From: Pseudomonas sp. B21-056
Lineage (GTDB): Bacteria > Pseudomonadota > Gammaproteobacteria > Pseudomonadales > Pseudomonadaceae
NCBI RefSeq assembly: GCF_026016325.1
Contig: NZ_CP087203.1
Location: 4,154,001 to 4,218,000, forward strand
Direction: 5' to 3'
DNA: 64,000 bases
The position numbers and the translations under genes are program-made. This document shows, one piece after another, positions 1-64,000 of this stretch. Positions within the stretch are counted from its first letter, which is position 1; every line of letters starts with the position of its first letter. The notes beneath the pieces are model-generated. The model saw only the letters and a list, made by a program, of their open reading frames with translations. It made no database searches and was not told where the DNA came from.

Positions 1-1
1 C

Positions 2-1012
2 TTTCGCTCGAAAGAAGCTGGCCAGGACGGCGAACTGTACGACCCGCAACGCTTTATCGTTGCCCGGCAAGACGCGACCTACGCCAACCCCTACGGCTTC
101 CCGGACCTCAGCATGTGCTTTTGGCCGGCGACCTTCATGAAAGGCGGCCTGAAGTTTTGGGTGCAGTTCACCGAGAAGTACGGCAGCCCGTGGGTCATCG
201 GCAAACACCCACGCGGCGCCAACGACGGCGAAACCGATTTGCTGCTCGATAGCCTGGAGGCCATGGTGCAGGACGCCGTTGCGGCCATCCCGGACGATTC
301 CAGCGTGCAGATTATCGAGGCGGCGGGCAAAGCCGGCAGCGCCGAGGTCTACCGTGAACTGCTGGAGTACTGCCGCAGCGAAATCAACGTGGCCATGCTC
401 GGGCAAAACCAGACCACCGAGAAGGACAGCAACCGCGCCAGCGCCACAGCCGGCGCCGAGGTCACCAAAGATATCCGCGACGGCGACGCCGGCATCGTTG
501 CCGCCGCGTTGAACGCCTGCATTCGCCTGGTCGTGGACCTCAACTTCGGCGCCGACGTCGCCGCGCCGCTGTATGAGTTGTGGGAACAGGAGGAAATCGA
601 CAAGACCCTGGCCCAGCGCGACAAGGCATTGACCGAGTCCGGCGTGAAGTTCACCGACGCGTACTGGAAGCGCACCTACAACCTGCAGGACGGTGATCTC
701 GCAACGGCGCCGACCGCCGCTGACTCGCCGGACTTCGCCGAGGCAACCGTGCGGCCGCTGCTGGACCAGATCGCCCTCGATCAGGCCATCAATGGCCTGC
801 CCGCCGAAGTGCTGCAACAACAGGCCGAACAGGCCGCGGCCCCGTTCATTGAAGCGCTGCAGCGCGCCCGCGATGGCTCAGAGGCCCTCGGCCTGTTAGC
901 CGAGGCGTTCCCGCAAATGGATGACCAAGCGCTCCAGGAGCAGCTCGCCAATCTGTTGTTCATCGCCGATACCTGGGGCCGCCTGAGCGCCCGCGCCGAC
1001 CGGGAGGACTGA
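2..1012 (+). CDS. Mu gp29-like phage portal protein (DUF935), 5' truncated
   Basis: The frame is open from the first bases of the window, so the N-terminus lies outside. The visible 336 residues match the C-terminal part of the DUF935 portal family of Mu-like phages, including a YDPQRFIVAR stretch and the LGQNQTTEKDSNRAS segment. The portal forms the dodecameric ring at the capsid vertex through which DNA enters. The next gene starts 1 base after the stop, as expected for portal followed by the gpF-like minor head protein. The assignment is from recognised family features and gene order. Confidence 0.88.
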   Translation, partial: FRSKEAGQDGELYDPQRFIVARQDATYANPYGFPDLSMCFWPATFMKGGLKFWVQFTEKYGSPWVIGKHPRGANDGETDLLLDSLEAMVQDAVAAIPDDSSVQIIEAAGKAGSAEVYRELLEYCRSEINVAMLGQNQTTEKDSNRASATAGAEVTKDIRDGDAGIVAAALNACIRLVVDLNFGADVAAPLYELWEQEEIDKTLAQRDKALTESGVKFTDAYWKRTYNLQDGDLATAPTAADSPDFAEATVRPLLDQIALDQAINGLPAEVLQQQAEQAAAPFIEALQRARDGSEALGLLAEAFPQMDDQALQEQLANLLFIADTWGRLSARADRED

Positions 1013-1013
1013 C

Positions 1014-1844
1014 ATGGCCGCCGCAGAGAAGCGCCTCAACCCGGCCGACCTCAAAACCGTCTTCGGACTTGAGCCGGCGAAGGCCATTGCCTACCTCAAG
1101 TTCAAGGGCTACGCGGTCACCTGGAATTGGCAAGACATGCTCGACCAGGCGCATGACCAGGCCTTCACCGTGGCGAAGGCCATGCGCCTCGATCTGTTGT
1201 CTGATATTCGGGCCGCACTGGAAGCTGCGCTGCAGAACGGCCAAACCCTCAAACAGTTCACCGCAAACATGCAGCCGACCCTGGAAGCCCAAGGCTGGTG
1301 GGGGCAACAGGTCATTGTGGACAGCGACGGCGTCGGGGAACTGGTGCAACTCGGCAGCCCGCGCCGGCTCAAGACGATTTATCAGACCAACCTGCAAAGC
1401 GCCTACATGGCCGGCCGCAAGGCCGACATGGAGCAGACTGCCGACACGCACCCGTATTGGATGTACGTCTCCATTCTGGACGGCAAGACCCGGCCAAGCC
1501 ACCGGGCGCTCCACGGCCAGGTGTTCCGCCACGATGACCCCATCTGGTCGGCGATCTTCCCGCCCAACGGCTTCAACTGCCGTTGCCGCGTGGTCGCTTT
1601 GACCGAGGTGGCCGTCAAGCGCCGGGGCCTCACCGTCGTATCGAGCGCGGGGCGGATGTTCACCGAAACTGTCGAGACCGGAATAGACAAACGTACCGGC
1701 GAAATCAGAACGGCCACGGTCACCGGCCTGCGCACTACCGCCGCCGAGGGCCGGGCGACCACCTTCCGCACCGATCCGGGCTTCAACCACGCGCCGGGCG
1801 CCGGTTTGGCCGAGGCGTTGAAACGCAAAGAAGCGGCCGCATAG
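1014..1844 (+). CDS. Mu gpF-like minor head / head morphogenesis protein
   Basis: A 276-residue protein of the phage Mu F-like family (SPP1 gp7 relatives), a minor capsid component that accompanies the portal during head assembly. The diagnostic C-terminal half is present: GKTRPSHRALHG at residues 157-168 and PPNGFNCRCRV at 183-193. It follows the portal by one base and is followed within 10 bases by the gpG-like gene, matching Mu order (29, 30, 31). It is clearly not a shadow, since the opposite-strand frame is an antisense artefact of high GC. Confidence 0.9.
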   Translation: MAAAEKRLNPADLKTVFGLEPAKAIAYLKFKGYAVTWNWQDMLDQAHDQAFTVAKAMRLDLLSDIRAALEAALQNGQTLKQFTANMQPTLEAQGWWGQQVIVDSDGVGELVQLGSPRRLKTIYQTNLQSAYMAGRKADMEQTADTHPYWMYVSILDGKTRPSHRALHGQVFRHDDPIWSAIFPPNGFNCRCRVVALTEVAVKRRGLTVVSSAGRMFTETVETGIDKRTGEIRTATVTGLRTTAAEGRATTFRTDPGFNHAPGAGLAEALKRKEAAA

Positions 1845-1853
1845 GAGCACAAC

Positions 1854-2330
1854 ATGTTCACCGTTGAGTTGGATCACCAGCGCCTGCAGGACGCGTTGCG
1901 CAAAGTCGAATGGGCCGTCGGCGAACTGGCGCCGTTGATGCGCGGCATTGCCGCCGAGCTGCTCAGCCAAACAGAGGAAAACTTTGAGAACGAGGGGCGG
2001 CCAGACTGGGCCGACCTGTCGGACACAACTACCGAGCGCCGGGCGAAAAGCGGCAACTGGCCCGGCCAGATGTTGCAAATCAGCGCCGCCGGGTTGGCGG
2101 CCTCGGTCACCAGCCTCGCAACCGACAGCTCAGCGCTGGTCGGCAGCAACAAACCCTACGCGGCGATGATGCACTTCGGTGGGGAGAAATCCGACTTCCC
2201 TCACCTGTGGGGTGATATTCCGGGGCGGCCATTCTTGCCTATGGACGTAGAAGGTGTGATCCAGCCCGAAGTAGAGGAAGCGATCCTTGAGCTGGCTCTC
2301 ATGCATCTAGAACGAGCGGCCCGTACCTAG
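1854..2330 (+). CDS. Mu gpG-like virion morphogenesis protein
   Basis: A 158-residue protein resembling the phage virion morphogenesis (Mu gpG) family, thought to act at the head-tail connection or tail completion. Family-like features are FENEGRPDWADLS near residue 42 and the C-terminal DIPGRPFLPMD segment near residue 122. The start has a GGAGCACAAC leader. It closes the first block of head genes; the next phage gene in Mu order (the protease) is displaced by about 1.4 kb of lower-GC cargo. Confidence 0.85.
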   Translation: MFTVELDHQRLQDALRKVEWAVGELAPLMRGIAAELLSQTEENFENEGRPDWADLSDTTTERRAKSGNWPGQMLQISAAGLAASVTSLATDSSALVGSNKPYAAMMHFGGEKSDFPHLWGDIPGRPFLPMDVEGVIQPEVEEAILELALMHLERAART

Positions 2331-2441
2331 CCCTTGAGGCCGTCGTAGAGACGAAGCAGCGTGATTCCCTTGAAGAGGCTCGAAAAAACGTTGTAAAGGC
2401 TTTATAAAGCGATCTCCTGCATGTTTTACAAGGAGATTCAC

Positions 2442-2840
2442 ATGCCAGTTGAAGGTTTCCACTCAGAATGGTTTACGGTTGGTAAGCACCGCGTACTCCT
2501 TGAAGCTCGAGCAAGCTTCCCTGATGAGGATCACAAATTCATTGCGGCGGTGATTGCCAAAGCTCTGGATCACAATACTGAACGTGCGCGACTCGTTAGG
2601 ATTTTTTTTGACGACAAGGCGTGCGTGTACAGCATCCATATCGCCACGACAGATCAGACTGATAAACAGCTGGAAGATAGGTTAACCGAAATCGTGCAAT
2701 CCATTTACGCGTCGGGTAGTTACTACTGTGAGATTGAGGTGGTGGAGGAAGGAAATGAGTCCTCTGATCACTATCACCACATGGAACATCTGAGTGTTAG
2801 TGCCGGCGTAGCAACAGACCGTTGGGCACCCAAGACTTAG
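2442..2840 (+). CDS. hypothetical prophage cargo protein A1
   Basis: A 132-residue soluble protein of unrecognised family. I chose the ATG at 2442 because AAGGAG ends six bases before it; the ATG at 2421 has no ribosome site. The sequence is mixed alpha/beta with a His-rich tail (HYHHMEH). Base composition is clearly lower in GC than the flanking head genes, which suggests separate acquisition. It sits between the G-like and I-like genes, which are adjacent in Mu, and its 3' end overlaps the extended frame of the next cargo gene. No function can be assigned. Confidence 0.6.
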   Translation: MPVEGFHSEWFTVGKHRVLLEARASFPDEDHKFIAAVIAKALDHNTERARLVRIFFDDKACVYSIHIATTDQTDKQLEDRLTEIVQSIYASGSYYCEIEVVEEGNESSDHYHHMEHLSVSAGVATDRWAPKT

Positions 2841-2905
2841 TGGCTTTCCTCTGTTGCGGTTCGCTAGAGCCGCAACTTAATCAAGTAGAACCTCAGAGAA
2901 CAAAA

Positions 2906-3706
2906 ATGGACGATTTTGATGGAAGCCACCTCAAAAAATATCTGAACTCGGCCGATGAGACCTCTACGGAAATTTTGGCAGCAAAGCCTGGAATTTTATT
3001 GCTTGCCGGTGAATGCGTAGAATTGATCCAAGGACTGATTCAATCCTGTGAGATAAACCTCGCAGCAAGATCACTAGCGGCAAACTCTCTATTTGTCTAT
3101 CTGGCAGGTATCCGCATCGCCTTGTCGGGACACCCCGCAGCGGTATCAATTCCTCTGCGAACGTCGTTGGAATCGGCCTGCTATGCCTTGTTGGTTGTGC
3201 GTAACGAAAGCTTAGTGAACACATGGCTGTGTAGGCATAGAAGTGAAAAGGATCTTAAGGCTCAAAAAAAGGCCTTTGCAGCAGCGGTACCCACGGCAGC
3301 TGCATTTATAGAGAAAATTGATTCTGATGCGGCGATGCTAATCAAGGCGTTGTATGAGGCCGCTATAGATTTTGGAGGTCATCCCAACCCCAGAGCTATG
3401 CAGGGGCACGTGATGGTCAACGAAAGCAATGACGAATTAATCGACTTTGGATGTTTATACGGTTGGGGGACTTATACGGGCGGAAGTCTTACTCAATGTG
3501 TCGAATTTGGAATCGCCATTGCCGTCCTCTTAGCCGCAACCGTCGAGGATCATCCGTTATTTCGACCTTCTAGTACCGTGCTGGGAGAGCTAATGAGGCG
3601 CAAAAATGAATTTGCTGAGCAGATAAACGGCTCCCCTATTCAATACGGTGAAGATATGTACAACAAACTAGACCCAGTCTGGAAGCCACTCTTTAAACCC
3701 GATTAA
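2906..3706 (+). CDS. hypothetical prophage cargo protein A2
   Basis: A 266-residue, mostly helical protein that I do not recognise with confidence. The frame opens at a GTG at 2822, but the ATG at 2906, after CAGAGAACAAAA, gives a protein that does not overlap cargo gene A1 and begins MDDFDGSHLKKY. A segment RTSLESACYALLVV resembles the helical cores of DUF5677-type proteins, a weak similarity. The last codons (Phe-Lys-Pro-Asp-stop) lie inside the 20-bp element at 3691-3710 that recurs beside the two other cargo loci. Low GC suggests horizontal gain. Confidence 0.6.
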   Translation: MDDFDGSHLKKYLNSADETSTEILAAKPGILLLAGECVELIQGLIQSCEINLAARSLAANSLFVYLAGIRIALSGHPAAVSIPLRTSLESACYALLVVRNESLVNTWLCRHRSEKDLKAQKKAFAAAVPTAAAFIEKIDSDAAMLIKALYEAAIDFGGHPNPRAMQGHVMVNESNDELIDFGCLYGWGTYTGGSLTQCVEFGIAIAVLLAATVEDHPLFRPSSTVLGELMRRKNEFAEQINGSPIQYGEDMYNKLDPVWKPLFKPD

Positions 3707-3710
3707 AAGC
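3691..3710 (+). promoter_or_regulatory. 20-bp conserved palindromic element, copy 1 (upstream of the I-like protease)
   Basis: CTTTAAACCCGATTAAAAGC. The same 20-mer with at most two changes occurs at 9691 and 16820, always in this orientation, directly to the right of a cargo locus and 31 to 76 bases before a phage structural gene. Its arms (CTTTnAA and TTnAAAG around five bases) form an interrupted palindrome, like a dimeric activator site. Mu has the C-activated late promoter P-I at this place, before gene I. I see no clear -10 box. Role is inferred. Confidence 0.6.
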
Positions 3711-3765
3711 CCTAGGCCACGCATTCGTCCAGTCTGTGCGCATCACCTCCACGCAGCGCACAGCC

Positions 3766-4785
3766 ATGAAACCACTGCACATCTTCAAACCCGGCACGCA
3801 CACCGCCATGAGCGGCGCCAGCTTCGAATTCAGCGAATCCGACCTGGCCGCAACCGTAGCCGCGTATGACCCGGCGCTGCACGAAGCCCCGATGGTCATC
3901 GGCCACCCCAAGCACGACGCGCCGGCCGCCGGTTGGATCAAGTCACTGACTGCCACCGCCCAAGGCCTGATCGCCGAGCCGCAGCAGGTCGACGCCGCCT
4001 TCGCCGAGCAGGTGGCCAAGGGCAGCTACAAAAAAATCTCCGCCTCCTTCTACCACCCCGACGCCGCCAACAACCCGGCGCCCGGCGTGTATTACCTGCG
4101 CCACGTCGGCTTTCTCGGCGCCCAACCGCCGGCCGTGAAGGGCCTGCGCCCCATTGAACTGGCCGACGGCGAGGAAGGCGTTATCGAGTTCGGCGATTAC
4201 GGCCACGAACTCAACTCCGACATGTGGCGCCGTTTCCGCGAATGGCTGATCGGCAAATTCGACAAAGAAACAGCCGACCAGGTGTCCCCATCGTGGGCCA
4301 TCGACAGCCTCGCCGAAATCGCCCGGCAACCCGAGCAAACCCAACAAACCGCTTTCGCTGAACCCACCCGCGCCGCCGAGGAACCCGTCGTGAACGAGCA
4401 AGAAAAAGCCGCCCTGGAGGCGGAGAACAAACGCCTGAAAGCTGACATCGCCAAGCGTGACAAGGCCGCCCGCGAATCGGCCCAGGAAAAGATCCACGCC
4501 GCGAATGTCGAGTACGCCGAACAACTGGTCGCGGTGGGCATGAAGCCGGTTCACGCCCCGGTTGTGATTGCCGCCCTGGACTACGCCGACTCCAGCGAAA
4601 CCCCGTTGGAGTTCGGCGAAGAGGACGCCCGCGAGCCGTTGAGCGACGGCCTGAAGGCGATCTTTAGCGACCTGGCCGGCGGCGTGAGCTTCGCCGAGGT
4701 GGCTACCAAGTCCCGGGCCGGCAAGGCCGTCAACGAATCCACCAACCCCCTGCTGGCTGACGCTGAAGCCCGCGCCCAACGATAG
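3766..4785 (+). CDS. Mu I-like prohead protease / scaffold protein
   Basis: A 339-residue protein of the Mu-like prophage I family, a capsid maturation protease with a C-terminal scaffold. The N-terminus MKPLHIFKPGTH, the segment GSYKKISASFYHP (residues about 87-99, containing the candidate nucleophile serine) and HVGFLGAQPPAVKGL fit the family. Residues about 215-255 are a charged coiled coil rich in Glu and Lys, suitable for the scaffold. A GTG at 3736 would add ten residues, but the ATG at 3766 gives the family-like start. It follows element copy 1 by 55 bases. Confidence 0.87.
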   Translation: MKPLHIFKPGTHTAMSGASFEFSESDLAATVAAYDPALHEAPMVIGHPKHDAPAAGWIKSLTATAQGLIAEPQQVDAAFAEQVAKGSYKKISASFYHPDAANNPAPGVYYLRHVGFLGAQPPAVKGLRPIELADGEEGVIEFGDYGHELNSDMWRRFREWLIGKFDKETADQVSPSWAIDSLAEIARQPEQTQQTAFAEPTRAAEEPVVNEQEKAALEAENKRLKADIAKRDKAARESAQEKIHAANVEYAEQLVAVGMKPVHAPVVIAALDYADSSETPLEFGEEDAREPLSDGLKAIFSDLAGGVSFAEVATKSRAGKAVNESTNPLLADAEARAQR

Positions 4786-4793
4786 GAGGCCCC

Positions 4794-5162
4794 ATGGCCA
4801 CGTTTAACCAGCCCAAAGACTTGGGCGATTTGCTGCTGGTCGAGGTCAGCCCCGGCTGGACCAAGGAAAAAGCAACGCTGCTGGCCGGAACTGACTACCC
4901 GCTCGGGCAAGTGCTGGCCAAGGTGTCCGGCAAGTATCAGGTGCTCGATCCAGCCGGCGCTGACGGGGCCGAAAAGGCGGCGGCCGTGCTGGGCGAACCC
5001 GTTGACGCAACAGCGGGCGATAAGCCCGGCGTAGTCATCGCACGCGGCGCCGTTGTAGCGCTTGCCGAACTCGCATGGCCGGCCGGGATCACCGAGCCCC
5101 AAAAAACCACCGCCCTGGACGAACTCAATGCCCTTGGCATCGTCGCCCGTGCGGCCCTCTGA
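4794..5162 (+). CDS. head decoration protein (lambda gpD-like)
   Basis: A 122-residue protein matching the lambda D-like head decoration family, trimers of which stabilise expanded capsids. It begins MATFNQPKDLGDLLLVEV and has the alternating Gly/Ala-rich beta pattern (VLGEPVDATAGDKPGVVIARGAVV is the recognisable core, residues about 65-90). The start is preceded by AGGAGGCCC. It lies 8 bases after the protease and 14 before the major capsid gene, a standard protease-decoration-capsid arrangement that differs from Mu itself, which lacks a D protein. Confidence 0.85.
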   Translation: MATFNQPKDLGDLLLVEVSPGWTKEKATLLAGTDYPLGQVLAKVSGKYQVLDPAGADGAEKAAAVLGEPVDATAGDKPGVVIARGAVVALAELAWPAGITEPQKTTALDELNALGIVARAAL

Positions 5163-5176
5163 GTCAGGAGTACCCC

Positions 5177-6157
5177 ATGAATCTGCAAGATATGTTCAGC
5201 GTCGCCAACCTCACCGCCGCCGTTAACAAACTCCCGGCGATCCCCGGCAAAGTCGGCGCCATGGGCTTGTTCGAAGAAAAAGGCGTGACCAGCACCAGCG
5301 TTGTCATCGACGAACGCGAGGGCCGCCTGGTGCTGGTGCCCAACACTTCGCGCAATGACGACCCCGCACCCGTCAAAGGCGGCAAGCGCAAGCGCCGCAG
5401 CTTCGAAACCCTGCACCTCCCGGTAAGCCGGCCGATCCTGCCGAGCCAGTTGCAGGGCATTGCCGCGTTCGGCCAGGAAAGCACCACCGCGCCGGTAGCC
5501 GCCGTGATCAACGACAACCTGCAGGAGCTGAAAAACAGCGTCGAAGCCACCCGCGAATTTCAACGGGTCGGCGCATTGCGGGGCAAGCTGCTGGACGCGG
5601 ACGGCTCGGTGCTGTTCGACCTGTTTGACGAGTTTAACGTTGAGCAAAAGAAAATCACGGTGGCGCTCGGCAACGCCGGGACCAACGTGCGCAAGGCCTG
5701 CCTGGATGCAAAGCGCTACGCCGAGTCCAAACTGGGCGGCGTGATGGTCACCGGGTTCCGCTCTTTTTGCGGGCCGGACTGGTTCGACGCCTTCACCGAT
5801 CACGCGAAGGTCAAGGACGCTTTTGCGCACTACCAGGAAGCCCAAGACCGTATCGGCGGCGATATGCGTTCCGGCTTCACCTTCGGCGGCATCGAATTCA
5901 TCGAGTACGACGTTACCGTCAGCGGCCAACGTTTCATTCCGGCCGACATCGCTCAAGTGTTCCCGATGGCCCGTGGCGTGTTCCGTATGTTCAACGCCCC
6001 GGCCAACTACAACGAAACGGTCAACACGTTAGGGCAGCCGTTCTACAGCAAGGCCGAGGAACGCAAGATGGGCAAAGGCTGGGACCTGGAAGCCCAGGCA
6101 AACCCGTTGGCCATGTGCCTGTTCCCAGAAGCCCTGGTCGAGATGAAGGCAGGCTGA
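5177..6157 (+). CDS. major capsid protein, lambda gpE family
   Basis: A 326-residue protein of the phage major capsid protein E family, the shell subunit with an HK97-type fold. Family signals include MNLQDMFSVANLTAAVNKLP at the N-terminus, the GKRKRRSFETLHLP loop, and the C-terminal EERKMGKGWDLEAQANPLA. The frame extends upstream to 5075, but CAGGAG at 5165-5170 places the start at the ATG at 5177. Pairing with a D-like decoration protein shows a lambda-type shell inside a Mu-type genome. Confidence 0.9.
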   Translation: MNLQDMFSVANLTAAVNKLPAIPGKVGAMGLFEEKGVTSTSVVIDEREGRLVLVPNTSRNDDPAPVKGGKRKRRSFETLHLPVSRPILPSQLQGIAAFGQESTTAPVAAVINDNLQELKNSVEATREFQRVGALRGKLLDADGSVLFDLFDEFNVEQKKITVALGNAGTNVRKACLDAKRYAESKLGGVMVTGFRSFCGPDWFDAFTDHAKVKDAFAHYQEAQDRIGGDMRSGFTFGGIEFIEYDVTVSGQRFIPADIAQVFPMARGVFRMFNAPANYNETVNTLGQPFYSKAEERKMGKGWDLEAQANPLAMCLFPEALVEMKAG

Positions 6158-6160
6158 CCC

Positions 6161-6592
6161 ATGCGCTACTGCACCCGCGCCGACATCGGTAACGCCATCC
6201 CGGAGATGACACTAATTCAGCTCTCCAACGATGATCCGGCCGCCATGTCACCCAACGAGAACGTGATCGAGGACGGCGTGCGGCAGGCGGAAGAGCTGGT
6301 GGATGGCTACCTTCGGGGCCGCTACAACCTACCGCTCGATCCGGTGCCGACCGTTTTGCGAGATGCGGTGGTCTACCTGGCACGGCATTGGTTGTACCAG
6401 CGTCGCCCCGAGGGCGCGTTGCCCGACGCGGTGAAGGACAGCCGCAAGGACACTGTCAAGCTGTTGGAGAGCATTCGCGACGGCGTTGTCACCTTGGGCA
6501 TGCCCTCGGGCCACGCCGCGCCGGAACCGGGCGAGATTCGCGTTCGTGCACGCCGCCAGCAGTTCGGCCGCGATCTTTGGGAGCGGTATTGA
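6161..6592 (+). CDS. Mu gp36-like head-tail connector (DUF1320)
   Basis: A 143-residue protein of the DUF1320 family (Mu gp36), probably an adaptor at the head-tail joint. It starts MRYCTRADIGNAIPEMTLIQL and carries the typical EELVDGYLRGRYNLPLDP segment followed by a helix containing YLARHWLY. It follows the capsid gene by 3 bases and its stop overlaps the next start (TGATG), suggesting coupled translation. Confidence 0.88.
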   Translation: MRYCTRADIGNAIPEMTLIQLSNDDPAAMSPNENVIEDGVRQAEELVDGYLRGRYNLPLDPVPTVLRDAVVYLARHWLYQRRPEGALPDAVKDSRKDTVKLLESIRDGVVTLGMPSGHAAPEPGEIRVRARRQQFGRDLWERY

Positions 6593-7074
6593 TGATTCCA
6601 CCCAAAACCCAAACCGAGCAGCTGCTCGATGCAATCCGTAACCGCCTGCAGGAGCACTTCGGCAACGGGCTGACGGTCGAGCTGTTCCCCGAGAACCCGG
6701 CGGGATATCGCCTGAATCACCCACGTGGGGCGATCTTGCTGGCTTACGGGAAATCGACCTTCGGCGGCTCCGAGGCCGGCGACTCGATGTTCCAGGCACG
6801 CAACATTGTCCTCCGATTGACCCTGGTGTTTCGCCAGCTCAACGGCAAGGACGGCGTGATCAGCTACCTCGACCAGATCCGCGCCTGCCTGACGGGATGG
6901 TTCGCGCCGCACTGTGATCAGGCCTGTCGGCCCGTAGCCGAGCAGTTTATTGGCCAGGTAGCCGGCCTTTGGCAATACGGCCAGGACTACGCCATTCGCG
7001 CCACTCAATTGCAGACCATGGCGCCCGCCGGCGGGCCTCCGCTTTCTCAAACTCGTTTCGAGGACAACTCATGA
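6592..7074 (+). CDS. gp37-like phage protein (tail terminator/connector)
   Basis: A 160-residue protein resembling the Gp37 family found after DUF1320 in Mu-like phages, which probably acts in tail termination or head-tail joining. The ATG at 6592 overlaps the preceding stop and gives MIPPKTQTEQLLDAIRNRL. A central beta segment (ARNIVLRLTLVFRQLNG) and FIGQVAGLWQYGQDYAI near the C-terminus are typical. The longer upstream frame is discarded because it overlaps the DUF1320 gene throughout. Confidence 0.78.
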   Translation: MIPPKTQTEQLLDAIRNRLQEHFGNGLTVELFPENPAGYRLNHPRGAILLAYGKSTFGGSEAGDSMFQARNIVLRLTLVFRQLNGKDGVISYLDQIRACLTGWFAPHCDQACRPVAEQFIGQVAGLWQYGQDYAIRATQLQTMAPAGGPPLSQTRFEDNS

Positions 7075-7322
7075 ACCTTACCCGCTACATCTACTCCGGC
7101 CCGCAAAGCGCCGCCTCCCTGCGGGTAGGCGACAAGCGCGAGCTGTTCGAAGCGCTGTTGCTCCCAGGGAAATCGGTGGAGCTGCCCGCTGACCACGAAT
7201 ACACCCAGGTATTGATCTCGCTCAAGCACCTGGCGCCGGCGCCGCCAGTTTCTGCGCCCGTAAGTCCGGCCGTGACCGAACCCTCCGAAACCAAAAAAGG
7301 AGCGAAACCCAATGGCAGCTAA
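7071..7322 (+). CDS. Mu gp38-like protein (DUF2635)
   Basis: An 83-residue protein with the N-terminal beta-rich core seen in DUF2635 (Mu gp38), position-conserved just before the tail sheath gene. The ATG at 7071 overlaps the end of the gp37-like gene (CTCATGA). The C-terminal 30 residues are Pro/Ala-rich and end in a basic tail (KKGAKPNGS), and the last codons overlap the sheath start by 11 bases. Its function in the virion is not established. Confidence 0.78.
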   Translation: MNLTRYIYSGPQSAASLRVGDKRELFEALLLPGKSVELPADHEYTQVLISLKHLAPAPPVSAPVSPAVTEPSETKKGAKPNGS

Positions 7323-8736
7323 TTATTTGCACGGGATTGAAACAATCGAAGTCGAACGCGGCCCTCGGGCTATTCAAGTGGTCAAGTCGGCAGTTATCGC
7401 CCTGGTCGGCACGGCGCCTATTGGCCCGGTCAACGAACTGACTTTGTCGCAGAACGATGCCGACGCCGCCCAGTTCGGTTCCCATCTCACCGGCTTCAGC
7501 ATTCCGGAAGCCTTGGAGGGCATCTACGACTTCGGCGCCGGCACGGTGCTGGTGGTCAACGTGCTCGATCCGGCTATTCACCGCACCAACGTGGCCGGCC
7601 AGGTGAAACAGTTCGGGGACAACGACCTGCTGCAGTTGGAACACGGCGCCCTGCAATCGCTGCAATTGAAGGCGGTTGAGGGAGTTGATGCGTATGTCCC
7701 GGACGTGGACTACACGGTGACCCTGCTCACCGGACGGGTGAAGCGCTTGGCTACAGGAAGTATCCCCGCCAACGCCCAAGTGTCAGCAGACTATACCTAC
7801 GCGGACCCAAGCAAGGTCACGCCCGCAGAGATCATTGGTGGCGTCACCATCGCCGGCCGACGTACTGGCCTGAAGGCGTTCCAGGACAGCTACAACCTGC
7901 TGGGCTTCTTCCCGAAGATCTTCACCGCGCCGGGGTTCAGTACGTTGAATTCGGTGAGCGTCGAGTTGATCGCCTCGGCCGAACAAGTCAGCGGCGTGGC
8001 TTACATCGACGCCCCAATCGGCACCACCGTTCAACAAGTCATCGCCGGGCGCGGCCCGGCCGGCGCTATCAACTTCAACACCAGCAGTGATCGTGTCCGC
8101 CTGTGCTACCCACACGTTAAGGTCTATGACGCCACGACCAACGGCGAGCGCCTGCAACCGCTTTCGATCCGGGCCGCCGGCCTGAGGGCCAAAGTCGATA
8201 ACGACAGCGGGTATTGGTGGAGCAGTTCCAACCAGGAGCTGATGGGCGTGATTGGCCTGGAGCGCCCATTGACGGCGCGGGTCGACGACCCGAACAGCGA
8301 GGTCAACCTGCTCAACGAAAACGGCATCACCACGGTGTTCAATTCGTTCGGCACCGGCCTGCGGCTTTGGGGCAACCGCACGGCGGCGTGGCCGACCGTG
8401 ACCCATATGCGCAACTTCGAGAATGTTCGGCGTACGAAGGACGTCGCAGACGAGTCGATCCGCTATAGCGCGCTGCAGTTCGTGGACATGCCCGTCAGCG
8501 AGTCGTTGCTTACCAGTATCACCGAAAGCGTCAATTTGTATTTCCGCAAATTGATCGGCGACGGCGCGCTGCTCGGGGGCGAATGCTGGTACGACCCGGC
8601 CCGTAACCCGCAAACCGAGTTGGAGCTGGGGCACGTTCTGTTCAACTACAAACTGGGCGTTCCGGTGCCGTTTGAGCGCGGCACCTTCGAAACTGAAATC
8701 ACCGGGGAATACCTGGTCAACTTGGGGGCCGCATAA
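7312..8736 (+). CDS. contractile tail sheath protein (Mu gpL-like)
   Basis: A 474-residue tail sheath protein. It starts MAANYLHGIETIEVERGPR and contains the sheath core with AVIALVGTAPIGP (residues about 25-37) and the C-terminal handshake region ENVRRTKDVADESIRYSALQ. The sheath contracts to drive the tube through the host envelope. It directly precedes the tube gene (no gap), the usual order of contractile-tail phages. GAAAGGAG-like signal (AAAAGGAGCG) lies before the start. Confidence 0.93.
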   Translation: MAANYLHGIETIEVERGPRAIQVVKSAVIALVGTAPIGPVNELTLSQNDADAAQFGSHLTGFSIPEALEGIYDFGAGTVLVVNVLDPAIHRTNVAGQVKQFGDNDLLQLEHGALQSLQLKAVEGVDAYVPDVDYTVTLLTGRVKRLATGSIPANAQVSADYTYADPSKVTPAEIIGGVTIAGRRTGLKAFQDSYNLLGFFPKIFTAPGFSTLNSVSVELIASAEQVSGVAYIDAPIGTTVQQVIAGRGPAGAINFNTSSDRVRLCYPHVKVYDATTNGERLQPLSIRAAGLRAKVDNDSGYWWSSSNQELMGVIGLERPLTARVDDPNSEVNLLNENGITTVFNSFGTGLRLWGNRTAAWPTVTHMRNFENVRRTKDVADESIRYSALQFVDMPVSESLLTSITESVNLYFRKLIGDGALLGGECWYDPARNPQTELELGHVLFNYKLGVPVPFERGTFETEITGEYLVNLGAA

Positions 8737-9261
8737 ATGCCAGGCTTTAGCGCACACCGCATTTCCAACGCCAATATCTACCTCGACGGCACCAGCTTCT
8801 TCGGCAAGTCCGAGGAGATCGACCTGGGCTCGATCAAGACAGTCATGAGCGACTTCCAGGGGCTCGGCATGGTCGGCTTGATCGAGTTGCCGGACGGCAT
8901 CGACAAGCTGGAGGGGAAAATTACCTGGAACAGCCTGTATTTCGAAGCGGCCAAGAAGCTGGTCACGCCGTTCAAAAGCGTGCAGTTGCAGTGCCGCTCC
9001 AACGTGCAGGTATTCAACAGCGCGGGGTTGGTTGACGAGATCCCGTTGGTCACGACCATGACCATTACGGGCAAAGAGTACCAACTAGGCAGCCACAAGC
9101 CCCGAGACCCGACCAAATACGAGACGCCATTCTCCGCCACTTATGTTCGTCAGATCCTCAACGGTGAGGAGGTGGTGTTGCTGGATTACCTGGCCAATAT
9201 CTTCCGCGTGGGCGGCGAGGATCAGTTGTCCAAATACAGGCGGAATATCGGGCAGGCATAA
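8737..9261 (+). CDS. tail tube protein (P2 FII family)
   Basis: A 174-residue protein of the phage major tail tube family of P2 FII type. It has KYETPFSATYVRQILNGEEV (residues about 127-146) and the preceding ITGKEYQLGSHKPRDP, both typical. It polymerises inside the sheath as the inner tube. It starts at the base after the sheath stop and is followed by an intrinsic terminator, which ends the head/sheath/tube transcription unit here. Confidence 0.92.
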   Translation: MPGFSAHRISNANIYLDGTSFFGKSEEIDLGSIKTVMSDFQGLGMVGLIELPDGIDKLEGKITWNSLYFEAAKKLVTPFKSVQLQCRSNVQVFNSAGLVDEIPLVTTMTITGKEYQLGSHKPRDPTKYETPFSATYVRQILNGEEVVLLDYLANIFRVGGEDQLSKYRRNIGQA

Positions 9262-9266
9262 AAGCG

Positions 9267-9303
9267 AAAGGGCAGCGAACCTTGCGGTTGACTGCCTTTT
9301 TTG
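9267..9303 (+). terminator. intrinsic terminator after the tail tube gene
   Basis: The stem is formed by AAAGGGCAG and CTGCCTTTT with an inner AACC-TTGC-GGTT hairpin, followed by a run of six T. It lies 6 bases after the tube stop and directly before the stop of the convergent gene at 9304-9615, so it ends the tube transcript and may also end the reverse gene. It marks a transcription-unit boundary inside the late genes. Confidence 0.8.
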
Positions 9304-9615
9304 TTACTCCGAAATTGCGTTAGGTACCGAGTTGTAGAGCTTCAGAGTCTGCAGCGTAGCGACGTAATAGCCACCTTTTTCCCTAACGTAATTTTCCGCT
9401 TCTAGCCATTTGAGCAAGCTCTTAAGCACTTCTTCCTCAGGGGTATTGTCATAGAATCCCATAAGCAGAGGGCCGCCTCTCTCTGCCTTATACTCGCCCT
9501 TCGGAAGCCCGAATGTCTCAGCGGTAATCTGTACCGGCACGGGGCAGGCGTTCACCAACAGCGCCAGGATCTTTCCAGTCAATAGATTGAATTGTTCTTT
9601 GTTGTCGACACTCAT
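9304..9615 (-). CDS. hypothetical prophage cargo protein B, possible winged-helix fold
   Basis: A 103-residue protein on the strand opposite to all virion genes around it. The start at 9615 is chosen because AAGGAG lies nine bases upstream; the longer frame to 9648 has no such site. The pattern of an N-terminal helix bundle, then LLKWLEAENYVREKGGYYVATLQTLKLYN, looks like the recognition helix and wing of small winged-helix proteins, but this is only suggestive. Lower GC, opposite strand, and position between tube and chaperone mark it as a moron-type insertion. Confidence 0.65.
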   Translation of the reverse strand: MSVDNKEQFNLLTGKILALLVNACPVPVQITAETFGLPKGEYKAERGGPLLMGFYDNTPEEEVLKSLLKWLEAENYVREKGGYYVATLQTLKLYNSVPNAISE

Positions 9616-9690
9616 ATTCGCCTTCTCCTTGGGATAAAAAAACGTCATCGAGCGCCTGATGTTAGGGCAATTTTCCGAGGCGCGCAGTCT

Positions 9691-9710
9691 CTTTAAAGTC
9701 GATTAAAAGC
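9691..9710 (+). promoter_or_regulatory. 20-bp conserved palindromic element, copy 2 (upstream of the tail chaperone)
   Basis: CTTTAAAGTCGATTAAAAGC, identical to copy 1 except at the two central bases. It lies between the reverse-strand cargo gene (start 9615) and the tail assembly chaperone (start 9787). Because the tube unit ends in a terminator at 9267-9303, the tail genes to the right need their own promoter, and this element is the only conserved signal in the 76 bases before them. Promoter function is inferred. Confidence 0.6.
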
Positions 9711-9786
9711 AAGCGCCACGGCCAGGTGCGAAGCTCAGGGCTCTCGAAGAGCAACCGATCATATCGATCAACCTGGAGCTATTGAA

Positions 9787-10104
9787 ATGGCCGACGCCCT
9801 CAGTTTTACCCTCAATTTTCCCTTCAAAAGTGCCAGCGGCGAGTTGATCTCGAAGCTGCCTATCAAACGCCTGAAACGAAAAGACATCAGCGCCGCGCAG
9901 GGCGCCGTCAAAGGCGACGAAGGCGCCATGGAAGACATGCTCGTGGCAAAAATGTTGGGCATCACGCTGGAGGACCTCGGGGAGTTCGATATCGCGGATT
10001 CGAAACTAGCCACCGAGGTGTTGCGGGAAATGGCTAACGGGGGAGACATTGCTGCGCTCTTGGGACGAGGCGCTGCTGCTGGTATTGAGGCTGCAACCGT
10101 CTGA
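9787..10104 (+). CDS. tail assembly chaperone, short form (Mu gp41/P2 gpE-like)
   Basis: A 105-residue protein of the tail assembly chaperone family (E/41/14 group), which binds the tape measure during tail assembly. It has the usual basic LPIKRLKRKDI motif (residues about 25-35) after an N-terminal beta hairpin, and helices LAKMLGITLEDL. It sits between tube and tape measure as expected. The frame contains GGGGGA at 10039-10044, and an overlapping frame runs on to 10204, so it probably also yields a longer frameshifted product. Confidence 0.85.
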   Translation: MADALSFTLNFPFKSASGELISKLPIKRLKRKDISAAQGAVKGDEGAMEDMLVAKMLGITLEDLGEFDIADSKLATEVLREMANGGDIAALLGRGAAAGIEAATV

Positions 10105-10204
10105 AATCGCCCGGCTGGATATGGACGATTATTGGCGCTGGGCCGAGGTCTGTGAGCGCGAAATCAACCGGCGGATCGAGCTCGCCGAGCAAATGAAGAA
10201 CTGA
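9787..10204 (+). CDS. tail assembly chaperone, frameshifted long form
   Basis: Inferred product of programmed -2 (or +1) frameshifting. The second frame is open from 10010 (after a TAG at 10007) to the TGA at 10202-10204 and has no well-placed start. It encodes a charged helical tail, RLDMDDYWRWAEVCEREIN then RRIELAEQMKN. In the 95-base overlap the run GGGGGA at 10039-10044 allows a glycine tRNA on GGA to slip back two bases onto GGG. Mu uses a -2 shift at this gene pair. The shift itself cannot be proven from sequence. Confidence 0.6.
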
Positions 10205-10424
10205 CCGTCACAGCCAGCCCAACCGCGACTCCCGTTAGTAACGCGCCGCCCGCTACAACAGGGGCGGCGATCAGCGCCAACAACGGCAAGCCCAGACAGA
10301 ACGCCAACACGGCGGCCCACGCCGAAAAGTGCGTCAGGCACAACCAGGCGAGCCAGATCACACCGACGCCAATGGCCAGTGCATAGATGGTTTTTGCAGT
10401 GCGTGTTGCGGCTTTCTCAAACAT
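10164..10424 (-). CDS. putative small membrane protein on the reverse strand
   Basis: An 86-residue frame beginning MFEKAATRTAKTIYALAIG and containing two to three hydrophobic segments (about residues 13-32 and 35-75) and a basic C-terminus. It fills the only gap between chaperone and tape measure, and it overlaps the end of the frameshifted chaperone frame by 41 bases. No convincing ribosome site is seen before the ATG at 10424. High GC means a chance antisense frame is possible, but the region has no other content. Unknown function. Confidence 0.4.
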   Translation of the reverse strand: MFEKAATRTAKTIYALAIGVGVIWLAWLCLTHFSAWAAVLAFCLGLPLLALIAAPVVAGGALLTGVAVGLAVTVSSSFARRARSAG

Positions 10425-10443
10425 GCGGACAGCGTAGCAAATT

Positions 10444-13053
10444 ATGGCTAACGAAGTTCTGGTCGGATTGAAAATTGGCGCCGTCGTCTCGGGCAGCCTG
10501 AACGCGGCCTTCGGTTCCGCCAAGTCCACCGTTCAGCAGCTAGGGCGCGCCACGGATGGGCTCACCGCCAAGCAAAAGCAGATGGGCGCCGAACTGGCGG
10601 CATCCCTGGCGCGCGGCGGTAGCGGCATCGAACGGATGCGCCGTCAGTATGACCAGGTCGGCCGAACGATCGAACAGCTCAAGGGCAAACAGGAACGCCT
10701 CAACACCAGCATTGCCCGAGGCGAAGCCCTGAAATCCAAACGCGGCGAGCTGCGTAGCCAGGCTATGGAGACTGCCGGTACGGCCGCCGTCCTCGGCGCG
10801 CCTGTGGTTCAGTCGATGCGCACTGCTATCGACTTTCAGGACCAGACTCGGGACATTGCCATCACCGGAGGCTTCGACGAGGCGGAGGAAACACGCCTCA
10901 GTAACGTGATGCGGGGCGCGGCGCTGCGGTGGAACCAGACGCAAACCGACGTGGCAAACGGCACCGCAGTGTTAATCGCCGGCGGGATCTCAAGCGCAAA
11001 AGAGCTGGCGGCATACGCGCCCGTTATGGCCAAGGCGGCTACCGCAACCCGCGCAAGCATGGACGATCTCGGATCGGTGGCCATCGCCCTCAATGACAAC
11101 CTGGGCATCGGTGCCGCCGGCCTGGAGCGCTCCATGAATATGCTGGCGTTTGCCGGCAAAAGCGGCCAGTTCGAATTGGCGGACATGGCTAAATGGCTGC
11201 CACAACTCACCCCTCAATTCGCCGCGCTGGGCATCACAGGGGAACGCGCCGTCGCGGAAATTGGGGCATCGCTTCAAATCGCCCGCCGGGGGGCCGGCAG
11301 CAACGACGAGGCCGCCAACAACTTCAAAAACTTCCTTTCCAAGCTTACCGCGCCTGAAACACTGAAAGCATTTGAGAAGGCCGGCATCGATCTTAAAGGC
11401 AGTATGAAGAATCTGGTCAGTCAGGGATTATCGCCCGCTGAGTCGATGATAAAAATCCTGACAAAACACTTGGGCACCAAAGCGCCGGCTGCTGCCGCTG
11501 AATATGGGAAGGCCCTTGAAATTAAGGATGACCAGGAACGCCAGATAGCTTTGTCTCGACTTGATGAGGCTTACAAACTCGGCGAGTTGTTCGCGGATCA
11601 ACAGGTTCTGTCCTTCATTCGACCTGCGCTGGCCAATCAAAAAGACCTCAATAACATCCAGAGTGGCAGTAAGAACGCCGCCGATAAGGGCGTGCTCGAT
11701 GAGGATTGGGCAAAGCGTATGGGCAGCTCCAAAGAGCAGCTCAAGGCACTACGAATCAATCTCTCTGATATTGGGATATCTGTAGGCAACGCGTTGTTGC
11801 CCGCTCTGGTGGACGTGAGCAAGGCCGTTGTTCCCCTGATGCAATCGTTCGCCGCCTGGGCCGGTGAAAACCCCGCGATCATCAAAGGCGTCGTCGGCCT
11901 GGTAGGCGGCCTGTTGCTGGGCAAACTGGCCTTCATCGGCGTCGCTTACGGGGCCAATCTGGTTCTATCGCCGATCACTGCAATGAGCACCACCATCACC
12001 ACGCTCTCTGCCAAATGGACTCTATTGCGTGCCATGTGGCAGGCCGGCAGATTTGCCCCCCTTGTCAGTGGCCTCGGCAAAGGAGCCCGGGCGATGCGGG
12101 CCGTAGGCAACGCCGCGAGCTGGCTCGGCCGTGCGGCTTTCAATGACTTGCGCAGCGGCATGCAGGCCGCCGGGCGCGGCGCGGCATGGCTGGCCCGTGG
12201 CGGCATGATGTTGGGCAGAGTGCTCGGCGGGCAGCTGCTGATGGGGTTGCGCCTGGTCGGCCAAGCCGTGTTGTGGATTGGCCGCGCCCTGATGATGAAC
12301 CCCATCGGGTTGATCATCACCGGCATCGCGGTAGCGGCTTACCTGATCTACCGCTATTGGGAGCCAATCAAGGGCTTCTTCGCGGGCCTATGGACTGAGG
12401 TCAAAGCGGGATTCAGCGGCGGGTTATCGGGCATCGCGGGTTTGATCGTCAACTTTTCCCCGGCCGGCCTTTTCTACAGGGCATTTGCCGGCGTGATGAG
12501 TTACTTCGGCATTGAGCTGCCGGGCAAATTCAGTGAGTTCGGCGGCATGATCATCAGCGGCCTGGTCAACGGCATCAGCAACGCGCTGGTCTCAGCAAAG
12601 GATACGGTTGTCGGCGTCGGGACCTCAATCAAGGGGTGGTTCACCGAAACGCTGGGCATCCAGTCGCCGAGCCGGGTTTTCATGGGTTATGGCGCGAATA
12701 TCAGCGAAGGCGCGGCTATTGGAATCGCCTCCCAAGCTGACCTGGTGCGCAAAGCCGCGCTGGGCATGGCCGCCCAATCCGCCGTCAACATGGCGCCGCC
12801 GAACCCGGCCGACGTTTCCAGAGCGAGCATGCTCAGCGGCGCCTCGGGCGCGGGCCCCGGCGGCGCGCCCGGCGCGGGCGGCGTGCAGTTTCACTTTTCC
12901 CCGCAAATCACTGTCCCCGGCGGCGCAGGGGTGCAGGAGCAAGTTGCCCAGAGCCTGCAGGCCGGTTACGCCGACTTTGTGCGGTTCATGGAGCGCTACC
13001 AACACGACAAGAAACGCCGCAGCTACGGCCCAGCGGATGGGGGGCTAGCCTGA
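10444..13053 (+). CDS. tail tape measure protein
   Basis: An 869-residue tape measure protein. It has the N-terminal coiled coil (residues 1-110), the conserved TIGR01760-type region around residues 130-330 (AGKSGQFELADMAKWLPQL), hydrophobic segments near 475-510 and 610-640 (GLIITGIAVAAYLIYRYW), and a Gly/Ala-rich tail. It sets tail length and helps DNA entry. The stop overlaps the next start (CTGATG). No gap or frameshift is seen. Confidence 0.92.
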   Translation: MANEVLVGLKIGAVVSGSLNAAFGSAKSTVQQLGRATDGLTAKQKQMGAELAASLARGGSGIERMRRQYDQVGRTIEQLKGKQERLNTSIARGEALKSKRGELRSQAMETAGTAAVLGAPVVQSMRTAIDFQDQTRDIAITGGFDEAEETRLSNVMRGAALRWNQTQTDVANGTAVLIAGGISSAKELAAYAPVMAKAATATRASMDDLGSVAIALNDNLGIGAAGLERSMNMLAFAGKSGQFELADMAKWLPQLTPQFAALGITGERAVAEIGASLQIARRGAGSNDEAANNFKNFLSKLTAPETLKAFEKAGIDLKGSMKNLVSQGLSPAESMIKILTKHLGTKAPAAAAEYGKALEIKDDQERQIALSRLDEAYKLGELFADQQVLSFIRPALANQKDLNNIQSGSKNAADKGVLDEDWAKRMGSSKEQLKALRINLSDIGISVGNALLPALVDVSKAVVPLMQSFAAWAGENPAIIKGVVGLVGGLLLGKLAFIGVAYGANLVLSPITAMSTTITTLSAKWTLLRAMWQAGRFAPLVSGLGKGARAMRAVGNAASWLGRAAFNDLRSGMQAAGRGAAWLARGGMMLGRVLGGQLLMGLRLVGQAVLWIGRALMMNPIGLIITGIAVAAYLIYRYWEPIKGFFAGLWTEVKAGFSGGLSGIAGLIVNFSPAGLFYRAFAGVMSYFGIELPGKFSEFGGMIISGLVNGISNALVSAKDTVVGVGTSIKGWFTETLGIQSPSRVFMGYGANISEGAAIGIASQADLVRKAALGMAAQSAVNMAPPNPADVSRASMLSGASGAGPGGAPGAGGVQFHFSPQITVPGGAGVQEQVAQSLQAGYADFVRFMERYQHDKKRRSYGPADGGLA

Positions 13054-13934
13054 TGTTTGCCATTTTGGGCGATATCGAATTTACCGTGGCGGGCGGCATT
13101 AGCGGCATGGAGCAAAGCGGCTCGGCCGACTGGGCCGAACATTCGCGGATCCAGGGCAAGCCATTGTTGGAATGGATCGGCGAAGGACTGGATCAGTGCA
13201 ATCTGACGATTGAGCTGCACCCGGTGCTTGGCGACCCTGAGGAGCGCCTGCGGGCGCTGCGCCGGGCCAAGAGCAAGCACGAGCCGCTGGCTTTCGTCAT
13301 GGGCAGCGGCGAGTACCTGGGCGCTTATGTCATCCGCGAAATCAGCAACGCCATTCGCCGTTCTACGGCCGTAGGACAGATCAACGCCGCTACCGTACAG
13401 GTCAGCCTCGCTGAATACACGGGCGCCTTTACCCGCAAGACGCTCCGGCCGGGCCTGCTCGATTCAGCCCTGACCGGCACCCCGGCTGCGGCGGCCGGAT
13501 CGCCGGGGCTTATCTCGCGTCTGATGCCATCGCCCAGCGTCACGCAAATGGTAATCGGCCACGCTAAAACGGCCGGCAACATGCTCAGGGCCGGCCAAAA
13601 CCTGTACGAGACGGTCAAGAGCGGCAACGCCTCCATGATCCTTGGGCAGGTTCCGCAGTTGCTGGGCGTCACGGCGCGGGCCATTGAGCCGCTGCAGGGC
13701 CTGACCGCCGCCGCAGGGCTACTCAATGACGGCTCAGACTTGGCGCGCCTCGGCGAAGACGTGCTCGGCAGCGTGACGGGCGCCCGCAGCAGTTTGAACC
13801 CGGTCGACCTGGGCAACATCGTGGATCGCTTCTCCGCTTCGCGGGATTCCCTTGACCAGGCGCTCACCAAAATGGACGGCGCCGGAACCCGCTTAGCGGG
13901 CCTGGCCGCCCAAGTCTTGACCCGGAGGGCCTAA
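13053..13934 (+). CDS. Mu gpN-like DNA circularisation / baseplate protein
   Basis: A 293-residue protein resembling the Mu gpN family (DNA circularisation N-terminal domain), a component of the tail tip. In Mu this gene follows the tape measure, as here, with a one-base overlap. The C-terminal half is helical and Ala/Leu-rich. Its stop overlaps the tail-X start (TAATG), so translation of tape measure, gpN and X is probably coupled. Confidence 0.75.
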   Translation: MFAILGDIEFTVAGGISGMEQSGSADWAEHSRIQGKPLLEWIGEGLDQCNLTIELHPVLGDPEERLRALRRAKSKHEPLAFVMGSGEYLGAYVIREISNAIRRSTAVGQINAATVQVSLAEYTGAFTRKTLRPGLLDSALTGTPAAAAGSPGLISRLMPSPSVTQMVIGHAKTAGNMLRAGQNLYETVKSGNASMILGQVPQLLGVTARAIEPLQGLTAAAGLLNDGSDLARLGEDVLGSVTGARSSLNPVDLGNIVDRFSASRDSLDQALTKMDGAGTRLAGLAAQVLTRRA

Positions 13935-14140
13935 TGTTTATTCCCCATATCACCGTTGAGGGCGAACGTTGGGACCAGTTGGCCTGGCGCTACTACGGCG
14001 ACCCTCACCGGTACCAGCCCATTGTCGAAGCCAACAAGCACGTGCCTATCACCGCCGCGCTCCCCGCCGGGTTGACGCTGGCCATCCCCGTGCTTGAACC
14101 CGCGACGTCCACCGAGGATCTGCCGCCATGGATGCGATGA
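13934..14140 (+). CDS. tail protein X (LysM-like)
   Basis: A 68-residue P2 gpX-like protein with the LysM-type pattern VEGERWDQLAWRYYGDPHRY then PIVEANKHV. Such proteins are small baseplate or tail-tip components with possible peptidoglycan affinity. It overlaps both neighbours (gpN stop and gpD start), a P2-type X-D pair placed where Mu has gene P. Confidence 0.88.
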   Translation: MFIPHITVEGERWDQLAWRYYGDPHRYQPIVEANKHVPITAALPAGLTLAIPVLEPATSTEDLPPWMR

Positions 14141-15240
14141 CCCCGGAGCAAGTGCCGGAAGCGCGCTTCGTACTGACCTACCAACAACGCAATATCACCC
14201 GCAATATCAGCGAACACTTGCTCTCGCTGACCTATTCGGACTTCCTGACCGGCGAGGCGGACAGCCTGGATGTCGAGCTGGAAGATACCGAAGGCAAATG
14301 GCGGGACGCGTGGTATCCCGGACACGGGGATTCGCTGACCTTGGCAATCGGCTGGGAGGGAAAGCCGTTGCGCAACGTGGGCCGCTTTGAGATCGATGAG
14401 ATCGAATTAAGGTGCCCACCTTCGACGATCAACATTCGAGCCCTCGCCACCGGGATCAACGCCGCGTTGCGCACGACTGAGCACCGCGCCTATGAGAACA
14501 CCACCCTGGACGCGGTGGCCAAGCAGATTGCCGCCAGGCAGGGGCTTGAGTTGGTCGGCAGCATCGAGCCGATCAAGCTGGACCGGCTGACGCAACAAGA
14601 GTCAGACCTGACCTTTTTGCGCAACCTAGCCGGGGAATACGACTACGCCTTTAAGGTCACCGGCAGCCGTCTGGTCTTTCACGCCATCAGCGAGCTGGCT
14701 AAAGGCGCCCCGGTGGCCACGCAGGTGCTTCAGGACTTGGCGAACGTCAATTTGCGCGACCAGATCCGGGACGTGCCGAAGGCCGTCGAGGTCAAACACA
14801 AAGACCCGACACAGAAAAAGTTGATCGCCTACACCGTGGAAAATGGCGAGACGGTTGCCGTGCCGAGCAGCGCTGGTAAAAGCACCACCAGCGGCGACAC
14901 CAAAAAGAAACGCAAGCGCAGCGCCTCGGCTGAAGAATCCAAAGCGAAAGCCAAGGCTGAGCTGGCCCAGGCTAACCGCGAGCGTACCAGGGGCGGCTGG
15001 ACAACCATGGGCCGGCCGAACCTGGTCAGCGGCAACGTAGTGACCCTGGTTGCCGCTGGCAAGCTTGGCGGCAACTATCTGATCACGTCGTCACAACACC
15101 GGATGACCCGAAGCGGCGGCTATACCGTGGACAAAGAGGTCTGCCGCGTTTCGGCGCCGTCGATCTCGTTGACTTTGGAAAACACCCAGCCGGATCTGGC
15201 CTTGTCGACCTACGGCGTTCAGCACGAAGTGGTGGCCTGA
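14128..15240 (+). CDS. baseplate hub protein, P2 gpD / late control D family
   Basis: A 370-residue protein of the late control gene D family (T4 gp27/VgrG hub fold), forming the ring between tube and spike. Recognisable parts are EADSLDVELEDTEGKW near residue 45, the YENTTLDAVAKQIAARQGL segment and QQESDLTFLRNLAGEYDY. A Lys/Ser-rich loop (about residues 245-285) is inserted. It starts within the end of gene X (13-base overlap). Confidence 0.88.
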   Translation: MDAMTPEQVPEARFVLTYQQRNITRNISEHLLSLTYSDFLTGEADSLDVELEDTEGKWRDAWYPGHGDSLTLAIGWEGKPLRNVGRFEIDEIELRCPPSTINIRALATGINAALRTTEHRAYENTTLDAVAKQIAARQGLELVGSIEPIKLDRLTQQESDLTFLRNLAGEYDYAFKVTGSRLVFHAISELAKGAPVATQVLQDLANVNLRDQIRDVPKAVEVKHKDPTQKKLIAYTVENGETVAVPSSAGKSTTSGDTKKKRKRSASAEESKAKAKAELAQANRERTRGGWTTMGRPNLVSGNVVTLVAAGKLGGNYLITSSQHRMTRSGGYTVDKEVCRVSAPSISLTLENTQPDLALSTYGVQHEVVA

Positions 15241-15257
15241 TATGAGGGATTACGCGC

Positions 15258-15791
15258 ATGGGCGTTGAATTGGAGTACGGCGAGGTCAGTGCCGTGGATT
15301 ACGTGACCTGCCGCATTCGGGTGCGCCTGGATGAACGCGACGGCGTTGAGAGCTATTGGCTCAACGTGCCCCAGCGCAACACCCAAGGGACGCAGCGCCG
15401 GCCGCTGATGCCGGAATTGAACGAGCAAGTTGCGGTGCTGCTCGATGCCGATGGAGTGGGCGGCGTGTACTTGGGTGGGGTGTACTCAACGGCTGAACCG
15501 CCGCCCGTAATCGACGAGGATACAGATTATGTGCGGTTCAGCGATGGGACGGTTTCGATGTACGACCGTGTGGCCGGGGTGATGACGTTGGACTGCGTGG
15601 GGGCTTTGCTGCTGAAGTGTGCCCGGAACATCACAGTGGAGTCAGGCGAGCCGGTGGTGGTGAAAGCGCCTTCGGCTACGTTGGAGATCCCGCAGGTGGC
15701 CTTGAATGGCAACCTGCAGGTCAACGGAGATATCAACGCTACAGGCACAATCATAGACGCTGGCGGGAATTCGAATCATCACAGCCATTAG
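15258..15791 (+). CDS. baseplate assembly protein V, central spike
   Basis: A 177-residue gpV-like spike protein. The N-terminal OB-fold (residues about 8-80) precedes a beta-helical part with NGNLQVNGDINATGTIIDAG. The C-terminus ends NSNHHSH, where paired histidines at the tip bind a metal ion in P2 gpV and phi92 gp138, making the membrane-piercing apex. It follows the hub by 17 bases; its end is only 8 bases from the stop of the reverse-strand cargo gene. Confidence 0.9.
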   Translation: MGVELEYGEVSAVDYVTCRIRVRLDERDGVESYWLNVPQRNTQGTQRRPLMPELNEQVAVLLDADGVGGVYLGGVYSTAEPPPVIDEDTDYVRFSDGTVSMYDRVAGVMTLDCVGALLLKCARNITVESGEPVVVKAPSATLEIPQVALNGNLQVNGDINATGTIIDAGGNSNHHSH

Positions 15792-15799
15792 AGGACAAT

Positions 15800-16798
15800 T
15801 TACAATGGGGAGCTCTTACCAATTTTACCGCTGTTGAGCAAAAACAGGTCTCCACTAAGATCGACGTTTTTCGTGTACAAATTTTGAACCTCAGATAGCA
15901 CCTTTACACTGAATAATGATTCGTCACACAGCTCAGAAACTCGAAGGCCTGAGGAAAAAACCGCGAACGCGAGCCCTATCGATCTACCGCCCACATCAGC
16001 TCTAACCATGCCTGAGACCTGCAAATCGCCAAAGCCAGGAGCGCCAAAATCAGCAGGAAAGCCCAGAGTCACCGAGGGGCACTCAGCGGTTATCATACAT
16101 TCGCCCATAGCCCCATCACCAAAGTCGTAAGTGGATTGGTGCATAAGCAACATCACACAAAGGACGATGTTAGGTTGCTGTTCTAAGACTGCTCTCTCAT
16201 CAAAATTCAATTTATTGAGCCGTAGGACGGCAATTAACTCTCTCATCAGTTCATCGGCCGTGAACGCCGGGTAAGTGTTAAAACCTATCAGATGCTGAAT
16301 TGCCGCGAGTTTTACCTCGCTCAAAGCATGGTGCTGAAGCATTGTGGTTTTGCTTTTCTTGTCATCTTTGAAGAGGTTGTCAATCCAAGATTCAAGGCGC
16401 GTCTGGGTGACGTTGAATTTTTCCCTAAGCTCTTCCGCTTTAAACCTATAGACGTGAAGCTTCAGCATTTTTTTTATGTAAATTGGCGCTGGTTTTGATA
16501 GGTCTAGCGGCCGATTCATATGGCCATACGAGGCGTAAAATTTGAAGCTTAGGTGGAGAGCCTCAAGGGCCTCATTGACCAGTCCCTTATTCCTTGCGTC
16601 GTTATGTGCAACGAAATCAGCAGCCTCACGAAATACCCGAAAACCACCAGAGTAGGCGCGAAGCCGCATAAAAATATTGTCGATGTCATTCTCGTCAAAA
16701 TTTCCTCCTTGAATTTTGTCGAGCACTTTCTGCGCCTTCATTTTTTCGTTAGCTTTCATAGCTATCTCAGTCCGTATGGGATCGCTAGAGTTTGCCAT
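15800..16798 (-). CDS. hypothetical prophage cargo protein C
   Basis: A 332-residue protein on the reverse strand, not recognised. I chose the ATG at 16798 (upstream GCAGAGAGCC); a GTG at 16819 would add seven residues and run to the edge of the conserved 20-bp element. The N-terminal two thirds are helical, with a KFNVTQTRLESWIDNLF stretch that could be a helix-turn-helix; the last 130 residues look beta-rich. Low GC, opposite orientation, and insertion between V and W fit a lysogenic-conversion or defence gene, but there is no direct evidence of function. Confidence 0.65.
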   Translation of the reverse strand: MANSSDPIRTEIAMKANEKMKAQKVLDKIQGGNFDENDIDNIFMRLRAYSGGFRVFREAADFVAHNDARNKGLVNEALEALHLSFKFYASYGHMNRPLDLSKPAPIYIKKMLKLHVYRFKAEELREKFNVTQTRLESWIDNLFKDDKKSKTTMLQHHALSEVKLAAIQHLIGFNTYPAFTADELMRELIAVLRLNKLNFDERAVLEQQPNIVLCVMLLMHQSTYDFGDGAMGECMITAECPSVTLGFPADFGAPGFGDLQVSGMVRADVGGRSIGLAFAVFSSGLRVSELCDESLFSVKVLSEVQNLYTKNVDLSGDLFLLNSGKIGKSSPL

Positions 16799-16819
16799 GC
16801 AGGGGCTCTCTGCGGGCAC

Positions 16820-16839
16820 CTTTAAACTCGATTAAAAGC
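16820..16839 (+). promoter_or_regulatory. 20-bp conserved palindromic element, copy 3 (upstream of baseplate W)
   Basis: CTTTAAACTCGATTAAAAGC, one base different from copy 1 (C to T at position 9). It lies between the start of reverse-strand cargo gene C and the W gene, 31 bases before the W start codon. Like the other copies it is followed by a GCCAC within about ten bases. It could serve the W-J-I-fibre unit; function is inferred from position and conservation. Confidence 0.6.
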
Positions 16840-16870
16840 CGCCACAGCCAAGCTTCTGCATCATGGGTTC

Positions 16871-17248
16871 ATGACGACGCCCATCCCCTACACCAGCCTA
16901 ACCGCCGCCCACTGGCAGCCCGCCCTCGGCTCACCCGGCGAGGTAGTCGAGGGCCTGCGCGATATCGATCAGGCCATCCGCATCATCCTGACCACGCCCA
17001 AGGGAAGCGACGCCCACCGGCCTGAGTTTGGCAGCGACCTCCATTTATATATCGACTGGCCCGTTAACCGCGTAACCCCGCACCTGGTGCGCGAGGCGGT
17101 CGACGCCATTCGCCGTTGGGAAACTCGCGTCTCAGTCGCCCAGGTGCAGGTACTGATCGAACAATCGCGCATCGTTTTGCGGGTGCAGTGGCGCGTTGCG
17201 GACGGCGTCGCGCAGTTGACCGAGGTGCCGTATGCGCGAACTGCCTAA
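16871..17248 (+). CDS. baseplate wedge protein W (GPW/gp25 family)
   Basis: A 125-residue baseplate protein of the gp25/GPW family. The hallmark RPEFGSDLHLYIDWPVN follows a helix (RDIDQAIRIILTTPKGS). It forms the wedge core that links the hub to the J-type protein. It is the first gene after element copy 3 and overlaps J by 17 bases. Confidence 0.9.
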   Translation: MTTPIPYTSLTAAHWQPALGSPGEVVEGLRDIDQAIRIILTTPKGSDAHRPEFGSDLHLYIDWPVNRVTPHLVREAVDAIRRWETRVSVAQVQVLIEQSRIVLRVQWRVADGVAQLTEVPYARTA

Positions 17249-18353
17249 GCCCGAATTCGTCAAGATCGACCCGGCCGCCACCGAGGCCGACCTGATCGCC
17301 CGCTACGAGGCCAAATCGGGGAAAACGCTTTACCCGGCGCAAGTCGAGCGGCTGTACATCGATCAGATCGCCTATGCCGTGACCCGCGTCCAAATGGCCA
17401 TTCAGAATGCCGGCGAACAATCGCTAGTCCGCTTCGCGCTCGGCCCCATTCTCGATTACCTGGGCGAGCTGGTGGCGACCCCCCGACTGTTGGCGGTTCC
17501 GGCCCGCTGCATGTTGCGCTTCAGCATGCCGGCGGCCGTCCAGCAGCCCCTGCTGATACGCGCCGGCACTCGGGTCAGCACCCAAGACGCCAAACTCACC
17601 TTTGTAACTGACCAGGACGCGGTCATTCCAGCCGGCCAGGCTCAGGTCAGTGTCACGGCCACATGCCTGACGGCTGGTGAGCTGGGCAATGGCTGGGCAG
17701 TGGGGCAGATCAGCAGTATTGGTAACCCGCCAGCGGCTGGCCTAACGGCAATCAATACAACCGTCACCGCCGACGGCGCGGAGGATGAAGAGGATGACCG
17801 TTACCGTGAACGGATCATCTTGGCCCCCGAAGCCTTCAGTAATGCCGGCAGTCGTGGGGCCTACCGCTACCACGCTTTGGCGGTGCATCAGTCGATTATG
17901 GACGTTGCCGTCCACGGCCCGGATGAGGGGCAGCCGGACGGCCACGTCGCGTTATATCCGCTTACCAATACGGGGCTCCCCTCAGAAGACCTGCTGCAGC
18001 GGGTGAAAAACCAAGTCAGCGGCGAGAAGCTGCGCCCGCTCTGTGACACGGTGCACGCCTATGCGCCGATAGAAGTTGCGTTCCAAATCAAGGCCCGCAT
18101 CACTTTCTATGACTGGGCGGATCGCGCTGCGGCCATGAAGGCGGCCCAGGCCGCCGCCGGCAAGTACGCCCAAGACCGGCGGGCGGGGCTCGGCCGGGAC
18201 CTTGTCCAGGAGCAATTGACCGCCTTGCTGCAGGTGAACGGCGTTTACCGGGCGGACTTGGAGCTGCCCGGCGCTTTGCACGAGTTGGCGGGCAATGAAT
18301 GGGCAAATTGCAGTTCGATCCTGTTGGAAGACGCGGGGGTGGCCTATGGCTGA
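17232..18353 (+). CDS. baseplate J-like protein
   Basis: A 373-residue baseplate J/gp47 family protein, forming the baseplate arms with W and I. Typical are ADLIARYEAKSGKTLYPAQV near the N-terminus, RAGTRVSTQDAKLTF, and EDEEDDRYRERIILAPEAFS around residue 180-200. The W gene overlaps its start and the I gene overlaps its end by 8 bases, a tightly coupled wedge operon. Confidence 0.92.
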   Translation: MRELPKPEFVKIDPAATEADLIARYEAKSGKTLYPAQVERLYIDQIAYAVTRVQMAIQNAGEQSLVRFALGPILDYLGELVATPRLLAVPARCMLRFSMPAAVQQPLLIRAGTRVSTQDAKLTFVTDQDAVIPAGQAQVSVTATCLTAGELGNGWAVGQISSIGNPPAAGLTAINTTVTADGAEDEEDDRYRERIILAPEAFSNAGSRGAYRYHALAVHQSIMDVAVHGPDEGQPDGHVALYPLTNTGLPSEDLLQRVKNQVSGEKLRPLCDTVHAYAPIEVAFQIKARITFYDWADRAAAMKAAQAAAGKYAQDRRAGLGRDLVQEQLTALLQVNGVYRADLELPGALHELAGNEWANCSSILLEDAGVAYG

Positions 18354-18927
18354 TCAACCATTGCCCCCGGCGCTGGCGGGAGATGAGCGTTTTGCGCTGC
18401 TTTGTGAGTTGCTCAACGAGAAGTTAGAGGGCGTTGATGTCAACGCCATGTTGGTTTACCTGATCGACCTGTTGAAACCCCATCTACTGCCTTATTTGGC
18501 CGATCAGTTCTCACTCCTCGACGAGGCCGCCTGGGCGTTGGCGGAATCAGCGGACGCCAAGCGCGACCTGATCAAGAACTCGGCCCAGTTGCACCGTTAC
18601 AAGGGAACGCCTTGGGCTATCCGGGAAGTGATCCGCCTACTTGGCTTCGGCGAGGTGACGATCCAGGAGGGGCTGAATAACCAGGTGCGGGACGGCTCGA
18701 TCAACCGGGACGGCAACCATGTCCACGGCAACCCCGCCGCCTGGCCCCTTTACCGCGTTTTCTTGCAACGCGTCATCACCAACGACCAGGCCGCGCTTTT
18801 GCGCCGCCTTTTACTTTCTGTCGCCCCCGCACGTTGCCGGCTGGTGTCGCTCGACTATTCGTCAGTTGCCATCCGCCATAACGGTTTTGCCAGACGCGAC
18901 GGGCAATACAACCATGGGAGCAGCTAA
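18346..18927 (+). CDS. tail protein I (baseplate/fibre attachment)
   Basis: A 193-residue gpI-family protein that joins the tail fibre to the baseplate. [18 protein letters not shown] then [13 protein letters not shown] (residues about 67-97) is diagnostic. The start is the ATG at 18346 inside the end of J; the frame extends upstream but only within J. The stop overlaps the fibre start (TAATG). Confidence 0.9.
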
Positions 18928-20192
18928 TGTCGGACCTACCCGAACTCATTGAATGGACGCCCGGTATTTATCAGCTTGAGACGTCCGACCCCGTATTGGG
19001 CGGGCCTGACGGCATTGACAACCTGCAGGGCAAGCAACTCGCCAACCGCACCAGGTGGCTCAAGGACCAGATCGACAAACTCGTCAGCGGCGTGACCGGC
19101 GTTGGCAAAGCCATTCAGCTCGCCACGGCCAGGACTATTTCCATTAGCGGCGCGGGAACGGGCAGCGCCTCGTTCGATGGTTCGGCCGACGCCGCTATTA
19201 CGCTGACCCTGGCGAATAGCGGCGCCGTTGCCGGAACCTATCCGAAGGTCACTGTCAATGCGAAGGGCTTGATCACGGCAGGCACCGCTTTGGCAACCGC
19301 GGATATACCGGCGTTGGACTGGAGCAAGATCACCACCGGCAAGCCCACGACATTGGCCGGCTATGGAATCACCGATGCGATGCTGACGAGCAATCAAGCA
19401 ACCGAGTTGGAGGCTGAGGCGGGGACCAATACGACCAAGTGGGTGTCGGCCCAGAGGGTATTTAAGGCCATTGCCAAGTTAGTGGTGAAGGTTGCCACCC
19501 CCACCGACGTCACCGCCGGATCCGTGCTTACGGTTGGTACTTACGGCCTAGGGGTCGGAATTACCAGCACCGAAGTCGACATGAACAACTACCTGACACC
19601 AGGTAACTTTATTACACCGCTGGTTGGCTTACTCAATATTCCGGCGGGCTGGTCACCATCGACGCGCCACAGCATGGTGGTGTCCGGGCTCAACAGCACC
19701 AATTACCTAGTTCAGACCTTAACGTCTGGCCTGTCTCCAGGAACCCGTCCGGTCGTCGCAACGCGCACCATGTCCAACTCCGGCGTTTTCTCTGCTTGGG
19801 TTGAGCATATGACCGGCGACAGCGTTGCGACCCAGGAGCAAGTTAACGCCGGGGCCGATGACACCACCATCGTAACCCCCAAAAAACTGCGGGCCGGTTT
19901 TGCATCCAGTTTTGCGGCCAACGGCTATATCGCATTCCCTTCGTGGCTATCCGGTCTGATTCTGCAATGGGGGGTGGGGAGTGGGACAAGCTTTACCTTT
20001 CCCCTGGCATTTCCAAACGCATGCTTTTTCGTTGACGGCGGAGAGGTGACAGAGACGGCAAGCTCTTACTACTTCGCCGACGTGGTGGGGTCTACGCGAA
20101 ACGGTTTTACCGCGCAGGTATACGGAGCAAGTATTGGCGCTGCCCCAGGCCCCGCGACGGTTCCATTCAAGTGGTTTGCTCTCGGTTACTGA
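18927..20192 (+). CDS. tail fibre protein (host recognition)
   Basis: A 421-residue tail fibre. The N-terminal 60 residues ([19 protein letters not shown]) attach to the baseplate; the middle has fibre repeats such as [20 protein letters not shown]; the C-terminal 90 residues ([20 protein letters not shown]) match gp53-like receptor-binding tips. It probably binds lipopolysaccharide or another surface glycan. No second, inverted set of fibre genes is visible, so a Mu-type G segment is not seen here. Confidence 0.88.
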
Positions 20193-20201
20193 GGAGGATT
20201 T

Positions 20202-20633
20202 ATGCGTCGTTTCTATAGCCAGTCAACAGGTTGCACTTACCTGAGTTCCATCCACCCAACCATGCCGGCTGACGCGGTTGAGATTGACGGTGAGCGTTAT
20301 GAGGCAGTGATCGCGAACCCCGCCCTTGGAAAAGTGCGGTCCCATGACGCCGATGGCTTGCCGATCCTGATAGACCCACCTCCGGCTACGGATGATGAGT
20401 TGGCGGCAGCTGAGCGTGCATGGCGGGATGCTGAGATTGAAAGCGTCCGGTGGTTGCGTGAGCGCCACCGTGATGAGGTCGATTCGGCGCGGCCGACTAC
20501 CTTGACGGTCGAGCAGTCAGGGGAACTGCTGGATTATGTGCAGGCTTTACGTGATTGGCCTGCGGTGCAAGAGTTTCCGGACCAGGAATACCGTCCTATC
20601 CGGCCGGCCTGGATTCCCGAACAACATCAGTAG
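20202..20633 (+). CDS. tail fibre assembly chaperone
   Basis: A 143-residue protein of the tail fibre assembly (Mu U/lambda Tfa) family, which helps fold the fibre tip. The C-terminal half ERHRDEVDSARPTTLTVEQ then LLDYVQALRDWPAV is the family signature. AGGAGG lies eight bases before the start. It follows the fibre by 9 bases and ends the tail operon before a strong hairpin. Confidence 0.88.
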   Translation: MRRFYSQSTGCTYLSSIHPTMPADAVEIDGERYEAVIANPALGKVRSHDADGLPILIDPPPATDDELAAAERAWRDAEIESVRWLRERHRDEVDSARPTTLTVEQSGELLDYVQALRDWPAVQEFPDQEYRPIRPAWIPEQHQ

Positions 20634-20645
20634 AAAGAGAGGGCT

Positions 20646-20677
20646 GTCGGTCTGAGTGCGGGAACACTCAGACCGAC
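20646..20677. terminator. 13-bp perfect hairpin after the fibre chaperone
   Basis: GTCGGTCTGAGTG and CACTCAGACCGAC pair perfectly around a six-base loop, 12 bases after the chaperone stop. There is no T run on either side, so it may be a processing or Rho-assisted terminator structure, or a site for a protein, and not a classical intrinsic terminator. It separates tail genes from the com cassette. Confidence 0.5.
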
Positions 20678-20720
20678 CGCCAACGAGCAGATCTAGCCTG
20701 CAAGCCAGCCAGGACCCTCC

Positions 20721-20734
20721 CGCTCACGTGAGCG
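20721..20734. promoter_or_regulatory. perfect palindrome CGCTCACGTGAGCG upstream of com
   Basis: A 14-bp perfect palindrome 36 bases before the com start. In Mu the com-mom promoter is under tight late-activator and methylation-dependent repressor control, so an operator here would be expected. The protein that would bind is unknown, and the palindrome does not resemble the 20-bp late element. Confidence 0.35.
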
Positions 20735-20769
20735 ACGGGGAGCCTACCAGAAGTGCAAAAGGTTTGCAG

Positions 20770-20964
20770 ATGATGCAAGAGATACGTTGTGGTCAATGTC
20801 ACAGGCTGCTCGCGAAAATAGTGCCGCCGAGTGAAGTTCAAATTAAATGCCCCCGCTGCGGGGCCATCAATCATCAGAAGGCCGTGAGCCTCATATCTCA
20901 AGCGCCGCCGAGCGCCGATGATCGAGGCAGTCATGGAAAAGCAACGCAAAGCCCCCGGCCGTAA
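20770..20964 (+). CDS. com: Com-like zinc-finger translational activator
   Basis: A 64-residue protein like Mu Com, the RNA-binding zinc protein that opens the translation start of mom. The core is IRCGQCHRLLAKI then IKCPRCGAIN: two CxxC pairs 17-20 residues apart, as in Com. The start (ATG 20770, or 20773) follows AAAGG by seven bases; the upstream in-frame extension to 20656 is discarded because it crosses the hairpin at 20646. The last 32 bases overlap the next small frame, mirroring the com-mom overlap in Mu. Confidence 0.75.
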   Translation: MMQEIRCGQCHRLLAKIVPPSEVQIKCPRCGAINHQKAVSLISQAPPSADDRGSHGKATQSPRP

Positions 20965-21085
20965 TGGGTTCACATACAAACCTCAGTATGGAGTGATCAT
21001 TGTTTGCCCCGATGAAGGCGGGCAGCAAACGGCCTTTCTTCGCCTCAAAGCGCTCGGCTATAAAGTCCGGGTGGTGTGCGTATGA
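20933..21085 (+). CDS. 50-residue conserved-looking small protein between com and the ABC-GNAT gene
   Basis: A short frame starting ATGGAAAAGCAACGC and encoding MEKQRKAPGRNGFTYKP, then a beta-alpha-beta-like core with VIIVCPDEGGQQ and ending KALGYKVRVVCV. It starts inside com and its stop overlaps the next gene in ATGA, so it lies in a translationally coupled chain com, small ORF, ABC-GNAT. No function is known to me. It is a good candidate for the translational target of Com. Confidence 0.65.
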   Translation: MEKQRKAPGRNGFTYKPQYGVIIVCPDEGGQQTAFLRLKALGYKVRVVCV

Positions 21086-22206
21086 AGGTTCAGGTGTCCC
21101 ACCGCTGCTCTGACTTCGATAGCTACCGGGCTGCTCGGGTCAAGTCGCTGTTCAACGTGGCATCAGGCTGCGACGTCGACATCGCGGCCGAGCTTCCGAT
21201 TGAGGATCAGCCCTGGAAGATTGGCGTCATCGTCGGCCCGTCGGGCTCAGGGAAAACAACCTTGGGCAAGGCTATTGGTAAGCTCTACCGCCCCCGCTGG
21301 CCGAAAGACCAGCCGCTTATAGACGCCATTGACCCCGCCGGGTCATTCGACGTCGTGACAGGTGCGCTTTCGGCTGTTGGGCTAGGGACTGTGCCGGCAT
21401 GGCTTCGGCCGTTCTCGGCGCTATCCAACGGCGAGCAGTTTCGCGCCAACTTGGCCAGGCTGGTCAGTGAAGCGCCCGACATGGCCGTCGTTGATGAATT
21501 CAGCTCAGTAGTAGACCGGCAGATCGCCCGCGTCGGCGCCGCCGCGTTCGCCAAGGCGTGGCGCCGCACCTGTGGGCAAGTCGTTCTCCTTTCCTGCCAT
21601 TACGACATCCTCGACTGGGTACAGCCTGATTGGGTTTACGACACAGGCACAGGTGAATTCCATCGGGGGTGGCTTCGGCCAAGACCAAGCTTTGAGCTTG
21701 AGGTCCGCGAGGCTAAGCAGCGCGACTATGCCGTGTTTGAGCCGCATCACTATCTGAAGCTGCCCCCAATGGTGGCGTCGACCAACTATGTGGGCTGGGT
21801 CAACGGCGAGCCGGTGGCCCACATCGCGTTCTCGACCCGGCCGGGGCTGATCGAGGCGCGGGCGTGCCGGCTGGTCGTGATGCCGGAGTGGCAAGGCGCC
21901 GGGGTTGGGATGCGCTTCCTCAATGCCCTGTGCGGGCGTTGGCTGGACGGTCGCAACCGCTACGGCCGGCCGTTGCGCACGTTGTTCCACACCAGCCACC
22001 CCGGCCTCGCGGCGGCGCTTCGAAGGGACAAACGTTGGACGCAAGTCTCGGCGTCGTTGGTCGGCGGCAACTACGCCAGAAGCCGCCAAAGCCTGGTGGA
22101 GAGCAATCGCAGGCTGGGACGGCATAGTGGGAACGGGAGCGGCTTCGGCGGCCACTTCCGGGCGGTTCAGGGCTTTCGATACCTCGGGGAGAATGCATGC
22201 GAGTAG
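21082..22206 (+). CDS. ABC-type ATPase fused to a GNAT acyltransferase domain
   Basis: A 374-residue fusion. Residues about 45-210 are an ABC ATPase: Walker A GPSGSGKTT (about 55-63), signature-like LSNGEQFRAN, Walker B MAVVDEFSS and an H-loop LLSCHYDIL. Residues about 225-330 are GNAT-like, with VVMPEWQGAGVGMRFLNAL as the acetyl-CoA loop. There are no membrane segments, so it is not a transporter. The start at ATG 21082 overlaps the previous stop. Mu Mom is also in the GNAT superfamily and lies next to com at this genome end, so a role in DNA base modification is a reasonable but unproven inference. Confidence 0.75.
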   Translation: MKVQVSHRCSDFDSYRAARVKSLFNVASGCDVDIAAELPIEDQPWKIGVIVGPSGSGKTTLGKAIGKLYRPRWPKDQPLIDAIDPAGSFDVVTGALSAVGLGTVPAWLRPFSALSNGEQFRANLARLVSEAPDMAVVDEFSSVVDRQIARVGAAAFAKAWRRTCGQVVLLSCHYDILDWVQPDWVYDTGTGEFHRGWLRPRPSFELEVREAKQRDYAVFEPHHYLKLPPMVASTNYVGWVNGEPVAHIAFSTRPGLIEARACRLVVMPEWQGAGVGMRFLNALCGRWLDGRNRYGRPLRTLFHTSHPGLAAALRRDKRWTQVSASLVGGNYARSRQSLVESNRRLGRHSGNGSGFGGHFRAVQGFRYLGENACE

Positions 22207-22808
22207 TGATCATCGGCCAGAAGTGGCTCGCGGCCGAATTACTCAAACGCTGCCTGGCAGAGGGGCACCAGGTGGTCACCGCGATCAGCCCGGCTATCGG
22301 CGCGGATGGGGAATACGACAGGCTGTACGCGGTAGCGCAGCAGCGCGGCGTGCCGGCTATTTGCGTTCAAGGCTGTCTCCACGCCGACCAAGTGCCCGCG
22401 TGTGACGTCATCCTTACCGCTCACGCGCACATCTATATAGATGAGGGAGTCCGCGCCAAGGCGAAGCACGGCGCATTGGGATACCACCCGTCACTGCTGC
22501 CGAGGCATAGAGGCCGGGACGCGGTGCACTGGGCTGTGCATATGCGCGAGCCGGTAACGGGGGGAACGGTCTACTGGTTGGACGACGGCGCGGATACCGG
22601 CCCGATATTGGCCCAGGACTGGTGCCACATCCGGCCGGGCGACACGCCTCGGGCCCTATGGTGCAGAGAACTAGCGCCAATGGGACTTCGACTGTTCTCT
22701 CAGGCGTTGGCTATGCTCAACACTGGCATTGACTGTAAAGGACGCCCACAAGATCCCGCATTGGCATCATGGGAACCGGGGGTGTCGGGCAAGCGACTAT
22801 CGGCATGA
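22197..22808 (+). CDS. formyltransferase-fold protein (Fmt/PurN-like)
   Basis: A 203-residue protein of the folate-dependent formyltransferase fold. It starts MRVVIIGQKWLAAELLKRC and has the catalytic-region pattern GALGYHPSLLPRHRGRDAVH (residues about 88-107, with the His-Pro-Ser-Leu-Leu-Pro of the family) and GGTVYWLDDGADTGPIL. It lacks the C-terminal tRNA-binding domain of Met-tRNA formyltransferase. It overlaps the ABC-GNAT gene by 10 bases and ends the prophage cassette. Likely substrate is unknown; sugar nucleotide or nucleobase are options. Confidence 0.8.
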   Translation: MRVVIIGQKWLAAELLKRCLAEGHQVVTAISPAIGADGEYDRLYAVAQQRGVPAICVQGCLHADQVPACDVILTAHAHIYIDEGVRAKAKHGALGYHPSLLPRHRGRDAVHWAVHMREPVTGGTVYWLDDGADTGPILAQDWCHIRPGDTPRALWCRELAPMGLRLFSQALAMLNTGIDCKGRPQDPALASWEPGVSGKRLSA

Positions 22809-22814
22809 AACGGA

Positions 22815-22842
22815 GAAGGCCCCACGCGGGGGCCTTCTTTGT
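22815..22842 (+). terminator. intrinsic terminator at the prophage right end
   Basis: GAAGGCCCC and GGGGCCTTC form a nine-base stem with a short loop, followed by TTTGTG. It ends transcription of the com cassette 7 bases after the formyltransferase stop and before the phage terminus. Confidence 0.85.
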
Positions 22843-22881
22843 GTAATTCTTTTGCACTATGTGAAAACAGTTCAACATTCA

Positions 22882-22923
22882 TTTATCGCGCATCAAGGCC
22901 CGGATTTTTCGCGCCGCGCATCA
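22882..22923 (+). other. right terminus of the Mu-like prophage with transposase-binding repeats
   Basis: Read from the outside inward this segment begins TGATGCGCGGCGCGAAAAAT and 28 bases further in repeats TGATGCGCGATAAATG. The Mu right end, from memory, begins TGAAGCGGCGCACGAAAAAC and has CACGATAAATG in its second site, a clear resemblance in sequence and layout. The two copies of GCGCATCA end at 22895 and 22923. The probable last phage bases are CA at 22922-22923, with GTCAG (22924-22928) as candidate 5-bp target duplication. Confidence 0.7.
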
Positions 22924-22970
22924 GTCAGAAGCGAACCTTGTCCCTCCTCCTCCCTTCAAGTCCTACCATA

Positions 22971-23119
22971 CAAGCGAGCCTGCTCGCGATAGCGGTGGGT
23001 CAGTTGAGTTGATGCTGGATGTGCCGACGTCATCGCGAGCAGGCTCGCTCCCACAGGGGAGCCGGGTTCACCGGAGATTTATTGTGCAGACTGCGTGGGA
23101 GCGAGCCTGCTCGCGATAG
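22971..23119. repeat. cluster of three REP elements next to the prophage end
   Basis: Three copies of the palindromic core GCGAGCAGGCTCGC at 22973-22986 (reverse), 23033-23048 (forward, followed by TCCCACAG) and 23099-23115 (reverse, preceded by GTGGGA). They are host REP sequences of the fluorescens group and occupy the gap between the phage terminus and the VOC gene. No gene is seen between 22924 and 23136. Confidence 0.85.
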
Positions 23120-23136
23120 TGGCGGGACAGCCGCCA

Positions 23137-23616
23137 CTAGCCTTTCAGCGCTGCTTCAATCGCTGCGATGTCGATCTTCGTCATCTGCATCATGGCTTCG
23201 AACGCGCGCCTGGCGGCGGCTTTGTCGGGGCTGGCGACTGCGTCGGTCAGGACACGCGGGCTGATCTGCCATGACAGCCCCCACTTGTCCTTGCACCAGC
23301 CACAGACGCTTTCCTCGCCGCCATTGCCGACAATCGCGTTCCAGTAACGGTCCGTTTCAGCCTGGTCCTCGGTGGACACCTGGAACGAGAAGGACTCGTT
23401 GTGCTTGAACACCGGGCCACCGTTCAGCCCGATGCAAGGAATGCCCATTACCGTGAACTCCACCGTCAACACATCGCCTTCCTTGCCCGACGGATAGTCA
23501 CCTGGCGCGTGATGGATAGCCTGGACCGCGCTGTCCGGGAACGTTGCGGCGTAGAACTGCGCCGCCTCCACGGCATCGCCTTCGTACCAGAGACAGATCC
23601 TGTTCTTGTTATTCAT
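23137..23616 (-). CDS. VOC-superfamily protein, PhnB / 3-demethylubiquinone methyltransferase-like
   Basis: A 159-residue PhnB-like protein of the vicinal-oxygen-chelate fold. Signature features are ICLWYEGDAVEAAQFYAATF at the N-terminus (residues about 6-25), the FTVMGIPCIGLNGGP strand, and CGWCKDKWGLSWQISPRVL near residue 105. The family has two beta-alpha-beta-beta-beta units forming a metal site, but the role of PhnB-like members is mostly unknown. It is the first host gene after the prophage. Confidence 0.88.
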   Translation of the reverse strand: MNNKNRICLWYEGDAVEAAQFYAATFPDSAVQAIHHAPGDYPSGKEGDVLTVEFTVMGIPCIGLNGGPVFKHNESFSFQVSTEDQAETDRYWNAIVGNGGEESVCGWCKDKWGLSWQISPRVLTDAVASPDKAAARRAFEAMMQMTKIDIAAIEAALKG

Positions 23617-23743
23617 CCTGGTTCTCCGAGAGGGACTGGTCGGTGCAGTCTAGCAGCGCACTTTTTCCGGCATCGATCGGGTGATGAACTGCCTTTCGCG
23701 CCGGCAAGGCGCTCCCGTCCTTCCAAACCCGAGCCGACCATTT

Positions 23744-24046
23744 TCAGCCCGCCAGAAGAAAACGCAGGACACCTGTGGCGACTACAGCCAGCAGCACGAC
23801 AGGCAGGATGGAAAAGCGCGTGGCCGCGAACAGTGTCAGCGCCAGGGCGATCAGGTCCGCGGGGCTGCCGTCGGCGAACTTGGGGGCGATGACGGCAATC
23901 AGCACGCACCCGGGTGCCGCCTGCAGCACTTCGTGCATCACCGGGCTCATGACGCGGTTGCGCAGAACGATGACCCCCAGCACCCGGGTCAACCAGGTGA
24001 CAGTCGCCATTGCCACGATCGTCAGCAAAACCAGATGATCGATCAT
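23744..24046 (-). CDS. azlD: AzlD-family branched-chain amino acid exporter subunit
   Basis: A 100-residue membrane protein beginning MIDHLVLLTIVAMATVTW with three to four hydrophobic helices, the small partner of AzlC in branched-chain amino-acid export. The ATG at 24046 overlaps the AzlC stop (4 bases); the longer frame to 24316 is just the wrong frame of azlC. Paired with azlC and a divergent Lrp-type regulator. Confidence 0.88.
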   Translation of the reverse strand: MIDHLVLLTIVAMATVTWLTRVLGVIVLRNRVMSPVMHEVLQAAPGCVLIAVIAPKFADGSPADLIALALTLFAATRFSILPVVLLAVVATGVLRFLLAG

Positions 24047-24780
24047 GATCTCGCCCACAGATAAGCGCTGACCAACCCAGCCGAAGTCCCTGCAAGCACG
24101 TACCAGCCACCCGGGATCAGCCGGTAAAACAACGCAGCGGTCAGGAGGCTGAACAACCAGGGCAGCGCAGCCCGGACGCCGCGCCACATGCCACGCAGCA
24201 GTACCAGGAATACCGCGGCAAAAGCCATGTCGAAACCGTAGGTGTGAAGGTCGCCAAGCACCGGCCCGACAGCGGCGCCCAGGGTCGTGAAGATGATCCA
24301 GGTCAGCCACAGGCACAGCGACAACCCCAGGTAATAGGCCAGGCTGAAACGTGGCTGGCCGAGGCGATCCCTGTTGCGCTGTGCATCGGCCAGGCCCATG
24401 GCCCAGCTTTCATCGCACATGAAAAACAGCGACGGCAACGCTTTTTTCAGGGGAAGGTGCTTCAGGTAAGGAGCCAGTGTCGCCCCCATGAGCAAGTGCC
24501 TGCTGTTGACCAGCAGCGTCATCGCAACGATCACCCACACCTGCTGCGGCGAAGCCCAGACCTCGATGGCGGCAAACTCCGAACCGCCGCCGAAATTCAG
24601 CCCGGTCATCAGCGCCACTTCAAATACCCGCAAGCCTTTCTGCGACGCCTGCGCTCCCAGCACCAGTGCAAACGGCACGAAACCCAGCAACACGGGGCGA
24701 GCGGCTTTGGCACCGCGTATCAGTTCATTTTGTCGTGTACTGCCGACAGTCGCCGACAGGGTCAGATTGTGTTCGGTCAT
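24043..24780 (-). CDS. azlC: AzlC-family branched-chain amino acid exporter
   Basis: A 245-residue inner-membrane protein with about six to seven helices. LLGFVPFALVLGAQASQKGL (residues about 32-51) and NFGGGSEFAAIEVWA are typical of AzlC. GGAGGTGG precedes the ATG. Together with AzlD it forms a branched-chain amino-acid (or leucine analogue) exporter. A divergent Lrp/AsnC regulator 119 bases away probably controls it. Confidence 0.92.
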   Translation of the reverse strand: MTEHNLTLSATVGSTRQNELIRGAKAARPVLLGFVPFALVLGAQASQKGLRVFEVALMTGLNFGGGSEFAAIEVWASPQQVWVIVAMTLLVNSRHLLMGATLAPYLKHLPLKKALPSLFFMCDESWAMGLADAQRNRDRLGQPRFSLAYYLGLSLCLWLTWIIFTTLGAAVGPVLGDLHTYGFDMAFAAVFLVLLRGMWRGVRAALPWLFSLLTAALFYRLIPGGWYVLAGTSAGLVSAYLWARS

Positions 24781-24859
24781 CAGCCACCTCCAGAGGTGCT
24801 GATTATTCCAGCAGTCCGGCAGAATTTGATTGCTAACACGGGGTAATCGCGAGAAGAAT

Positions 24860-24874
24860 TGGCATCAGATGCCA
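24860..24874. promoter_or_regulatory. palindrome TGGCATCAGATGCCA, candidate Lrp-type operator
   Basis: A perfect 7+1+7 inverted repeat in the 119-base gap between divergent azlC and the Lrp-family gene, 25 bases before the regulator start. Lrp-type proteins bind such 15-bp palindromes, so it is a plausible auto-regulatory and azlCD control site. Confidence 0.5.
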
Positions 24875-24899
24875 TTTTTCAAAGAGATAGAAGAATCCA

Positions 24900-25364
24900 A
24901 TGCCCATGAATCTCGACGCAATCGATCGCCGGATCCTGCGAGCCTTGCAACGTGATGGTCGCTTGCAGAATCTTGAACTGGCCAGGCAGGTCGGTCTTTC
25001 GCCCTCACCCTGCCTGAGACGCGTGCGCCTGTTGGAAGAAGCCGGTGTCATCGAGCGTTATGTCGCCCTGGTCAATCCGCTGAAGGTAGACGCGGCCATC
25101 ACGCTGTTTGTACGCGTGTGGTTGACCGGACAGGACGAAGAGACGGTCGATCGATTCACTGCTGCCGTGCGTGAGCTGCCGCAGGTGCTGGAGTGCCATT
25201 TGATGGCGGGTGACTGCGATTTCCTGCTGCGCGTGGTGGCTTCCGATCTGGACGCTTACCGGCAGTTCCAGATCAAGCATCTGGCGCGCATCAAGGGCGT
25301 CCAGAACCTGAAGACTGAAATCCCGATGCAGAAGATCAAGCTGACGACCGAGTTACCGATTTGA
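24900..25364 (+). CDS. Lrp/AsnC-family transcriptional regulator
   Basis: A 154-residue regulator with an N-terminal winged helix-turn-helix (IDRRILRALQRDGRLQNLEL, then QVGLSPSPCLRRVRLLEEAG) and a C-terminal RAM ligand-binding domain (residues about 65-150, including VLECHLMAGDCDFLLRVV). Typically octameric and responsive to amino acids. It is divergent from azlCD, which points to control of amino-acid export. Start ATG 24900 or 24906 cannot be separated. Confidence 0.92.
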   Translation: MPMNLDAIDRRILRALQRDGRLQNLELARQVGLSPSPCLRRVRLLEEAGVIERYVALVNPLKVDAAITLFVRVWLTGQDEETVDRFTAAVRELPQVLECHLMAGDCDFLLRVVASDLDAYRQFQIKHLARIKGVQNLKTEIPMQKIKLTTELPI

Positions 25365-25418
25365 CGTCATGGGGTACTGAAGCGCCGTGGTGCAGGTCAC
25401 CACGGCGCTTCAGGTTGA

Positions 25419-26720
25419 TCAGTTAAACAACTCCACCCCCAACTGGAACGCAACCCACAGCGCCAGGCCAGTCGCAAAGGCCAGCGCAATGTTCTCGAAC
25501 AGGTTGTTGCGGTATTCCTTGCTCAGCAACGACTTCTGGTTGGACATGATCAGCAGGCCCAGAGAGATGACCGGCAGGCCGATGATATTCAAGGCATTGA
25601 CGCCGATGGTCAGCGTGACGAAGTCCGGCATGCCGGGCAGTGACCAGATCAACGGGGTCACCAGGATGAACAGCATGAACCACTTGTGCATCGGGTCGCG
25701 GTGGAACTCTTTGCCATAGCGCTCCCGGCGCTCGGGCCGCACGTGTTGGAAGGCGTCGGTGATGAGCATCGGAAAAGCCGTGGTCTTGCCCGAAATGCTG
25801 GCGAACAGCGTGGCGAACACGCCGACGAAAAAGACGTACCAACCGATCGAGCCGAAGAACATCTCCAGCGCCTTGCCCAGATCCCCCAGGGTGTTGACCT
25901 CGATGCCGTTGGGCCGGAGGATTTCCGCGCCGACGATCCAGATCGCCAGGTTGATGATGATCCCGACGAACACCGCAAACAGCAGGTCGTTGCGCTGGAC
26001 GCGCTTGTGCTCGGGACCTGTCCAGCCCTTCTGGCGCATGACGTAGGGATGCACGAAGTTGGCGATGGAGCCAGCGACCGCACCGATCACCGAAACCGCC
26101 ACCAGCAGCGCACCGTGCACGCCCTCGTCGGGAGGAATACTGAAGCCGATGGTGCCTTTGACGATACCGGCGACATCCGGGCCGGACATGACCGCCAGCG
26201 CCAGGAATGCCAACGTCATGATCGCCAGCAGCGCTTTCATCACGCCTTCGATCATCGAATAGATGTTTCGACCCACCAGCAGCCACACCGCCAGCACCAC
26301 CGCCACCGAACAGAGCAATGGGCGGTCGATCTTCAGCAACATGGCCAGCGCCTCGCCGGCGCCCTTGATCATGTAGGCATTCATCAAATGCCCCATCAGC
26401 AGCGCATAAACCAGCAGGAACCAGGCGAAGAACGGGTTGAGCTGGGCATAGCCCTGCAGGATGGTCATGCCCTGGTTATTGCAGAGCTGGAAGCGCGCGA
26501 TGATGTTGACGATGAGGAATCGCAGCAGCAAGGACACCGCCAGCACCCACATCATGGCGTAGCCGTAGTTCGCACCGGCCACGGAAGAGGTGATCAGGTC
26601 GCCTGCGCCCAGCCAGGCCAGTACTGCGATGATGCCGGGGCCAAGAAGCTTCAGCGTGCGTACGAAGCGGCTCTGCGTGGACGCGGCAGCCTGGCCTTCA
26701 ACGGAAGGAATGCTCGACAT
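25419..26720 (-). CDS. NRAMP-family transporter with divergent metal-binding motifs
   Basis: A 433-residue protein with about 11 membrane helices of the Nramp/APC fold (LLGPGIIAVLAWLGAGDLIT at residues about 25-44; SGKTTAFPMLITDAFQ). Classical Mn/Fe transporters have DPGN in helix 1 and MPH in helix 6; here the positions read GAGD and ANFVHP. It is therefore probably a relative with other substrate preference, such as Mg or Al, or a proton-coupled transporter of unknown substrate. It is transcribed alone. Confidence 0.88.
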   Translation of the reverse strand: MSSIPSVEGQAAASTQSRFVRTLKLLGPGIIAVLAWLGAGDLITSSVAGANYGYAMMWVLAVSLLLRFLIVNIIARFQLCNNQGMTILQGYAQLNPFFAWFLLVYALLMGHLMNAYMIKGAGEALAMLLKIDRPLLCSVAVVLAVWLLVGRNIYSMIEGVMKALLAIMTLAFLALAVMSGPDVAGIVKGTIGFSIPPDEGVHGALLVAVSVIGAVAGSIANFVHPYVMRQKGWTGPEHKRVQRNDLLFAVFVGIIINLAIWIVGAEILRPNGIEVNTLGDLGKALEMFFGSIGWYVFFVGVFATLFASISGKTTAFPMLITDAFQHVRPERRERYGKEFHRDPMHKWFMLFILVTPLIWSLPGMPDFVTLTIGVNALNIIGLPVISLGLLIMSNQKSLLSKEYRNNLFENIALAFATGLALWVAFQLGVELFN

Positions 26721-26776
26721 GGATGGAGTCTCCGTTATTTTTTTTGTAAGAAACGGGAACAGTCGAACACATTACA

Positions 26777-26788
26777 TACGACATCGTA
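26777..26788. promoter_or_regulatory. short palindrome TACGACATCGTA upstream of the NRAMP-like gene
   Basis: Two 5-base arms with a 2-base centre in the AT-rich leader (26721-26880), 57 bases before the transporter start. It is the only symmetric element I see in this promoter region; a binding protein cannot be named. Confidence 0.3.
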
Positions 26789-26880
26789 CAACCATAATTA
26801 ACGGGTAAGTGTGTGAAAATATTTCAAACTCTGCCGGCTTTTCGCGGCCGGGCATTTGTCTGCTGAATACTCACTACGCC

Positions 26881-27117
26881 CTAGCCCCTCACCCGCTCGC
26901 CCTGATCGATCATCCAGCGAATCATGCTCGCCAACGGCACCCGATGATGCTGGATCGCGCACCAGCTCCCCTGCTCTTGACTGTAGCGCTCGACATAACG
27001 GCTGAGCAGCACATGCTGGCCATCCTCGGCCAACCGCAGTTCCATCTCGCGGCAGTGCAGCGCACCTTGATCGCACGTTCTCATGCGTCGATGCAGGACC
27101 AGCGCGTCGTTACTCAT
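26881..27117 (-). CDS. hypothetical protein
   Basis: A 78-residue soluble protein starting MSNDALVLHRRMRTC, with an even mix of charged residues and two cysteines. The ATG at 27117 overlaps the end of the upstream MlaA-family gene by 8 bases, so both are probably one operon. I do not recognise the family. The upstream extension in the same frame lies inside mlaA and is dropped. Confidence 0.7.
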   Translation of the reverse strand: MSNDALVLHRRMRTCDQGALHCREMELRLAEDGQHVLLSRYVERYSQEQGSWCAIQHHRVPLASMIRWMIDQGERVRG

Positions 27118-27898
27118 TGACGGGCTCCCCTTGCTGGCATTGTCTGGTGTGTCGGGCAACTGAAGCTGATTTTCCCTGGGCGACAAAATCGGCGCGCTGC
27201 TGCGCCACCGCATCGCGCAGGGCCACGTAGTAATCCGGCTGGGTCCGCAGTTGATCCGTCAGCGGTAACGCCTGGGCGCGGCCATCGACGATGCCGCCTG
27301 CGGTGTTGATCGTGCCCAGGGTGTCGACGGTGTTGCTGTTACCGCCGAACGGGTCGACCGCGAAACTGATCACCTTGCCAGTGGCGTCCCTCAGGTTGGC
27401 CGTTCCCAGCAGCGGCAATTCCACCGTCGGCCCCGCAGCGATGTTCCAGACGCCGAAGGTCTGGCCGAAATCAGCCTTGTGGCGCTCGATGCCAAGTTTG
27501 CCCGACACGTCGATCAGCCCGACGATGCCGGCCGTGGTGTTGATGACAAAACGTCCCAGGGTGTTGAGCGAGCGCTGCCCATTGCCTTGCAGCAGATCGT
27601 TGATGAACACCTTGGGCTCGCCGAAGTTCGCCACGAAGTTGTGCATGCCGGTCTGCATGGCCTCCGGAAGATGGCGATAGCCACGGGCGACAGGGGCCAG
27701 GGCGTAGTCATCCACGGTTCGGTTGAAGGCGAAGATGCCACGGTTGATGGGCTCGGCTGGATCGGCAACGGTATAGCTTGTGCTATCGCAACGGCCTGGC
27801 GTTGCGGCGGGCGTGCTGGCGCAGCCCCCGGCGAGGGCTGCGAGCAGGATGACCAGGGAGGATCGAACACGGAGCGAAGCGGGGTCGGTGAGCGGCAT
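27110..27898 (-). CDS. MlaA/VacJ-family outer-membrane lipoprotein
   Basis: A 262-residue lipoprotein with a signal peptide and lipobox LAGGC (Cys near residue 26). The MlaA core is clear: DPAEPINRGIFAFNRTVDDY, then FINDLLQGNGQRSLNTLGRF and the C-terminal RAQALPLTDQL. MlaA removes phospholipids from the outer leaflet of the outer membrane. The start at 27898 is the one that gives a proper signal peptide. No mla transport genes are next to it, so this may be a paralogue. Confidence 0.9.
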   Translation of the reverse strand: MPLTDPASLRVRSSLVILLAALAGGCASTPAATPGRCDSTSYTVADPAEPINRGIFAFNRTVDDYALAPVARGYRHLPEAMQTGMHNFVANFGEPKVFINDLLQGNGQRSLNTLGRFVINTTAGIVGLIDVSGKLGIERHKADFGQTFGVWNIAAGPTVELPLLGTANLRDATGKVISFAVDPFGGNSNTVDTLGTINTAGGIVDGRAQALPLTDQLRTQPDYYVALRDAVAQQRADFVAQGKSASVARHTRQCQQGEPVNE

Positions 27899-28140
27899 AC
27901 GGGGCTGTCTCGGCAAGGGATGGGCGGTGCCAGTCAGTCGAGGAATGAAGCCATGCACAGTTCCCACAGGTTTTGTGCTCAACAGGACCGGCATTGGGCA
28001 AATCCTGCCGCTGTTTTCTTGCCCGCAGATTTCCACAACATTGCCCGCCGGCAACTTTATTTCCGGATTGAAATATATGACGCAGGCCGTGGATTGCCCC
28101 TAGTATCCCCTCCTGTATTCCCTACCCTGCGTGCCCCACC

Positions 28141-28851
28141 GTGAGCCATCTGATCCTGGTGGACGACGACCTCGAAGTCCTCGCCCTCTTGCGCAAATTC
28201 CTCGAACAACATGGCTACAGCGTCGATGTGGCCGCCGACGGCAACGCCCTCTGGCAAGCGGTGGAACGGCGCCTGCCGGACCTTATCATCCTCGACGTCA
28301 TGCTGCCCGGCGACAGCGGCCTGGTGCTCTGCCAGCGGCTGCGCGCCGAACACACGGTGGGCATCATCATGCTCACCGCCATGGGCGAGTTGAGTGACCG
28401 CGTCGTCGGCCTGGAGCTGGGGGCGGACGACTACCTGACCAAGCCGTTCGACGCACGGGAGCTGCTGGCCCGGGTGCGTGCCGTCCTCCGGCGTACCGGC
28501 GACGCCAAGGGCGCGCTCGGCGACAACACTCGCCTGGTCCTGGAGTTCGAAAACTGGCAACTGGACGTTGCCCGCCGCGAATTGCGCTCGCCGGAAAAAG
28601 TCATGATTCCGCTGTCCACCGGTGAGTTCGAGCTGCTGCTGGTGTTCGTCGAACACCCGCGTCGGGTGCTCAGCCGCCAGCAGTTGCTGGACATGGCCCG
28701 AGGCGAGACTTACGACGCATTTGACCGCAGCATCGATGTCCAGGTCAGCCGGTTGCGTCGCAAACTGGAAACCGACATCACCGGTGCGTCCATGATCCGC
28801 ACCGTTCGCAACGGTGGCTACCTTTTCAGCCCCCATGTGGTGAAACGATGA
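28141..28851 (+). CDS. OmpR-family response regulator
   Basis: A 236-residue response regulator with GTG start. The receiver domain has the acidic pocket VDDD (residues 6-9), phospho-acceptor Asp in LIILDVMLPGDSG (about residue 52) and KPFDARELL. The C-terminal winged helix ends RSIDVQVSRLRRKLETD then RTVRNGGYLF. It overlaps the kinase gene by 4 bases, so both form one two-component operon. Confidence 0.95.
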   Translation: MSHLILVDDDLEVLALLRKFLEQHGYSVDVAADGNALWQAVERRLPDLIILDVMLPGDSGLVLCQRLRAEHTVGIIMLTAMGELSDRVVGLELGADDYLTKPFDARELLARVRAVLRRTGDAKGALGDNTRLVLEFENWQLDVARRELRSPEKVMIPLSTGEFELLLVFVEHPRRVLSRQQLLDMARGETYDAFDRSIDVQVSRLRRKLETDITGASMIRTVRNGGYLFSPHVVKR

Positions 28852-30194
28852 AGCCGAAGCGTACGGGCACTCGTCGTCCTCGGGATACCCTGGCGCGCTG
28901 GATCGCCCTGACCACCCTGGTTGCCATGCTGACCCTGCTGGCGCTGAATGCACTGTTCAGCCTGCTGGCGGGAGCCTGGGCCCGCCCTCCCCTGATGGAA
29001 ACCGGCCTGATCGAAAAAATCGCCGCCATCACCCGCATCATCGACTCCGTGGCGCCCGAACAACGGCCGGCCATTGCCAGGGCGGCCAGTGACCGGCTCT
29101 TCAGCACGCAATGGCTGCAACACCATGAAGACGCCCGGTTACCGGTGGTCGACGATCCGGAATACAGCGACGGCGCAACCCTGCTGCGCCAGCAACTGGG
29201 CAGGCCCGATGCACGGATAGAAGGCTACGAGCCGAGCGATTGGCCCGCTGACCAGCCCGGCGGACGCTACGCCGCGATGATCGAGTTGTCCGATCATTCG
29301 TGGGTGATGTTTTCCCTACCGGCACGCAGCTGGGGCCTGGAGGAATGGGAGCGCAACCTGATCATCATCGCGCTAATCCTGTTGTCGGCATTTATCGTCG
29401 CGCTGGTTGCCACCCGACACCTGGCCGCGCCCCTGGAACGTTTCGCCGAAGGCGCCAGGCGTTTCGGCGTGGACCACCAGGCACCACCCATTCCCGTCGT
29501 CGGTCCCTACGAAATCCGCCAGGCCATTCTCGCCTTCAACGCCATGCAGGCCCAGCTCAAGCACTTCATCGAGGATCGCACGCAAATGCTCGCCGCCATC
29601 TCCCATGACTTGCGTGCACCCTTGACCCGCATGCGCCTGCGCGGGGAGTTCATCGAGGACACCGAGCAGCAATCCCGGCTGTTCAGGGACGTGGACGAGA
29701 TGCAGGCGATGATCAATTCGGCCCTGGAATTTTTCCGCGACGACGCACGGCTCGAACACCCCACCGCCTTCGACCTGGCTGAGCTGCTGCACACCGTCGT
29801 CGATGATTTCAAGGACGCCGGCAGCGAGGTTGCCTTCGATGGCGCCCCTCGCTTCGTCTACACGGGCCGGCCCATCGGGCTCAAGCGCGCGTTGGTAAAC
29901 CTGATCGACAACGCGATCAAATATGGCGGCGAACCCAGTGTTCAACTCAAGGCCTGGGACGATCATGTGGAAATCCATATCCTGGATCGAGGCCCGGGCA
30001 TCGCGCCCGAGTTCCGCGAGCAGGTCTTCACCCCGTTCTTTCGTCTCGAAGGTTCACGCAACAAGAATACCGGTGGCGTCGGGCTGGGCCTCTCGGCGGC
30101 GCGGGCGACGGTGCTCGAGCACGGTGGGACGCTGGCCCTCGATAATCGGCGCGATAGCGGGTTGCAAGTGAGGGTTTCGCTGCCATTGAACTGA
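28848..30194 (+). CDS. membrane sensor histidine kinase
   Basis: A 448-residue kinase: helix 1 (about residues 18-42), periplasmic domain (about 43-165), helix 2 (about 166-186), HAMP, HisKA with phospho-accepting His in AAISHDLRAPLTRMRLRGE (about residue 250) and HATPase with NLIDNAIKYGG (N box) and GLGLSAARATVLEHGG. It partners the regulator upstream. The periplasmic stimulus is unknown; the closest architecture is the EnvZ/RstB type. Confidence 0.94.
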   Translation: MKPKRTGTRRPRDTLARWIALTTLVAMLTLLALNALFSLLAGAWARPPLMETGLIEKIAAITRIIDSVAPEQRPAIARAASDRLFSTQWLQHHEDARLPVVDDPEYSDGATLLRQQLGRPDARIEGYEPSDWPADQPGGRYAAMIELSDHSWVMFSLPARSWGLEEWERNLIIIALILLSAFIVALVATRHLAAPLERFAEGARRFGVDHQAPPIPVVGPYEIRQAILAFNAMQAQLKHFIEDRTQMLAAISHDLRAPLTRMRLRGEFIEDTEQQSRLFRDVDEMQAMINSALEFFRDDARLEHPTAFDLAELLHTVVDDFKDAGSEVAFDGAPRFVYTGRPIGLKRALVNLIDNAIKYGGEPSVQLKAWDDHVEIHILDRGPGIAPEFREQVFTPFFRLEGSRNKNTGGVGLGLSAARATVLEHGGTLALDNRRDSGLQVRVSLPLN

Positions 30195-30295
30195 TCGCCC
30201 AAGGGGCCGTCGGCAAACAAAAAGCCTGAACAACCGCTGCCTTCCCCGGTAGGATGTCCGGCCTTTCGGCCTGGACCCGCCCTGGAATTGCCCCG

Positions 30296-30817
30296 ATGAT
30301 CCTGATTGTTTACGCCCACCCCTACCCCGACCAGTCGCGGGTCAACCAGCAGATGCTCGAGCGGGCGTCCAGCCTTCCAGACGTGGTCGTACGTTCCCTC
30401 TACGATCTCTATCCGGACTTTGACATCGACGTCGAAGCCGAACAGCGCGCCGTCGAGCAGGCACACCTGGTCGTCCTCCAGCACCCGATGTACTGGTACA
30501 GCATGCCGCCCCTGCTGAAATTGTGGATCGACAAGGTGTTCACCCATGGTTGGGCGTACGGCAGAGGTACCACGGCCCTGAAGGACAAGGGCCTGCTGTG
30601 GGCCGTCACCACGGGTGGCGAGCCTGACCATTTCCAGATCGGCGCCCATCCAGGTTTTTCCGTGTTGGCCCAGCCCCTTCACGCAACGGCGGTCTACTGC
30701 CGCATGCGCTGGCTGGAGCCGGTCGTCGTCCACGGTGCCTATGCCGCCGAGTCGCAAACCCAACACGCACAAATCGAACACTACCGCGCCCGCCTGGCCT
30801 GCTGGAAGGAAGATTGA
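30296..30817 (+). CDS. kefF: KefF-type NAD(P)H quinone oxidoreductase
   Basis: A 173-residue flavodoxin-fold protein ([42 protein letters not shown] is the FMN/dimer region, residues about 65-86). KefF is the cytosolic activating subunit of the KefC potassium efflux system, reducing quinones and electrophiles. Start ATG 30296; it stops one base before kefC. Confidence 0.88.
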
Positions 30818-30818
30818 A

Positions 30819-32645
30819 ATGGAGACTCACAGCCTGATCGAGATGCTCATCTACCTGGCCTCGGCAACCTTGATCGTGCCGATTGCCGTCAGGTTCGGCC
30901 TGGGCCCGGTGCTGGGTTACCTGCTGGCCGGGTGCGTCATCGGCCCGTGGGGGCTGAAGCTCATTACCGACGTCAAGGCCATCCTGGAATTCGCCGAAAT
31001 CGGCGTCGTGCTGATGCTGTTCATCATCGGGCTTGAGCTCGACCCCAAGCGGCTGTGGGCGCTGCGACGGATGGTGTTCGGTGGTGGGGTCTTGCAGATG
31101 CTCGCCTGTGGCGTTGCGATCGCGGTGTTCTGCGCCGCCCTGGGCCTGAACTGGACGGCTGCGTTGCTGGTCGGCCTGACCCTGAGCCTTTCTTCCACGG
31201 CAATTGCCATGCAGGCGATGAATGAACGCAACCTGACGGCAACCGCCGTCGGCCGCAGCAGCTTTGCCGTGCTGTTGTTCCAGGACATCGCGGCCATTCC
31301 CCTGGTCGCCATGATCCCCCTGCTGTCGGCCCACGGCGAAACACCGTCAGGCACCGCCCTGGCGTTGTCGATCGTCAAGATCGTCGCGGCCATCAGCGTC
31401 GTCATCCTGCTGGGACGCTATGTGACGCGGCCATTGCTGCGCTTCGCCGCCCGCTCGGGCCTGCGGGAGATTTTCAGCGCCGTGGCACTGTTCCTGGTGT
31501 TCGGCTTCGGTTTTCTCCTGGAAGAAGCCGGCCTGTCGATGGCCATGGGCGCCTTCCTTGCCGGAGTGTTGCTGGCCAGCTCCGAATACCGGCATGCCCT
31601 GGAAAGCGACATTGAGCCGTTCAAAGGCCTGCTGCTGGGGCTGTTCTTCATCGGCGTGGGCATGTCGATCGACTTCGGCACCCTGATCAACGCACCGTTG
31701 AAGGTCGCCACCCTGACCCTGGGCTTCATCCTGATCAAGCTGCTGGTGATCAAGACCGTGAGCCGGTTTCTCAACGTACCCGCGGGCCAACGCTCATGGC
31801 AGGCGGTATTGCTGGGCCAGGGCAGCGAATTCGCCTTCGTGGTGTTCGGTGCCGCGACGCTGGCCGGCATCCTGACCGAGCAATGGGGCAAGAGCCTGAC
31901 GCTGGCGGTGGCGCTGTCCATGTGCCTGACGCCCTTGCTGATCCTGCTGCTGGGTCGACTGGAGTCCGTCACCAAGAAAAACCGCCAGGAATCCGACCTC
32001 GTCGATCAGCAGAATCCACGCATCATCATTGCCGGGTTCGGTCGTTTCGGGCAGATCGCGGGACGTCTGCTGATGTCCTGCGGCGTCGAGGTGGTGGTCC
32101 TGGATCACGACCCCGACAACATCGAGACGCTGCGCAAATTCGGCGTGAAAGTGTTCTACGGCGATGCCACGCGCCTTGATCTGCTGCACGCGGCCGGCGC
32201 GGCCCAGGCCGTCGTGCTGATCAACGCGATTGACGATCAGCAGGACAATCTGACGCTGACCCGACTGGTCCAGGAGCACTTCCCCACGTTGAAGCTGATC
32301 GTGCGGGCGCGGGACATGGGGCACCTGATCACCCTGCGGCAGATGGGGGTAGAGGCGGCCGAACGGGAAACCTTCGAGAGTGCCCTGTCATTGGGCCGAC
32401 GTGCGCTGATGCAAATGGGCGTCGGACCCTACGAGGCGCGCGAACGGGCGGATCAGTTCCGTCGCCTGAACCTGCAAATGCTGGAGGAAATCGTCGCCCA
32501 GCCGGAAGATGACCTGAAGTTCCGGCACGACGCCTACCGCCGCGCCAACGCGCTGCTCACGGACATGTTCAACGAAGATCGCGCCCGTCCCGTCGACCGC
32601 TGGCCTGAACATCATCGCAACGAAACGGATGAGGTCCGTAGCTGA
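30819..32645 (+). CDS. kefC: glutathione-gated K+/H+ antiporter KefC
   Basis: A 608-residue protein: 12 to 13 membrane helices (residues 1-380) of the CPA2 antiporter family including [20 protein letters not shown], then a RCK/KTN domain starting [21 protein letters not shown] (about residues 400-520). It releases K+ and acidifies the cell during electrophile stress when glutathione adducts bind. Operon with kefF confirms the assignment. The earlier in-frame extension into kefF is not used. Confidence 0.93.
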
Positions 32646-32657
32646 GGTCTCACGGCG

Positions 32658-33626
32658 TCACACGCGACCGAACTGGCGCCGGTACTCCACCGGCGTCAAC
32701 CCAGTCAGCGCCTTGAACATCCGTTGCAGGTTGGAACTGCTGCTGAAACCCAGCTCCGCGCCGATGCTGGCAAGGGGCAGCGAGGTCAGCGTCAGGCGCT
32801 CGCCCACCTGGTTCAACTTGATGCAGCGGGCATACGCGGCGACGGTCTGGCCCGTTTCGCTGCCGACCTTGCGCGCGAGCGTGCGCTCGGACATGGCGAG
32901 CCGGTCCGCCAGCGTCTTGACCGTGATCTGCTCTGCCGGCATCTGCTCGATCAGCCCGTGCAACCGGCGCAGCAACCCGTCGGGCTGTTGGATCAGGGCA
33001 ATCCCCTGGAACGCTGCGTGAGGGACGGCCGGACGCGGTAGCACCATCAACCGGGTGATGTCGCGCAGTGCATCACGGCTGACACTTCGCTCGATCAGTT
33101 TTTCAGCGATGGGCAGATAACCGTTCACCCCCGAGGCGGTGGCGGTCCGCTCGTTGAACACGCAGTTCTGCTCGCTTTGCCAACGCACGTTGCGATACCG
33201 CGCTTGCATCGCCTGCGCCAGCCACCACGTCACCGTCGCGCCTTGCCCGTCCAACCGGCCGCCGGCGGCCAGCAGGCAGACACCCGTGCAATAGGCCCAG
33301 AGCTGCAGATGCCGCGCACGTTTCGACAGTGCCTTCACCAGCAGCGCCTGCCCGGCAACGACCGCATCCACCTGTTCGGCCGACTCGGCCCAGAAACCTG
33401 GAACCAGGATCGCCTCCAGGTCGATATTGCCCAGCGCGGCCTGCGCCTGGAGGCTGATGCCATGGGCGCACATCACCGGCCCCGCTTGCAGGGCGACATA
33501 GGTCGCCTCGAACAGCGCCCGCCCCCTTCTGCGATTGGCCGCGTGCAGCAGATCGGCGAAAGCGAACAGGCCGGCAGGCATGCAACCGGGGAACAGCAGT
33601 AGACCGATTCGGATTGTCTGGGGCAT
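32658..33626 (-). CDS. AraC-family regulator with DJ-1/PfpI domain (GlxA type)
   Basis: A 322-residue regulator. The N-terminal DJ-1/PfpI-like domain (residues about 1-185) includes LQLWAYCTGVCLLAAGG around the nucleophile elbow, and the C-terminal AraC domain has ITVKTLADRLAMSERTLARK and IGAELGFSSSSNLQRMF. The ATG at 33626 (MPQTIRIGLLLFPGC) is the family-like start. A much longer frame to 34817 is antisense to the neighbour and not used. Divergent from the MBL hydrolase, which it may regulate. Confidence 0.9.
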   Translation of the reverse strand: MPQTIRIGLLLFPGCMPAGLFAFADLLHAANRRRGRALFEATYVALQAGPVMCAHGISLQAQAALGNIDLEAILVPGFWAESAEQVDAVVAGQALLVKALSKRARHLQLWAYCTGVCLLAAGGRLDGQGATVTWWLAQAMQARYRNVRWQSEQNCVFNERTATASGVNGYLPIAEKLIERSVSRDALRDITRLMVLPRPAVPHAAFQGIALIQQPDGLLRRLHGLIEQMPAEQITVKTLADRLAMSERTLARKVGSETGQTVAAYARCIKLNQVGERLTLTSLPLASIGAELGFSSSSNLQRMFKALTGLTPVEYRRQFGRV

Positions 33627-33719
33627 GGCATGAAATGAATCAACGATGTCAGATCCGGCCATTATGCCCATCAGTCCGGATCGGCACCATGGAGCCATTG
33701 TCCATGAAAGGAACGCTCC

Positions 33720-34502
33720 ATGAAGATCCAGCAGATCCGCAACGCCACGATCATCCTTGAATCCGGCCCGTATCGCCTGCTCGTCGATCCGATGCTCGCC
33801 GGCAAGGGCACGCTGCCGCCGCTGCGACTGTTCGGCGCCACCCAGCGTAATCCGCTGGTGGAACTGCCGGCCTCTACGGCTGAAGACCTGGAGAGCGTCA
33901 CTCACTGCCTGATCACGCACTGCCAGAAAGGCCATTTCGATCATCTGGACCGCGCGGCCAAACGGTGGCTGAGGGAAAAACAGATCCCTGTCATCTGCAC
34001 GGCCCACGACGCCGGCTACCTCGCCAAACGCGGCTTGAATGTCCAGCCACTCGCCAAGGACCCTGACCAGGCCAACGGGTTTCTCGGCGGCACCCTGCGC
34101 TCCGTCCGGTGCACCCACGGACGCGGCCTGGTGGGCAAGCTGATGGAGCACGGCGTCGGGTACCTGATCGAGCTGCCCGGCGAGCCCAGTGTCTACCTCA
34201 CCGGCGACACCCTGCTCACGCCCACCGTGCGCGAATTCGTGCTGCGCCATCAACCCCAGGTCAATGTGGTTCCGGCAGGTGGCGCGCGGTTCGATCTGGG
34301 CGGCGATATCATCATGGGGATTGAAGAAGCCATCGAGTTCACCCGTTTGTCCCGCGGAACCGTGATCGCCAATCACCTCGAAGCGATCAGCCATTGCCCG
34401 ACGACGCGCGAAGCACTGCGCGAAGCGGCGGCAATGGCTGGGCTCGGAAACCGGATGCGGATACCCGACGATGGCGAGACGCTGGTGTTCCAGGCGACTT
34501 AG
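33720..34502 (+). CDS. MBL-fold metallo-hydrolase
   Basis: A 260-residue metallo-beta-lactamase-fold protein. It begins MKIQQIRNATIILESG (the usual start of UlaG/YtnP-like lipid or lactone hydrolases). Zinc ligands are likely from ITHCQKGHFDHLD (residues about 62-74, a variant of HxHxDH), the Asp in YLTGDTLL and HLEAISHC near 219. Substrate unknown. It converges with the aldo/keto reductase and is divergent from an AraC-type regulator. Confidence 0.88.
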   Translation: MKIQQIRNATIILESGPYRLLVDPMLAGKGTLPPLRLFGATQRNPLVELPASTAEDLESVTHCLITHCQKGHFDHLDRAAKRWLREKQIPVICTAHDAGYLAKRGLNVQPLAKDPDQANGFLGGTLRSVRCTHGRGLVGKLMEHGVGYLIELPGEPSVYLTGDTLLTPTVREFVLRHQPQVNVVPAGGARFDLGGDIIMGIEEAIEFTRLSRGTVIANHLEAISHCPTTREALREAAAMAGLGNRMRIPDDGETLVFQAT

Positions 34503-35365
34503 GCCAACGCGTCCAACTCGGCCAGCATCGGCGCCGGAATCCGCAGTTCGCTCGCCGTGAGGTTCTCCCGCAAGTGCGCCACCGACGACGTACCGGGAAT
34601 CAACAGCATATTCGGCGCGCGCTGCAGGAGCCATGCCAGTGCAACGCACAGCGGTGACACCTCCAGGCGCGCCGCGACGCTCGAGAGGGCCTGCGATTGC
34701 AGCGGTGTGAAGCCACCCAAAGGAAAGAACGGTACGTAGGCGATGCCCTGCCGGCCCAGCTCGGCAATCAGTGCCTCGTCGTCCCGGTGGGTCAGGTTGT
34801 AATGATTCTGCACGCACGCCACCTTGGCGATGCCCTGTGCCTGCCTGACCTGCGAGGCGGTGACACTGCTCAGCCCCAGATGGCGGATCAGGCCTTGCTG
34901 CTGCAATTGGGCGAGTGCCGCGAACGGTTCCTCGATGCTCCTCTCGGTAGGCGCTTCCATGGCCCCCCAGAAGACCCGCAGGTTGACCACATCAAGGACG
35001 TCCACGCCCAGGTTACGCAGGTTGTCGTGCACCGCGCTGGTCAATTCGGCGGGGCGCAAGGCCGAGTTCCAGGAACCATCGGCACCCCGGCGGACGCCGA
35101 CCTTGGTGACGATGACCAGGTCCTTCGAGTAAGGATGCAAGGCTTCGCGGATCAGCTGGTTGGTGATGTGAGGGCCGTAGAAATCGGCGGTGTCGATATG
35201 GTTGACCCCGGCTTCCAGCGCTGCGCGCAATACCGCAACAGCGGCGCTCGGGTCCTTGGGTGGCCCGAACACGTGAGGGCCGGCCAACTGCATCGCACCG
35301 TAACCCATGCGATTGACCTTGCGGTCACCCAATTGAAAGGTTCCGGCTTTGGCTGCGTTGCTCAT
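34499..35365 (-). CDS. aldo/keto reductase
   Basis: A 288-residue NADPH-dependent reductase of the AKR superfamily (TIM barrel). GVNHIDTADFYGPHITNQLI carries the catalytic Asp and Tyr, the Lys is in DLVIVTKVGVRRG, and the His position lies in the strand before LRNLGVDVLDVVNLRVF. Cofactor part: RAPNMLLIPGTSSVAHLREN. A LysR-type regulator is divergent from it at 100 bases, a common pairing. Confidence 0.92.
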   Translation of the reverse strand: MSNAAKAGTFQLGDRKVNRMGYGAMQLAGPHVFGPPKDPSAAVAVLRAALEAGVNHIDTADFYGPHITNQLIREALHPYSKDLVIVTKVGVRRGADGSWNSALRPAELTSAVHDNLRNLGVDVLDVVNLRVFWGAMEAPTERSIEEPFAALAQLQQQGLIRHLGLSSVTASQVRQAQGIAKVACVQNHYNLTHRDDEALIAELGRQGIAYVPFFPLGGFTPLQSQALSSVAARLEVSPLCVALAWLLQRAPNMLLIPGTSSVAHLRENLTASELRIPAPMLAELDALA

Positions 35366-35465
35366 CTCGTACCCCTTGGGTCAATGGAAGAGAACGCACT
35401 ATAGGCGTTGACCATTTCATTGATAATCAGGTGCAATCGGCACAGGCTGTACGAGCGAGAGAACA

Positions 35466-36374
35466 ATGACGACAGATCTTCAAGACTTGCTGGCCCTGGT
35501 GGCCGTGGTCAATGCAGGTGGTTTTCGGGAAGGCGCACGGGCCAGCGGTAGGTCCGCTTCAAGCCTCAGCGACGCGGTACGACGCGTGGAAACCCGCCTG
35601 GGCGTGCGCCTGCTCAACCGCACCACCCGCAGCGTGGTGCCGACCGAGGCCGGTGCCCGGCTGATGGAGCGCATCGTGCCGGCCCTGGGTGAAGTCGAAT
35701 CCGCGCTGGACGTGGTCAACGAGTTCCGTGATCGCCCCTCGGGCACCCTGCGCTTGAACGTGCCGGTCAGCGCCGCGAGACTGGTGTTGCCCTCGATCAT
35801 CACACCGTTCCTGAAAGCCTACCCCGACATTCGCCTGGAAATCGTCACCGAAGAGAGTTTCGTCGACGTGCTCGCGGCCGGTTGTGACGCCGGCATCCGC
35901 TACGACGAGCGACTTGAACAGGACATGATCGCCATCCCCATCGGCCCGCGGTTCCAACGCTGCGCAACCGCCGCCTCACCGGCATACCTCAATGCCCGGG
36001 GACGCCCCCGACATCCTCGGGACCTGCTCCAGCACGCCTGCCTGCGGGGCAAATTTCCCAGTGGGGCCATGCCGCTCTGGGAATATGAGCGTGACGGTGA
36101 AATCGTCAGCGTCGACCCCAGCGGTCCATTGATCTTCCGCGTGGCAGGCGCGGTGGACCTGGCAGTGCAAGCCGCGGTGGATGGGCTGGGCGTGATCTAC
36201 CTGTTCGAGGATTGGTTGAAGCCCTATCTGGACAGCGGCGCACTGGAGCCGGTCCTGACGCCCTGGTGGCAGCGCTTCAACGGGCCGTTTCTCTACTATC
36301 CCGGCCGCCGCTACCTGCCCTCACCGTTGCGGGCGTTCGTGGATTTTATCCAGGCCAACCGGGATCCGGGATAG
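35466..36374 (+). CDS. LysR-family transcriptional regulator
   Basis: A 302-residue LysR regulator: N-terminal winged helix (LLALVAVVNAGGFREGARAS then LSDAVRRVETRLGVRLLNRT) and C-terminal periplasmic-binding-type effector domain (residues about 90-295; FLKAYPDIRLEIVTEESFVD). It lies 100 bases from the divergent aldo/keto reductase and probably controls it. Confidence 0.93.
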   Translation: MTTDLQDLLALVAVVNAGGFREGARASGRSASSLSDAVRRVETRLGVRLLNRTTRSVVPTEAGARLMERIVPALGEVESALDVVNEFRDRPSGTLRLNVPVSAARLVLPSIITPFLKAYPDIRLEIVTEESFVDVLAAGCDAGIRYDERLEQDMIAIPIGPRFQRCATAASPAYLNARGRPRHPRDLLQHACLRGKFPSGAMPLWEYERDGEIVSVDPSGPLIFRVAGAVDLAVQAAVDGLGVIYLFEDWLKPYLDSGALEPVLTPWWQRFNGPFLYYPGRRYLPSPLRAFVDFIQANRDPG

Positions 36375-36410
36375 CGTGGGGGCATGGCATTTCGCAAGCT
36401 GACCCACCGC

Positions 36411-36507
36411 CATCGCGAGCAGGCTCGCTCCCACAGGGGATCTGGACCGACAAAAGATTTTCCTGTCGATTGAAGTCCCAGTGTGGGAGCGAGCCTGCTC
36501 GCGATGG
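36411..36507. repeat. REP pair (BIME)
   Basis: Two inverted copies of the core TCGCGAGCAGGCTCGCTCCC (36413-36432) and its reverse complement (36485-36505), with CACAG/TGTG outer edges, about 50 bases apart. The rest of the 436-base gap 36375-36810 holds no gene that I can see, only a GC-rich stretch (36540-36700) and the RidA leader. Confidence 0.9.
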
Positions 36508-36810
36508 CGGTGGCACATTCGGCGTCACAGCAAACTGATCCACCCCAACGCCCACTCATCCGCTCGCCTCGAGGATTATCGAACCAAGCCCGGTCGCCAG
36601 CGCTCGGAGATACATGACACCGGCCGATGACGGTGCATGCGGCGGTGGTTGAACCGCAACCCGGGCGTGTGTCTTCGGCCCAGCAGTGGGGCTCGCGCTG
36701 ACACCAAGCGCGGGATCGAAAGAGGAAATCACGAAAGACTCGGCAAGGGGCGTTAGACTGAGCGTGGTTTTTGACCGATCCCCTACCCTTTTTCGAGCTA
36801 GAGATTTTCC

Positions 36811-37191
36811 ATGGCAAACCCAGACATCACGTTCACGCCTGACCCGGACGTTGAGTCCATTTCCTCCGACGTCGCCGGCTTCGGCGGCCTGCTGGTTTCC
36901 ACCCAGATCCCGACGCGCGCCGACGGCAGCCTGGAACTGGGCGACATCACCCTGCAGAGCGAGTGCACGTTACAGGCGCTCAAGACTGCACTGGAGCGCG
37001 CCGGCAGTTCCATGGACCGGGTGCTGCACCTGACCATCTACCTCACCGACATGACCGAACGCGCGGCCTTCAATGAAGTGTACAAACGCTTCTTTGCCAA
37101 GCCCTGGCCGGTTCGCGCCGCGATCGGCGTGGCGGCACTGGGGGTCGAGGGGATGCGGGTGGAAGTGACGGCGATGGCGGCGAAAGGCTGA
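36811..37191 (+). CDS. RidA-family protein (reactive imine deaminase)
   Basis: A 126-residue RidA (YjgF/UK114) family protein. GGLLVSTQIPTRADGSLELGD has the strand forming the active site and VRAAIGVAALGVEGMRVEVT includes the conserved Arg (about residue 104). Such trimers hydrolyse 2-aminoacrylate and related imines. No partner operon is evident. Confidence 0.92.
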   Translation: MANPDITFTPDPDVESISSDVAGFGGLLVSTQIPTRADGSLELGDITLQSECTLQALKTALERAGSSMDRVLHLTIYLTDMTERAAFNEVYKRFFAKPWPVRAAIGVAALGVEGMRVEVTAMAAKG

Positions 37192-37271
37192 AGGCACACT
37201 GCATGCTTGCGTGGGCGGCGAGCTCATGAACGCGGTGTGTCGGCTGGCTGGGATGTTGACTGTGCCGACGT

Positions 37272-37296
37272 CATCGCGAGCAGGCTCGCTCCCACG
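37272..37296 (+). repeat. single REP element
   Basis: One copy of the REP core TCGCGAGCAGGCTCGCTCCC (37273-37292), between RidA and hemB. Unlike the other sites there is no inverted partner nearby. It sits at the converging 3' ends and may shape transcript ends. Confidence 0.85.
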
Positions 37297-37312
37297 AGGA
37301 ATTGTGTTAGAT

Positions 37313-38287
37313 TCAGATGCCGCTTGATGCCAGGTCCATCGCGAAGTAGGTAAAGATCAGGTCCGCCCCTGCCCGCTTGATCGCGCCCAGGCTTTCGCGC
37401 ACCACGCGGGCTTCGTCGATGGCGCCGGCCTGGGCGGCGAACTTGATCATCGCGTATTCGCCACTGACCTGATAGGCCGACAGAGGAAGGTTCGACGCCT
37501 GGCGAATGTCACGGATGATGTCGAGGTAGGCTCCGGCCGGTTTGACCATCAGCGCGTCGGCGCCTTCCTGCTCATCGAGCAGGGATTCGCGCAGCGCCTC
37601 GCGACGGTTCATCGGGTTCATCTGATAGCTCTTGCGGTCGCCCTTCAAAGCGCTGCCGCCCGCCTCGCGGAACGGACCGTAGAGCGCCGAGGCGAATTTG
37701 GTGGAATAGGCCATGATCGCCGTCTGGCTGAACCCGGCTTCATCCAGGGCCTTGCGAATCGCCTGGACCTGCCCATCCATCGCCGCGGACGGTGCGATCA
37801 CATCGGTACCGGCGCGGGCCGCTGCCACGGCTTGCCGGCCCAGGTTGAACAGGGTCCGATCGTTGTCCACTTCATGCCCGTGAAGCACGCCACAATGACC
37901 GTGATCGGTGTATTCACAGAAACAGGTGTCGGACATCACGATCATTTCCGGCACCGCGTCCTTGCAGATCGCGGCCATGCGCGACACCAGGCCACGCTCG
38001 TTCCAGGTGTCGCTGCCGTCGCTGTCCAGATGATGGGACACGCCAAAGGTCATCACCGACTTGATGCCCGCACGAGCATATCGCTCGATCTCGCCGGCCA
38101 GTTTCGATTCAGGTATGCGCGCTACACCCGGCATGCTCTTGATCGGCACGAAGTCATCAATTTCTTCTTCGACGAAAATCGGCAGGACCAGGTCGTTCAA
38201 GGTGAACTCGGTTTCCTGGAAAAGGCTGCGCAGGCTCGCATTACGACGCAGACGGCGTGGACGTGCTTCAGGGAACTGGCTGGACAT
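37313..38287 (-). CDS. hemB: delta-aminolevulinic acid dehydratase (porphobilinogen synthase), Cys-rich type
   Basis: A 324-residue HemB joining two ALA molecules to porphobilinogen in haem synthesis. Active-site lysines are likely in [14 protein letters not shown] and [13 protein letters not shown]. The metal site reads [14 protein letters not shown], with three cysteines, the zinc-binding type. P. aeruginosa HemB, as I recall, is the Mg type with Asp in place of Cys, so this may be a second copy. Start 38287 follows AGGAG; the longer frame lacks it. It is not in an operon with other haem genes. Confidence 0.92.
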
Positions 38288-38400
38288 GGGACTCCTGGGC
38301 AAATGGGTGGAAATCACAGGGGACAAAGCTTATGCCCTGACCGACCAGGGCACAAACGTCGCTTGGAAAACAGAGTGTTACCGGCAGGGCAATAATCCGC

Positions 38401-39258
38401 TCACAAGCTCAGCGAGCCATTGATGCAGGTCACCACCGCACCGCCGATCCAGACGTCTTCGCCGACTTGCTCGACCTGAATCCGCCCGGCTCGGCCCATG
38501 GTCAACCCCTGGCTGACCAAATAAGACGACGGCGCCAACCCCTTGCCCAACATCCACTGGGCAAGCCCGGCATTCAGGCTACCGGTGGCCGGGTCCTCCG
38601 GCATGCCATCGCCGGCAATGAAACCCCGCACTTCAAATTGAGCCTCGGCGCCGTCCACCGCCGGATCCCAAGGTGCGATGACCCCCACGGCCAAATCCAG
38701 AAGTTGGCGATAGTCGGGCTTGAGCGTCAGCACCTGCTGGCGATCCTTGAGCATCAATGCCAGCCAACCGGCGCCGTTATCGACCCATTGCGCGTCGACA
38801 ATCGCCTCGGCCGGCAGTCTCAGGCCACTGCGCACCCGCTCCAGCACATCAGCCTCCAGCGGACCGGACTTGAGCAGCGGCGGTGCCAGGAACGCCAACC
38901 CGCGTTCACTGCGCCGAATTCTTACCAGGCCTACGCCGCATTCCTGCACGATCTCCCGACCTTTCGGCACGCCGCCGGCTTCCAACCAGGCATGACAACT
39001 GCCCAGGGTCGGATGCCCGGCAAACGGCAACTCGGTCGACGTGGTGAAAATACGCACGCGGTAGTCCGCCTCCGGATGGCGCGGCGTCAACAGGAAAGTG
39101 GTTTCGCTGAGGTTGGTCCAGTTGGCAAAGGCGACCATCTGCTCATCACCGAGCCCATCGGCCCCCAGCACCACGGCCAATGGATTGCCCTTGAGCGGCA
39201 CGTCGCTGAACACGTCCAGTTGCTTGAAATCGAATCGACGCGTCATCGCTTTGCTCAT
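38401..39258 (-). CDS. PhzF-family epimerase/isomerase
   Basis: A 285-residue protein of the PhzF/diaminopimelate-epimerase-like fold. Signature pieces: FKQLDVFSDVPLKGNPLAVV, LSETTFLL with catalytic Glu near residue 52, FAGHPTLGSCHAWLEAGG and EDPATGSLNAGLAQWML. Most members have unknown substrates. Its start overlaps the stop of the GST gene, forming an operon. Confidence 0.92.
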   Translation of the reverse strand: MSKAMTRRFDFKQLDVFSDVPLKGNPLAVVLGADGLGDEQMVAFANWTNLSETTFLLTPRHPEADYRVRIFTTSTELPFAGHPTLGSCHAWLEAGGVPKGREIVQECGVGLVRIRRSERGLAFLAPPLLKSGPLEADVLERVRSGLRLPAEAIVDAQWVDNGAGWLALMLKDRQQVLTLKPDYRQLLDLAVGVIAPWDPAVDGAEAQFEVRGFIAGDGMPEDPATGSLNAGLAQWMLGKGLAPSSYLVSQGLTMGRAGRIQVEQVGEDVWIGGAVVTCINGSLSL

Positions 39259-39953
39259 TCCGGAATCTTCAAGCCCCGAACCACGGCCGGCCGCGCCAGG
39301 AAGCGTTCCAGCACCCGCGTCACATTGGCGAAATCCTTGATGCCCACCAGATCGCCGGCCTCATAGAACCCGATCAGGTTGCGCACCCAGGGAAACGTGG
39401 CGATGTCGGCAATGGTGTAGCGCTCGCCCATGATCCAGTCACGTCCTTCCAGGCGACCGTCGAGTACCTTGAGCAGACGCTTGCTTTCCTCGACATAACG
39501 GTCGCGAGGTCGCTTGTCTTCATAGTCCTTGCCGGCGAACTTATTGAAGAAGCCCAACTGCCCGAACATCGGCCCGATCCCGCCCATCTGGAACATCAAC
39601 CACTGAATCGTCTCGTAGCGCGCCGCCGCTTCCTGGGCCAGCAGTTGACCACTCTTGTCCGCCAGGTAAATCAGAATCGCCCCAGACTCGAACAACGCCA
39701 ACGGCTGGTCGCCCGGCCCATGGGGATCAAGGATCGCCGGGATCTTGTTGTTGGGGTTGAGGGAGAGGAATTCCGGAGAGAGCTGATCGTTGCTGCCGAA
39801 ATCCACCTTGTGGGGTTCGTAGGGCAGGCCGATCTCCTCCAGCATGATCGAGACTTTCACGCCGTTGGGGGTTGGCAGGGAGTAGAGCTGGAGCCACTCA
39901 GGGTATTGGGCGGGCCATTTTTGGGTGATGGGGAATGGGGTCAGGTTGGGCAT
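39255..39953 (-). CDS. glutathione S-transferase (YfcG/Ure2-like)
   Basis: A 232-residue GST. The thioredoxin-like domain contains SLPTPNGVKVSIMLEEIGLP and NPNNKIPAILD (glutathione loop, residues about 66-76) and FESGAILIYLADKSG. The helical domain includes YTIADIATFPWVRNL. The YfcG/Ure2 subgroup often has disulfide reductase activity. Start 39953 follows GGAG; the longer frame is not needed. Confidence 0.92.
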   Translation of the reverse strand: MPNLTPFPITQKWPAQYPEWLQLYSLPTPNGVKVSIMLEEIGLPYEPHKVDFGSNDQLSPEFLSLNPNNKIPAILDPHGPGDQPLALFESGAILIYLADKSGQLLAQEAAARYETIQWLMFQMGGIGPMFGQLGFFNKFAGKDYEDKRPRDRYVEESKRLLKVLDGRLEGRDWIMGERYTIADIATFPWVRNLIGFYEAGDLVGIKDFANVTRVLERFLARPAVVRGLKIPE

Positions 39954-40290
39954 GGGGAGCTCCACGGCGACTGGGAAAGGGTGGAGCATAATTCAGGATC
40001 GTTTTGGAGGCATCAGCAAAGGCCTCCTCACTCCGCTAAATCCAAAACGTCACGCTATTCACTCCGGCCGTTATTAATTCCGCAACATCCTGTCGCTAAT
40101 GTTCACCCCATCTCACGGAAGAGAGCCGTGGCAGGATCGAACCAAAGGGCTTCAGGAGACTCAGAGCAATGCCCCAAGGAATCGAAGCGGCATAACGACA
40201 AGGAAAACACCCGAAGCCTGGACTTCGTGGTGCCAGGGTTTGTCAGCCTGACTCGAAGCCTGAATCGAGACAGCCGAAGAACACAATCCG
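39954..40290. other. 337-base intergenic region without a gene
   Basis: Between the divergent GST and phosphatase genes. I see a small inverted repeat GGAGGC / GCCTCC (40006-40027) and AT-poor sequence with scattered CGAAGCCTG repeats near 40219 and 40254, but no coding frame with a ribosome site and no clear promoter boxes. Confidence 0.5.
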
Positions 40291-40965
40291 ATGATCAATC
40301 CTCTGAATTTTGCCAGACACCTGAAACGCCGTTCATGGCTGATGCTACCGACGCTGCTCGTGGTCTGCGGCCTGGTGCTGTCACTGGAGTCCAGCGTCAG
40401 TCGCGCCCAGCCGGTCGACGGCATCCAGACCCTGGTGTTCCTGCGCCACGCCGAAAAGCCCGCCGGTGGTCTGGGCCAGCTCAATTGCCAGGGCCTCAAC
40501 CGCGCCATCGACCTGGCCACCCTGCTGCCGCAAAAATTCGGCAAGGCCGACTACGTGTTCGCGGCCAACCCTACCCGCAATGTCGAAGAGGGCGAGAAGG
40601 ACAACTCCTATAGCTACATTCGCCCATTGATGACCATCAGCCCGAGCGCAATCAAGCTCGGGTTGCCGGTCAATATCGAGTATTCAGCCAACGACACCAG
40701 CGCCCTGGCCGACGAACTGCTGCACGACAAGTACCACAACGCTACCATCTACACGGCCTGGTCCCACGGCTACCTGCCGGAGCTGATCAACAAGGTGGCC
40801 GGCGAAGCCGTGGGCAAGAATCAGACCATTACCGAAGACTGGGCGTCGGGGGACTTCGATTCGCTGTACGTGCTGACCCTGACCTGGCACAACGGCAAGG
40901 CCAGCCTCTCCAGCCAGAGCTACAAGCAAGGCCTGGATAACGGGCGGAAAACCTGTCCGACGTAA
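40291..40965 (+). CDS. membrane-anchored or exported histidine phosphatase
   Basis: A 224-residue histidine phosphatase-fold protein with an N-terminal hydrophobic segment (about residues 15-37) after a basic start, so probably exported or anchored. The catalytic motif is FLRHAEKP (about residues 50-57), and a second histidine lies in TAWSHGYL. Substrate unknown. Confidence 0.85.
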   Translation: MINPLNFARHLKRRSWLMLPTLLVVCGLVLSLESSVSRAQPVDGIQTLVFLRHAEKPAGGLGQLNCQGLNRAIDLATLLPQKFGKADYVFAANPTRNVEEGEKDNSYSYIRPLMTISPSAIKLGLPVNIEYSANDTSALADELLHDKYHNATIYTAWSHGYLPELINKVAGEAVGKNQTITEDWASGDFDSLYVLTLTWHNGKASLSSQSYKQGLDNGRKTCPT

Positions 40966-40976
40966 GCGGCAGGTAT

Positions 40977-41080
40977 CGCAGGAGCTGGCGAAGCCTGCGA
41001 TCTTTTGATTTTGATCTTTCGCTTGAGATGCAATTGTCAGTGGAGAGATCGCAGCCTCGTTGCACTCGACAGCTCCTACG
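40977..41080 (-). repeat. diverged copy of the long palindromic intergenic element
   Basis: Contains AGGAGCTGGCGAAGCCTGCG, GATCTTTCGCT and ATCGCAGCCTCGTTGCACTC in the same order as the element at 50014-50120, but with many changes. It fills the gap between the phosphatase and permease genes. Confidence 0.75.
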
Positions 41081-41171
41081 GGACGCAGCCCGGCGCAAGT
41101 CCCGTCGTCACAGCAGGCTTTTTCGCCACAGGGTATGATGCGCCCACATCCCTGTTGCCCGGACCTTCGCC

Positions 41172-42224
41172 ATGTCTCTCTCTTCTGCCGCTCCCGTTCG
41201 GGGCTGGTCGTTCTGGTGGAAACCCGCCCTGTTCCTGCTGGTGGCCTGCGTCGGCCTCTACTACGTCAAGTGGTCGCCCTATTACCTCAAGGCGTTTGTC
41301 GCCGCCGATAACCACAGCATCGGCAGCTCGATCCTCAACGACGCACAGACCGCGCCGCTGATGGCCGCGCTGGCCTACGCCAAGGTGTACTTCCTAGCGA
41401 TCTGGAAGGCGGCGGTGCTGGCGGTGATCCTCGGCTCCCTGTTGCAGGTGTTGATTCCCCGTGACTGGCTGTTGCGCCTGTTCGGCCAGGCCGGTTTTGC
41501 CTCGACCCTGCGCGGCGGGCTGTTCGCCCTGCCCGGCATGATGTGTTCGTGCTGCGCGGCGCCGGTGGCGGCCGGGATGCGTCGGCAGAATGTCTCGGTG
41601 GGCGCGGCGCTGGCCTTCTGGATCGGCAACCCGGTGCTCAACCCCGCGACCCTGGTCTTCATGGGCTTCGTGCTGGGCTGGGGTTTCACCGCCCTGCGGT
41701 TGGTGGCGGGCATTGTGCTGGTGTTTGGCGTGTCGATGGTGGCCCAGCGCATCGCCCGGCCCGACGTGCTGCCCGAGGCGGCCGTAGAAGCCGTGACCGA
41801 GGCCAGCGAGGCCGATGCACAGCCCTTCCTGACCCGTTGGGGACGGACCTTGTGGCAGTTGTTCTGGAGCACCATTCCCGTCTATGTGCTGGCAGTGCTG
41901 GTCCTGGGCGCGGCACGGGTCTGGCTGTTTCCCCATGTCGATGGCGCCATGGCCAACAGCCTGGTGTGGCTGGTGCCGTTGGCTATCGTCGGCACGCTGT
42001 TCGTGATTCCTACCGCAGCGGAAATCCCTATCGTTCAAACGATGATGACCCTGGGCATGGGCACCGGACCGGCCGTGGCGTTGCTGATGACACTGCCGAG
42101 CATCAGCCTGCCGTCGCTGCTGATGCTGCGCAAGGACTTCGATGCCCGGGTACTGGTGACCGTGGCGCTGTTGACCATGTTGGTCGGCATTGTCTGCGGG
42201 TTGGTTGGGGCGGTGTTGCTTTAA
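41172..42224 (+). CDS. permease of the YraQ/UPF0718 (DUF318) family
   Basis: A 350-residue membrane protein with about eight helices. The family motif GMMCSCCAAPVAAGMRR (residues about 121-137) and the following GNPVLNPATLVFMGF are present, and a second half repeat has IPTAAEIPIVQTMM. The substrate is not well established in the family (arsenical or other anions have been proposed for relatives). Monocistronic. Confidence 0.88.
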   Translation: MSLSSAAPVRGWSFWWKPALFLLVACVGLYYVKWSPYYLKAFVAADNHSIGSSILNDAQTAPLMAALAYAKVYFLAIWKAAVLAVILGSLLQVLIPRDWLLRLFGQAGFASTLRGGLFALPGMMCSCCAAPVAAGMRRQNVSVGAALAFWIGNPVLNPATLVFMGFVLGWGFTALRLVAGIVLVFGVSMVAQRIARPDVLPEAAVEAVTEASEADAQPFLTRWGRTLWQLFWSTIPVYVLAVLVLGAARVWLFPHVDGAMANSLVWLVPLAIVGTLFVIPTAAEIPIVQTMMTLGMGTGPAVALLMTLPSISLPSLLMLRKDFDARVLVTVALLTMLVGIVCGLVGAVLL

Positions 42225-42259
42225 GGTTTCAAGACTGACATCGCCGCCGGATGATCCAC

Positions 42260-42360
42260 CGCTATCGCGAGCAGGCTCGCTCCCACATGGGCCTGAGGTG
42301 ATCGCAGAGGTGTCGTCCACTGCAAATCCACTGTGGGAGCGAGCCTGCTCGCGATAGCGG
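42260..42360. repeat. REP pair (BIME)
   Basis: Forward core TCGCGAGCAGGCTCGCTCCC at 42265-42284 and reverse copy GGGAGCGAGCCTGCTCGCGA at 42335-42354, about 50 bases apart, between the converging permease and selU genes. Confidence 0.9.
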
Positions 42361-42386
42361 CAACCCGTTCCTACGAGGTCCCGAGG

Positions 42387-43490
42387 TCATCCTGTCCGGG
42401 CGGCGCGCTCACGCAGATACTCGAGCACAGCCGCCTGCTCCCCCGCAAACTCGATCCGACTCTCCTTCTTTTCCCGCTGGAACGCGTACATCGGGTCGTA
42501 ATACTCACGCAGCAAGCCTTCGATCCAGCCGCGATGCAAGTCGACGGCACCGCTGTCGGCCTGCTCGGCCAGGGCGGCTTCCATGATTGCCATCAGGCGC
42601 CGATGGCGGTCGCCGCCCAGGCGCTTGTGGATATTGTCCAGACTCGCCAGCAGCCGCTCGGAGAACAGCGCGAACCCTTCCTCGCCATGCACGGCGACAA
42701 ACTCGGCGCTCAGGTTGATGACGTAATCTCGCAGAATCCGCTCGACCCGCCGCTCCACACTGTCTTCAAGCCAGACCATCGGAATCTGTTGCATGCGCTG
42801 GTACAACGGCAACGGCAAGGCACAACTGCCGACCATCCGGCTTTCATCTTCCACCACGAATTGCCCGATACCGGCGGCGCGCTTTTTCAGCACATCCACG
42901 GCCAGGCGGTTCTCGAAATCGATGTTGGACGGCTGCCCCGTGGCACGCTTGCCGAAACTCGAGCCCCGGTGATTGGCGTAACCTTCCAGGTCCAACCCGT
43001 TGCCCAACCGGACCAGCACCTCGGTCTTGCCGGTACCGGTCATGCCGCCCAGCAAGACGAAATCGCACTGGGCGACCGCTTGCTCAACGGTGTTCAGCAG
43101 GAACGTGCGCATCGCCTTGTAGCCGCCACCCACCCTGGGGTATTCGATGCCGGCTTCGTCCTTGAGCCACTGCTGGACGATCTGTGAGCGCAGGCCGCCC
43201 CGAAAGCAATACAACACACCGTCGGGATGGGCCCGGGCAAAGTCGGCCCAGGCCTGGATGCGCTGCGCCTTGGTTTCGCCGGACACCAGTTGATGCCCCA
43301 GGACGATAGCCGCTTGCTGGCCCTGCTGTTTGTAGCAAGTACCGACCCGCTGCCGCTCGATGTCGGTCATCAGCGGCAGATTGACCACGCCGGGAAACGC
43401 GCCCTTGATAAATTCGATGGGCGCGCGGGTGTCCATCATCGGCCGGTCATTAAGGAAAATGTCGCGGTAATTGGTGATGTCATTGCCCAT
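42387..43490 (-). CDS. selU: tRNA 2-selenouridine synthase
   Basis: A 367-residue SelU/MnmH: N-terminal rhodanese domain with catalytic Cys in [18 protein letters not shown] (about residue 95) and a C-terminal P-loop domain [11 protein letters not shown] (about residues 146-156). It converts 2-thiouridine at the tRNA wobble position via geranylation and selenation, using selenophosphate from SelD. Its ATG overlaps the selD stop (TGATG). Confidence 0.94.
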
Positions 43491-44524
43491 CAAGACACCT
43501 CGACCGCGTGGGTCTGTCGCTCGACCAACTCGCCAATCGGCTCCAGCGCGAGACCCAGTTCAGCGGCCATCTCAAGAAACTCGCCTTCGCCTTGCGCCGT
43601 CACGGCAATCAACAGGCCGCCGCTAGTCTGCGGGTCGCACAGCACGCGCTTGTGCAGTTCCTGGACGCGACCGACCCTGCTGGCGTAGCTGTCGTAGTTG
43701 CGCAGCGTACCGCCTGGTACACAACCCAGGTCGAGGTAATACTCGACGCCCGGCAGGCGCGGCACCGCGTCGTAGCGGATACGCGCCGTCAACTGGCTGC
43801 CATCGGCCATTTCCACCAGATGCCCGAGCAGACCGAAACCGGTGACGTCGGTCATGGCCGTCACGCCAGCGAGCTTGCCGAAGCGGCTGCCGGGTTTGTT
43901 GAGGGTACACATCCAGTCGCGGGCCAGGCCAACGTCGGCGGCGCGCAACTTGCCCTTCTTCTCCGCGGTGGTGAGGATGCCGATGCCCAGGGGTTTGGTC
44001 AGGTACAGGCGGCAACCGGCGGTGGCGGTGTCATTGCGCTTCATGTGGCGTTTTTGCACCAGACCGGTGACGGCCAGGCCGAAAATCGGCTCAGGCGCAT
44101 CGATCGAATGCCCGCCGGCCAAGGGGATACCGGCCTCGTCGCACACCGAACGCCCGCCGCGGATCACTTCCCGGGCGATTTCCGGGGCCAGCACGTTGAC
44201 TGGCCAGCCGAGAATCGCAATGGCCATCAACGGATCACCGCCCATGGCGTAGATATCACTGATGGCATTGGTGGCGGCGATACGGCCGAAATCGAAGGGA
44301 TCATCGACAATCGGCATGAAGAAGTCAGTGGTCGACACCACCCCGCGCTCTTCGTCGATGGCATACACCGCGGCATCGTCCCGGGAGGCGTTGCCGACCC
44401 ACAATTTCGGATCAAGGTTCTGCGCACCGCTGCCGGCCAGGATCACTTCCAGTACTTGCGGCGAAATCTTGCAGCCGCAACCGGCGCCGTGGCTGTACTG
44501 GGTCAGGCGAATGGGCTCGCTCAT
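43490..44524 (-). CDS. selD: selenide, water dikinase (selenophosphate synthetase)
   Basis: A 344-residue SelD making selenophosphate from selenide and ATP. The catalytic Cys and Lys are in HGAGCGCK (residues about 13-20), and [20 protein letters not shown] holds the metal-binding Asp residues. GAGAGG lies 7 bases before the ATG at 44524. Coupled to selU, so its main product here goes to tRNA selenation. Confidence 0.95.
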
Positions 44525-44622
44525 GGGCATACCTCTCATCAATCAAGGTGAGGGATTCTAGCAGCAACGTCGAAGCTTCAGTTTTCGTGCCGCGATGGCT
44601 GGCCGAAACTGGTACGGGATGT

Positions 44623-44634
44623 GCAAACGTTTGC
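44623..44634. promoter_or_regulatory. GCAAACGTTTGC operator upstream of the Tsx-like gene
   Basis: A perfect 12-bp palindrome, the core of the E. coli PurR box (ACGCAAACGTTTGCGT) and of related LacI-family sites. It lies 83 bases before the start of a nucleoside-channel gene, which makes control by a purine- or nucleoside-responsive LacI-type regulator likely. Confidence 0.65.
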
Positions 44635-44637
44635 GAG

Positions 44638-44698
44638 CCCCATCGGAACCCTCTGATCGGGGTGTTTTCTTTCATCCAGGAACACGGGCTTCGGCCCG
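44638..44698 (+). promoter_or_regulatory. structured leader before the Tsx-like gene: terminator-like hairpin and UUCG hairpin
   Basis: CCCCATC pairs with GATCGGGG (one bulge) over 44638-44662 and is followed by TGTTTTCTTT, resembling an intrinsic terminator. A second hairpin, CGGGC-TTCG-GCCCG (44685-44698), lies just before AAGGAC and the ATG. The two could form an attenuator or mRNA-stability leader; the terminator-like one might also serve read-through from upstream. Confidence 0.4.
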
Positions 44699-44716
44699 CA
44701 CGAACAAGGACTTTCC

Positions 44717-45667
44717 ATGCATTTCATTTCCCGGCGTTGTGCCGTGCCCAGCGTATTTGCAGCCGCCCTGCTACTGACCGCCGTTACCGGACTACTCAGC
44801 ACCGCCACCCAAGCCGCACCCGCCGATGCATCTGCCCAGGGCGAAGCCCTGAGTCCCGAAGCCTCCCCGCCGAAAAAAGGCGCCTACCTGTCGGATTGGT
44901 ACAACCAGAACCTGACGATCATCGGCAGCAAGGACATCAGCTTCGGTCCGCAACCGGTCGACGATGTGTACCTGGAGTATGAATATTTCGGCCGCAAGGG
45001 GCCGTTCGAACTGTATGGCTACGTCGACATCCCGAAGATTTTCGACATCGGCAACAGCCACGACAAAGGCGCCTGGGACCACGGCTCGCCGCTGTTCATG
45101 GAACACGAACCGCGCATTTCCATCGACTACCTGGCGGGCCGCAGCCTGGCCATCGGGCCGTTCAAGGAATGGTACGTGGCGTTCGACTGGATCTACGATC
45201 ACGGCAGCAACAGCGCCAATCGCGGCAACACGTTGTACAGCGGACTGGGCACCGACATCGACACCCATTCCAGGGTCAACCTGTCGGCCAACTTCTATGG
45301 TCGGTATCAATGGGAAAACTACGGCGCCAGCAATGAATATTCCTGGGACGGCTATCGCGCCCAACTCAAGTACATCGTGCCGATCAGTCGGTTCAGCAAT
45401 GGTGCTTCGCTGACTTACATCGGCTTCACCAACTTCGACTTCGGTTCGGACCTGCACAAGGACAATCCGGCGCGCACCGCCAACGCCACGGTCGCGACCA
45501 ACGTATTGCTGTATTCCTTCACGCACCTGCGCTTCATGCTGGTGGGCCGTTACTTCCACAACGGCGGCAACTGGGAAGATGGCAGTGAACTGAACTTCGG
45601 TGATGGCGACTTCCGCGCCCGCTCCGATGGCTGGGGGTACTATGCTGGGGTAGGTTATCAATTCTGA
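44717..45667 (+). CDS. Tsx-like nucleoside-specific outer-membrane channel
   Basis: A 316-residue protein with signal peptide (residues 1-34, ending ATQAAPAD) and a beta-barrel with final aromatic residue (GVGYQF). YLSDWYNQNLTIIGS near residue 57, the repeated Tyr/Trp-rich strands and DWIYDHGSNSANRGNTLYSG fit the Tsx family of nucleoside channels. A PurR-like operator upstream agrees with a nucleoside role. Confidence 0.88.
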   Translation: MHFISRRCAVPSVFAAALLLTAVTGLLSTATQAAPADASAQGEALSPEASPPKKGAYLSDWYNQNLTIIGSKDISFGPQPVDDVYLEYEYFGRKGPFELYGYVDIPKIFDIGNSHDKGAWDHGSPLFMEHEPRISIDYLAGRSLAIGPFKEWYVAFDWIYDHGSNSANRGNTLYSGLGTDIDTHSRVNLSANFYGRYQWENYGASNEYSWDGYRAQLKYIVPISRFSNGASLTYIGFTNFDFGSDLHKDNPARTANATVATNVLLYSFTHLRFMLVGRYFHNGGNWEDGSELNFGDGDFRARSDGWGYYAGVGYQF

Positions 45668-45760
45668 TCGGGACAGCCGTCAGGGGGATTGGCGATGGAA
45701 TTTTCGGTCATCGCGAGAATCACTTGAACATCAACCGATGTGCTCAACAGGAGACCGCCG

Positions 45761-46045
45761 ATGTCCCTTCCCCCCGACGCTGCCGACAGCACCCATCTTG
45801 ATTACGGCCTCGATACGCTGTTCGGCCGCGAAACCAAAAGTGTCGACTGCCGGCTCGATGTCAAACGCCTCGATGACGGCGAACCACCGTGGTTCGCGCT
45901 GCACATCCGGCCACCGCTGCCGGACGATCTGGAGAAGGCCCAGATCGTGGTGTTCAATGCCGAGGGCCGGCGCATCAGCGGGATCGTCCGGCGCACCGAA
46001 CGGCTGGCCGATGACAGCCTGCAACTGGATGTCGAGCCTGACTGA
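45761..46045 (+). CDS. hypothetical small protein
   Basis: A 94-residue acidic protein starting MSLPPDAADSTHLDYG, with a beta-rich middle (PWFALHIRPPLPDDLEKAQ) and RRISGIVRRTERLADD. The start at 45761 follows CAGGAGACCGCCG. Not recognised; no signal peptide, so cytoplasmic. Confidence 0.7.
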   Translation: MSLPPDAADSTHLDYGLDTLFGRETKSVDCRLDVKRLDDGEPPWFALHIRPPLPDDLEKAQIVVFNAEGRRISGIVRRTERLADDSLQLDVEPD

Positions 46046-46135
46046 CGTGTTGGGGAGCATCTGCGGCGCTGGAGTCCGGCGGGATGCCCGTGGGATGATC
46101 GGCCTCCAAACACGTCCTCCATGCCGAGAGTTTCA

Positions 46136-46723
46136 ATGTCATTGCTGAGTAAACACACCGCTGCACTGCTGCTGACAGCCGTTGCCGGCCTGGTCGTCGT
46201 GCCTGCCCATTCGGCCCCGGCTAAAGCCACCGGCACTCTGCCTGCCCAGAAAGTGTCGATGCTGGGCGGCAAATTTACCTTTACCCTGCCCAAGGGGTTC
46301 ACCGCCACGGCGCTGCCCGCCGGCGATGCCGCCCAGGGCACGGCGGGGGCGACGGGGACGATGTACAGCAATGCCACCAGCAGGACCGTGGTGATCACGG
46401 CTGAGAACACCATCGTCAATGGTGCGAAGGTCAAGGATGACGATGCTGCGTTTCTCGACACGACCATGGCCGGCTTCGCCGCCCAGCGCAGCAAAGCCTT
46501 GCCGGACGCCAAGATCCTCAGCGAAAAAAGCCTGACCCAGAAAGGCAGCGGCCTGGGCCTGCGTCAACTCGACACCAGCGCCACCCAGGGTGGCGGACCG
46601 ACCCTCGACACCACGCTGCTGGGAGCCTCCGGCACGCGCGTGGCCGTGGTGCAGATCATCTCCCGGGCCAGTGACAAGAGCGCTCATGAAGCGTTGGTGA
46701 AACAGATCGCCAGTGGTCAGTGA
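46136..46723 (+). CDS. exported hypothetical protein
   Basis: A 195-residue protein with a clear signal peptide (AALLLTAVAGLVVVPAHSAP, residues about 9-28, cleavage after AHS-A). The mature part has a beta start (FTFTLPKGFTATALPAG) and a helical C-terminus. It resembles small periplasmic proteins of unknown role in Pseudomonas. The ATG at 46136 is chosen because it gives the signal peptide. Confidence 0.75.
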   Translation: MSLLSKHTAALLLTAVAGLVVVPAHSAPAKATGTLPAQKVSMLGGKFTFTLPKGFTATALPAGDAAQGTAGATGTMYSNATSRTVVITAENTIVNGAKVKDDDAAFLDTTMAGFAAQRSKALPDAKILSEKSLTQKGSGLGLRQLDTSATQGGGPTLDTTLLGASGTRVAVVQIISRASDKSAHEALVKQIASGQ

Positions 46724-46799
46724 TGGGCTTGGTGTGGGCAGCATCGCGTTGCTCGCGAAGGCGGTGGGTCTGCTGGCATTGATGTTGGATGTGCCGACG

Positions 46800-46897
46800 C
46801 CATCGCGAGCAGGCTCGCTCCCACAGGGGGCTTCGGTGTGCCGTGGATGGTGTGGACACCCGGGGCCCAATGTGGGAGCGAGCCTGCTCGCGATGGC
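46800..46897. repeat. REP pair (BIME)
   Basis: Forward core TCGCGAGCAGGCTCGCTCCC at 46803-46822 and reverse GGGAGCGAGCCTGCTCGCGA at 46873-46892 in the gap between converging genes. Confidence 0.9.
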
Positions 46898-46920
46898 GTC
46901 AGCCCAGACTACTGGGGCCG

Positions 46921-47637
46921 CTAGGGATTGAGCCGCTCCAGCCAGGCCTGCAGGTCCTGCACTTCCAAGGCACTGATGGTATGCCCGACGCCCGGGTAGG
47001 CATGGAATTCCGGCTCCAGGGCCAAGGTCTTCAGGAGGGTGTCGGCCTCGGTGCCGTCGTGGTAGGGGATGATCGGGTCTGCCGTGCCGTGACCGATGAA
47101 CACGGCCAGCGACCGACGCGATTCGTCGGGAGTCAGTTCGGCTTGCAGCAGGGACAGGACCCGCCCGCCCATCGCGGCAATGCCACCGACGGCTTCGGGG
47201 TGCCGCAGGGCAACTTCGTAACTCATCATCGCGCCCTGACTGAAGCCCACCAGATAAACCTGGCTGGCATCCGTCGAGTACTTGGCCCGGGCCTTGTCGA
47301 TGAAATCCAGCAGCATCTGGCCGCTGGCCTTCAAGTCGGAGGTATCGCCGTCATAGGCGCCCTCGCCCTTCTTCGCAAACCACTGGTAATGGCCTGGCTC
47401 CATGGTCTTCGGCGCACGCACCGAGAGGTAATTGTAGTGCTGGGGCAGTTCATCCTTGAGCTGGAACAGGTCCTGTTCGTTGCTGCCGGACCCATGCAGG
47501 AAAATCACCAGCGGCCGGTCCCTGGCCTGCTCATCGGCCTGGGCCAGATAACTGAGTGGCAAGTCCGTGTGCAGCGAGGGTTGGGCCTGCAACCCGCACG
47601 AGACCAGCAACAGGCACAGGGCGAACGCTTTGAACAT
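46921..47637 (-). CDS. exported alpha/beta hydrolase (phospholipase/carboxylesterase type)
   Basis: A 238-residue alpha/beta hydrolase. The nucleophile elbow is GFSQGAMMS (Ser about residue 129); Asp and His are in GTADPIIPYHDG and PGVGHTIS. The N-terminus MFKAFALCLLLVSCGLQ is a signal peptide with a possible lipobox (LVSC, Cys 14), so it may be a lipoprotein. GGAGGAAG precedes the ATG at 47637. Substrate is probably an ester or acyl-phospholipid. Confidence 0.87.
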   Translation of the reverse strand: MFKAFALCLLLVSCGLQAQPSLHTDLPLSYLAQADEQARDRPLVIFLHGSGSNEQDLFQLKDELPQHYNYLSVRAPKTMEPGHYQWFAKKGEGAYDGDTSDLKASGQMLLDFIDKARAKYSTDASQVYLVGFSQGAMMSYEVALRHPEAVGGIAAMGGRVLSLLQAELTPDESRRSLAVFIGHGTADPIIPYHDGTEADTLLKTLALEPEFHAYPGVGHTISALEVQDLQAWLERLNP

Positions 47638-47700
47638 CGATCTTCCTCCATCATTCGATAGCCCAGGGCAAGGGCCGTACGGTGAGGTAGACAGCACTTT

Positions 47701-48813
47701 TCAGTCGTTGGTCAATTTCCCGCTGCGAATCGGCTCACGCCCCGCCACTTTCGCCTGCCAGATCCCCGGCTGGGTATAGCGCCCACGGTCCAGGGCGAAC
47801 AGCACGCCGCTGGTGCCGGCCCGTACCGTGGTGACCCGATCGCTCAACGGGTCGACCACTTCGAACAAGGGATCGCCCTGCTCCACCCATTCACCCGCTT
47901 CGCGCAGGAAGCTCACCACGCCATGGTGCGGCGCGAACAGGTATTCAGTGCCTTCAAAGGGAAAGCCTTCGCAGCATTGGGTGGGCACGGACGGCCAGTC
48001 GCCGTCGATGAAACCCTGCTCAGCGAGGAACCCGAGGATGGCCTCGCAATTGGCCTGGGCCTGGTCCACCCGCGTGTCGCCCATGCTCCCCAGTTCCAGG
48101 GTGGTCGCCAGGTTGGCCGGCGGGATTGCCGCCTCGGGGAACGCCTTGGCCAGACGCAGCCAGGGCGTGGAACAGGATTCGTCGAACGAACTGCCGCCGG
48201 AATCTTCGCACAGCAATGCCACACCGGCCTTCAACCGTGCGGCCAGGGAACGCCACTGCGGCCACTGTTGCGGCAAGGCGTACAGATGAATCGCCGCCTC
48301 GAAATCACAATGCAGGTCGAGGGTGATATCGGCATCGCAGGCATGCCGCAGCAGCAGGCGGTGCAAGGCTTCGAGCTGCGAAGTTGGCGCCGGCAGATCG
48401 TCCAGGACCTGGACCATGGTCTGGCGGATCAAAGTGATATTGGCGGCCGGATCGTCTCCCAGCCGCTGGCCGACACGTTGCGCCACCGGAGCACTGAGCT
48501 CCACGAACGAACGATTGAAGTTCTTGCCGCTGCCCAACTCGAAACGCCCCATGTGGGCACTTTGCAGATGTTGATCCAGGCCAATGGGATTGGCCACCGG
48601 CACCAGCTCGATCACACCCTTGAGCAAGCCCCCAGCCTCAAGCGCGTTAAGCCGTTGCTTCAGCTCCCAGGCCGTGCGCATGCCGGGCAATTCATCGGCA
48701 TGCAGGCTGGCCTGGATGTAAACCTTGCGCGGGCCATGACCGTAACGAAACACACTGAGCCGACGCTCGGTGCCGAGGTGGCTCCATGGCAGGGTATGGT
48801 CGATGCGTTGCAT
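47701..48813 (-). CDS. succinylglutamate desuccinylase/aspartoacylase-family metallopeptidase
   Basis: A 370-residue M14-like zinc hydrolase. Zinc ligands fit ASLHADELPGM (His and Glu, residues about 36-46) and DITLDLHCDFEAAIHLYAL (His about residue 163). The C-terminal beta domain (residues about 275-365, EYLFAPHHGVVSFLREAGEW) is typical of the AstE/aspartoacylase group. The ATG at 48813 follows GGAGG. Likely deacylates an N-acyl amino acid. Confidence 0.88.
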   Translation of the reverse strand: MQRIDHTLPWSHLGTERRLSVFRYGHGPRKVYIQASLHADELPGMRTAWELKQRLNALEAGGLLKGVIELVPVANPIGLDQHLQSAHMGRFELGSGKNFNRSFVELSAPVAQRVGQRLGDDPAANITLIRQTMVQVLDDLPAPTSQLEALHRLLLRHACDADITLDLHCDFEAAIHLYALPQQWPQWRSLAARLKAGVALLCEDSGGSSFDESCSTPWLRLAKAFPEAAIPPANLATTLELGSMGDTRVDQAQANCEAILGFLAEQGFIDGDWPSVPTQCCEGFPFEGTEYLFAPHHGVVSFLREAGEWVEQGDPLFEVVDPLSDRVTTVRAGTSGVLFALDRGRYTQPGIWQAKVAGREPIRSGKLTND

Positions 48814-48846
48814 TGAGCCTCCGAATGGCAATGTGTGAAAAAGCTG

Positions 48847-48975
48847 TGTAGGAGCTGCGTAGGAGCTGTGTAGGAGCTGTCGAGTGCAACGAGGCTGCGA
48901 TCTTGTCCCAGACAGTTGAATCCCTAGCGAAAGATCAAAAGATCGCAGCCTCGCTTCGCTCGGCAGCTCCTACAG
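48847..48975. repeat. 107-bp inverted element, copy A, with tandem GTAGGAGCTG start
   Basis: From 48869 to 48975 this matches the reverse complement of 50014-50120 at 104 of 107 positions by my alignment. Its own ends (TGTAGGAGCTGTCGAGTGCA and TCGCTCGGCAGCTCCTACAG) are also inverted to each other, so each copy is a self-palindromic unit with a 40-base non-palindromic middle. Before it, GTAGGAGCTG is repeated two more times at 48848-48868. Confidence 0.85.
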
Positions 48976-49008
48976 GTGACGCAGGTAACGCAGGTGAACC
49001 ATCGCCTC

Positions 49009-49788
49009 TCAATGCCCATAGATGTCAAAGGCGAAGTACTTGTCCTGCATCTTCTTGTACGTGCCGTTGGCGCGGATTTCGGTGATAGCGGCGTTGAATT
49101 TATCAGCCAGGGCCTTATCACCCTTGCGCACGGCAATGCCGGCGCCGCCACCGAAGTATTTCGGATCGTCATAGGTCGGGCCCACGAACGCGAAACCTTT
49201 GCCAGCGTCGGTTTTCAGGAAGCCGTCGTCGAGGTTGACCGAGTCGGCCAGCATCGCGTCAAGACGACCGGCAACCATGTCCAGGTTGGCCTCCTGCTGG
49301 GAGCCGTAGCGCACCAGGTTGATGCCCGCCGGTACCAGCACTTCAGTGGCAAAGCGGTCGTGGGTACTGGCCCGCAGCACACCGACCTTCTTGCCCTTGA
49401 GTTCGGTCAGCGGGTCCTTGATCCCGGAACTTTCCTTCATCACGAAGCGTGCCGGGGTGTGGTAGTACTTGATGGTGAAATCGACGTTCTTCTTGCGATC
49501 GTCGGTGATGGTCATGGACGACAGGATCGCGTCGATTTTCTTCACTTTGAGCGCCGGGATCAGGCCATCGAACTCCTGCTCGACCCAGACACACTTGACC
49601 TTCATCTGCTCACACAACGCGTCGCCGATGTCGACATCGAAGCCAGCCAGCTTGCCGTCCGGGGTTTTCATCGAAAAAGGTGGGTAGCCGGCTTCGATCC
49701 CGAGGCGGATCGGCTTGGCGTCTGCGGCCACGGCCGACAAGGACAATACGGACAGTGCCAGGGCACCGAACATTGCTAGCTTCTTCAT
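49009..49788 (-). CDS. periplasmic amino-acid-binding protein of an ABC transporter (orphan)
   Basis: A 259-residue solute-binding protein with signal peptide ([20 protein letters not shown], cleavage near AVAADA). [20 protein letters not shown] and [20 protein letters not shown] are typical of the arginine/ornithine/lysine/histidine-binding cluster. No permease or ATPase genes are next to it, so it depends on a transporter elsewhere. It is flanked on both sides by the 107-bp inverted elements. Confidence 0.93.
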
Positions 49789-50013
49789 TTTTGCTCCTGA
49801 GTGCGCAGGTTTTTTTATTGGCAGATGGTAGGCAGCGCTCGGCCATCAAGGACCGAAGTGGCCGGAGTCTAGAGGGGCACTCAGGAGGGGAATTGTGTTG
49901 AGGCGACAAATAGTTATAGAAATATCCAGTGTTGTCTGATGACCATGAAACTTGCGAAAAAGCTGACAGGCACGAGTGTCTCGTGACAATGAAGTTGCTC
50001 CTGCCGGCGCGCC

Positions 50014-50120
50014 CTGTAGGAGCTGCCGAGCGAAGCGAGGCTGCGATCTTTTGATCTTTCGCTAAGGATTCAGCTGTCTGGGACAGGATCGCAGCCTCGT
50101 TGCACTCGACAGCTCCTACA
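50014..50120. repeat. 107-bp inverted element, copy B
   Basis: The inverted partner of 48869-48975 (three mismatches). It begins CTGTAGGAGCTGCCGAGCGA and ends CTCGACAGCTCCTACA. It occupies most of the 348-base gap between the binding-protein gene and the rhodanese gene; the remainder (49789-50013) is the binding-protein promoter region without a gene. Confidence 0.85.
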
Positions 50121-50136
50121 GGGTCCAGCGAGCAAC

Positions 50137-50571
50137 TCAGCAGTCGCAGCTGACCGCCGTGTCCGCCACGCGCTCCACCAGACCGGTCAAGCGAAAGCCC
50201 TCATCAAGCCAGCCCATGACGCCGCCGATCATTTCCTTGACTGGATAGCCCAGGGTCGCCAGGCGGACCGCTGCCTTGTTCGCGCCGTTGCAGTGCGGCC
50301 CGGCGCAATAAACCACGAACAGTGTGGTTTGGGGATAGGCGACCAGCGCCTGGGCGGTAATCGAGCGTGTTGGGATATTGATCGCGCCTGGCACATGGCC
50401 GCGTTCATAAGCCACAGGCCCACGGACATCCACCAGTACAAAATCGACCTCGCCGGCCTGTTGGCTGGCATGAACGTCGGAACAATCTGTTTCGAACGTC
50501 AGACGACGGCTGAAATGCTGCAAGGCAATGTCGGACGGGGCAGCAGGCACTTCGCTAACCGGGCTGGGCAT
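50137..50571 (-). CDS. rhodanese-domain protein
   Basis: A 144-residue single-domain rhodanese. FVLVDVRGPVAYERGHVPGA is the CH2A-like entry, and FVVYCAGPHCNGANKAAVRL contains the active-site Cys (about residue 89) in an unusual loop CAGPHCNGA with a second Cys. GWLDEGFRL is typical of the C-terminus, which ends CDC. It lies divergent from an FtrA-type regulator, a frequent pairing in pseudomonads. Confidence 0.88.
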   Translation of the reverse strand: MPSPVSEVPAAPSDIALQHFSRRLTFETDCSDVHASQQAGEVDFVLVDVRGPVAYERGHVPGAINIPTRSITAQALVAYPQTTLFVVYCAGPHCNGANKAAVRLATLGYPVKEMIGGVMGWLDEGFRLTGLVERVADTAVSCDC

Positions 50572-50671
50572 GGTGGGTACTCCAAGGGGGATGAGGGCGT
50601 AAGGAACTTTATCTGCCCCATGCTAACCGCTAAAGTGGCGCACAAGACACTCAGTGGGAATTTTCCGCCAA

Positions 50672-51631
50672 ATGCAGCCCTCCCCCGGCCTGGTCGCCGT
50701 CCTCGCCTATGACGGCTTGTGCACGTTCGAATTCGGCGTTGCCGTCGAGATTTTCGGGCTGGCCCGACCCGAGTTCGATTTCCCCTGGTACGAACACCGG
50801 ATCGTCGCCGTCGATGACGGCCCGTTGCGCGCCATGGGCGGCTTCCAGGTGCTGGCCGATGGGGGCATGGCGTTGCTGGACACGGCCCGGACCATCGTGA
50901 TTCCCGGCTGGCGCAGCCGCAGCGAGCCGCCGTCCGAGGACTTGCTGGAAGCACTGCGCAATGCCCATGCCCGCGGCGCGCGCCTGCTGTCGATCTGCTC
51001 CGGGGCCTTCGTGTTGGCCGCCGCCGGGCTGCTGGACGGGCTGGGGGCCACGACGCACTGGCGCTACACCGACGAACTGGCCGAAAGCTTTCCGGCCATC
51101 CTGGTAGACCCGGACGTGCTGTACGTGGATTCAGGCCAGGTCATCACCTCGGCCGGCAGCGCAGCAGGCATCGATGCCTGCCTGCATTTGGTCGCGCGGG
51201 ACTTCGGCGCCCAGGTCGCCAACGCCGTGGCGCGCCGGCTGGTGATGCCGACGCAGCGCACCGGCGGCCAGGCGCAATTCATTCCGTCGCCGGTCAGCCG
51301 CACGCCGCGTAGCGATCTGTCCGGCGTTATGCAGTGGGCCCGTGAACATTTGCACGAACCTCTCGGGGTTCGCGAACTCGCCAGCCAGGCGGCGATGAGC
51401 GAACGGACTTTCCTGCGCCGTTTTACCCAGGCCTGCGGCCTGTCGCCCAAGGCCTGGCTGCAACATGAACGCCTGGCGCGAGCCCGGGAGTTGCTGGAAA
51501 GCACCAGGGACAATACCGATAACATCGCGCAGTTGTGCGGCTACCGCTCGGTGGAAAGCTTTCGCGTGGCGTTTCGCAGCGTGGTGGGGTTGGCGCCGTC
51601 GGTGTATCGGGAGCGGTTTGGGCGGGGGTGA
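50672..51631 (+). CDS. FtrA-type AraC-family regulator (GlxA group)
   Basis: A 319-residue regulator: N-terminal DJ-1/PfpI-like domain (VLAYDGLCTFEFGVAVEIFG; LLSICSGAFVLAAAGLLDG) and C-terminal AraC domain (VRELASQAAMSERTFLRRFT; IAQLCGYRSVESFRVAF). A GTG at 50654 would add six residues; start choice is uncertain. It is divergent from the rhodanese gene and probably regulates it. Confidence 0.9.
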   Translation: MQPSPGLVAVLAYDGLCTFEFGVAVEIFGLARPEFDFPWYEHRIVAVDDGPLRAMGGFQVLADGGMALLDTARTIVIPGWRSRSEPPSEDLLEALRNAHARGARLLSICSGAFVLAAAGLLDGLGATTHWRYTDELAESFPAILVDPDVLYVDSGQVITSAGSAAGIDACLHLVARDFGAQVANAVARRLVMPTQRTGGQAQFIPSPVSRTPRSDLSGVMQWAREHLHEPLGVRELASQAAMSERTFLRRFTQACGLSPKAWLQHERLARARELLESTRDNTDNIAQLCGYRSVESFRVAFRSVVGLAPSVYRERFGRG

Positions 51632-51668
51632 AACCAGATGGCCATGCAGTAAGTTCGGGCAAGCGCTG

Positions 51669-51700
51669 TTGTGGCTAGGGGATTTATCCCCTAGCCACAA
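51669..51700. terminator. 15-bp perfect hairpin between converging genes
   Basis: TTGTGGCTAGGGGAT and ATCCCCTAGCCACAA are perfectly inverted with a 2-base spacer. No T run follows, so it may be a bidirectional Rho-type or processing structure, or another intergenic palindrome family. It separates the regulator and cobF ends. Confidence 0.55.
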
Positions 51701-51736
51701 GACTGGTTTGCGATCTCAATCGAGTGCAGTCAGCCG

Positions 51737-52492
51737 TCAACGCTTGCGCAACAAATAAGTATCCATGATCCACCCATTCGCCAGCCGCGCCGCCTTGCGG
51801 GTGCGCTCGATATCATCGGCCACATCCCCCAACCGACCGGCGATGAGCAGCTCATCCGCGGTCCCCACGTAGGCGCCCCAATAGATATGCGTATCGGGAT
51901 CGCTCACCTGGCGGTACGCATCCTCGGCATCAAGCATCACCACCACGCTCGCCGCCTCTCCCACGTGCCCCGCCGCCAGCCGCCGCCCCGTAGTGATCTC
52001 CAACGCGCCGCCAATGCTGTTCAACGGTACTTTGTGTTGCGCCGCAAGGGCCTGGACGCTGGTGATGCCAGGAATGACCTCGAACTCGAAGTCGCCGCGC
52101 CCCGCATCAAGAATGGCCTGCAGGATACGGACGGTGCTGTCGTACAACGACGGATCGCCCCATACCAGAAAACCGCCGCACTGCCCGTCAGACAGTTCTT
52201 CATCAATCAACTTTTCGAAAGTCGCCTGCTTCGCACGGTTCAGCTCTTCAATGCTGCAGGCGTAGTCTGGATCGCCGCGTTGGCGCTCCGGGCTGCTGGC
52301 TTCGACGAAACGGTAGGTGCGATCAACGATGTAGCGTTCACAGATGTCGCGCCGCAGGTCCAGCAGTGTGTGCTTGGCGGGCCCCTTGTCCATCAGAAAG
52401 AACACATCCACCCGATTCAAGGCCTTCACCGCCTGCATCGTCAGGTAATCCGGATCGCCGGCACCGATGCCGATCACTGAAAGCTTCTTCAT
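51737..52492 (-). CDS. cobF: precorrin-6A synthase (deacetylating)
   Basis: A 251-residue SAM-dependent methyltransferase of the precorrin family; CobF methylates C-1 of precorrin-5 with loss of acetate in aerobic cobalamin synthesis. MKKLSVIGIGAGDPDYLTMQ is the typical N-terminus and LVWGDPSLYDSTVRIL lies in the core. The start at 52492 overlaps the phosphatase stop (ATGA). It is separated from other cob genes in this window. Confidence 0.9.
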   Translation of the reverse strand: MKKLSVIGIGAGDPDYLTMQAVKALNRVDVFFLMDKGPAKHTLLDLRRDICERYIVDRTYRFVEASSPERQRGDPDYACSIEELNRAKQATFEKLIDEELSDGQCGGFLVWGDPSLYDSTVRILQAILDAGRGDFEFEVIPGITSVQALAAQHKVPLNSIGGALEITTGRRLAAGHVGEAASVVVMLDAEDAYRQVSDPDTHIYWGAYVGTADELLIAGRLGDVADDIERTRKAARLANGWIMDTYLLRKR

Positions 52493-53055
52493 GTCCGTAA
52501 CTCCTGGGTGCGCAACCGCCACACCCCATTGAAACGCAATTCAAGGGAGGACAGCGGTTCGATGTCGATCCGGTTGAAGGCGGCGGCCGGGCATTGCAAC
52601 ACATTGATCAGGGCCGCCCGGATCACGAACGGATGAGTGATGGCCAGCACATGTCCCGGTTCACTTTCCAGGCTTGCCAGCCAGTCCCCGACACGGCGAC
52701 ACAACCGCTCGATGGACTCGCCGCCATGGGGAGTGGCCTGGGGGTCATCGAGCCAGACTTGCAGTTGTTGCGGTTCGGCCCGGAGCAACTCGTCGAGGGA
52801 TAACCCGCGCCACCGCCCCAGATCACAGTCGGCCAGGGCCTGCACCACCCGGAATTCATCACCAAACAATGCGGCCGTCTGGCGGGTGCGCAACTCCGGT
52901 CCGCACAGGACATGCCGAACGTTTCGATAGCCGTGGCCGGCCTCCGGGCGCCTGGCCAGCCAATCAGCGTCCAGGGGTTCGTCCAGGGCGAAGCGCGCCT
53001 GTTTCTGGTTGACGGTTCGGGCATGGCTGATCAGGTTCAGACGAGTGACTTGCAC
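52489..53055 (-). CDS. CobC-like histidine phosphatase-family protein
   Basis: A 188-residue histidine phosphatase-fold protein, coupled to cobF, so a role as alpha-ribazole phosphatase or other cobalamin step is likely. The catalytic motif reads LISHARTVNQ in place of the usual LxRHGxT: the phospho-accepting His is kept, but the preceding Arg is Ser. PHGGESIERL and the second His (VLAITHPFV) are present. Activity may therefore be altered. Confidence 0.82.
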   Translation of the reverse strand: MQVTRLNLISHARTVNQKQARFALDEPLDADWLARRPEAGHGYRNVRHVLCGPELRTRQTAALFGDEFRVVQALADCDLGRWRGLSLDELLRAEPQQLQVWLDDPQATPHGGESIERLCRRVGDWLASLESEPGHVLAITHPFVIRAALINVLQCPAAAFNRIDIEPLSSLELRFNGVWRLRTQELRT

Positions 53056-53267
53056 GCAGGACGCTCACGCTATCGGTGGGTGGAGATTGAGCTCTTTTCT
53101 TGTACAGCACCTTATATGAAATCAAATATCCGAGACAAAAAGGCGTTATGTCTGACACGGAAAGAAGCATTGGCTGACATACCACTCCATCCACCCCAAG
53201 GCCCCGTCCTACAGTACTCGCGCACCATTCTTGGGCATTTTAAACGAAACGTAAAAACCACTGGACA

Positions 53268-53283
53268 TGTAGCGATGGCTACA
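53268..53283. promoter_or_regulatory. inverted repeat TGTAGC-GATG-GCTACA upstream of the RpiR gene
   Basis: Two 6-base arms with a 4-base spacer, 22 bases before the start of the RpiR-type regulator. Its position fits an auto-regulatory operator for the operon that follows. The rest of 53056-53267 is AT-rich leader without a gene. Confidence 0.5.
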
Positions 53284-53304
53284 TAAATACTGTTTTCAGG
53301 AGTT

Positions 53305-54195
53305 ATGAAAGAAATTCAACACACCATCCAGCAAGGAGCACGGATGCCGCCTCTCAGGGACCTTATTACCGATCCCGGCATGATCTTGACGCCGTCGGAA
53401 CGCAAGGTCGTTCGCGCGCTGCTTGATCACTACCCACGCAACGGCCTGGGCCCGATGTCGCGCCTGGCCGAGCATGCCGGTGTGAGCGATCCGACCATTG
53501 TGCGGCTGGTGAAAAAACTCGGATTCGGCGGCTATGCCGAGTTCCAGGATGCACTGCTGGTCGACATGGACCATCGCCTGCGCTCCCCCCGCACGATGTT
53601 GCAGCCACGGATCAAATTGCAGCAAGGCGACACCTGGAGCCAGTACCTGGTGACCAGCCAGCGCAGCCTCCTGGAAACCCAGGCCCTGACCCAGCCCGAA
53701 GACGTGCGCATTCTCGTGCAGTGGCTGCTCGAGGGCCGGCAAGTGCATTGCTTCGGCGGACGCTTCAGCAGCTTCCTCGCCCAATACCTGCTCAATCACC
53801 TGCGTTTGCTGCGGGCCGGCTGTTTTGCCCTGGAAGACAATGCGCAACTACCGGACCGGCTGTTCGATGTGCAACGCCAGGATGTGGTGTTGATCTTCGA
53901 TTACCGTCGCTACCAGGCCCAGGCACTTCGTGTTGCCAGTGCGGCCAAGGAACGCCACGCCCGGGTCGTACTGTTCAGCGACGTCTACGCCTCGCCACTG
54001 CGCGAACTGGCCGACCTGATTATCAGCGCCCCGGTGGAGTCGGTTTCGGCCTTCGACAGCCTGGTACCCGCGCTGGCCCAGGTCGAGGCGCTGATCGCCT
54101 GCCTGGCGTTGCAGTGTCCTGGCCTGGTCGAACGCCTGGACGGTATCGACGCCTTGCGCGCTGAGTTCAATACGCACCTGCTGGAGGAAAAATAA
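53305..54195 (+). CDS. MurR/RpiR-family transcriptional regulator
   Basis: A 296-residue regulator with an N-terminal helix-turn-helix (LAEHAGVSDPTIVRLVKKLG, residues about 50-70) and a C-terminal SIS domain (about 125-260). CAGGAG precedes the ATG. It heads the run of catabolic genes with a 2-base gap to the isochorismatase-family gene, so it probably controls them. The effector is unknown. Confidence 0.92.
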   Translation: MKEIQHTIQQGARMPPLRDLITDPGMILTPSERKVVRALLDHYPRNGLGPMSRLAEHAGVSDPTIVRLVKKLGFGGYAEFQDALLVDMDHRLRSPRTMLQPRIKLQQGDTWSQYLVTSQRSLLETQALTQPEDVRILVQWLLEGRQVHCFGGRFSSFLAQYLLNHLRLLRAGCFALEDNAQLPDRLFDVQRQDVVLIFDYRRYQAQALRVASAAKERHARVVLFSDVYASPLRELADLIISAPVESVSAFDSLVPALAQVEALIACLALQCPGLVERLDGIDALRAEFNTHLLEEK

Positions 54196-54197
54196 GG

Positions 54198-54842
54198 ATG
54201 TTCTCGCTCCCCCACCGCTCCCCCCGGGACCTGCCGTTTACCCGTGACCACACGGCGTTGCTGCTGGTCGATATGCAACGCGCCTGGCTGGAACCGCAGT
54301 TCGATGCCCATCTGGACACGCCGGAAGCCAGCTATTTCATCCGCCGCGCCCGCCAGACCGTGATTCCCAACCAGCAACGCCTGCTCGACGGGGTGCGCGC
54401 AGCCCGGCAGAACGTGCTGCACACCCACATCGAAAGCCTCACCGCCGATGGCCGCGACCGCTCCCTGGACCACAAGCTGTCGGACATGCACCTGCCCAAG
54501 GGCAGCCCGCAGGCGCAGATCATCGCCGAGCTGGCGCCGCTGGAAAACGAGATCGTATTGCCCAAGACCTCCTCGGGGGTCTTCAACTCCACCAACATCG
54601 ACTATGTGCTGCGCAACCTGCAGGTCCGGCACCTGATCGTCGCCGGCATCGTCACCGACCAGTGCGTCGACATGGCCGTGCGCGACGCCGCTGACCGCGG
54701 TTATCTGGTCACGTTGGTGGAGGACGCCTGCGCCACCTACACCGAACAACGTCACCTGGCCTGCCTGAACGCCATCAAGGGTTATTGCTGGATCACCGAC
54801 ACCGACACCGTGCTCGGTCGCTTGCAGGAGATGCAGCCATGA
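54198..54842 (+). CDS. isochorismatase-family cysteine hydrolase
   Basis: A 214-residue hydrolase with the Asp-Lys-Cys triad: Asp in ALLLVDMQRAW (about residue 25), Lys in IVLPKTSSGVFNST (about 120) and Cys in AGIVTDQCVDMAV (about 157). The family includes carbamoylsarcosine amidase, nicotinamidase and other amidases. Within this operon it may hydrolyse an amide or carbamoyl product. Overlaps the next gene by 4 bases. Confidence 0.9.
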   Translation: MFSLPHRSPRDLPFTRDHTALLLVDMQRAWLEPQFDAHLDTPEASYFIRRARQTVIPNQQRLLDGVRAARQNVLHTHIESLTADGRDRSLDHKLSDMHLPKGSPQAQIIAELAPLENEIVLPKTSSGVFNSTNIDYVLRNLQVRHLIVAGIVTDQCVDMAVRDAADRGYLVTLVEDACATYTEQRHLACLNAIKGYCWITDTDTVLGRLQEMQP

Positions 54843-56188
54843 GCCGCCTCGAAGCCGTAGCGCTCACTCCGCTGCCCGTCACCACGCTGGTGAGCACCGA
54901 CCTGATCGGCGTGACCCGCGGGCGCTCGTTTCCCAGCGATGAACTGCCCCACTACGTCACTGCCGGCTGCGGCTGGGTGCCGGCCAACAGCGCGCTGACG
55001 CCCCAGGACATCATTGCCTCGAGCAATCCCTGGGGTGCGTATGGCGACCTGCGACTGGTGCCGGACCTGTCCAGCCGGGTCACCCTCAGCAACGGTCCCG
55101 ACCCCGAGGCTCCGGCGCTGGACTTCATCCATTGTGACGTGCGCGAAACCGACGGACGGCCCTGGGGCGCCTGCCCACGCACGCTGCTGCATGACGAAGT
55201 GGAACGCTATCGCAACGAGTTGGGCTTGCAGGTCTTCGCCGCCTTCGAGCATGAGTTCAATCTCAGATCCCCCCTGCCCCAACCCGATCGCCTGGCCTTC
55301 AGCCTCCAGGCCCAGCGCCAGCAGGCCGGGTTCGCCGGATGGCTGCTCAGCGCCCTGCGGGCCGGGGGCGTCGAGCCGGAAATGTTCCTGCCCGAATACG
55401 GCAAGCATCAATATGAAATCACCTGCCGCCCGACCCTGGGGGTCGCCGCCGCCGACCGGGCGGTGAATGTGCGGGAGATCACCCGCGAGATCGCCCGGCA
55501 AATGGGCCTGGACGCAAGCTTCGCTCCCAAGACCTCGGCAGATGCCGTGTGCAACGGCGTGCATCTGCACCTGAGCCTGCAAGACCTGGACGGCGATCCG
55601 GTGCTCCACGACAGCGCGAGCAGCAACGGCCTGTCCAGCCTCGGTCGGCACTGGGCCGCCGGTGTGCTGCAGCATCTGCCGGCGCTGTGTGCGCTGACCG
55701 CACCGACGCCGGTGTCCTACGAGCGCCTGCAACCCCACCATTGGAGCGCGTCCTACGCTTGCCTGGGACAGCGCAACCGCGAAGCGGCGCTGCGCATCTG
55801 CCCGACCGTGAGCCTGGGGGGCAAGCCGCTGGCGAACCAGTACAACCTGGAGTTCCGCGCCATGGACGCCACCGCTTCACCGCACCTGGCGATGGCGGCC
55901 CTGCTGATCGCCGGACGCCTGGGCATCGAACAACGGCTGGCGCTCAATGCCGTCACCGATGAAATACCCGACGACTTGAATGAGGAAGAACGCCGGACTC
56001 GTGGCATTATCGCCCTGCCGACCACCCTGGCCCAGGCACTGGATTGCCTGCGTCACAGCGGGGCGTTGCTGGATGCCCTGCCCGGCCCACTGGTCGAAAC
56101 CTACTTTGCCTTGAAGGCCCAGGAACTGGCCTTGACCCAGGCGCTGTCACCTGCCGAGCGATGTGAGCACTATGCGCGAATCTATTGA
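54839..56188 (+). CDS. glutamine synthetase-like ligase (gamma-glutamyl-amine type)
   Basis: A 449-residue GS-family protein. FAAFEHEFNL holds the metal Glu pair region, EYGKHQYEITCRP is near the Glu of the active site, GVHLHLSLQDLDG matches the HxHxS loop, and PHLAMAALLIAG is typical of GlnA-like gamma-glutamylpolyamine synthetases. It likely joins glutamate to an amine. ATG 54839 overlaps the preceding stop; the frame extends upstream only within that gene. Confidence 0.9.
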   Translation: MSRLEAVALTPLPVTTLVSTDLIGVTRGRSFPSDELPHYVTAGCGWVPANSALTPQDIIASSNPWGAYGDLRLVPDLSSRVTLSNGPDPEAPALDFIHCDVRETDGRPWGACPRTLLHDEVERYRNELGLQVFAAFEHEFNLRSPLPQPDRLAFSLQAQRQQAGFAGWLLSALRAGGVEPEMFLPEYGKHQYEITCRPTLGVAAADRAVNVREITREIARQMGLDASFAPKTSADAVCNGVHLHLSLQDLDGDPVLHDSASSNGLSSLGRHWAAGVLQHLPALCALTAPTPVSYERLQPHHWSASYACLGQRNREAALRICPTVSLGGKPLANQYNLEFRAMDATASPHLAMAALLIAGRLGIEQRLALNAVTDEIPDDLNEEERRTRGIIALPTTLAQALDCLRHSGALLDALPGPLVETYFALKAQELALTQALSPAERCEHYARIY

Positions 56189-56924
56189 GTGCGCCGAGTC
56201 GGGGCTTTACACCGAGCCGCCCTACCGATTGGTCCGGGAGAACGCCGAGCACCCGTTGATATTGGTGTGCGAGCACGCCAGCCGTTTCATTCCCGCCGCG
56301 CTGAATGACCTGGGCCTGGACGAGACGGCAGCCCATGAACACATCGCCTGGGACATCGGCGCCCTGGCCCTGGCCGAGCGCCTGTCCGAGACGCTCGGCG
56401 CGACCCTGCTGTCGGCCAATTATTCACGCCTGCTGATCGACTTGAATCGCCCGCTCCACGTGCCGGACAGCATCCCGCCCCAGAGTGAGATCTACCAGGT
56501 CCCGGGCAACCACGCCCTGGACGAAGCCACTCGGCAGTACCGCCAACAATGTCTGTTCCACCCGTTCCATGACCGGTTGCGGGCGCTGATCGACCAGCGC
56601 CTGGCCGACCAGCGACCGGTGCGGGTGGTGGGCATCCACAGTTTCACCCCGGTGTTCTACGGCCAGCCCCGCGCCCTGGAAGCCGGCGTGCTGTTCGGCG
56701 AAGCCGTGGACTATGCCCAGCGCATCGTCGACGGGCTGAGCCGGCATTCGCTGCGGGTGGCGGGCAACCAGCCCTACCGGATCAACCCGTTGAGCGACAT
56801 GACGGTTCCGGTCCACGGCGACAGTCGCGGCCTGGATTCGGTGTTGATCGAGGTGCGCAATGACCTGCTGCGCAGTCCCGAGGCGGTGCGCACCTGGAGC
56901 GCCTACCTGGCGCCGTTGCTGTAA
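56172..56924 (+). CDS. N-formylglutamate amidohydrolase-family protein
   Basis: A 250-residue protein of the HutG-like N-formylglutamate amidohydrolase family. LILVCEHASRFIP (metal ligands Glu and His, residues about 30-42), DIGALALAERLS, and VVGIHSFTPVF are typical. In this setting, with no hut genes, it may deacylate a gamma-glutamyl or formyl intermediate made by the GS-like enzyme. Overlaps the GS gene by 17 bases. Confidence 0.88.
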   Translation: MRESIECAESGLYTEPPYRLVRENAEHPLILVCEHASRFIPAALNDLGLDETAAHEHIAWDIGALALAERLSETLGATLLSANYSRLLIDLNRPLHVPDSIPPQSEIYQVPGNHALDEATRQYRQQCLFHPFHDRLRALIDQRLADQRPVRVVGIHSFTPVFYGQPRALEAGVLFGEAVDYAQRIVDGLSRHSLRVAGNQPYRINPLSDMTVPVHGDSRGLDSVLIEVRNDLLRSPEAVRTWSAYLAPLL

Positions 56925-56985
56925 TAGCGCAGCAGCGACGCTGGAAAAAACAAAATCAATGATTGGCTGAAAAGGAGAACGGCTT

Positions 56986-58335
56986 GTGAGTATCGAGGCA
57001 TTTGGCTACAAACAGGAATTGAAGCGCAGCCTGTCGCTGACGGACCTGGTGGTGTACGGGATGATCTTCATGATCCCCATCGCACCGTTCGGCGTGTATG
57101 GCTACGTGAACGCCGAGGCGCCGGGGATGGTGCCACTGGCGTACATCATCGGCATGGTCGCCATGCTGTTCACCGCGCTGAGCTACGGCAGCATGGCCCG
57201 GGCCTTCCCGGTGGCCGGTTCCGTCTATTCCTACGCACAAAGAGGCCTAAACCCACACGTCGGGTTCATTGCCGGCTGGTTGATGTTGCTGGATTACCTG
57301 CTGATCCCGCCGCTGCTCTATGTCTATGCCGCCATGGCGCTGAATCATCTGTACCCGGACATTCCCAAGGTCGGCTTTATCCTGGCGTTCCTGGTGAGCG
57401 CGACCTTCGTCAACCTGCGGGGTATCACCTTCACCGCGCGGATGAACATCATTTTCCTGCTGGCCCAACTGATAGTGCTGGGGATTTTCCTGTTCTACGC
57501 CTGGAACGCCCTGCATGGCGGAGCCGGTAACGGCCAGATGACCCTGGCGCCGCTGTACAGCCCGGAACACTTCAACTTCGCCCTGCTGATGCAAGCCGTG
57601 TCGATCGCCGTGTTGTCATTCCTCGGGTTCGATGCCATCTCCACCCTCGCCGAAGAAATCAAGGGCGACCCGGGACGCAGCGTCGGCAAGGCAGCGCTGG
57701 TGACCCTGTTGGTGATGGGCGCGATTTTCGTGGTGCAGACCTGGATCGCCACCGACCTGGCAGCCGGCATGGGCTTCAAGTCCGCCGACACCGCCTTCTA
57801 CGAAATCGCCGAACTGGCAGCCGGCAGTTGGCTGGCCACCCTGACCGCCGTCGCCACAGCGCTGGCATGGGGCGTGGCGGTAGCGATCACCTCCCAGGCC
57901 GCGGTGTCGCGCCTGTTGTTCGGCATGGCCCGGGACGGCAAGCTGCCCAAGGTGCTGGCCAAGGTTCATCCGAAACACAACACGCCCTACATGAGCATCT
58001 ATCTGGTGGCCGTGCTGTCGCTGCTGATCTGCTACCTGTTCATCAACGCCGTGGACACCCTGACTTCCCTGGTCAACTTCGGCGCACTGAGCGGCTTCAT
58101 GCTGCTGCACATCACCGTGATCAACCACTACTGGCGCCGCCAGCGGTCCGGACAGCTGATCCGTCACCTGGTCTGCCCACTGGTCGGCTTCGGCATCGTC
58201 GCGGCCATCATGTACAACATGGGTGTGGATGCACAGAAACTCGGCCTGATCTGGATTGCGGCGGGCCTGGTCTATCTGTGCGCGCTCAACAAGTTCGGCA
58301 GCCACACCGCCCTGCCCGACCCGGCGGGTCATTGA
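56986..58335 (+). CDS. APC-superfamily amino acid/amine permease
   Basis: A 449-residue transporter with 12 predicted helices and a GTG start eight bases after AAGGAG. VVYGMIFMIPIAPFGVYGYV (helix 1, residues about 24-43) and SFLGFDAISTLAEEIKGDPG (helix 6 and loop) are of the APC amino-acid/polyamine type, similar to putrescine or amino-acid importers. It presumably brings in the substrate of the neighbouring enzymes. Confidence 0.92.
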   Translation: MSIEAFGYKQELKRSLSLTDLVVYGMIFMIPIAPFGVYGYVNAEAPGMVPLAYIIGMVAMLFTALSYGSMARAFPVAGSVYSYAQRGLNPHVGFIAGWLMLLDYLLIPPLLYVYAAMALNHLYPDIPKVGFILAFLVSATFVNLRGITFTARMNIIFLLAQLIVLGIFLFYAWNALHGGAGNGQMTLAPLYSPEHFNFALLMQAVSIAVLSFLGFDAISTLAEEIKGDPGRSVGKAALVTLLVMGAIFVVQTWIATDLAAGMGFKSADTAFYEIAELAAGSWLATLTAVATALAWGVAVAITSQAAVSRLLFGMARDGKLPKVLAKVHPKHNTPYMSIYLVAVLSLLICYLFINAVDTLTSLVNFGALSGFMLLHITVINHYWRRQRSGQLIRHLVCPLVGFGIVAAIMYNMGVDAQKLGLIWIAAGLVYLCALNKFGSHTALPDPAGH

Positions 58336-58460
58336 AATCCGGAGCGGGCCGCAGGGAGCGGCCAGCCGTCGCAGTAGTTGAAACCGTTACAACGCGTGGA
58401 CATCGACAGTGATCGTCAAGCCCGGTGCAGCCACCGGGCCCTGGAACAGGAGTGCAATCC

Positions 58461-59477
58461 ATGCTGGTCTTACGTCCAGTTCAGTTAAGCGATCTGCAGC
58501 AACTGCAGCAGCTGGCCCGCGACAGCCTGGTGGGGGTCACCTCGCTTCCAGACGATATCGAGTGCCTGCGGGGGAAAATTCTCGACTCGTGCGCTTCGTT
58601 CGACGCCGATGTGCGAAGCCCGGGCGGGGAGAATTATTTTTTCGTGTTGCAAGACCTGGTCTCCGGTCGACTGGTGGGCTGTTCGGAGATTCTTGCCAGC
58701 ACCGGTTGCAACGAACCGTTCTACAGCCTGCGCAACCGACCGTTTTCCAGCGCCTCGCGGGAGCTGAACATCCGCCACGGCGTGCCGGCACTGTCGCTGT
58801 GCCAGGACCTCAATGGCCAGACCCTGCTGCGTGGTTTTCACATCGACACCGAACAGGTGCGCACGCCGGCCTCGGAACTGCTGTCCCGGGCCCGACTGAT
58901 GTTCATCGCCGCTCATCCGCACCGCTTCGCCGATTCGGTCATCACGGAAATCGTCGGCTACAGCAGCGAAGACGGCCAGTCGCCGTTCTGGGACGCCATC
59001 GGCCAGCATTTTTTCGACTTGCCCTACGCCGAAGCCGAGCGCTTGTGCGGTTTGCAGAGTCGCACTTTTCTCGCCGAGCTGATGCCCCAGTACCCTATCT
59101 ACGTGCCCATGCTGCCGCCTGCGGCCCAGGCCTGTATCGGCCAGGTGCATCCCGACGGTCAGGAAGCCTTCGACATCCTCGAGCGCGAGGGTTTCGAAAC
59201 CAACAGCTACGTGGACCTCTTCGATGGCGGACCGACGCTGCATGCACGCACCGCAAATATTCGCTCCATCGCCGAAAGTCGTATGGCTTCGGCCCGGAAA
59301 AACTCGCAGATTGATGCCCGGGGTCGCTATCTGGTGAGCAACGACAGCCTGGGCCATTACCGGGCGATCGTGGCTGAACTGGATGTCGGCAGCGAGGACC
59401 CGGTGTCCCTGACGCCTGAGATGCTCACAGCGCTGGAAGTCACTGATGGGCAGCAGATCCGGGTGGTTGCCTTATGA
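58461..59477 (+). CDS. arginine/ornithine succinyltransferase-like protein, AruF-type
   Basis: A 338-residue AstA-family protein: LVLRPVQLSDLQQLQQLARD, LLSRARLMFIAAHPHRFADS and SPFWDAIGQHFFDLPYAEAE with LAELMPQYPIYVPMLP are family signatures. The main aru operon is not here; the paired gene is next, as with AruF/AruG subunits of P. aeruginosa. It follows AACAGGAG. Substrate may be arginine, ornithine or another amine in this operon. Confidence 0.9.
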   Translation: MLVLRPVQLSDLQQLQQLARDSLVGVTSLPDDIECLRGKILDSCASFDADVRSPGGENYFFVLQDLVSGRLVGCSEILASTGCNEPFYSLRNRPFSSASRELNIRHGVPALSLCQDLNGQTLLRGFHIDTEQVRTPASELLSRARLMFIAAHPHRFADSVITEIVGYSSEDGQSPFWDAIGQHFFDLPYAEAERLCGLQSRTFLAELMPQYPIYVPMLPPAAQACIGQVHPDGQEAFDILEREGFETNSYVDLFDGGPTLHARTANIRSIAESRMASARKNSQIDARGRYLVSNDSLGHYRAIVAELDVGSEDPVSLTPEMLTALEVTDGQQIRVVAL

Positions 59478-59538
59478 ACGTCATGCAATGTCGTGCCTTG
59501 AACCTGAGCCCAGGTCGACACGATGAAGGAGCTGCATC

Positions 59539-60573
59539 ATGATTGTCCGCCCGGTCGCCATCACCGACCTGCCTTCATTGCTGGACCTTGCCCGCTGCGC
59601 AGGCCCGGGGTTCACCAGCCTGCCGGCCAATGAAGAACGCCTGGCCCATCGCATACGCTGGGCCCAGCGCACCTTTGCCGGGCAAGTCGAGCGCGCCGAC
59701 GCCGACTACCTGTTCGTGCTCGAGGACGATGACCGGCAAGTGGTCGGTATCAGCGCCCTGACCGGCGCGGTCGGCCTGCGTGAGCCGTGGTACAACTATC
59801 GGGTCGGGGTCACCGTCAGCTCGGCGCCCGAACTGGGCATCCAGCGGCAGATTCCTACCCTGTTCCTCAACAACGAGATGACCGGGCAATCGGAAATCTG
59901 CTCGTTGTTCCTGCATCCTGCGCAACGCCGCGGCCACAACGGGCGGCTGTTGTCCCTGGCACGGCTGCTGTTCGTCGCGGAGTTCTCCCAACTGTTCGGT
60001 GAGAAGCTGATCGCCGAGTTGCGCGGCCATGCCGACGAGCACGGCTGCTCGCCATTCTGGGACAGCCTGGGCCGGCACTTTTTCCAGAAAGACTTCAGCT
60101 ACGCCGATCAGTTATCCGGCATGGGCAACAAATCGTTCATTGCCGAGTTGATGCCGCGCCAGCCGCTGTATACCTGCCTGCTCACCCAGCAGGCCCAGGC
60201 GGTGATCGGCAGGGCCCACCCCAACACTGAACCGGCCTTGAAGATCCTCGGTGCCGAGGGTTTCAGCCATAAGGGTTACATCGACATTTTCGACGGCGGC
60301 CCGGTGATCGAAGCGCCGGTTTCGAAGATCCGTAGCATCCGCGACAGCCAGTCACTGGTCCTGGCCATCGGCTCACCGGACGAACGGGCCCCGGTCTGGC
60401 TGATCCATAACCGACGCCTGGAAAACTGCCGCGTCACCAGCGCCCGGGGCCATCAGAACGGCCACAACCTGATCGTCGACCGCCTCACCGCCAAACGCCT
60501 GCAAGTGCAGCCAGGTGACACGGTGCGCGCTGTGCCGCTGCTCGGACAAGGGCGGCAGGCCGTGGCGGCGTAA
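59539..60573 (+). CDS. arginine/ornithine succinyltransferase-like protein, AruG-type
   Basis: A 344-residue second AstA-family protein: MIVRPVAITDLPSLLDLAR, LFLHPAQRRGHNGRLLSLAR, EHGCSPFWDSLGRHFFQKDF and ELMPRQPLYTCLLTQQAQAV. Together with the upstream AruF-type gene (61-base gap) it forms a likely heteromeric arginine/ornithine-type succinyltransferase. AAGGAG lies before the start. No aruC, aruD, aruB or aruE is present here, so the succinylated product must be handled by other enzymes. Confidence 0.92.
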   Translation: MIVRPVAITDLPSLLDLARCAGPGFTSLPANEERLAHRIRWAQRTFAGQVERADADYLFVLEDDDRQVVGISALTGAVGLREPWYNYRVGVTVSSAPELGIQRQIPTLFLNNEMTGQSEICSLFLHPAQRRGHNGRLLSLARLLFVAEFSQLFGEKLIAELRGHADEHGCSPFWDSLGRHFFQKDFSYADQLSGMGNKSFIAELMPRQPLYTCLLTQQAQAVIGRAHPNTEPALKILGAEGFSHKGYIDIFDGGPVIEAPVSKIRSIRDSQSLVLAIGSPDERAPVWLIHNRRLENCRVTSARGHQNGHNLIVDRLTAKRLQVQPGDTVRAVPLLGQGRQAVAA

Positions 60574-60826
60574 GGCAACGGGACAACGGAGAACCAATCG
60601 GCAGGGCTCGTTGACCTGCCCTCCTCGCCTGTCACTCGCCCTACCTTGTCCTTGTCCCCTTCAATCGGTAAGGGGATATGTTCCCGACGATAATGAGAAG
60701 CCTGTTCCTGAGGGCTCGACAACAAACACGTAGTTCATCGGCAATACTTCCCGACAATTCCCCAATTGCCACTCCCCCACTCAAAATCCATACTTTCTCG
60801 CACCGACCCACTGCAGCGAAAAGTTC
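60574..60826. other. 253-base intergenic region with inverted repeat
   Basis: GGCAGG and CCTGCC (60600-60623 area) form a small stem without a T run. The following stretch 60650-60826 is AT-richer and probably carries the promoter for the three genes that follow, but no -35/-10 pair is convincing. Confidence 0.4.
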
Positions 60827-61600
60827 ATGATCAAACATCTAATTAACAAAAAATTTCCGCCAGAGTACATAGCGGAAGAAATAAAGACATTAGACATGAC
60901 AGCGCAAGTCAATCAACTGATCAGCCAGTTGAGTAATCAACCAACGTTTGCCGAGGCGCAGTCCCGGCGTGCAACTATCATGAGCATGTCCAACCCACAC
61001 ACGGGCACCCTTCTGTTGCATTGCACGAACATCGGCAACATAAGTATCAGCACGGCCACTCTCCACAACGTGCTGTCGCCCCTGTACTCGGTACCAGGAC
61101 AAAGCATTCTGTTTGCCCTTGATCAACCATTCGAAATCCAGCGTTACATCTGCCATGAAGATCAACTCGAGAAACTCGACATGGTCACTGTCGACGCGAA
61201 AAACCCGCTCATCATCGACGGCAGCCGAACACTATTCGACTACGCTCGGGCAGAACGGCAATCGGCCACATTAACGGGTCGAATCAACTTGCTGGACAGA
61301 AGTGCCGACATCAGCGTATTCGACCGCGTTTCATTGCGCAAAATAGCCTGGCTGCCTCATGACGAAAGCGCTGCCCGCTTCCTGGTGAGCCTGGAACTGC
61401 TCGATACACTCCGGGATCCCAAGGGGCCCAAGGTCGCCGAAGAGCTGGTCTATCACTACCATCCCGCGGTAGCGTGGAAAGCCTTCCAGATGCTTTACCG
61501 GGCCGACCCGCACACCGCACTGAACTATGTTCCGCTGTTAAAGAAACTCAAGAACCCGCGACTGGACAACTTGCTCTTTCCATTGGAGCAGGCCGCATGA
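60827..61600 (+). CDS. hypothetical protein in the AstA-like operon
   Basis: A 257-residue cytoplasmic protein of no family I recognise. The N-terminal third is helical with low-GC codons (MIKHLINKKFPPEYIAEEI); the middle is beta-rich (LLLHCTNIGNISISTATLHN, residues about 62-82), and the C-terminus is helical with HYHPAVAWKAFQML. It overlaps the next gene by 4 bases, so they are coupled. Base composition differs from the host average. Confidence 0.75.
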   Translation: MIKHLINKKFPPEYIAEEIKTLDMTAQVNQLISQLSNQPTFAEAQSRRATIMSMSNPHTGTLLLHCTNIGNISISTATLHNVLSPLYSVPGQSILFALDQPFEIQRYICHEDQLEKLDMVTVDAKNPLIIDGSRTLFDYARAERQSATLTGRINLLDRSADISVFDRVSLRKIAWLPHDESAARFLVSLELLDTLRDPKGPKVAEELVYHYHPAVAWKAFQMLYRADPHTALNYVPLLKKLKNPRLDNLLFPLEQAA

Positions 61601-62256
61601 ACCTGGAAACATTTATCGCACGCGTAAATACCTATGACCTGCTGCGAGACAGAACCCAAATTATTAGCGACTTGCGGCAGTTGGCATCTAATCGTTGCTT
61701 ATTGAGCGAGCACCTTTATGCCACGATCCAGCGGGATGGTTTCAGTATCCGCAACAGTCTCTACAACGCCTATGCATTTGTACTGCACAGCAATGACCTG
61801 TTCACCCTTCGCCTGGGGTTCTGGTCACCGGTCAACCTGCGAGATGAAAGTGAAACTTTTATCTATGACCTGAACCACAGCCACGACTTTGAAATGTATA
61901 CCGTCGGCTACAGTGGCGACGGTTACACCACGGTCATCCGCGAAATACTGGATGAACTGCCATTGCAAAAGGGCAAGACACCCCGACTGGGAAAACAGCG
62001 CAGCGTTAAACTTTCGCCTGGCGAAGTTTTATACATGCCGCCCTTGATGGAAATCCATAAGCAGATCGCCCCCCAATCCATGTCCGCATCGCTGAGTCTG
62101 CTTATTCATCCTGAACACTCGAACCACGCCGACGAAGCCTGGTGTTTCGATGAAAACTACACGCCGCTTTATCCCGGCATAGCTGCGCAAGAGACAGCAC
62201 TGTTTACACGGATGCTGTCGTTGCTCTCCCCTGGGCAGCCGTTCGCTGCCCAATAA
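61597..62256 (+). CDS. cupin-like hypothetical protein
   Basis: A 219-residue protein with a cupin-like pattern: HSHDFEMYTVGYSGDG (residues about 91-106, with His-x-His and Glu as possible metal ligands) and PGEVLYMPPLMEIHKQI (about 140-156, with a further His). The N-terminal 60 residues are helical. Similarity to cysteine-dioxygenase-type cupins is structural only. The ATG at 61597 overlaps the preceding stop region (GCATGAAC). Confidence 0.65.
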   Translation: MNLETFIARVNTYDLLRDRTQIISDLRQLASNRCLLSEHLYATIQRDGFSIRNSLYNAYAFVLHSNDLFTLRLGFWSPVNLRDESETFIYDLNHSHDFEMYTVGYSGDGYTTVIREILDELPLQKGKTPRLGKQRSVKLSPGEVLYMPPLMEIHKQIAPQSMSASLSLLIHPEHSNHADEAWCFDENYTPLYPGIAAQETALFTRMLSLLSPGQPFAAQ

Positions 62257-62277
62257 CCAAAAAGAAGGAAGAAAACC

Positions 62278-62460
62278 GTGAATAACCTGATGAAAAACTG
62301 GGATGAAACCCCTTTGCTGCGCGCGGCGACCAATGTGGTCGATACCGCGACCCAGCTCACCAGCGAGATCTACTGCACTATTCCCGGATTCCCGACGCGT
62401 TTCAACGTTGGAAACATCCATGAGATCAAGCAAATCTGGAGCGTGCCGGCTCAGGACTGA
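62278..62460 (+). CDS. 60-residue peptide of unknown function
   Basis: A short gene with GTG start after AAGGAAGAAAACC, encoding MNNLMKNWDETPLLRAATN, then a middle segment with one Cys (SEIYCTIPGFPTRF) and ending EIKQIWSVPAQD. It is the last gene before a strong terminator and follows the cupin-like gene by 21 bases. Size and context recall precursor peptides of ribosomally made, modified products, but no such maturase is recognised, so this is speculative. Confidence 0.6.
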   Translation: MNNLMKNWDETPLLRAATNVVDTATQLTSEIYCTIPGFPTRFNVGNIHEIKQIWSVPAQD

Positions 62461-62489
62461 ATAGCGCCTGAATGACCGGTACTTGACCA

Positions 62490-62522
62490 GGCTGCAGACC
62501 CCCAGGTCTGCAGCCTTTTTCG
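62490..62522 (+). terminator. intrinsic terminator of the succinyltransferase/cupin/peptide operon
   Basis: GGCTGCAGACC pairs with GGTCTGCAGCC (11 bp, short loop) and is followed by TTTTTC. It closes the transcription unit that begins near 53305 or 60827. Confidence 0.9.
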
Positions 62523-62645
62523 ATGCGCGGCAGACATGGCCCATGCGCATTCGTCATCATCTTTACGCTTGCCACGTGATAGCCTTTGGTTCTTTCGGCG
62601 TTGACATTTTTGCTCAAGCCCTTCCATTCCATTGGTGGAACTTAT

Positions 62646-63515
62646 ATGTCCAGGCTTTCCCATCAAGATTTACGTCGTAACTTTCGCCAACTCCTGGCTT
62701 CCCAGACCTGCTACCACACCGCATCGGTGTTTGACCCGATGTCGGCGCGCATTGCCGCCGACCTGGGTTTTGAAGTGGGAATCCTGGGCGGCTCGGTGGC
62801 GTCGTTGCAAGTATTGGGTGCACCGGACTTTGCGTTGATCACCCTCAGCGAGTTTGCCGAACAGGCCACCCGCATCGGCCGCGTGGCCCAACTGCCGGTG
62901 ATCGCCGATGCCGACCATGGCTATGGCAATGCCCTGAACGTGATGCGCACCATCATCGAACTCGAACGCGCCGGCGTGGCGGCCCTCACCATCGAAGACA
63001 CCTTGCTGCCGGCCCAGTTCGGCCGTAAATCCACCGACCTGATCGGCGTAGCCGAAGGCGTCGGCAAGATCCGTGCGGCACTGGAAGCCCGGGTCGATCC
63101 GGAAATGGCGATCATCGCCCGCACCAATGCCGGGATCCTGCCGGTGCAGGAAATCATCAGCCGTACCCGGCAATACGAACGTGCCGGCGCGGACGGGATT
63201 TGCATGGTGGGTGTGCAGGACTTCGAGCACCTGGAAAAGATCAGCGAGAACCTGACGGTGCCGCTGATGCTCGTCACCTATGGCAACCCGCTGCTGCGCG
63301 ACGACAAACGCCTGGCCGAGTTGGGCGTGCGGATCACCATCGACGGCCACGGCGCCTACTTCGCCGCGATCAAGGCCACCTACGACAGCCTTCGCGAACA
63401 ACGGCAGATCTTCACCCAGGCCTCGGACCTCAGCGCCACCGAACTGACCCACACCTACACCCAGCCCGAGGAATATATCCGTTGGGCCGAGGAGTACATG
63501 AGCGTCAAGGAGTAA
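62646..63515 (+). CDS. oxaloacetate decarboxylase-type protein of the PEP mutase/isocitrate lyase superfamily
   Basis: A 289-residue TIM-barrel enzyme similar to P. aeruginosa PA4872, an oxaloacetate decarboxylase. [40 protein letters not shown] (metal-binding Asp residues, about 85-103) and [12 protein letters not shown] are typical. The catalytic Cys loop of isocitrate lyase is missing, as in PA4872. The start at ATG 62646 gives the usual length; the upstream extension is not used. Confidence 0.9.
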
Positions 63516-63538
63516 TCCGACGGCGGTCTCGAGGACGC

Positions 63539-63632
63539 TTTCGCGAGCAGGCTCGCTCCCACAGGTTTCCGAGTGACGCGGAATTTGTGTTCACCACAAC
63601 CCCCCTGTGGGAGCGAGCCTGCTCGCGAAGGC
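63539..63632. repeat. REP pair (BIME)
   Basis: Forward core TCGCGAGCAGGCTCGCTCCC at 63541-63560 and reverse GGGAGCGAGCCTGCTCGCGA at 63609-63628, placed between converging genes. Confidence 0.9.
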
Positions 63633-63654
63633 GTCGCCAGGGGCGAGGAAAATC

Positions 63655-64000
63655 TCAGCGCTCGCTGCGCAGCATCTCCTTGGGCACGTACTTGCCGATT
63701 TCGAACTTGCCGATGGCGGCACGGTGCACTTCATCCGGGCCGTCGGCCAGGCGTAGGGTGCGTTGCATGGCGTACATATAGGCCAGCGGGAAATCGTTGG
63801 ACACCCCGGCACCGCCGTGGATCTGGATCGCACGGTCGATGACCTTCAGGGCCACATTCGGCGCGACCACCTTGATCTGGGCGATTTCACTTTTCGCCAC
63901 CTTGTTGCCGACGGTGTCCATCATGTAGGCCGCTTTCAAGGTCAGCAGCCGAGCCATGTCGATTTCCATCCGCGAGTCGGCGATCTTGTCGACGTTGCCG
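63655..64000 (-). CDS. acyl-CoA dehydrogenase, C-terminal part (truncated by window end)
   Basis: The last 115 residues of an acyl-CoA dehydrogenase; the frame stays open past the window edge. [20 protein letters not shown] contains the family signature before the C-terminal helix, and [16 protein letters not shown] is typical of the flavin-binding tail of ACAD10/11-type members. The N-terminal and catalytic parts are not visible, so substrate cannot be given. Confidence 0.9.

What the first reader, a model, noticed from the sequence alone, without database searches (positions are those of the whole stretch)
3691..16839. A 20-bp imperfect palindrome repeated three times at late-gene boundaries, always next to a cargo locus
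CTTTAAA[CG][CT]CGATTAAAAGC occurs at 3691, 9691 and 16820 in the same orientation. Three copies of a 20-mer with only two variable positions in 13 kb of otherwise unrelated sequence cannot be chance. Each is directly right of an unknown cargo locus and 31 to 76 bases left of a virion gene (I, chaperone, W). Copy 1 is where Mu has promoter P-I, activated by C at an interrupted palindrome, and copy 2 follows a terminator. I infer activator-dependent late promoters, with cargo genes accumulating just upstream where they do not disturb the operons. The alternative is a recombination or insertion site for cargo.
Basis: partly seen in the sequence, partly recalled or inferred. Interest (0 to 1): 0.75.

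Follow-up and report, generated by a model that had tools for sequence, protein, structure and literature searches.

The report
Shared late-gene switches flanking phage cargo
The repeated 20-letter motif is most likely the landing site of the phage's own late-gene activator, forming four matched promoters in a Mu-like prophage; in the relatives examined, nearly all large inserts between the lysis and tail-fibre genes sit just upstream of such promoters.

Summary
Confirmed and extended. The motif occurs three times in the window (0 in 100 shuffles) and once more 5.1 kb to its left, before the lysis genes; no other match in the genome. It is a 16-bp dyad, TTTAA-N6-TTAAA, with a -10-like element at fixed distance (A and T each in 122 of 125 contexts) and no evident -35: the layout published for Mor at Mu Pm. 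A Mor-family gene closes the leftward early operon. Loci picked by protein, not by motif, keep it with and without cargo (gp46: 17 of 17 and 50 of 50; I: 26 of 26 and 20 of 20), so it is not an insertion scar. Mor-selected phages that lack sets of the 20-mer mostly keep a looser dyad plus -10 (17 of 18, controls 0). Among 28 late junctions, gaps over 450 bp fall at the three promoter junctions, with one exception. Cargo families are site-specific; several resemble defence genes. New: gp46 starts at the predicted +1 (leaderless?), and cargo-free gp46 promoters often enclose a terminator-like hairpin. Function in vivo is inferred. Known promoter type, new variant.

The parts
3691..3710 (+). Copy 1: activator-site motif of the late promoter before gene I; dyad TTTAA-N6-TTAAA at 3692-3707
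3730..3735 (+). -10-like element CAGTCT of copy 1 (predicted +1 near 3742)
   Evidence: position by conservation across 125 contexts; inferred
3736..4785 (+). Gene I, head maturation protease (ATG at 3766 begins the part shared with most relatives)
   Evidence: PHROG 976 E 1.8e-117; relatives' matches begin at residue 8-11 in many loci
2421..2840 (+). Cargo gene at the G|I junction, no family hit
2822..3706 (+). Cargo gene at the G|I junction; PHROG 36906 (unknown function); its stop codon lies inside the motif
9262..9312 (+). Terminator-like hairpin directly after the tail tube gene M
   Evidence: -19.8 kcal/mol, z -3.18; the simple scan did not report it
9304..9648 (-). Cargo gene at the M|gp41 junction; PHROG 2266 (unknown function)
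9691..9710 (+). Copy 2: activator-site motif of the late promoter before gp41; dyad at 9692-9707
9730..9735 (+). -10-like element GAAGCT of copy 2
   Evidence: inferred
9787..10104 (+). gp41, tail protein in the position of the tail assembly chaperone
   Evidence: PHROG 166 E 1.5e-15
15800..16819 (-). Cargo gene at the gp45|gp46 junction, divergent from gp46; probable ATG start at 16798; PHROG 29586 (unknown function)
16820..16839 (+). Copy 3: activator-site motif of the late promoter before gp46; dyad at 16821-16836
16859..16864 (+). -10-like element CATCAT of copy 3; predicted +1 at 16871
   Evidence: inferred
16871..17248 (+). gp46 (W), baseplate wedge subunit; its ATG coincides with the predicted +1
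   Evidence: PHROG 43 E 6.3e-30; start 51 bp from the motif start in 46 of 53 loci of the junction survey and 62 of 67 protein-selected loci

Best explanation
The motif is the binding site (16-bp dyad TTTAA-N6-TTAAA) of the prophage's single Mor/C-family activator. With a -10-like element 22 bp past the dyad and no evident -35, it makes four late promoters, before lys, I, gp41 and gp46. The activator gene is the last gene of the leftward early operon, so late transcription would follow early transcription directly (inferred). A dimer centred near -42.5 would recruit host RNA polymerase (inferred from Mu Mor). The promoters mark the ends of late transcription units. There, and almost nowhere else between lysis and tail-fibre genes, extra genes are found, and they are exchanged site by site. 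Shown here: sequence architecture, conservation, gene order, co-occurrence and cargo distribution. Inferred: binding, activation, +1 and timing.
For: Four same-strand copies and no other in the genome. A at offset 40 and T at offset 44 each in 122 of 125 distinct contexts, and 97-100% within each of the four downstream classes. 135 of 138 exact sites (not deduplicated, own four included) precede lys (35), I (27), gp41 (29) or gp46 (44). Mor-family gene, PF08765 E 3.7e-41, the only one found in the genome. Of 298 same-genus genomes, all 10 with four or more motif matches hold a Mor homologue at E 5.9e-23 or better. Selection by Mor protein: of 21 viral records of at least 20 kb with Mor 76% identical or more, all 21 have a 20-mer match (2 mismatches allowed) and 19 have two or more; of 18 such records with Mor 56-74%, 5 have one match and none more, but 17 of 18 carry the looser promoter pattern YTAA-N6-TTAA-N24-A-N3-T, 37 sites, one strand per record, control 0; the aligned recognition-helix stretch reads V-S-(L/I)-Q-W in all of them. 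Same pattern: window 3 (0.03 expected), Komp_PAO1_1 4 (0), PhiKM 6 (0.05), KP12 3 (0.05). Selection by protein: all 67 gp46 loci and all 46 I loci kept have the motif at 20 bits or more, with or without cargo. Mu Mor: two 5-bp inverted repeats with a 6-bp spacer in 16 bp, centred -43.5, no -35 (PMC4390567 abstract and passages; PMC4287176 passages).
Against: No transcription start, binding or expression data. Motif and Mor lie in the same phages, so co-occurrence is partly shared descent. Mor identity does not order the 20-mer simply: Pseudomonas prophages with Mor only 36-43% identical have it, while other phages with Mor 56-74% identical have the looser form. 9 of 24 genomes with a 0-1 mismatch motif have no Mor hit (not followed up). 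G225 has a Mor homologue and no motif, but the frame read there lacks a recognisable DNA-binding end. Relatives are not independent. The -10 elements match TATAAT weakly; the gp41 class has T at the predicted +1. Cargo at unit boundaries may simply reflect that most other junctions overlap or nearly abut. In another Mu-like phage, JBD26, the moron tab lies between the terminase genes, not at such a boundary (PMC10884400 passages).
Confidence: 0.9

Rival explanations
1. The motif is an insertion or recombination site (or scar) through which cargo genes enter.
For: Motif adjacent to cargo in this prophage; near-identical copies could serve as homology.
Against: Cargo-free loci chosen by protein keep the motif: 17 of 17 at gp46, 26 of 26 at I. 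No cargo cluster occurs at two of the three sites surveyed among 136 ORFs (the lys site was not in that survey). A fixed -10 spacing is not expected of an insertion site.
Confidence: 0.04
2. The motif is an operator of a phage repressor or another regulator, not a Mor/C site.
For: Palindromic; another DNA-binding protein (HTH repressor-like) is encoded in the left arm.
Against: It occupies the activator position of a promoter without -35, the dyad geometry equals the published Mor site, and phages picked by Mor keep the dyad core and -10 spacing. No copies elsewhere in the left arm.
Confidence: 0.05
3. The motif is the promoter of the divergent cargo genes rather than of the late genes.
For: [quoted passage not shown]
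Against: Conservation runs rightwards to -10 and +1, and leftwards for only 3 bases; the motif is present without cargo and with plus-strand cargo.
Confidence: 0.03
4. The 20-mer itself works as RNA, as part of a terminator.
For: In many cargo-free gp46 promoters the motif's AAAAGC forms the 5' arm of a hairpin with a T-rich tail.
Against: The hairpin is weak or absent at many sites while the 20-mer stays; it can be an added function only.
Confidence: 0.03

Closest known systems
Phage Mu Mor-dependent middle promoter Pm and C-dependent late promoters (Plys, PI, PP, Pmom)
   Same: Mor-family activator; two 5-bp inverted repeats with 6-bp spacer in 16 bp; no -35; centre near -43; promoters before lys and I (PMC4390567 abstract and passages, PMC4287176 passages; promoter names from the latter)
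   Different: Different dyad sequence (TTTAA/TTAAA); one Mor-family gene instead of two; promoters before gp41 and gp46 instead of P and mom; early operon runs leftward; cargo at the promoter junctions
B3-like Pseudomonas phages (Fc02)
   Same: Leftward early operon ending in mor, three rightward late clusters, some accessory genes in each cluster (PMC9936078 section 3.2 read)
   Different: No convincing copy of this motif; a different shared element TTTTNGCNYCTTCCAAAA stands before holin, protease and tape measure genes
Anti-CRISPR locus of Mu-like Pseudomonas phages
   Same: Variable cargo between the gpG homologue and the head protease/scaffold gene, i.e. the same G|I junction (PMC4704812 passage)
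   Different: Not linked there to a late-promoter motif in the passages seen; for D3112-like phages the flanks of variable regions were reported to show no common recombinase target (PMC4378225 passage)
Phage morons
   Same: Accessory genes between core genes of related phages (definition in PMC4378225 passage)
   Different: Here the places coincide with one regulatory element and the cargo sets are site-specific

Membership tests
Mor/C-activated promoter (Mu type) | Gene for a Mor/C-family activator in the same phage | tested here: met
   PF08765 E 3.7e-41, PHROG 532 late transcriptional activator E 4.7e-40
Mor/C-activated promoter (Mu type) | 16-bp dyad of two 5-bp inverted repeats with a 6-bp spacer | tested here: met
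   TTTAA-N6-TTAAA in all three window copies and the fourth; published geometry
Mor/C-activated promoter (Mu type) | GC-rich hexanucleotide spacer (as reported for Pm) | tested here: inconclusive
   Spacers ACCCGA, AGTCGA, ACTCGA: 4, 3 and 3 of 6 G/C
Mor/C-activated promoter (Mu type) | -10 hexamer but no -35, dyad centred near -43.5 | tested here: met
   A and T at two -10 positions in 122 of 125 each; centre -42.5 if +1 is at offset 51; +1 itself inferred
Mor/C-activated promoter (Mu type) | Activator binds the dyad and is required for transcription | not testable with these tools
   needs footprinting, reporter and mor deletion
Mu late promoter set | Promoters at lys, I, P and mom | tested here: not met
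   lys and I yes; here gp41 and gp46 instead of P and mom; hence a variant set
Insertion/attachment site | Motif absent where cargo is absent, or flanking cargo on both sides | tested here: not met
   (motif present without cargo); only one copy per junction in this prophage

The most novel reading that the evidence does not exclude
The late promoters are composite insulated ports: within about 51 bp the gp46 promoter combines the activator dyad, a terminator-like hairpin for incoming upstream transcripts folded into the spacer between dyad and -10, and a start codon at +1 (a leaderless late mRNA). Such insulation would let prophage-expressed defence-type cargo collect at just these places without switching on late genes, and at gp46 the hairpin decays once cargo separates the units. 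(Odds lowered from 0.35 to 0.3 after the protein-selected control showed no hairpin-cargo link at the I promoter.)
Probability: 0.3. Interest if true: 0.65.

Novelty: new variant of a known kind. Interest (0 to 1): 0.52.

Why it matters
It gives a sequence tag that predicts the late-regulation map and the cargo sites of a large group of Pseudomonas Mu-like phages, and a looser form of it that reaches further relatives. Reading leftwards from the tag finds their accessory genes, several of which look like defence or toxin genes. It also offers a simple model of how one Mor-type activator can run a two-step early-to-late programme, and where temperate phages can store extra genes without disturbing virion operons. 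The leaderless gp46 start and the hairpin inside the promoter are directly testable.

Tried and rejected
Insertion-scar and cargo-shuffling readings: tested and rejected. Because the first loci had been fetched by the motif itself, the finding that cargo-free junctions keep it was partly built in; I repeated it on loci fetched by gp46, I and Mor protein, and it held. Bidirectional use of the motif: no conservation at the mirrored -10 position. Simple promoter/terminator scans of the three cargo stretches gave nothing clearly above shuffles (2 and 2 found against 1.3 and 1.3; 0). A terminator between gp45 and the convergent cargo gene in the window: not found. Spacer hairpin at other promoters: at I p 0.09 and no link at all in the protein-selected set (6 of 26 against 4 of 20, p 1.0); at gp41 p 0.08. 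At gp46 5 of 15 cargo-free sites lack a strong hairpin and 2 of 38 cargo sites have one; in the protein-selected, overlapping set 7 of 17 lack it and 5 of 50 have it. Strong copies of the motif in Mu, Bise and Fc02: none convincing. Papers: the two Mu late-promoter papers looked up are not held. Listings of searches for prior description of the motif or of a late-promoter/cargo link in Mu-like phages showed none, but most listed papers were not opened and most subscription papers are not in the library, so this is weak. The C-site sequence of Mu is not used as evidence.
Full report
Observation. The 20-mer is at 3691, 9691 and 16820 on the + strand, with no further match at 3 mismatches in the window and none in 100 shuffles. 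In the whole genome there is one more copy, at 4148920 (window start 4154001), again + strand, and the reversed control finds none. The fourth copy stands before the endolysin gene (L005:14971-15519, PHROG 873 endolysin). Offsets below are counted from the first base of the motif as 0.

Distribution. With the four own sites there are 138 exact sites, not deduplicated; 44 precede gp46, 35 lys, 29 gp41 and 27 I. Three have no anchor gene: L014 ends at the motif; L021 and L060 look like chance. Among 298 same-genus genomes 58 have a match at up to 2 mismatches and 10 have four or more; single matches elsewhere were not examined. Outside the genus, 1 of 143 other genomes of the order has a match at 1 mismatch. 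In the named genome collection 37 of 40 stretches are Pseudomonas (narrower pattern), so the host genus is Pseudomonas by inference.

Promoter anatomy. Aligned without gaps on 125 distinct contexts (10 duplicates and 3 edge sites dropped), conservation beyond the 20-mer is strongest at A40 and T44 (122 of 125 each); C50 has 111. Within each class A40 and T44 are at 97-100%. I read this as a -10 element NANNNT at 39-44, so +1 is expected near 51 and the dyad centre (8.5) at about -42.5; no -35 is evident. The published Mu Mor site is two 5-bp inverted repeats with a 6-bp spacer, 16 bp in all, centred at -43.5 and replacing the -35 (PMC4390567 abstract and passages; PMC4287176 passages). The geometry matches closely.

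Activator. L005:4092-4502 (-) is a Mor-family protein, the only one found in the genome, at the end of a leftward run of genes that includes the transposase genes (transposase names by likeness, not by search). In 298 genomes, 16 have a Mor homologue at E 1.6e-15 or better and 15 of these have a motif match; the exception, G225, lacks a recognisable DNA-binding end in the frame read. Eight genomes have only weaker Mor homologues, and one of these has a single 2-mismatch match. Conversely 9 of 24 genomes with a 0-1 mismatch motif have no Mor hit.

Mor-first control. Mor protein was used to fetch 57 viral records; 29 of the 57 have a 20-mer match at up to 2 mismatches. Among records of at least 20 kb, 21 of 21 with Mor 76% identical or more have a match, 19 of them two or more. 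Of 19 with lower identity, 6 have one: five have a single match and the most distant (G497, 41%) has three 2-mismatch matches. The 18 with 56-74% identity were searched with the looser promoter pattern YTAA-N6-TTAA-N24-A-N3-T: 17 of 18 have it, 37 sites, 1-4 each, always on one strand within a record, and the reversed control finds 0. In all of these the aligned Mor stretch keeps V-S-(L/I)-Q-W before I/V-Y. So the dyad core and its distance to the -10 travel with Mor, while the flanking letters differ. A complication: Pseudomonas prophages whose Mor is only 36-43% identical keep the 20-mer, so overall Mor identity does not order the motif forms simply.

Named relatives. Komp_PAO1_1 (P. aeruginosa) has four sites at the four junctions. 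PhiKM and KP12, Mor 53% identical, have sites of the looser pattern: PhiKM before the genes in the place of I, gp41, gp46 and the lysis cluster, one before a DNA adenine methylase gene, and one that is the lysis dyad read backwards; KP12 before the genes in the place of gp46, gp41 and I, none found before lysis (gene identity by annotation and order).

Cargo. Gaps between 29 late genes (28 junctions) were measured on distinct loci, most of them fetched through the motif. L171/L172 were left out as duplicates, as were loci of 1.3 kb or less, phages L148-L151, identical sequences and gaps outside -300 to 15,000 bp. Gaps over 250 bp: G|I 12 of 33 (678-10,260 bp), M|gp41 33 of 38, gp45|gp46 38 of 53; gp41|TMP 31 of 45 but nearly constant at about 340 bp (at most 438; probably the chaperone frameshift region, recalled from Mu); holin|Rz 3 of 43 (at most 270); one each of 274, 275 and 515 bp at DUF2635|L, TMP|N and gp48|fibre; the remaining 20 junctions none. 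Over 450 bp: 12, 26 and 32 at the three promoter junctions and 1 elsewhere. The motif scores 20 bits or more in 123 of 124 of these junction loci; L173 scores 11.4.

Protein-first control. Loci fetched by gp46 (best 80 of 143; 8 without upstream anchor and 5 duplicates dropped, 67 kept) have the motif at 20 bits or more in 17 of 17 cargo-free and 50 of 50 cargo-bearing cases. Loci fetched by I (70; 19 and 5 dropped, 46 kept) have it in 26 of 26 and 20 of 20. Many of these contigs are also, but here the motif played no part in choosing. For scale, the best score in the whole Fc02 genome is 4.1 and in Mu 17.9. So the motif does not depend on cargo.

Nature of cargo. Clusters never span two of the three sites (136 ORFs of 60 aa or more). 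The longest ORF of 100 aa or more is on the minus strand in 22 of 24 loci at gp46, 19 of 25 at gp41 and 6 of 12 at I. At lys, all ORFs of 80 aa or more in 25 loci are on the + strand behind the repressor, like the repc-e4 lysogenic transcript of Fc02 (PMC9936078 section 3.2). Of 20 cargo proteins scanned with Pfam (chosen from the longest and from cluster heads), 7 pass a curated cut-off: RES twice, putAbiC, Pyocin_S, DUF7380, PLDc_2, DUF4145; one of 10 scanned matches PADLOC PDC-S39 at E 1.3e-101 and one AbiP weakly. The window's own cargo genes have only PHROGs of unknown function or nothing. G|I is also where the anti-CRISPR genes of Mu-like Pseudomonas phages lie (PMC4704812 passage). Against a general rule: in JBD26 the moron tab sits between the terminase genes (PMC10884400 passages), and in D3112-like phages variable regions were mainly in the left arm, with a decoration gene between protease and major head genes (PMC4378225 section 11 and passages).

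Two further features of the gp46 promoter. First, the gp46 start lies 51 bp from the motif start in 46 of 53 loci, 52 in 6 and 48 in 1; it is ATG in 52 of 53; several early residues are nearly fixed with varying codons (P4 in 52, T8 50, I10 50, T11 53 of 53); 0 of 53 have an SD-like tetramer in the 12 nt before it. In the protein-selected loci the offset is 51 in 62 of 67 and 52 in 5. Since 51 is the expected +1, the mRNA would be leaderless. Eight of 53 have an in-frame upstream start codon, so this is not airtight. PhiKM and KP12 show the same spacing. Second, offsets 15-36 can form a hairpin followed by T's (-13.8 kcal/mol, z -3.9 in Komp_PAO1_1). It is at -10 kcal/mol or below in 10 of 15 cargo-free and 2 of 38 cargo-bearing loci (Fisher 8e-6), and in 10 of 17 and 5 of 50 in the overlapping protein-selected set (1.3e-4); neither test corrects for relatedness. 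In 14 distinct cargo-free sites 78% of cells pair, above all 2000 shuffles and above slid versions (at most 55%), with two-sided changes at three pairs; in 38 cargo sites it is 54% and 141 of 2000 shuffles reach it. At the I promoter there is no such link. I read the gp46 hairpin as a terminator for the gp45 unit built into the next promoter; termination is untested.

How it likely works. Early transcription runs left to mor (inferred from gene order and Fc02). Mor binds four dyads and recruits RNA polymerase to lys, I, gp41 and gp46 (inferred). The boundaries between these units are where inserts are tolerated; at gp41 and gp46 most point away from late transcription. Recombination through the conserved flanking genes is enough to explain exchange of cargo at a given site (inferred).

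Verdict. It works like, and by the sequence features tested belongs with, Mor/C-activated promoters; it differs from the Mu set in dyad, place of two promoters, number of activator genes and cargo association. New variant of a known kind. The odds of the main reading were left at 0.9; those of the insulated-port reading went from 0.35 to 0.3.

Noticed in passing
L148 (phage Fc02) 11702, 20100, 25607: A different element, TTTTNGCNYCTTCCAAAA, stands three times before holin, protease and tape measure genes (0.27 matches expected at 3 mismatches), probably the B3-like counterpart of this motif.
   Followed up: partly
L150 (phage PhiKM) 30817-30859 (-): A dyad plus -10 of the looser pattern lies 55 bp upstream of a DNA adenine methylase gene, reminiscent of the C-dependent Pmom of Mu.
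   Followed up: no
L005:14920-14975 and other lys-class sites: The lys promoter's -10 sits in the loop of a near-invariant inverted repeat around CGCCGCC-N6-GGCGGCG (broken in L057); possible terminator of the repressor-cargo transcript or an operator.
   Followed up: partly
window 20656-20964 and 21076-22206: A zinc-ribbon protein (Com-like by position) followed by a protein with partial ABC-ATPase matches and a C-terminal part that looks acetyltransferase-like (by eye); might be a com/mom-type pair. No motif copy precedes it.
   Followed up: no
L005:2836-3804 (-): A transposase-like gene, IS110-like by recollection and without a family search, lies just beyond mor near the prophage's left end.
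   Followed up: no
L147 (Komp_PAO1_1) 5112-7241: The record annotates a minus-strand hypothetical gene where homology places gene I on the plus strand behind the motif; likely an annotation error.
   Followed up: partly
L164, L165, L173, L174, L036, L038: Large inserts (about 4.8-10.2 kb) at the I and gp41 promoters; L164, L165, L173 and L038 proteins include AbiC-like, pyocin-like, PDC-S39, PLD and weak NACHT matches.
   Followed up: partly
window 3704-3706: The stop codon of the cargo gene at copy 1 is part of the motif itself.
   Followed up: no
viral records behind L397-L425 (G468-G496): Phages with Mor 56-74% identical show the looser dyad plus -10 in one orientation, several with tails such as AAAAGAC or AATATC after the dyad, hinting at lineage-specific promoter classes.
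   Followed up: no
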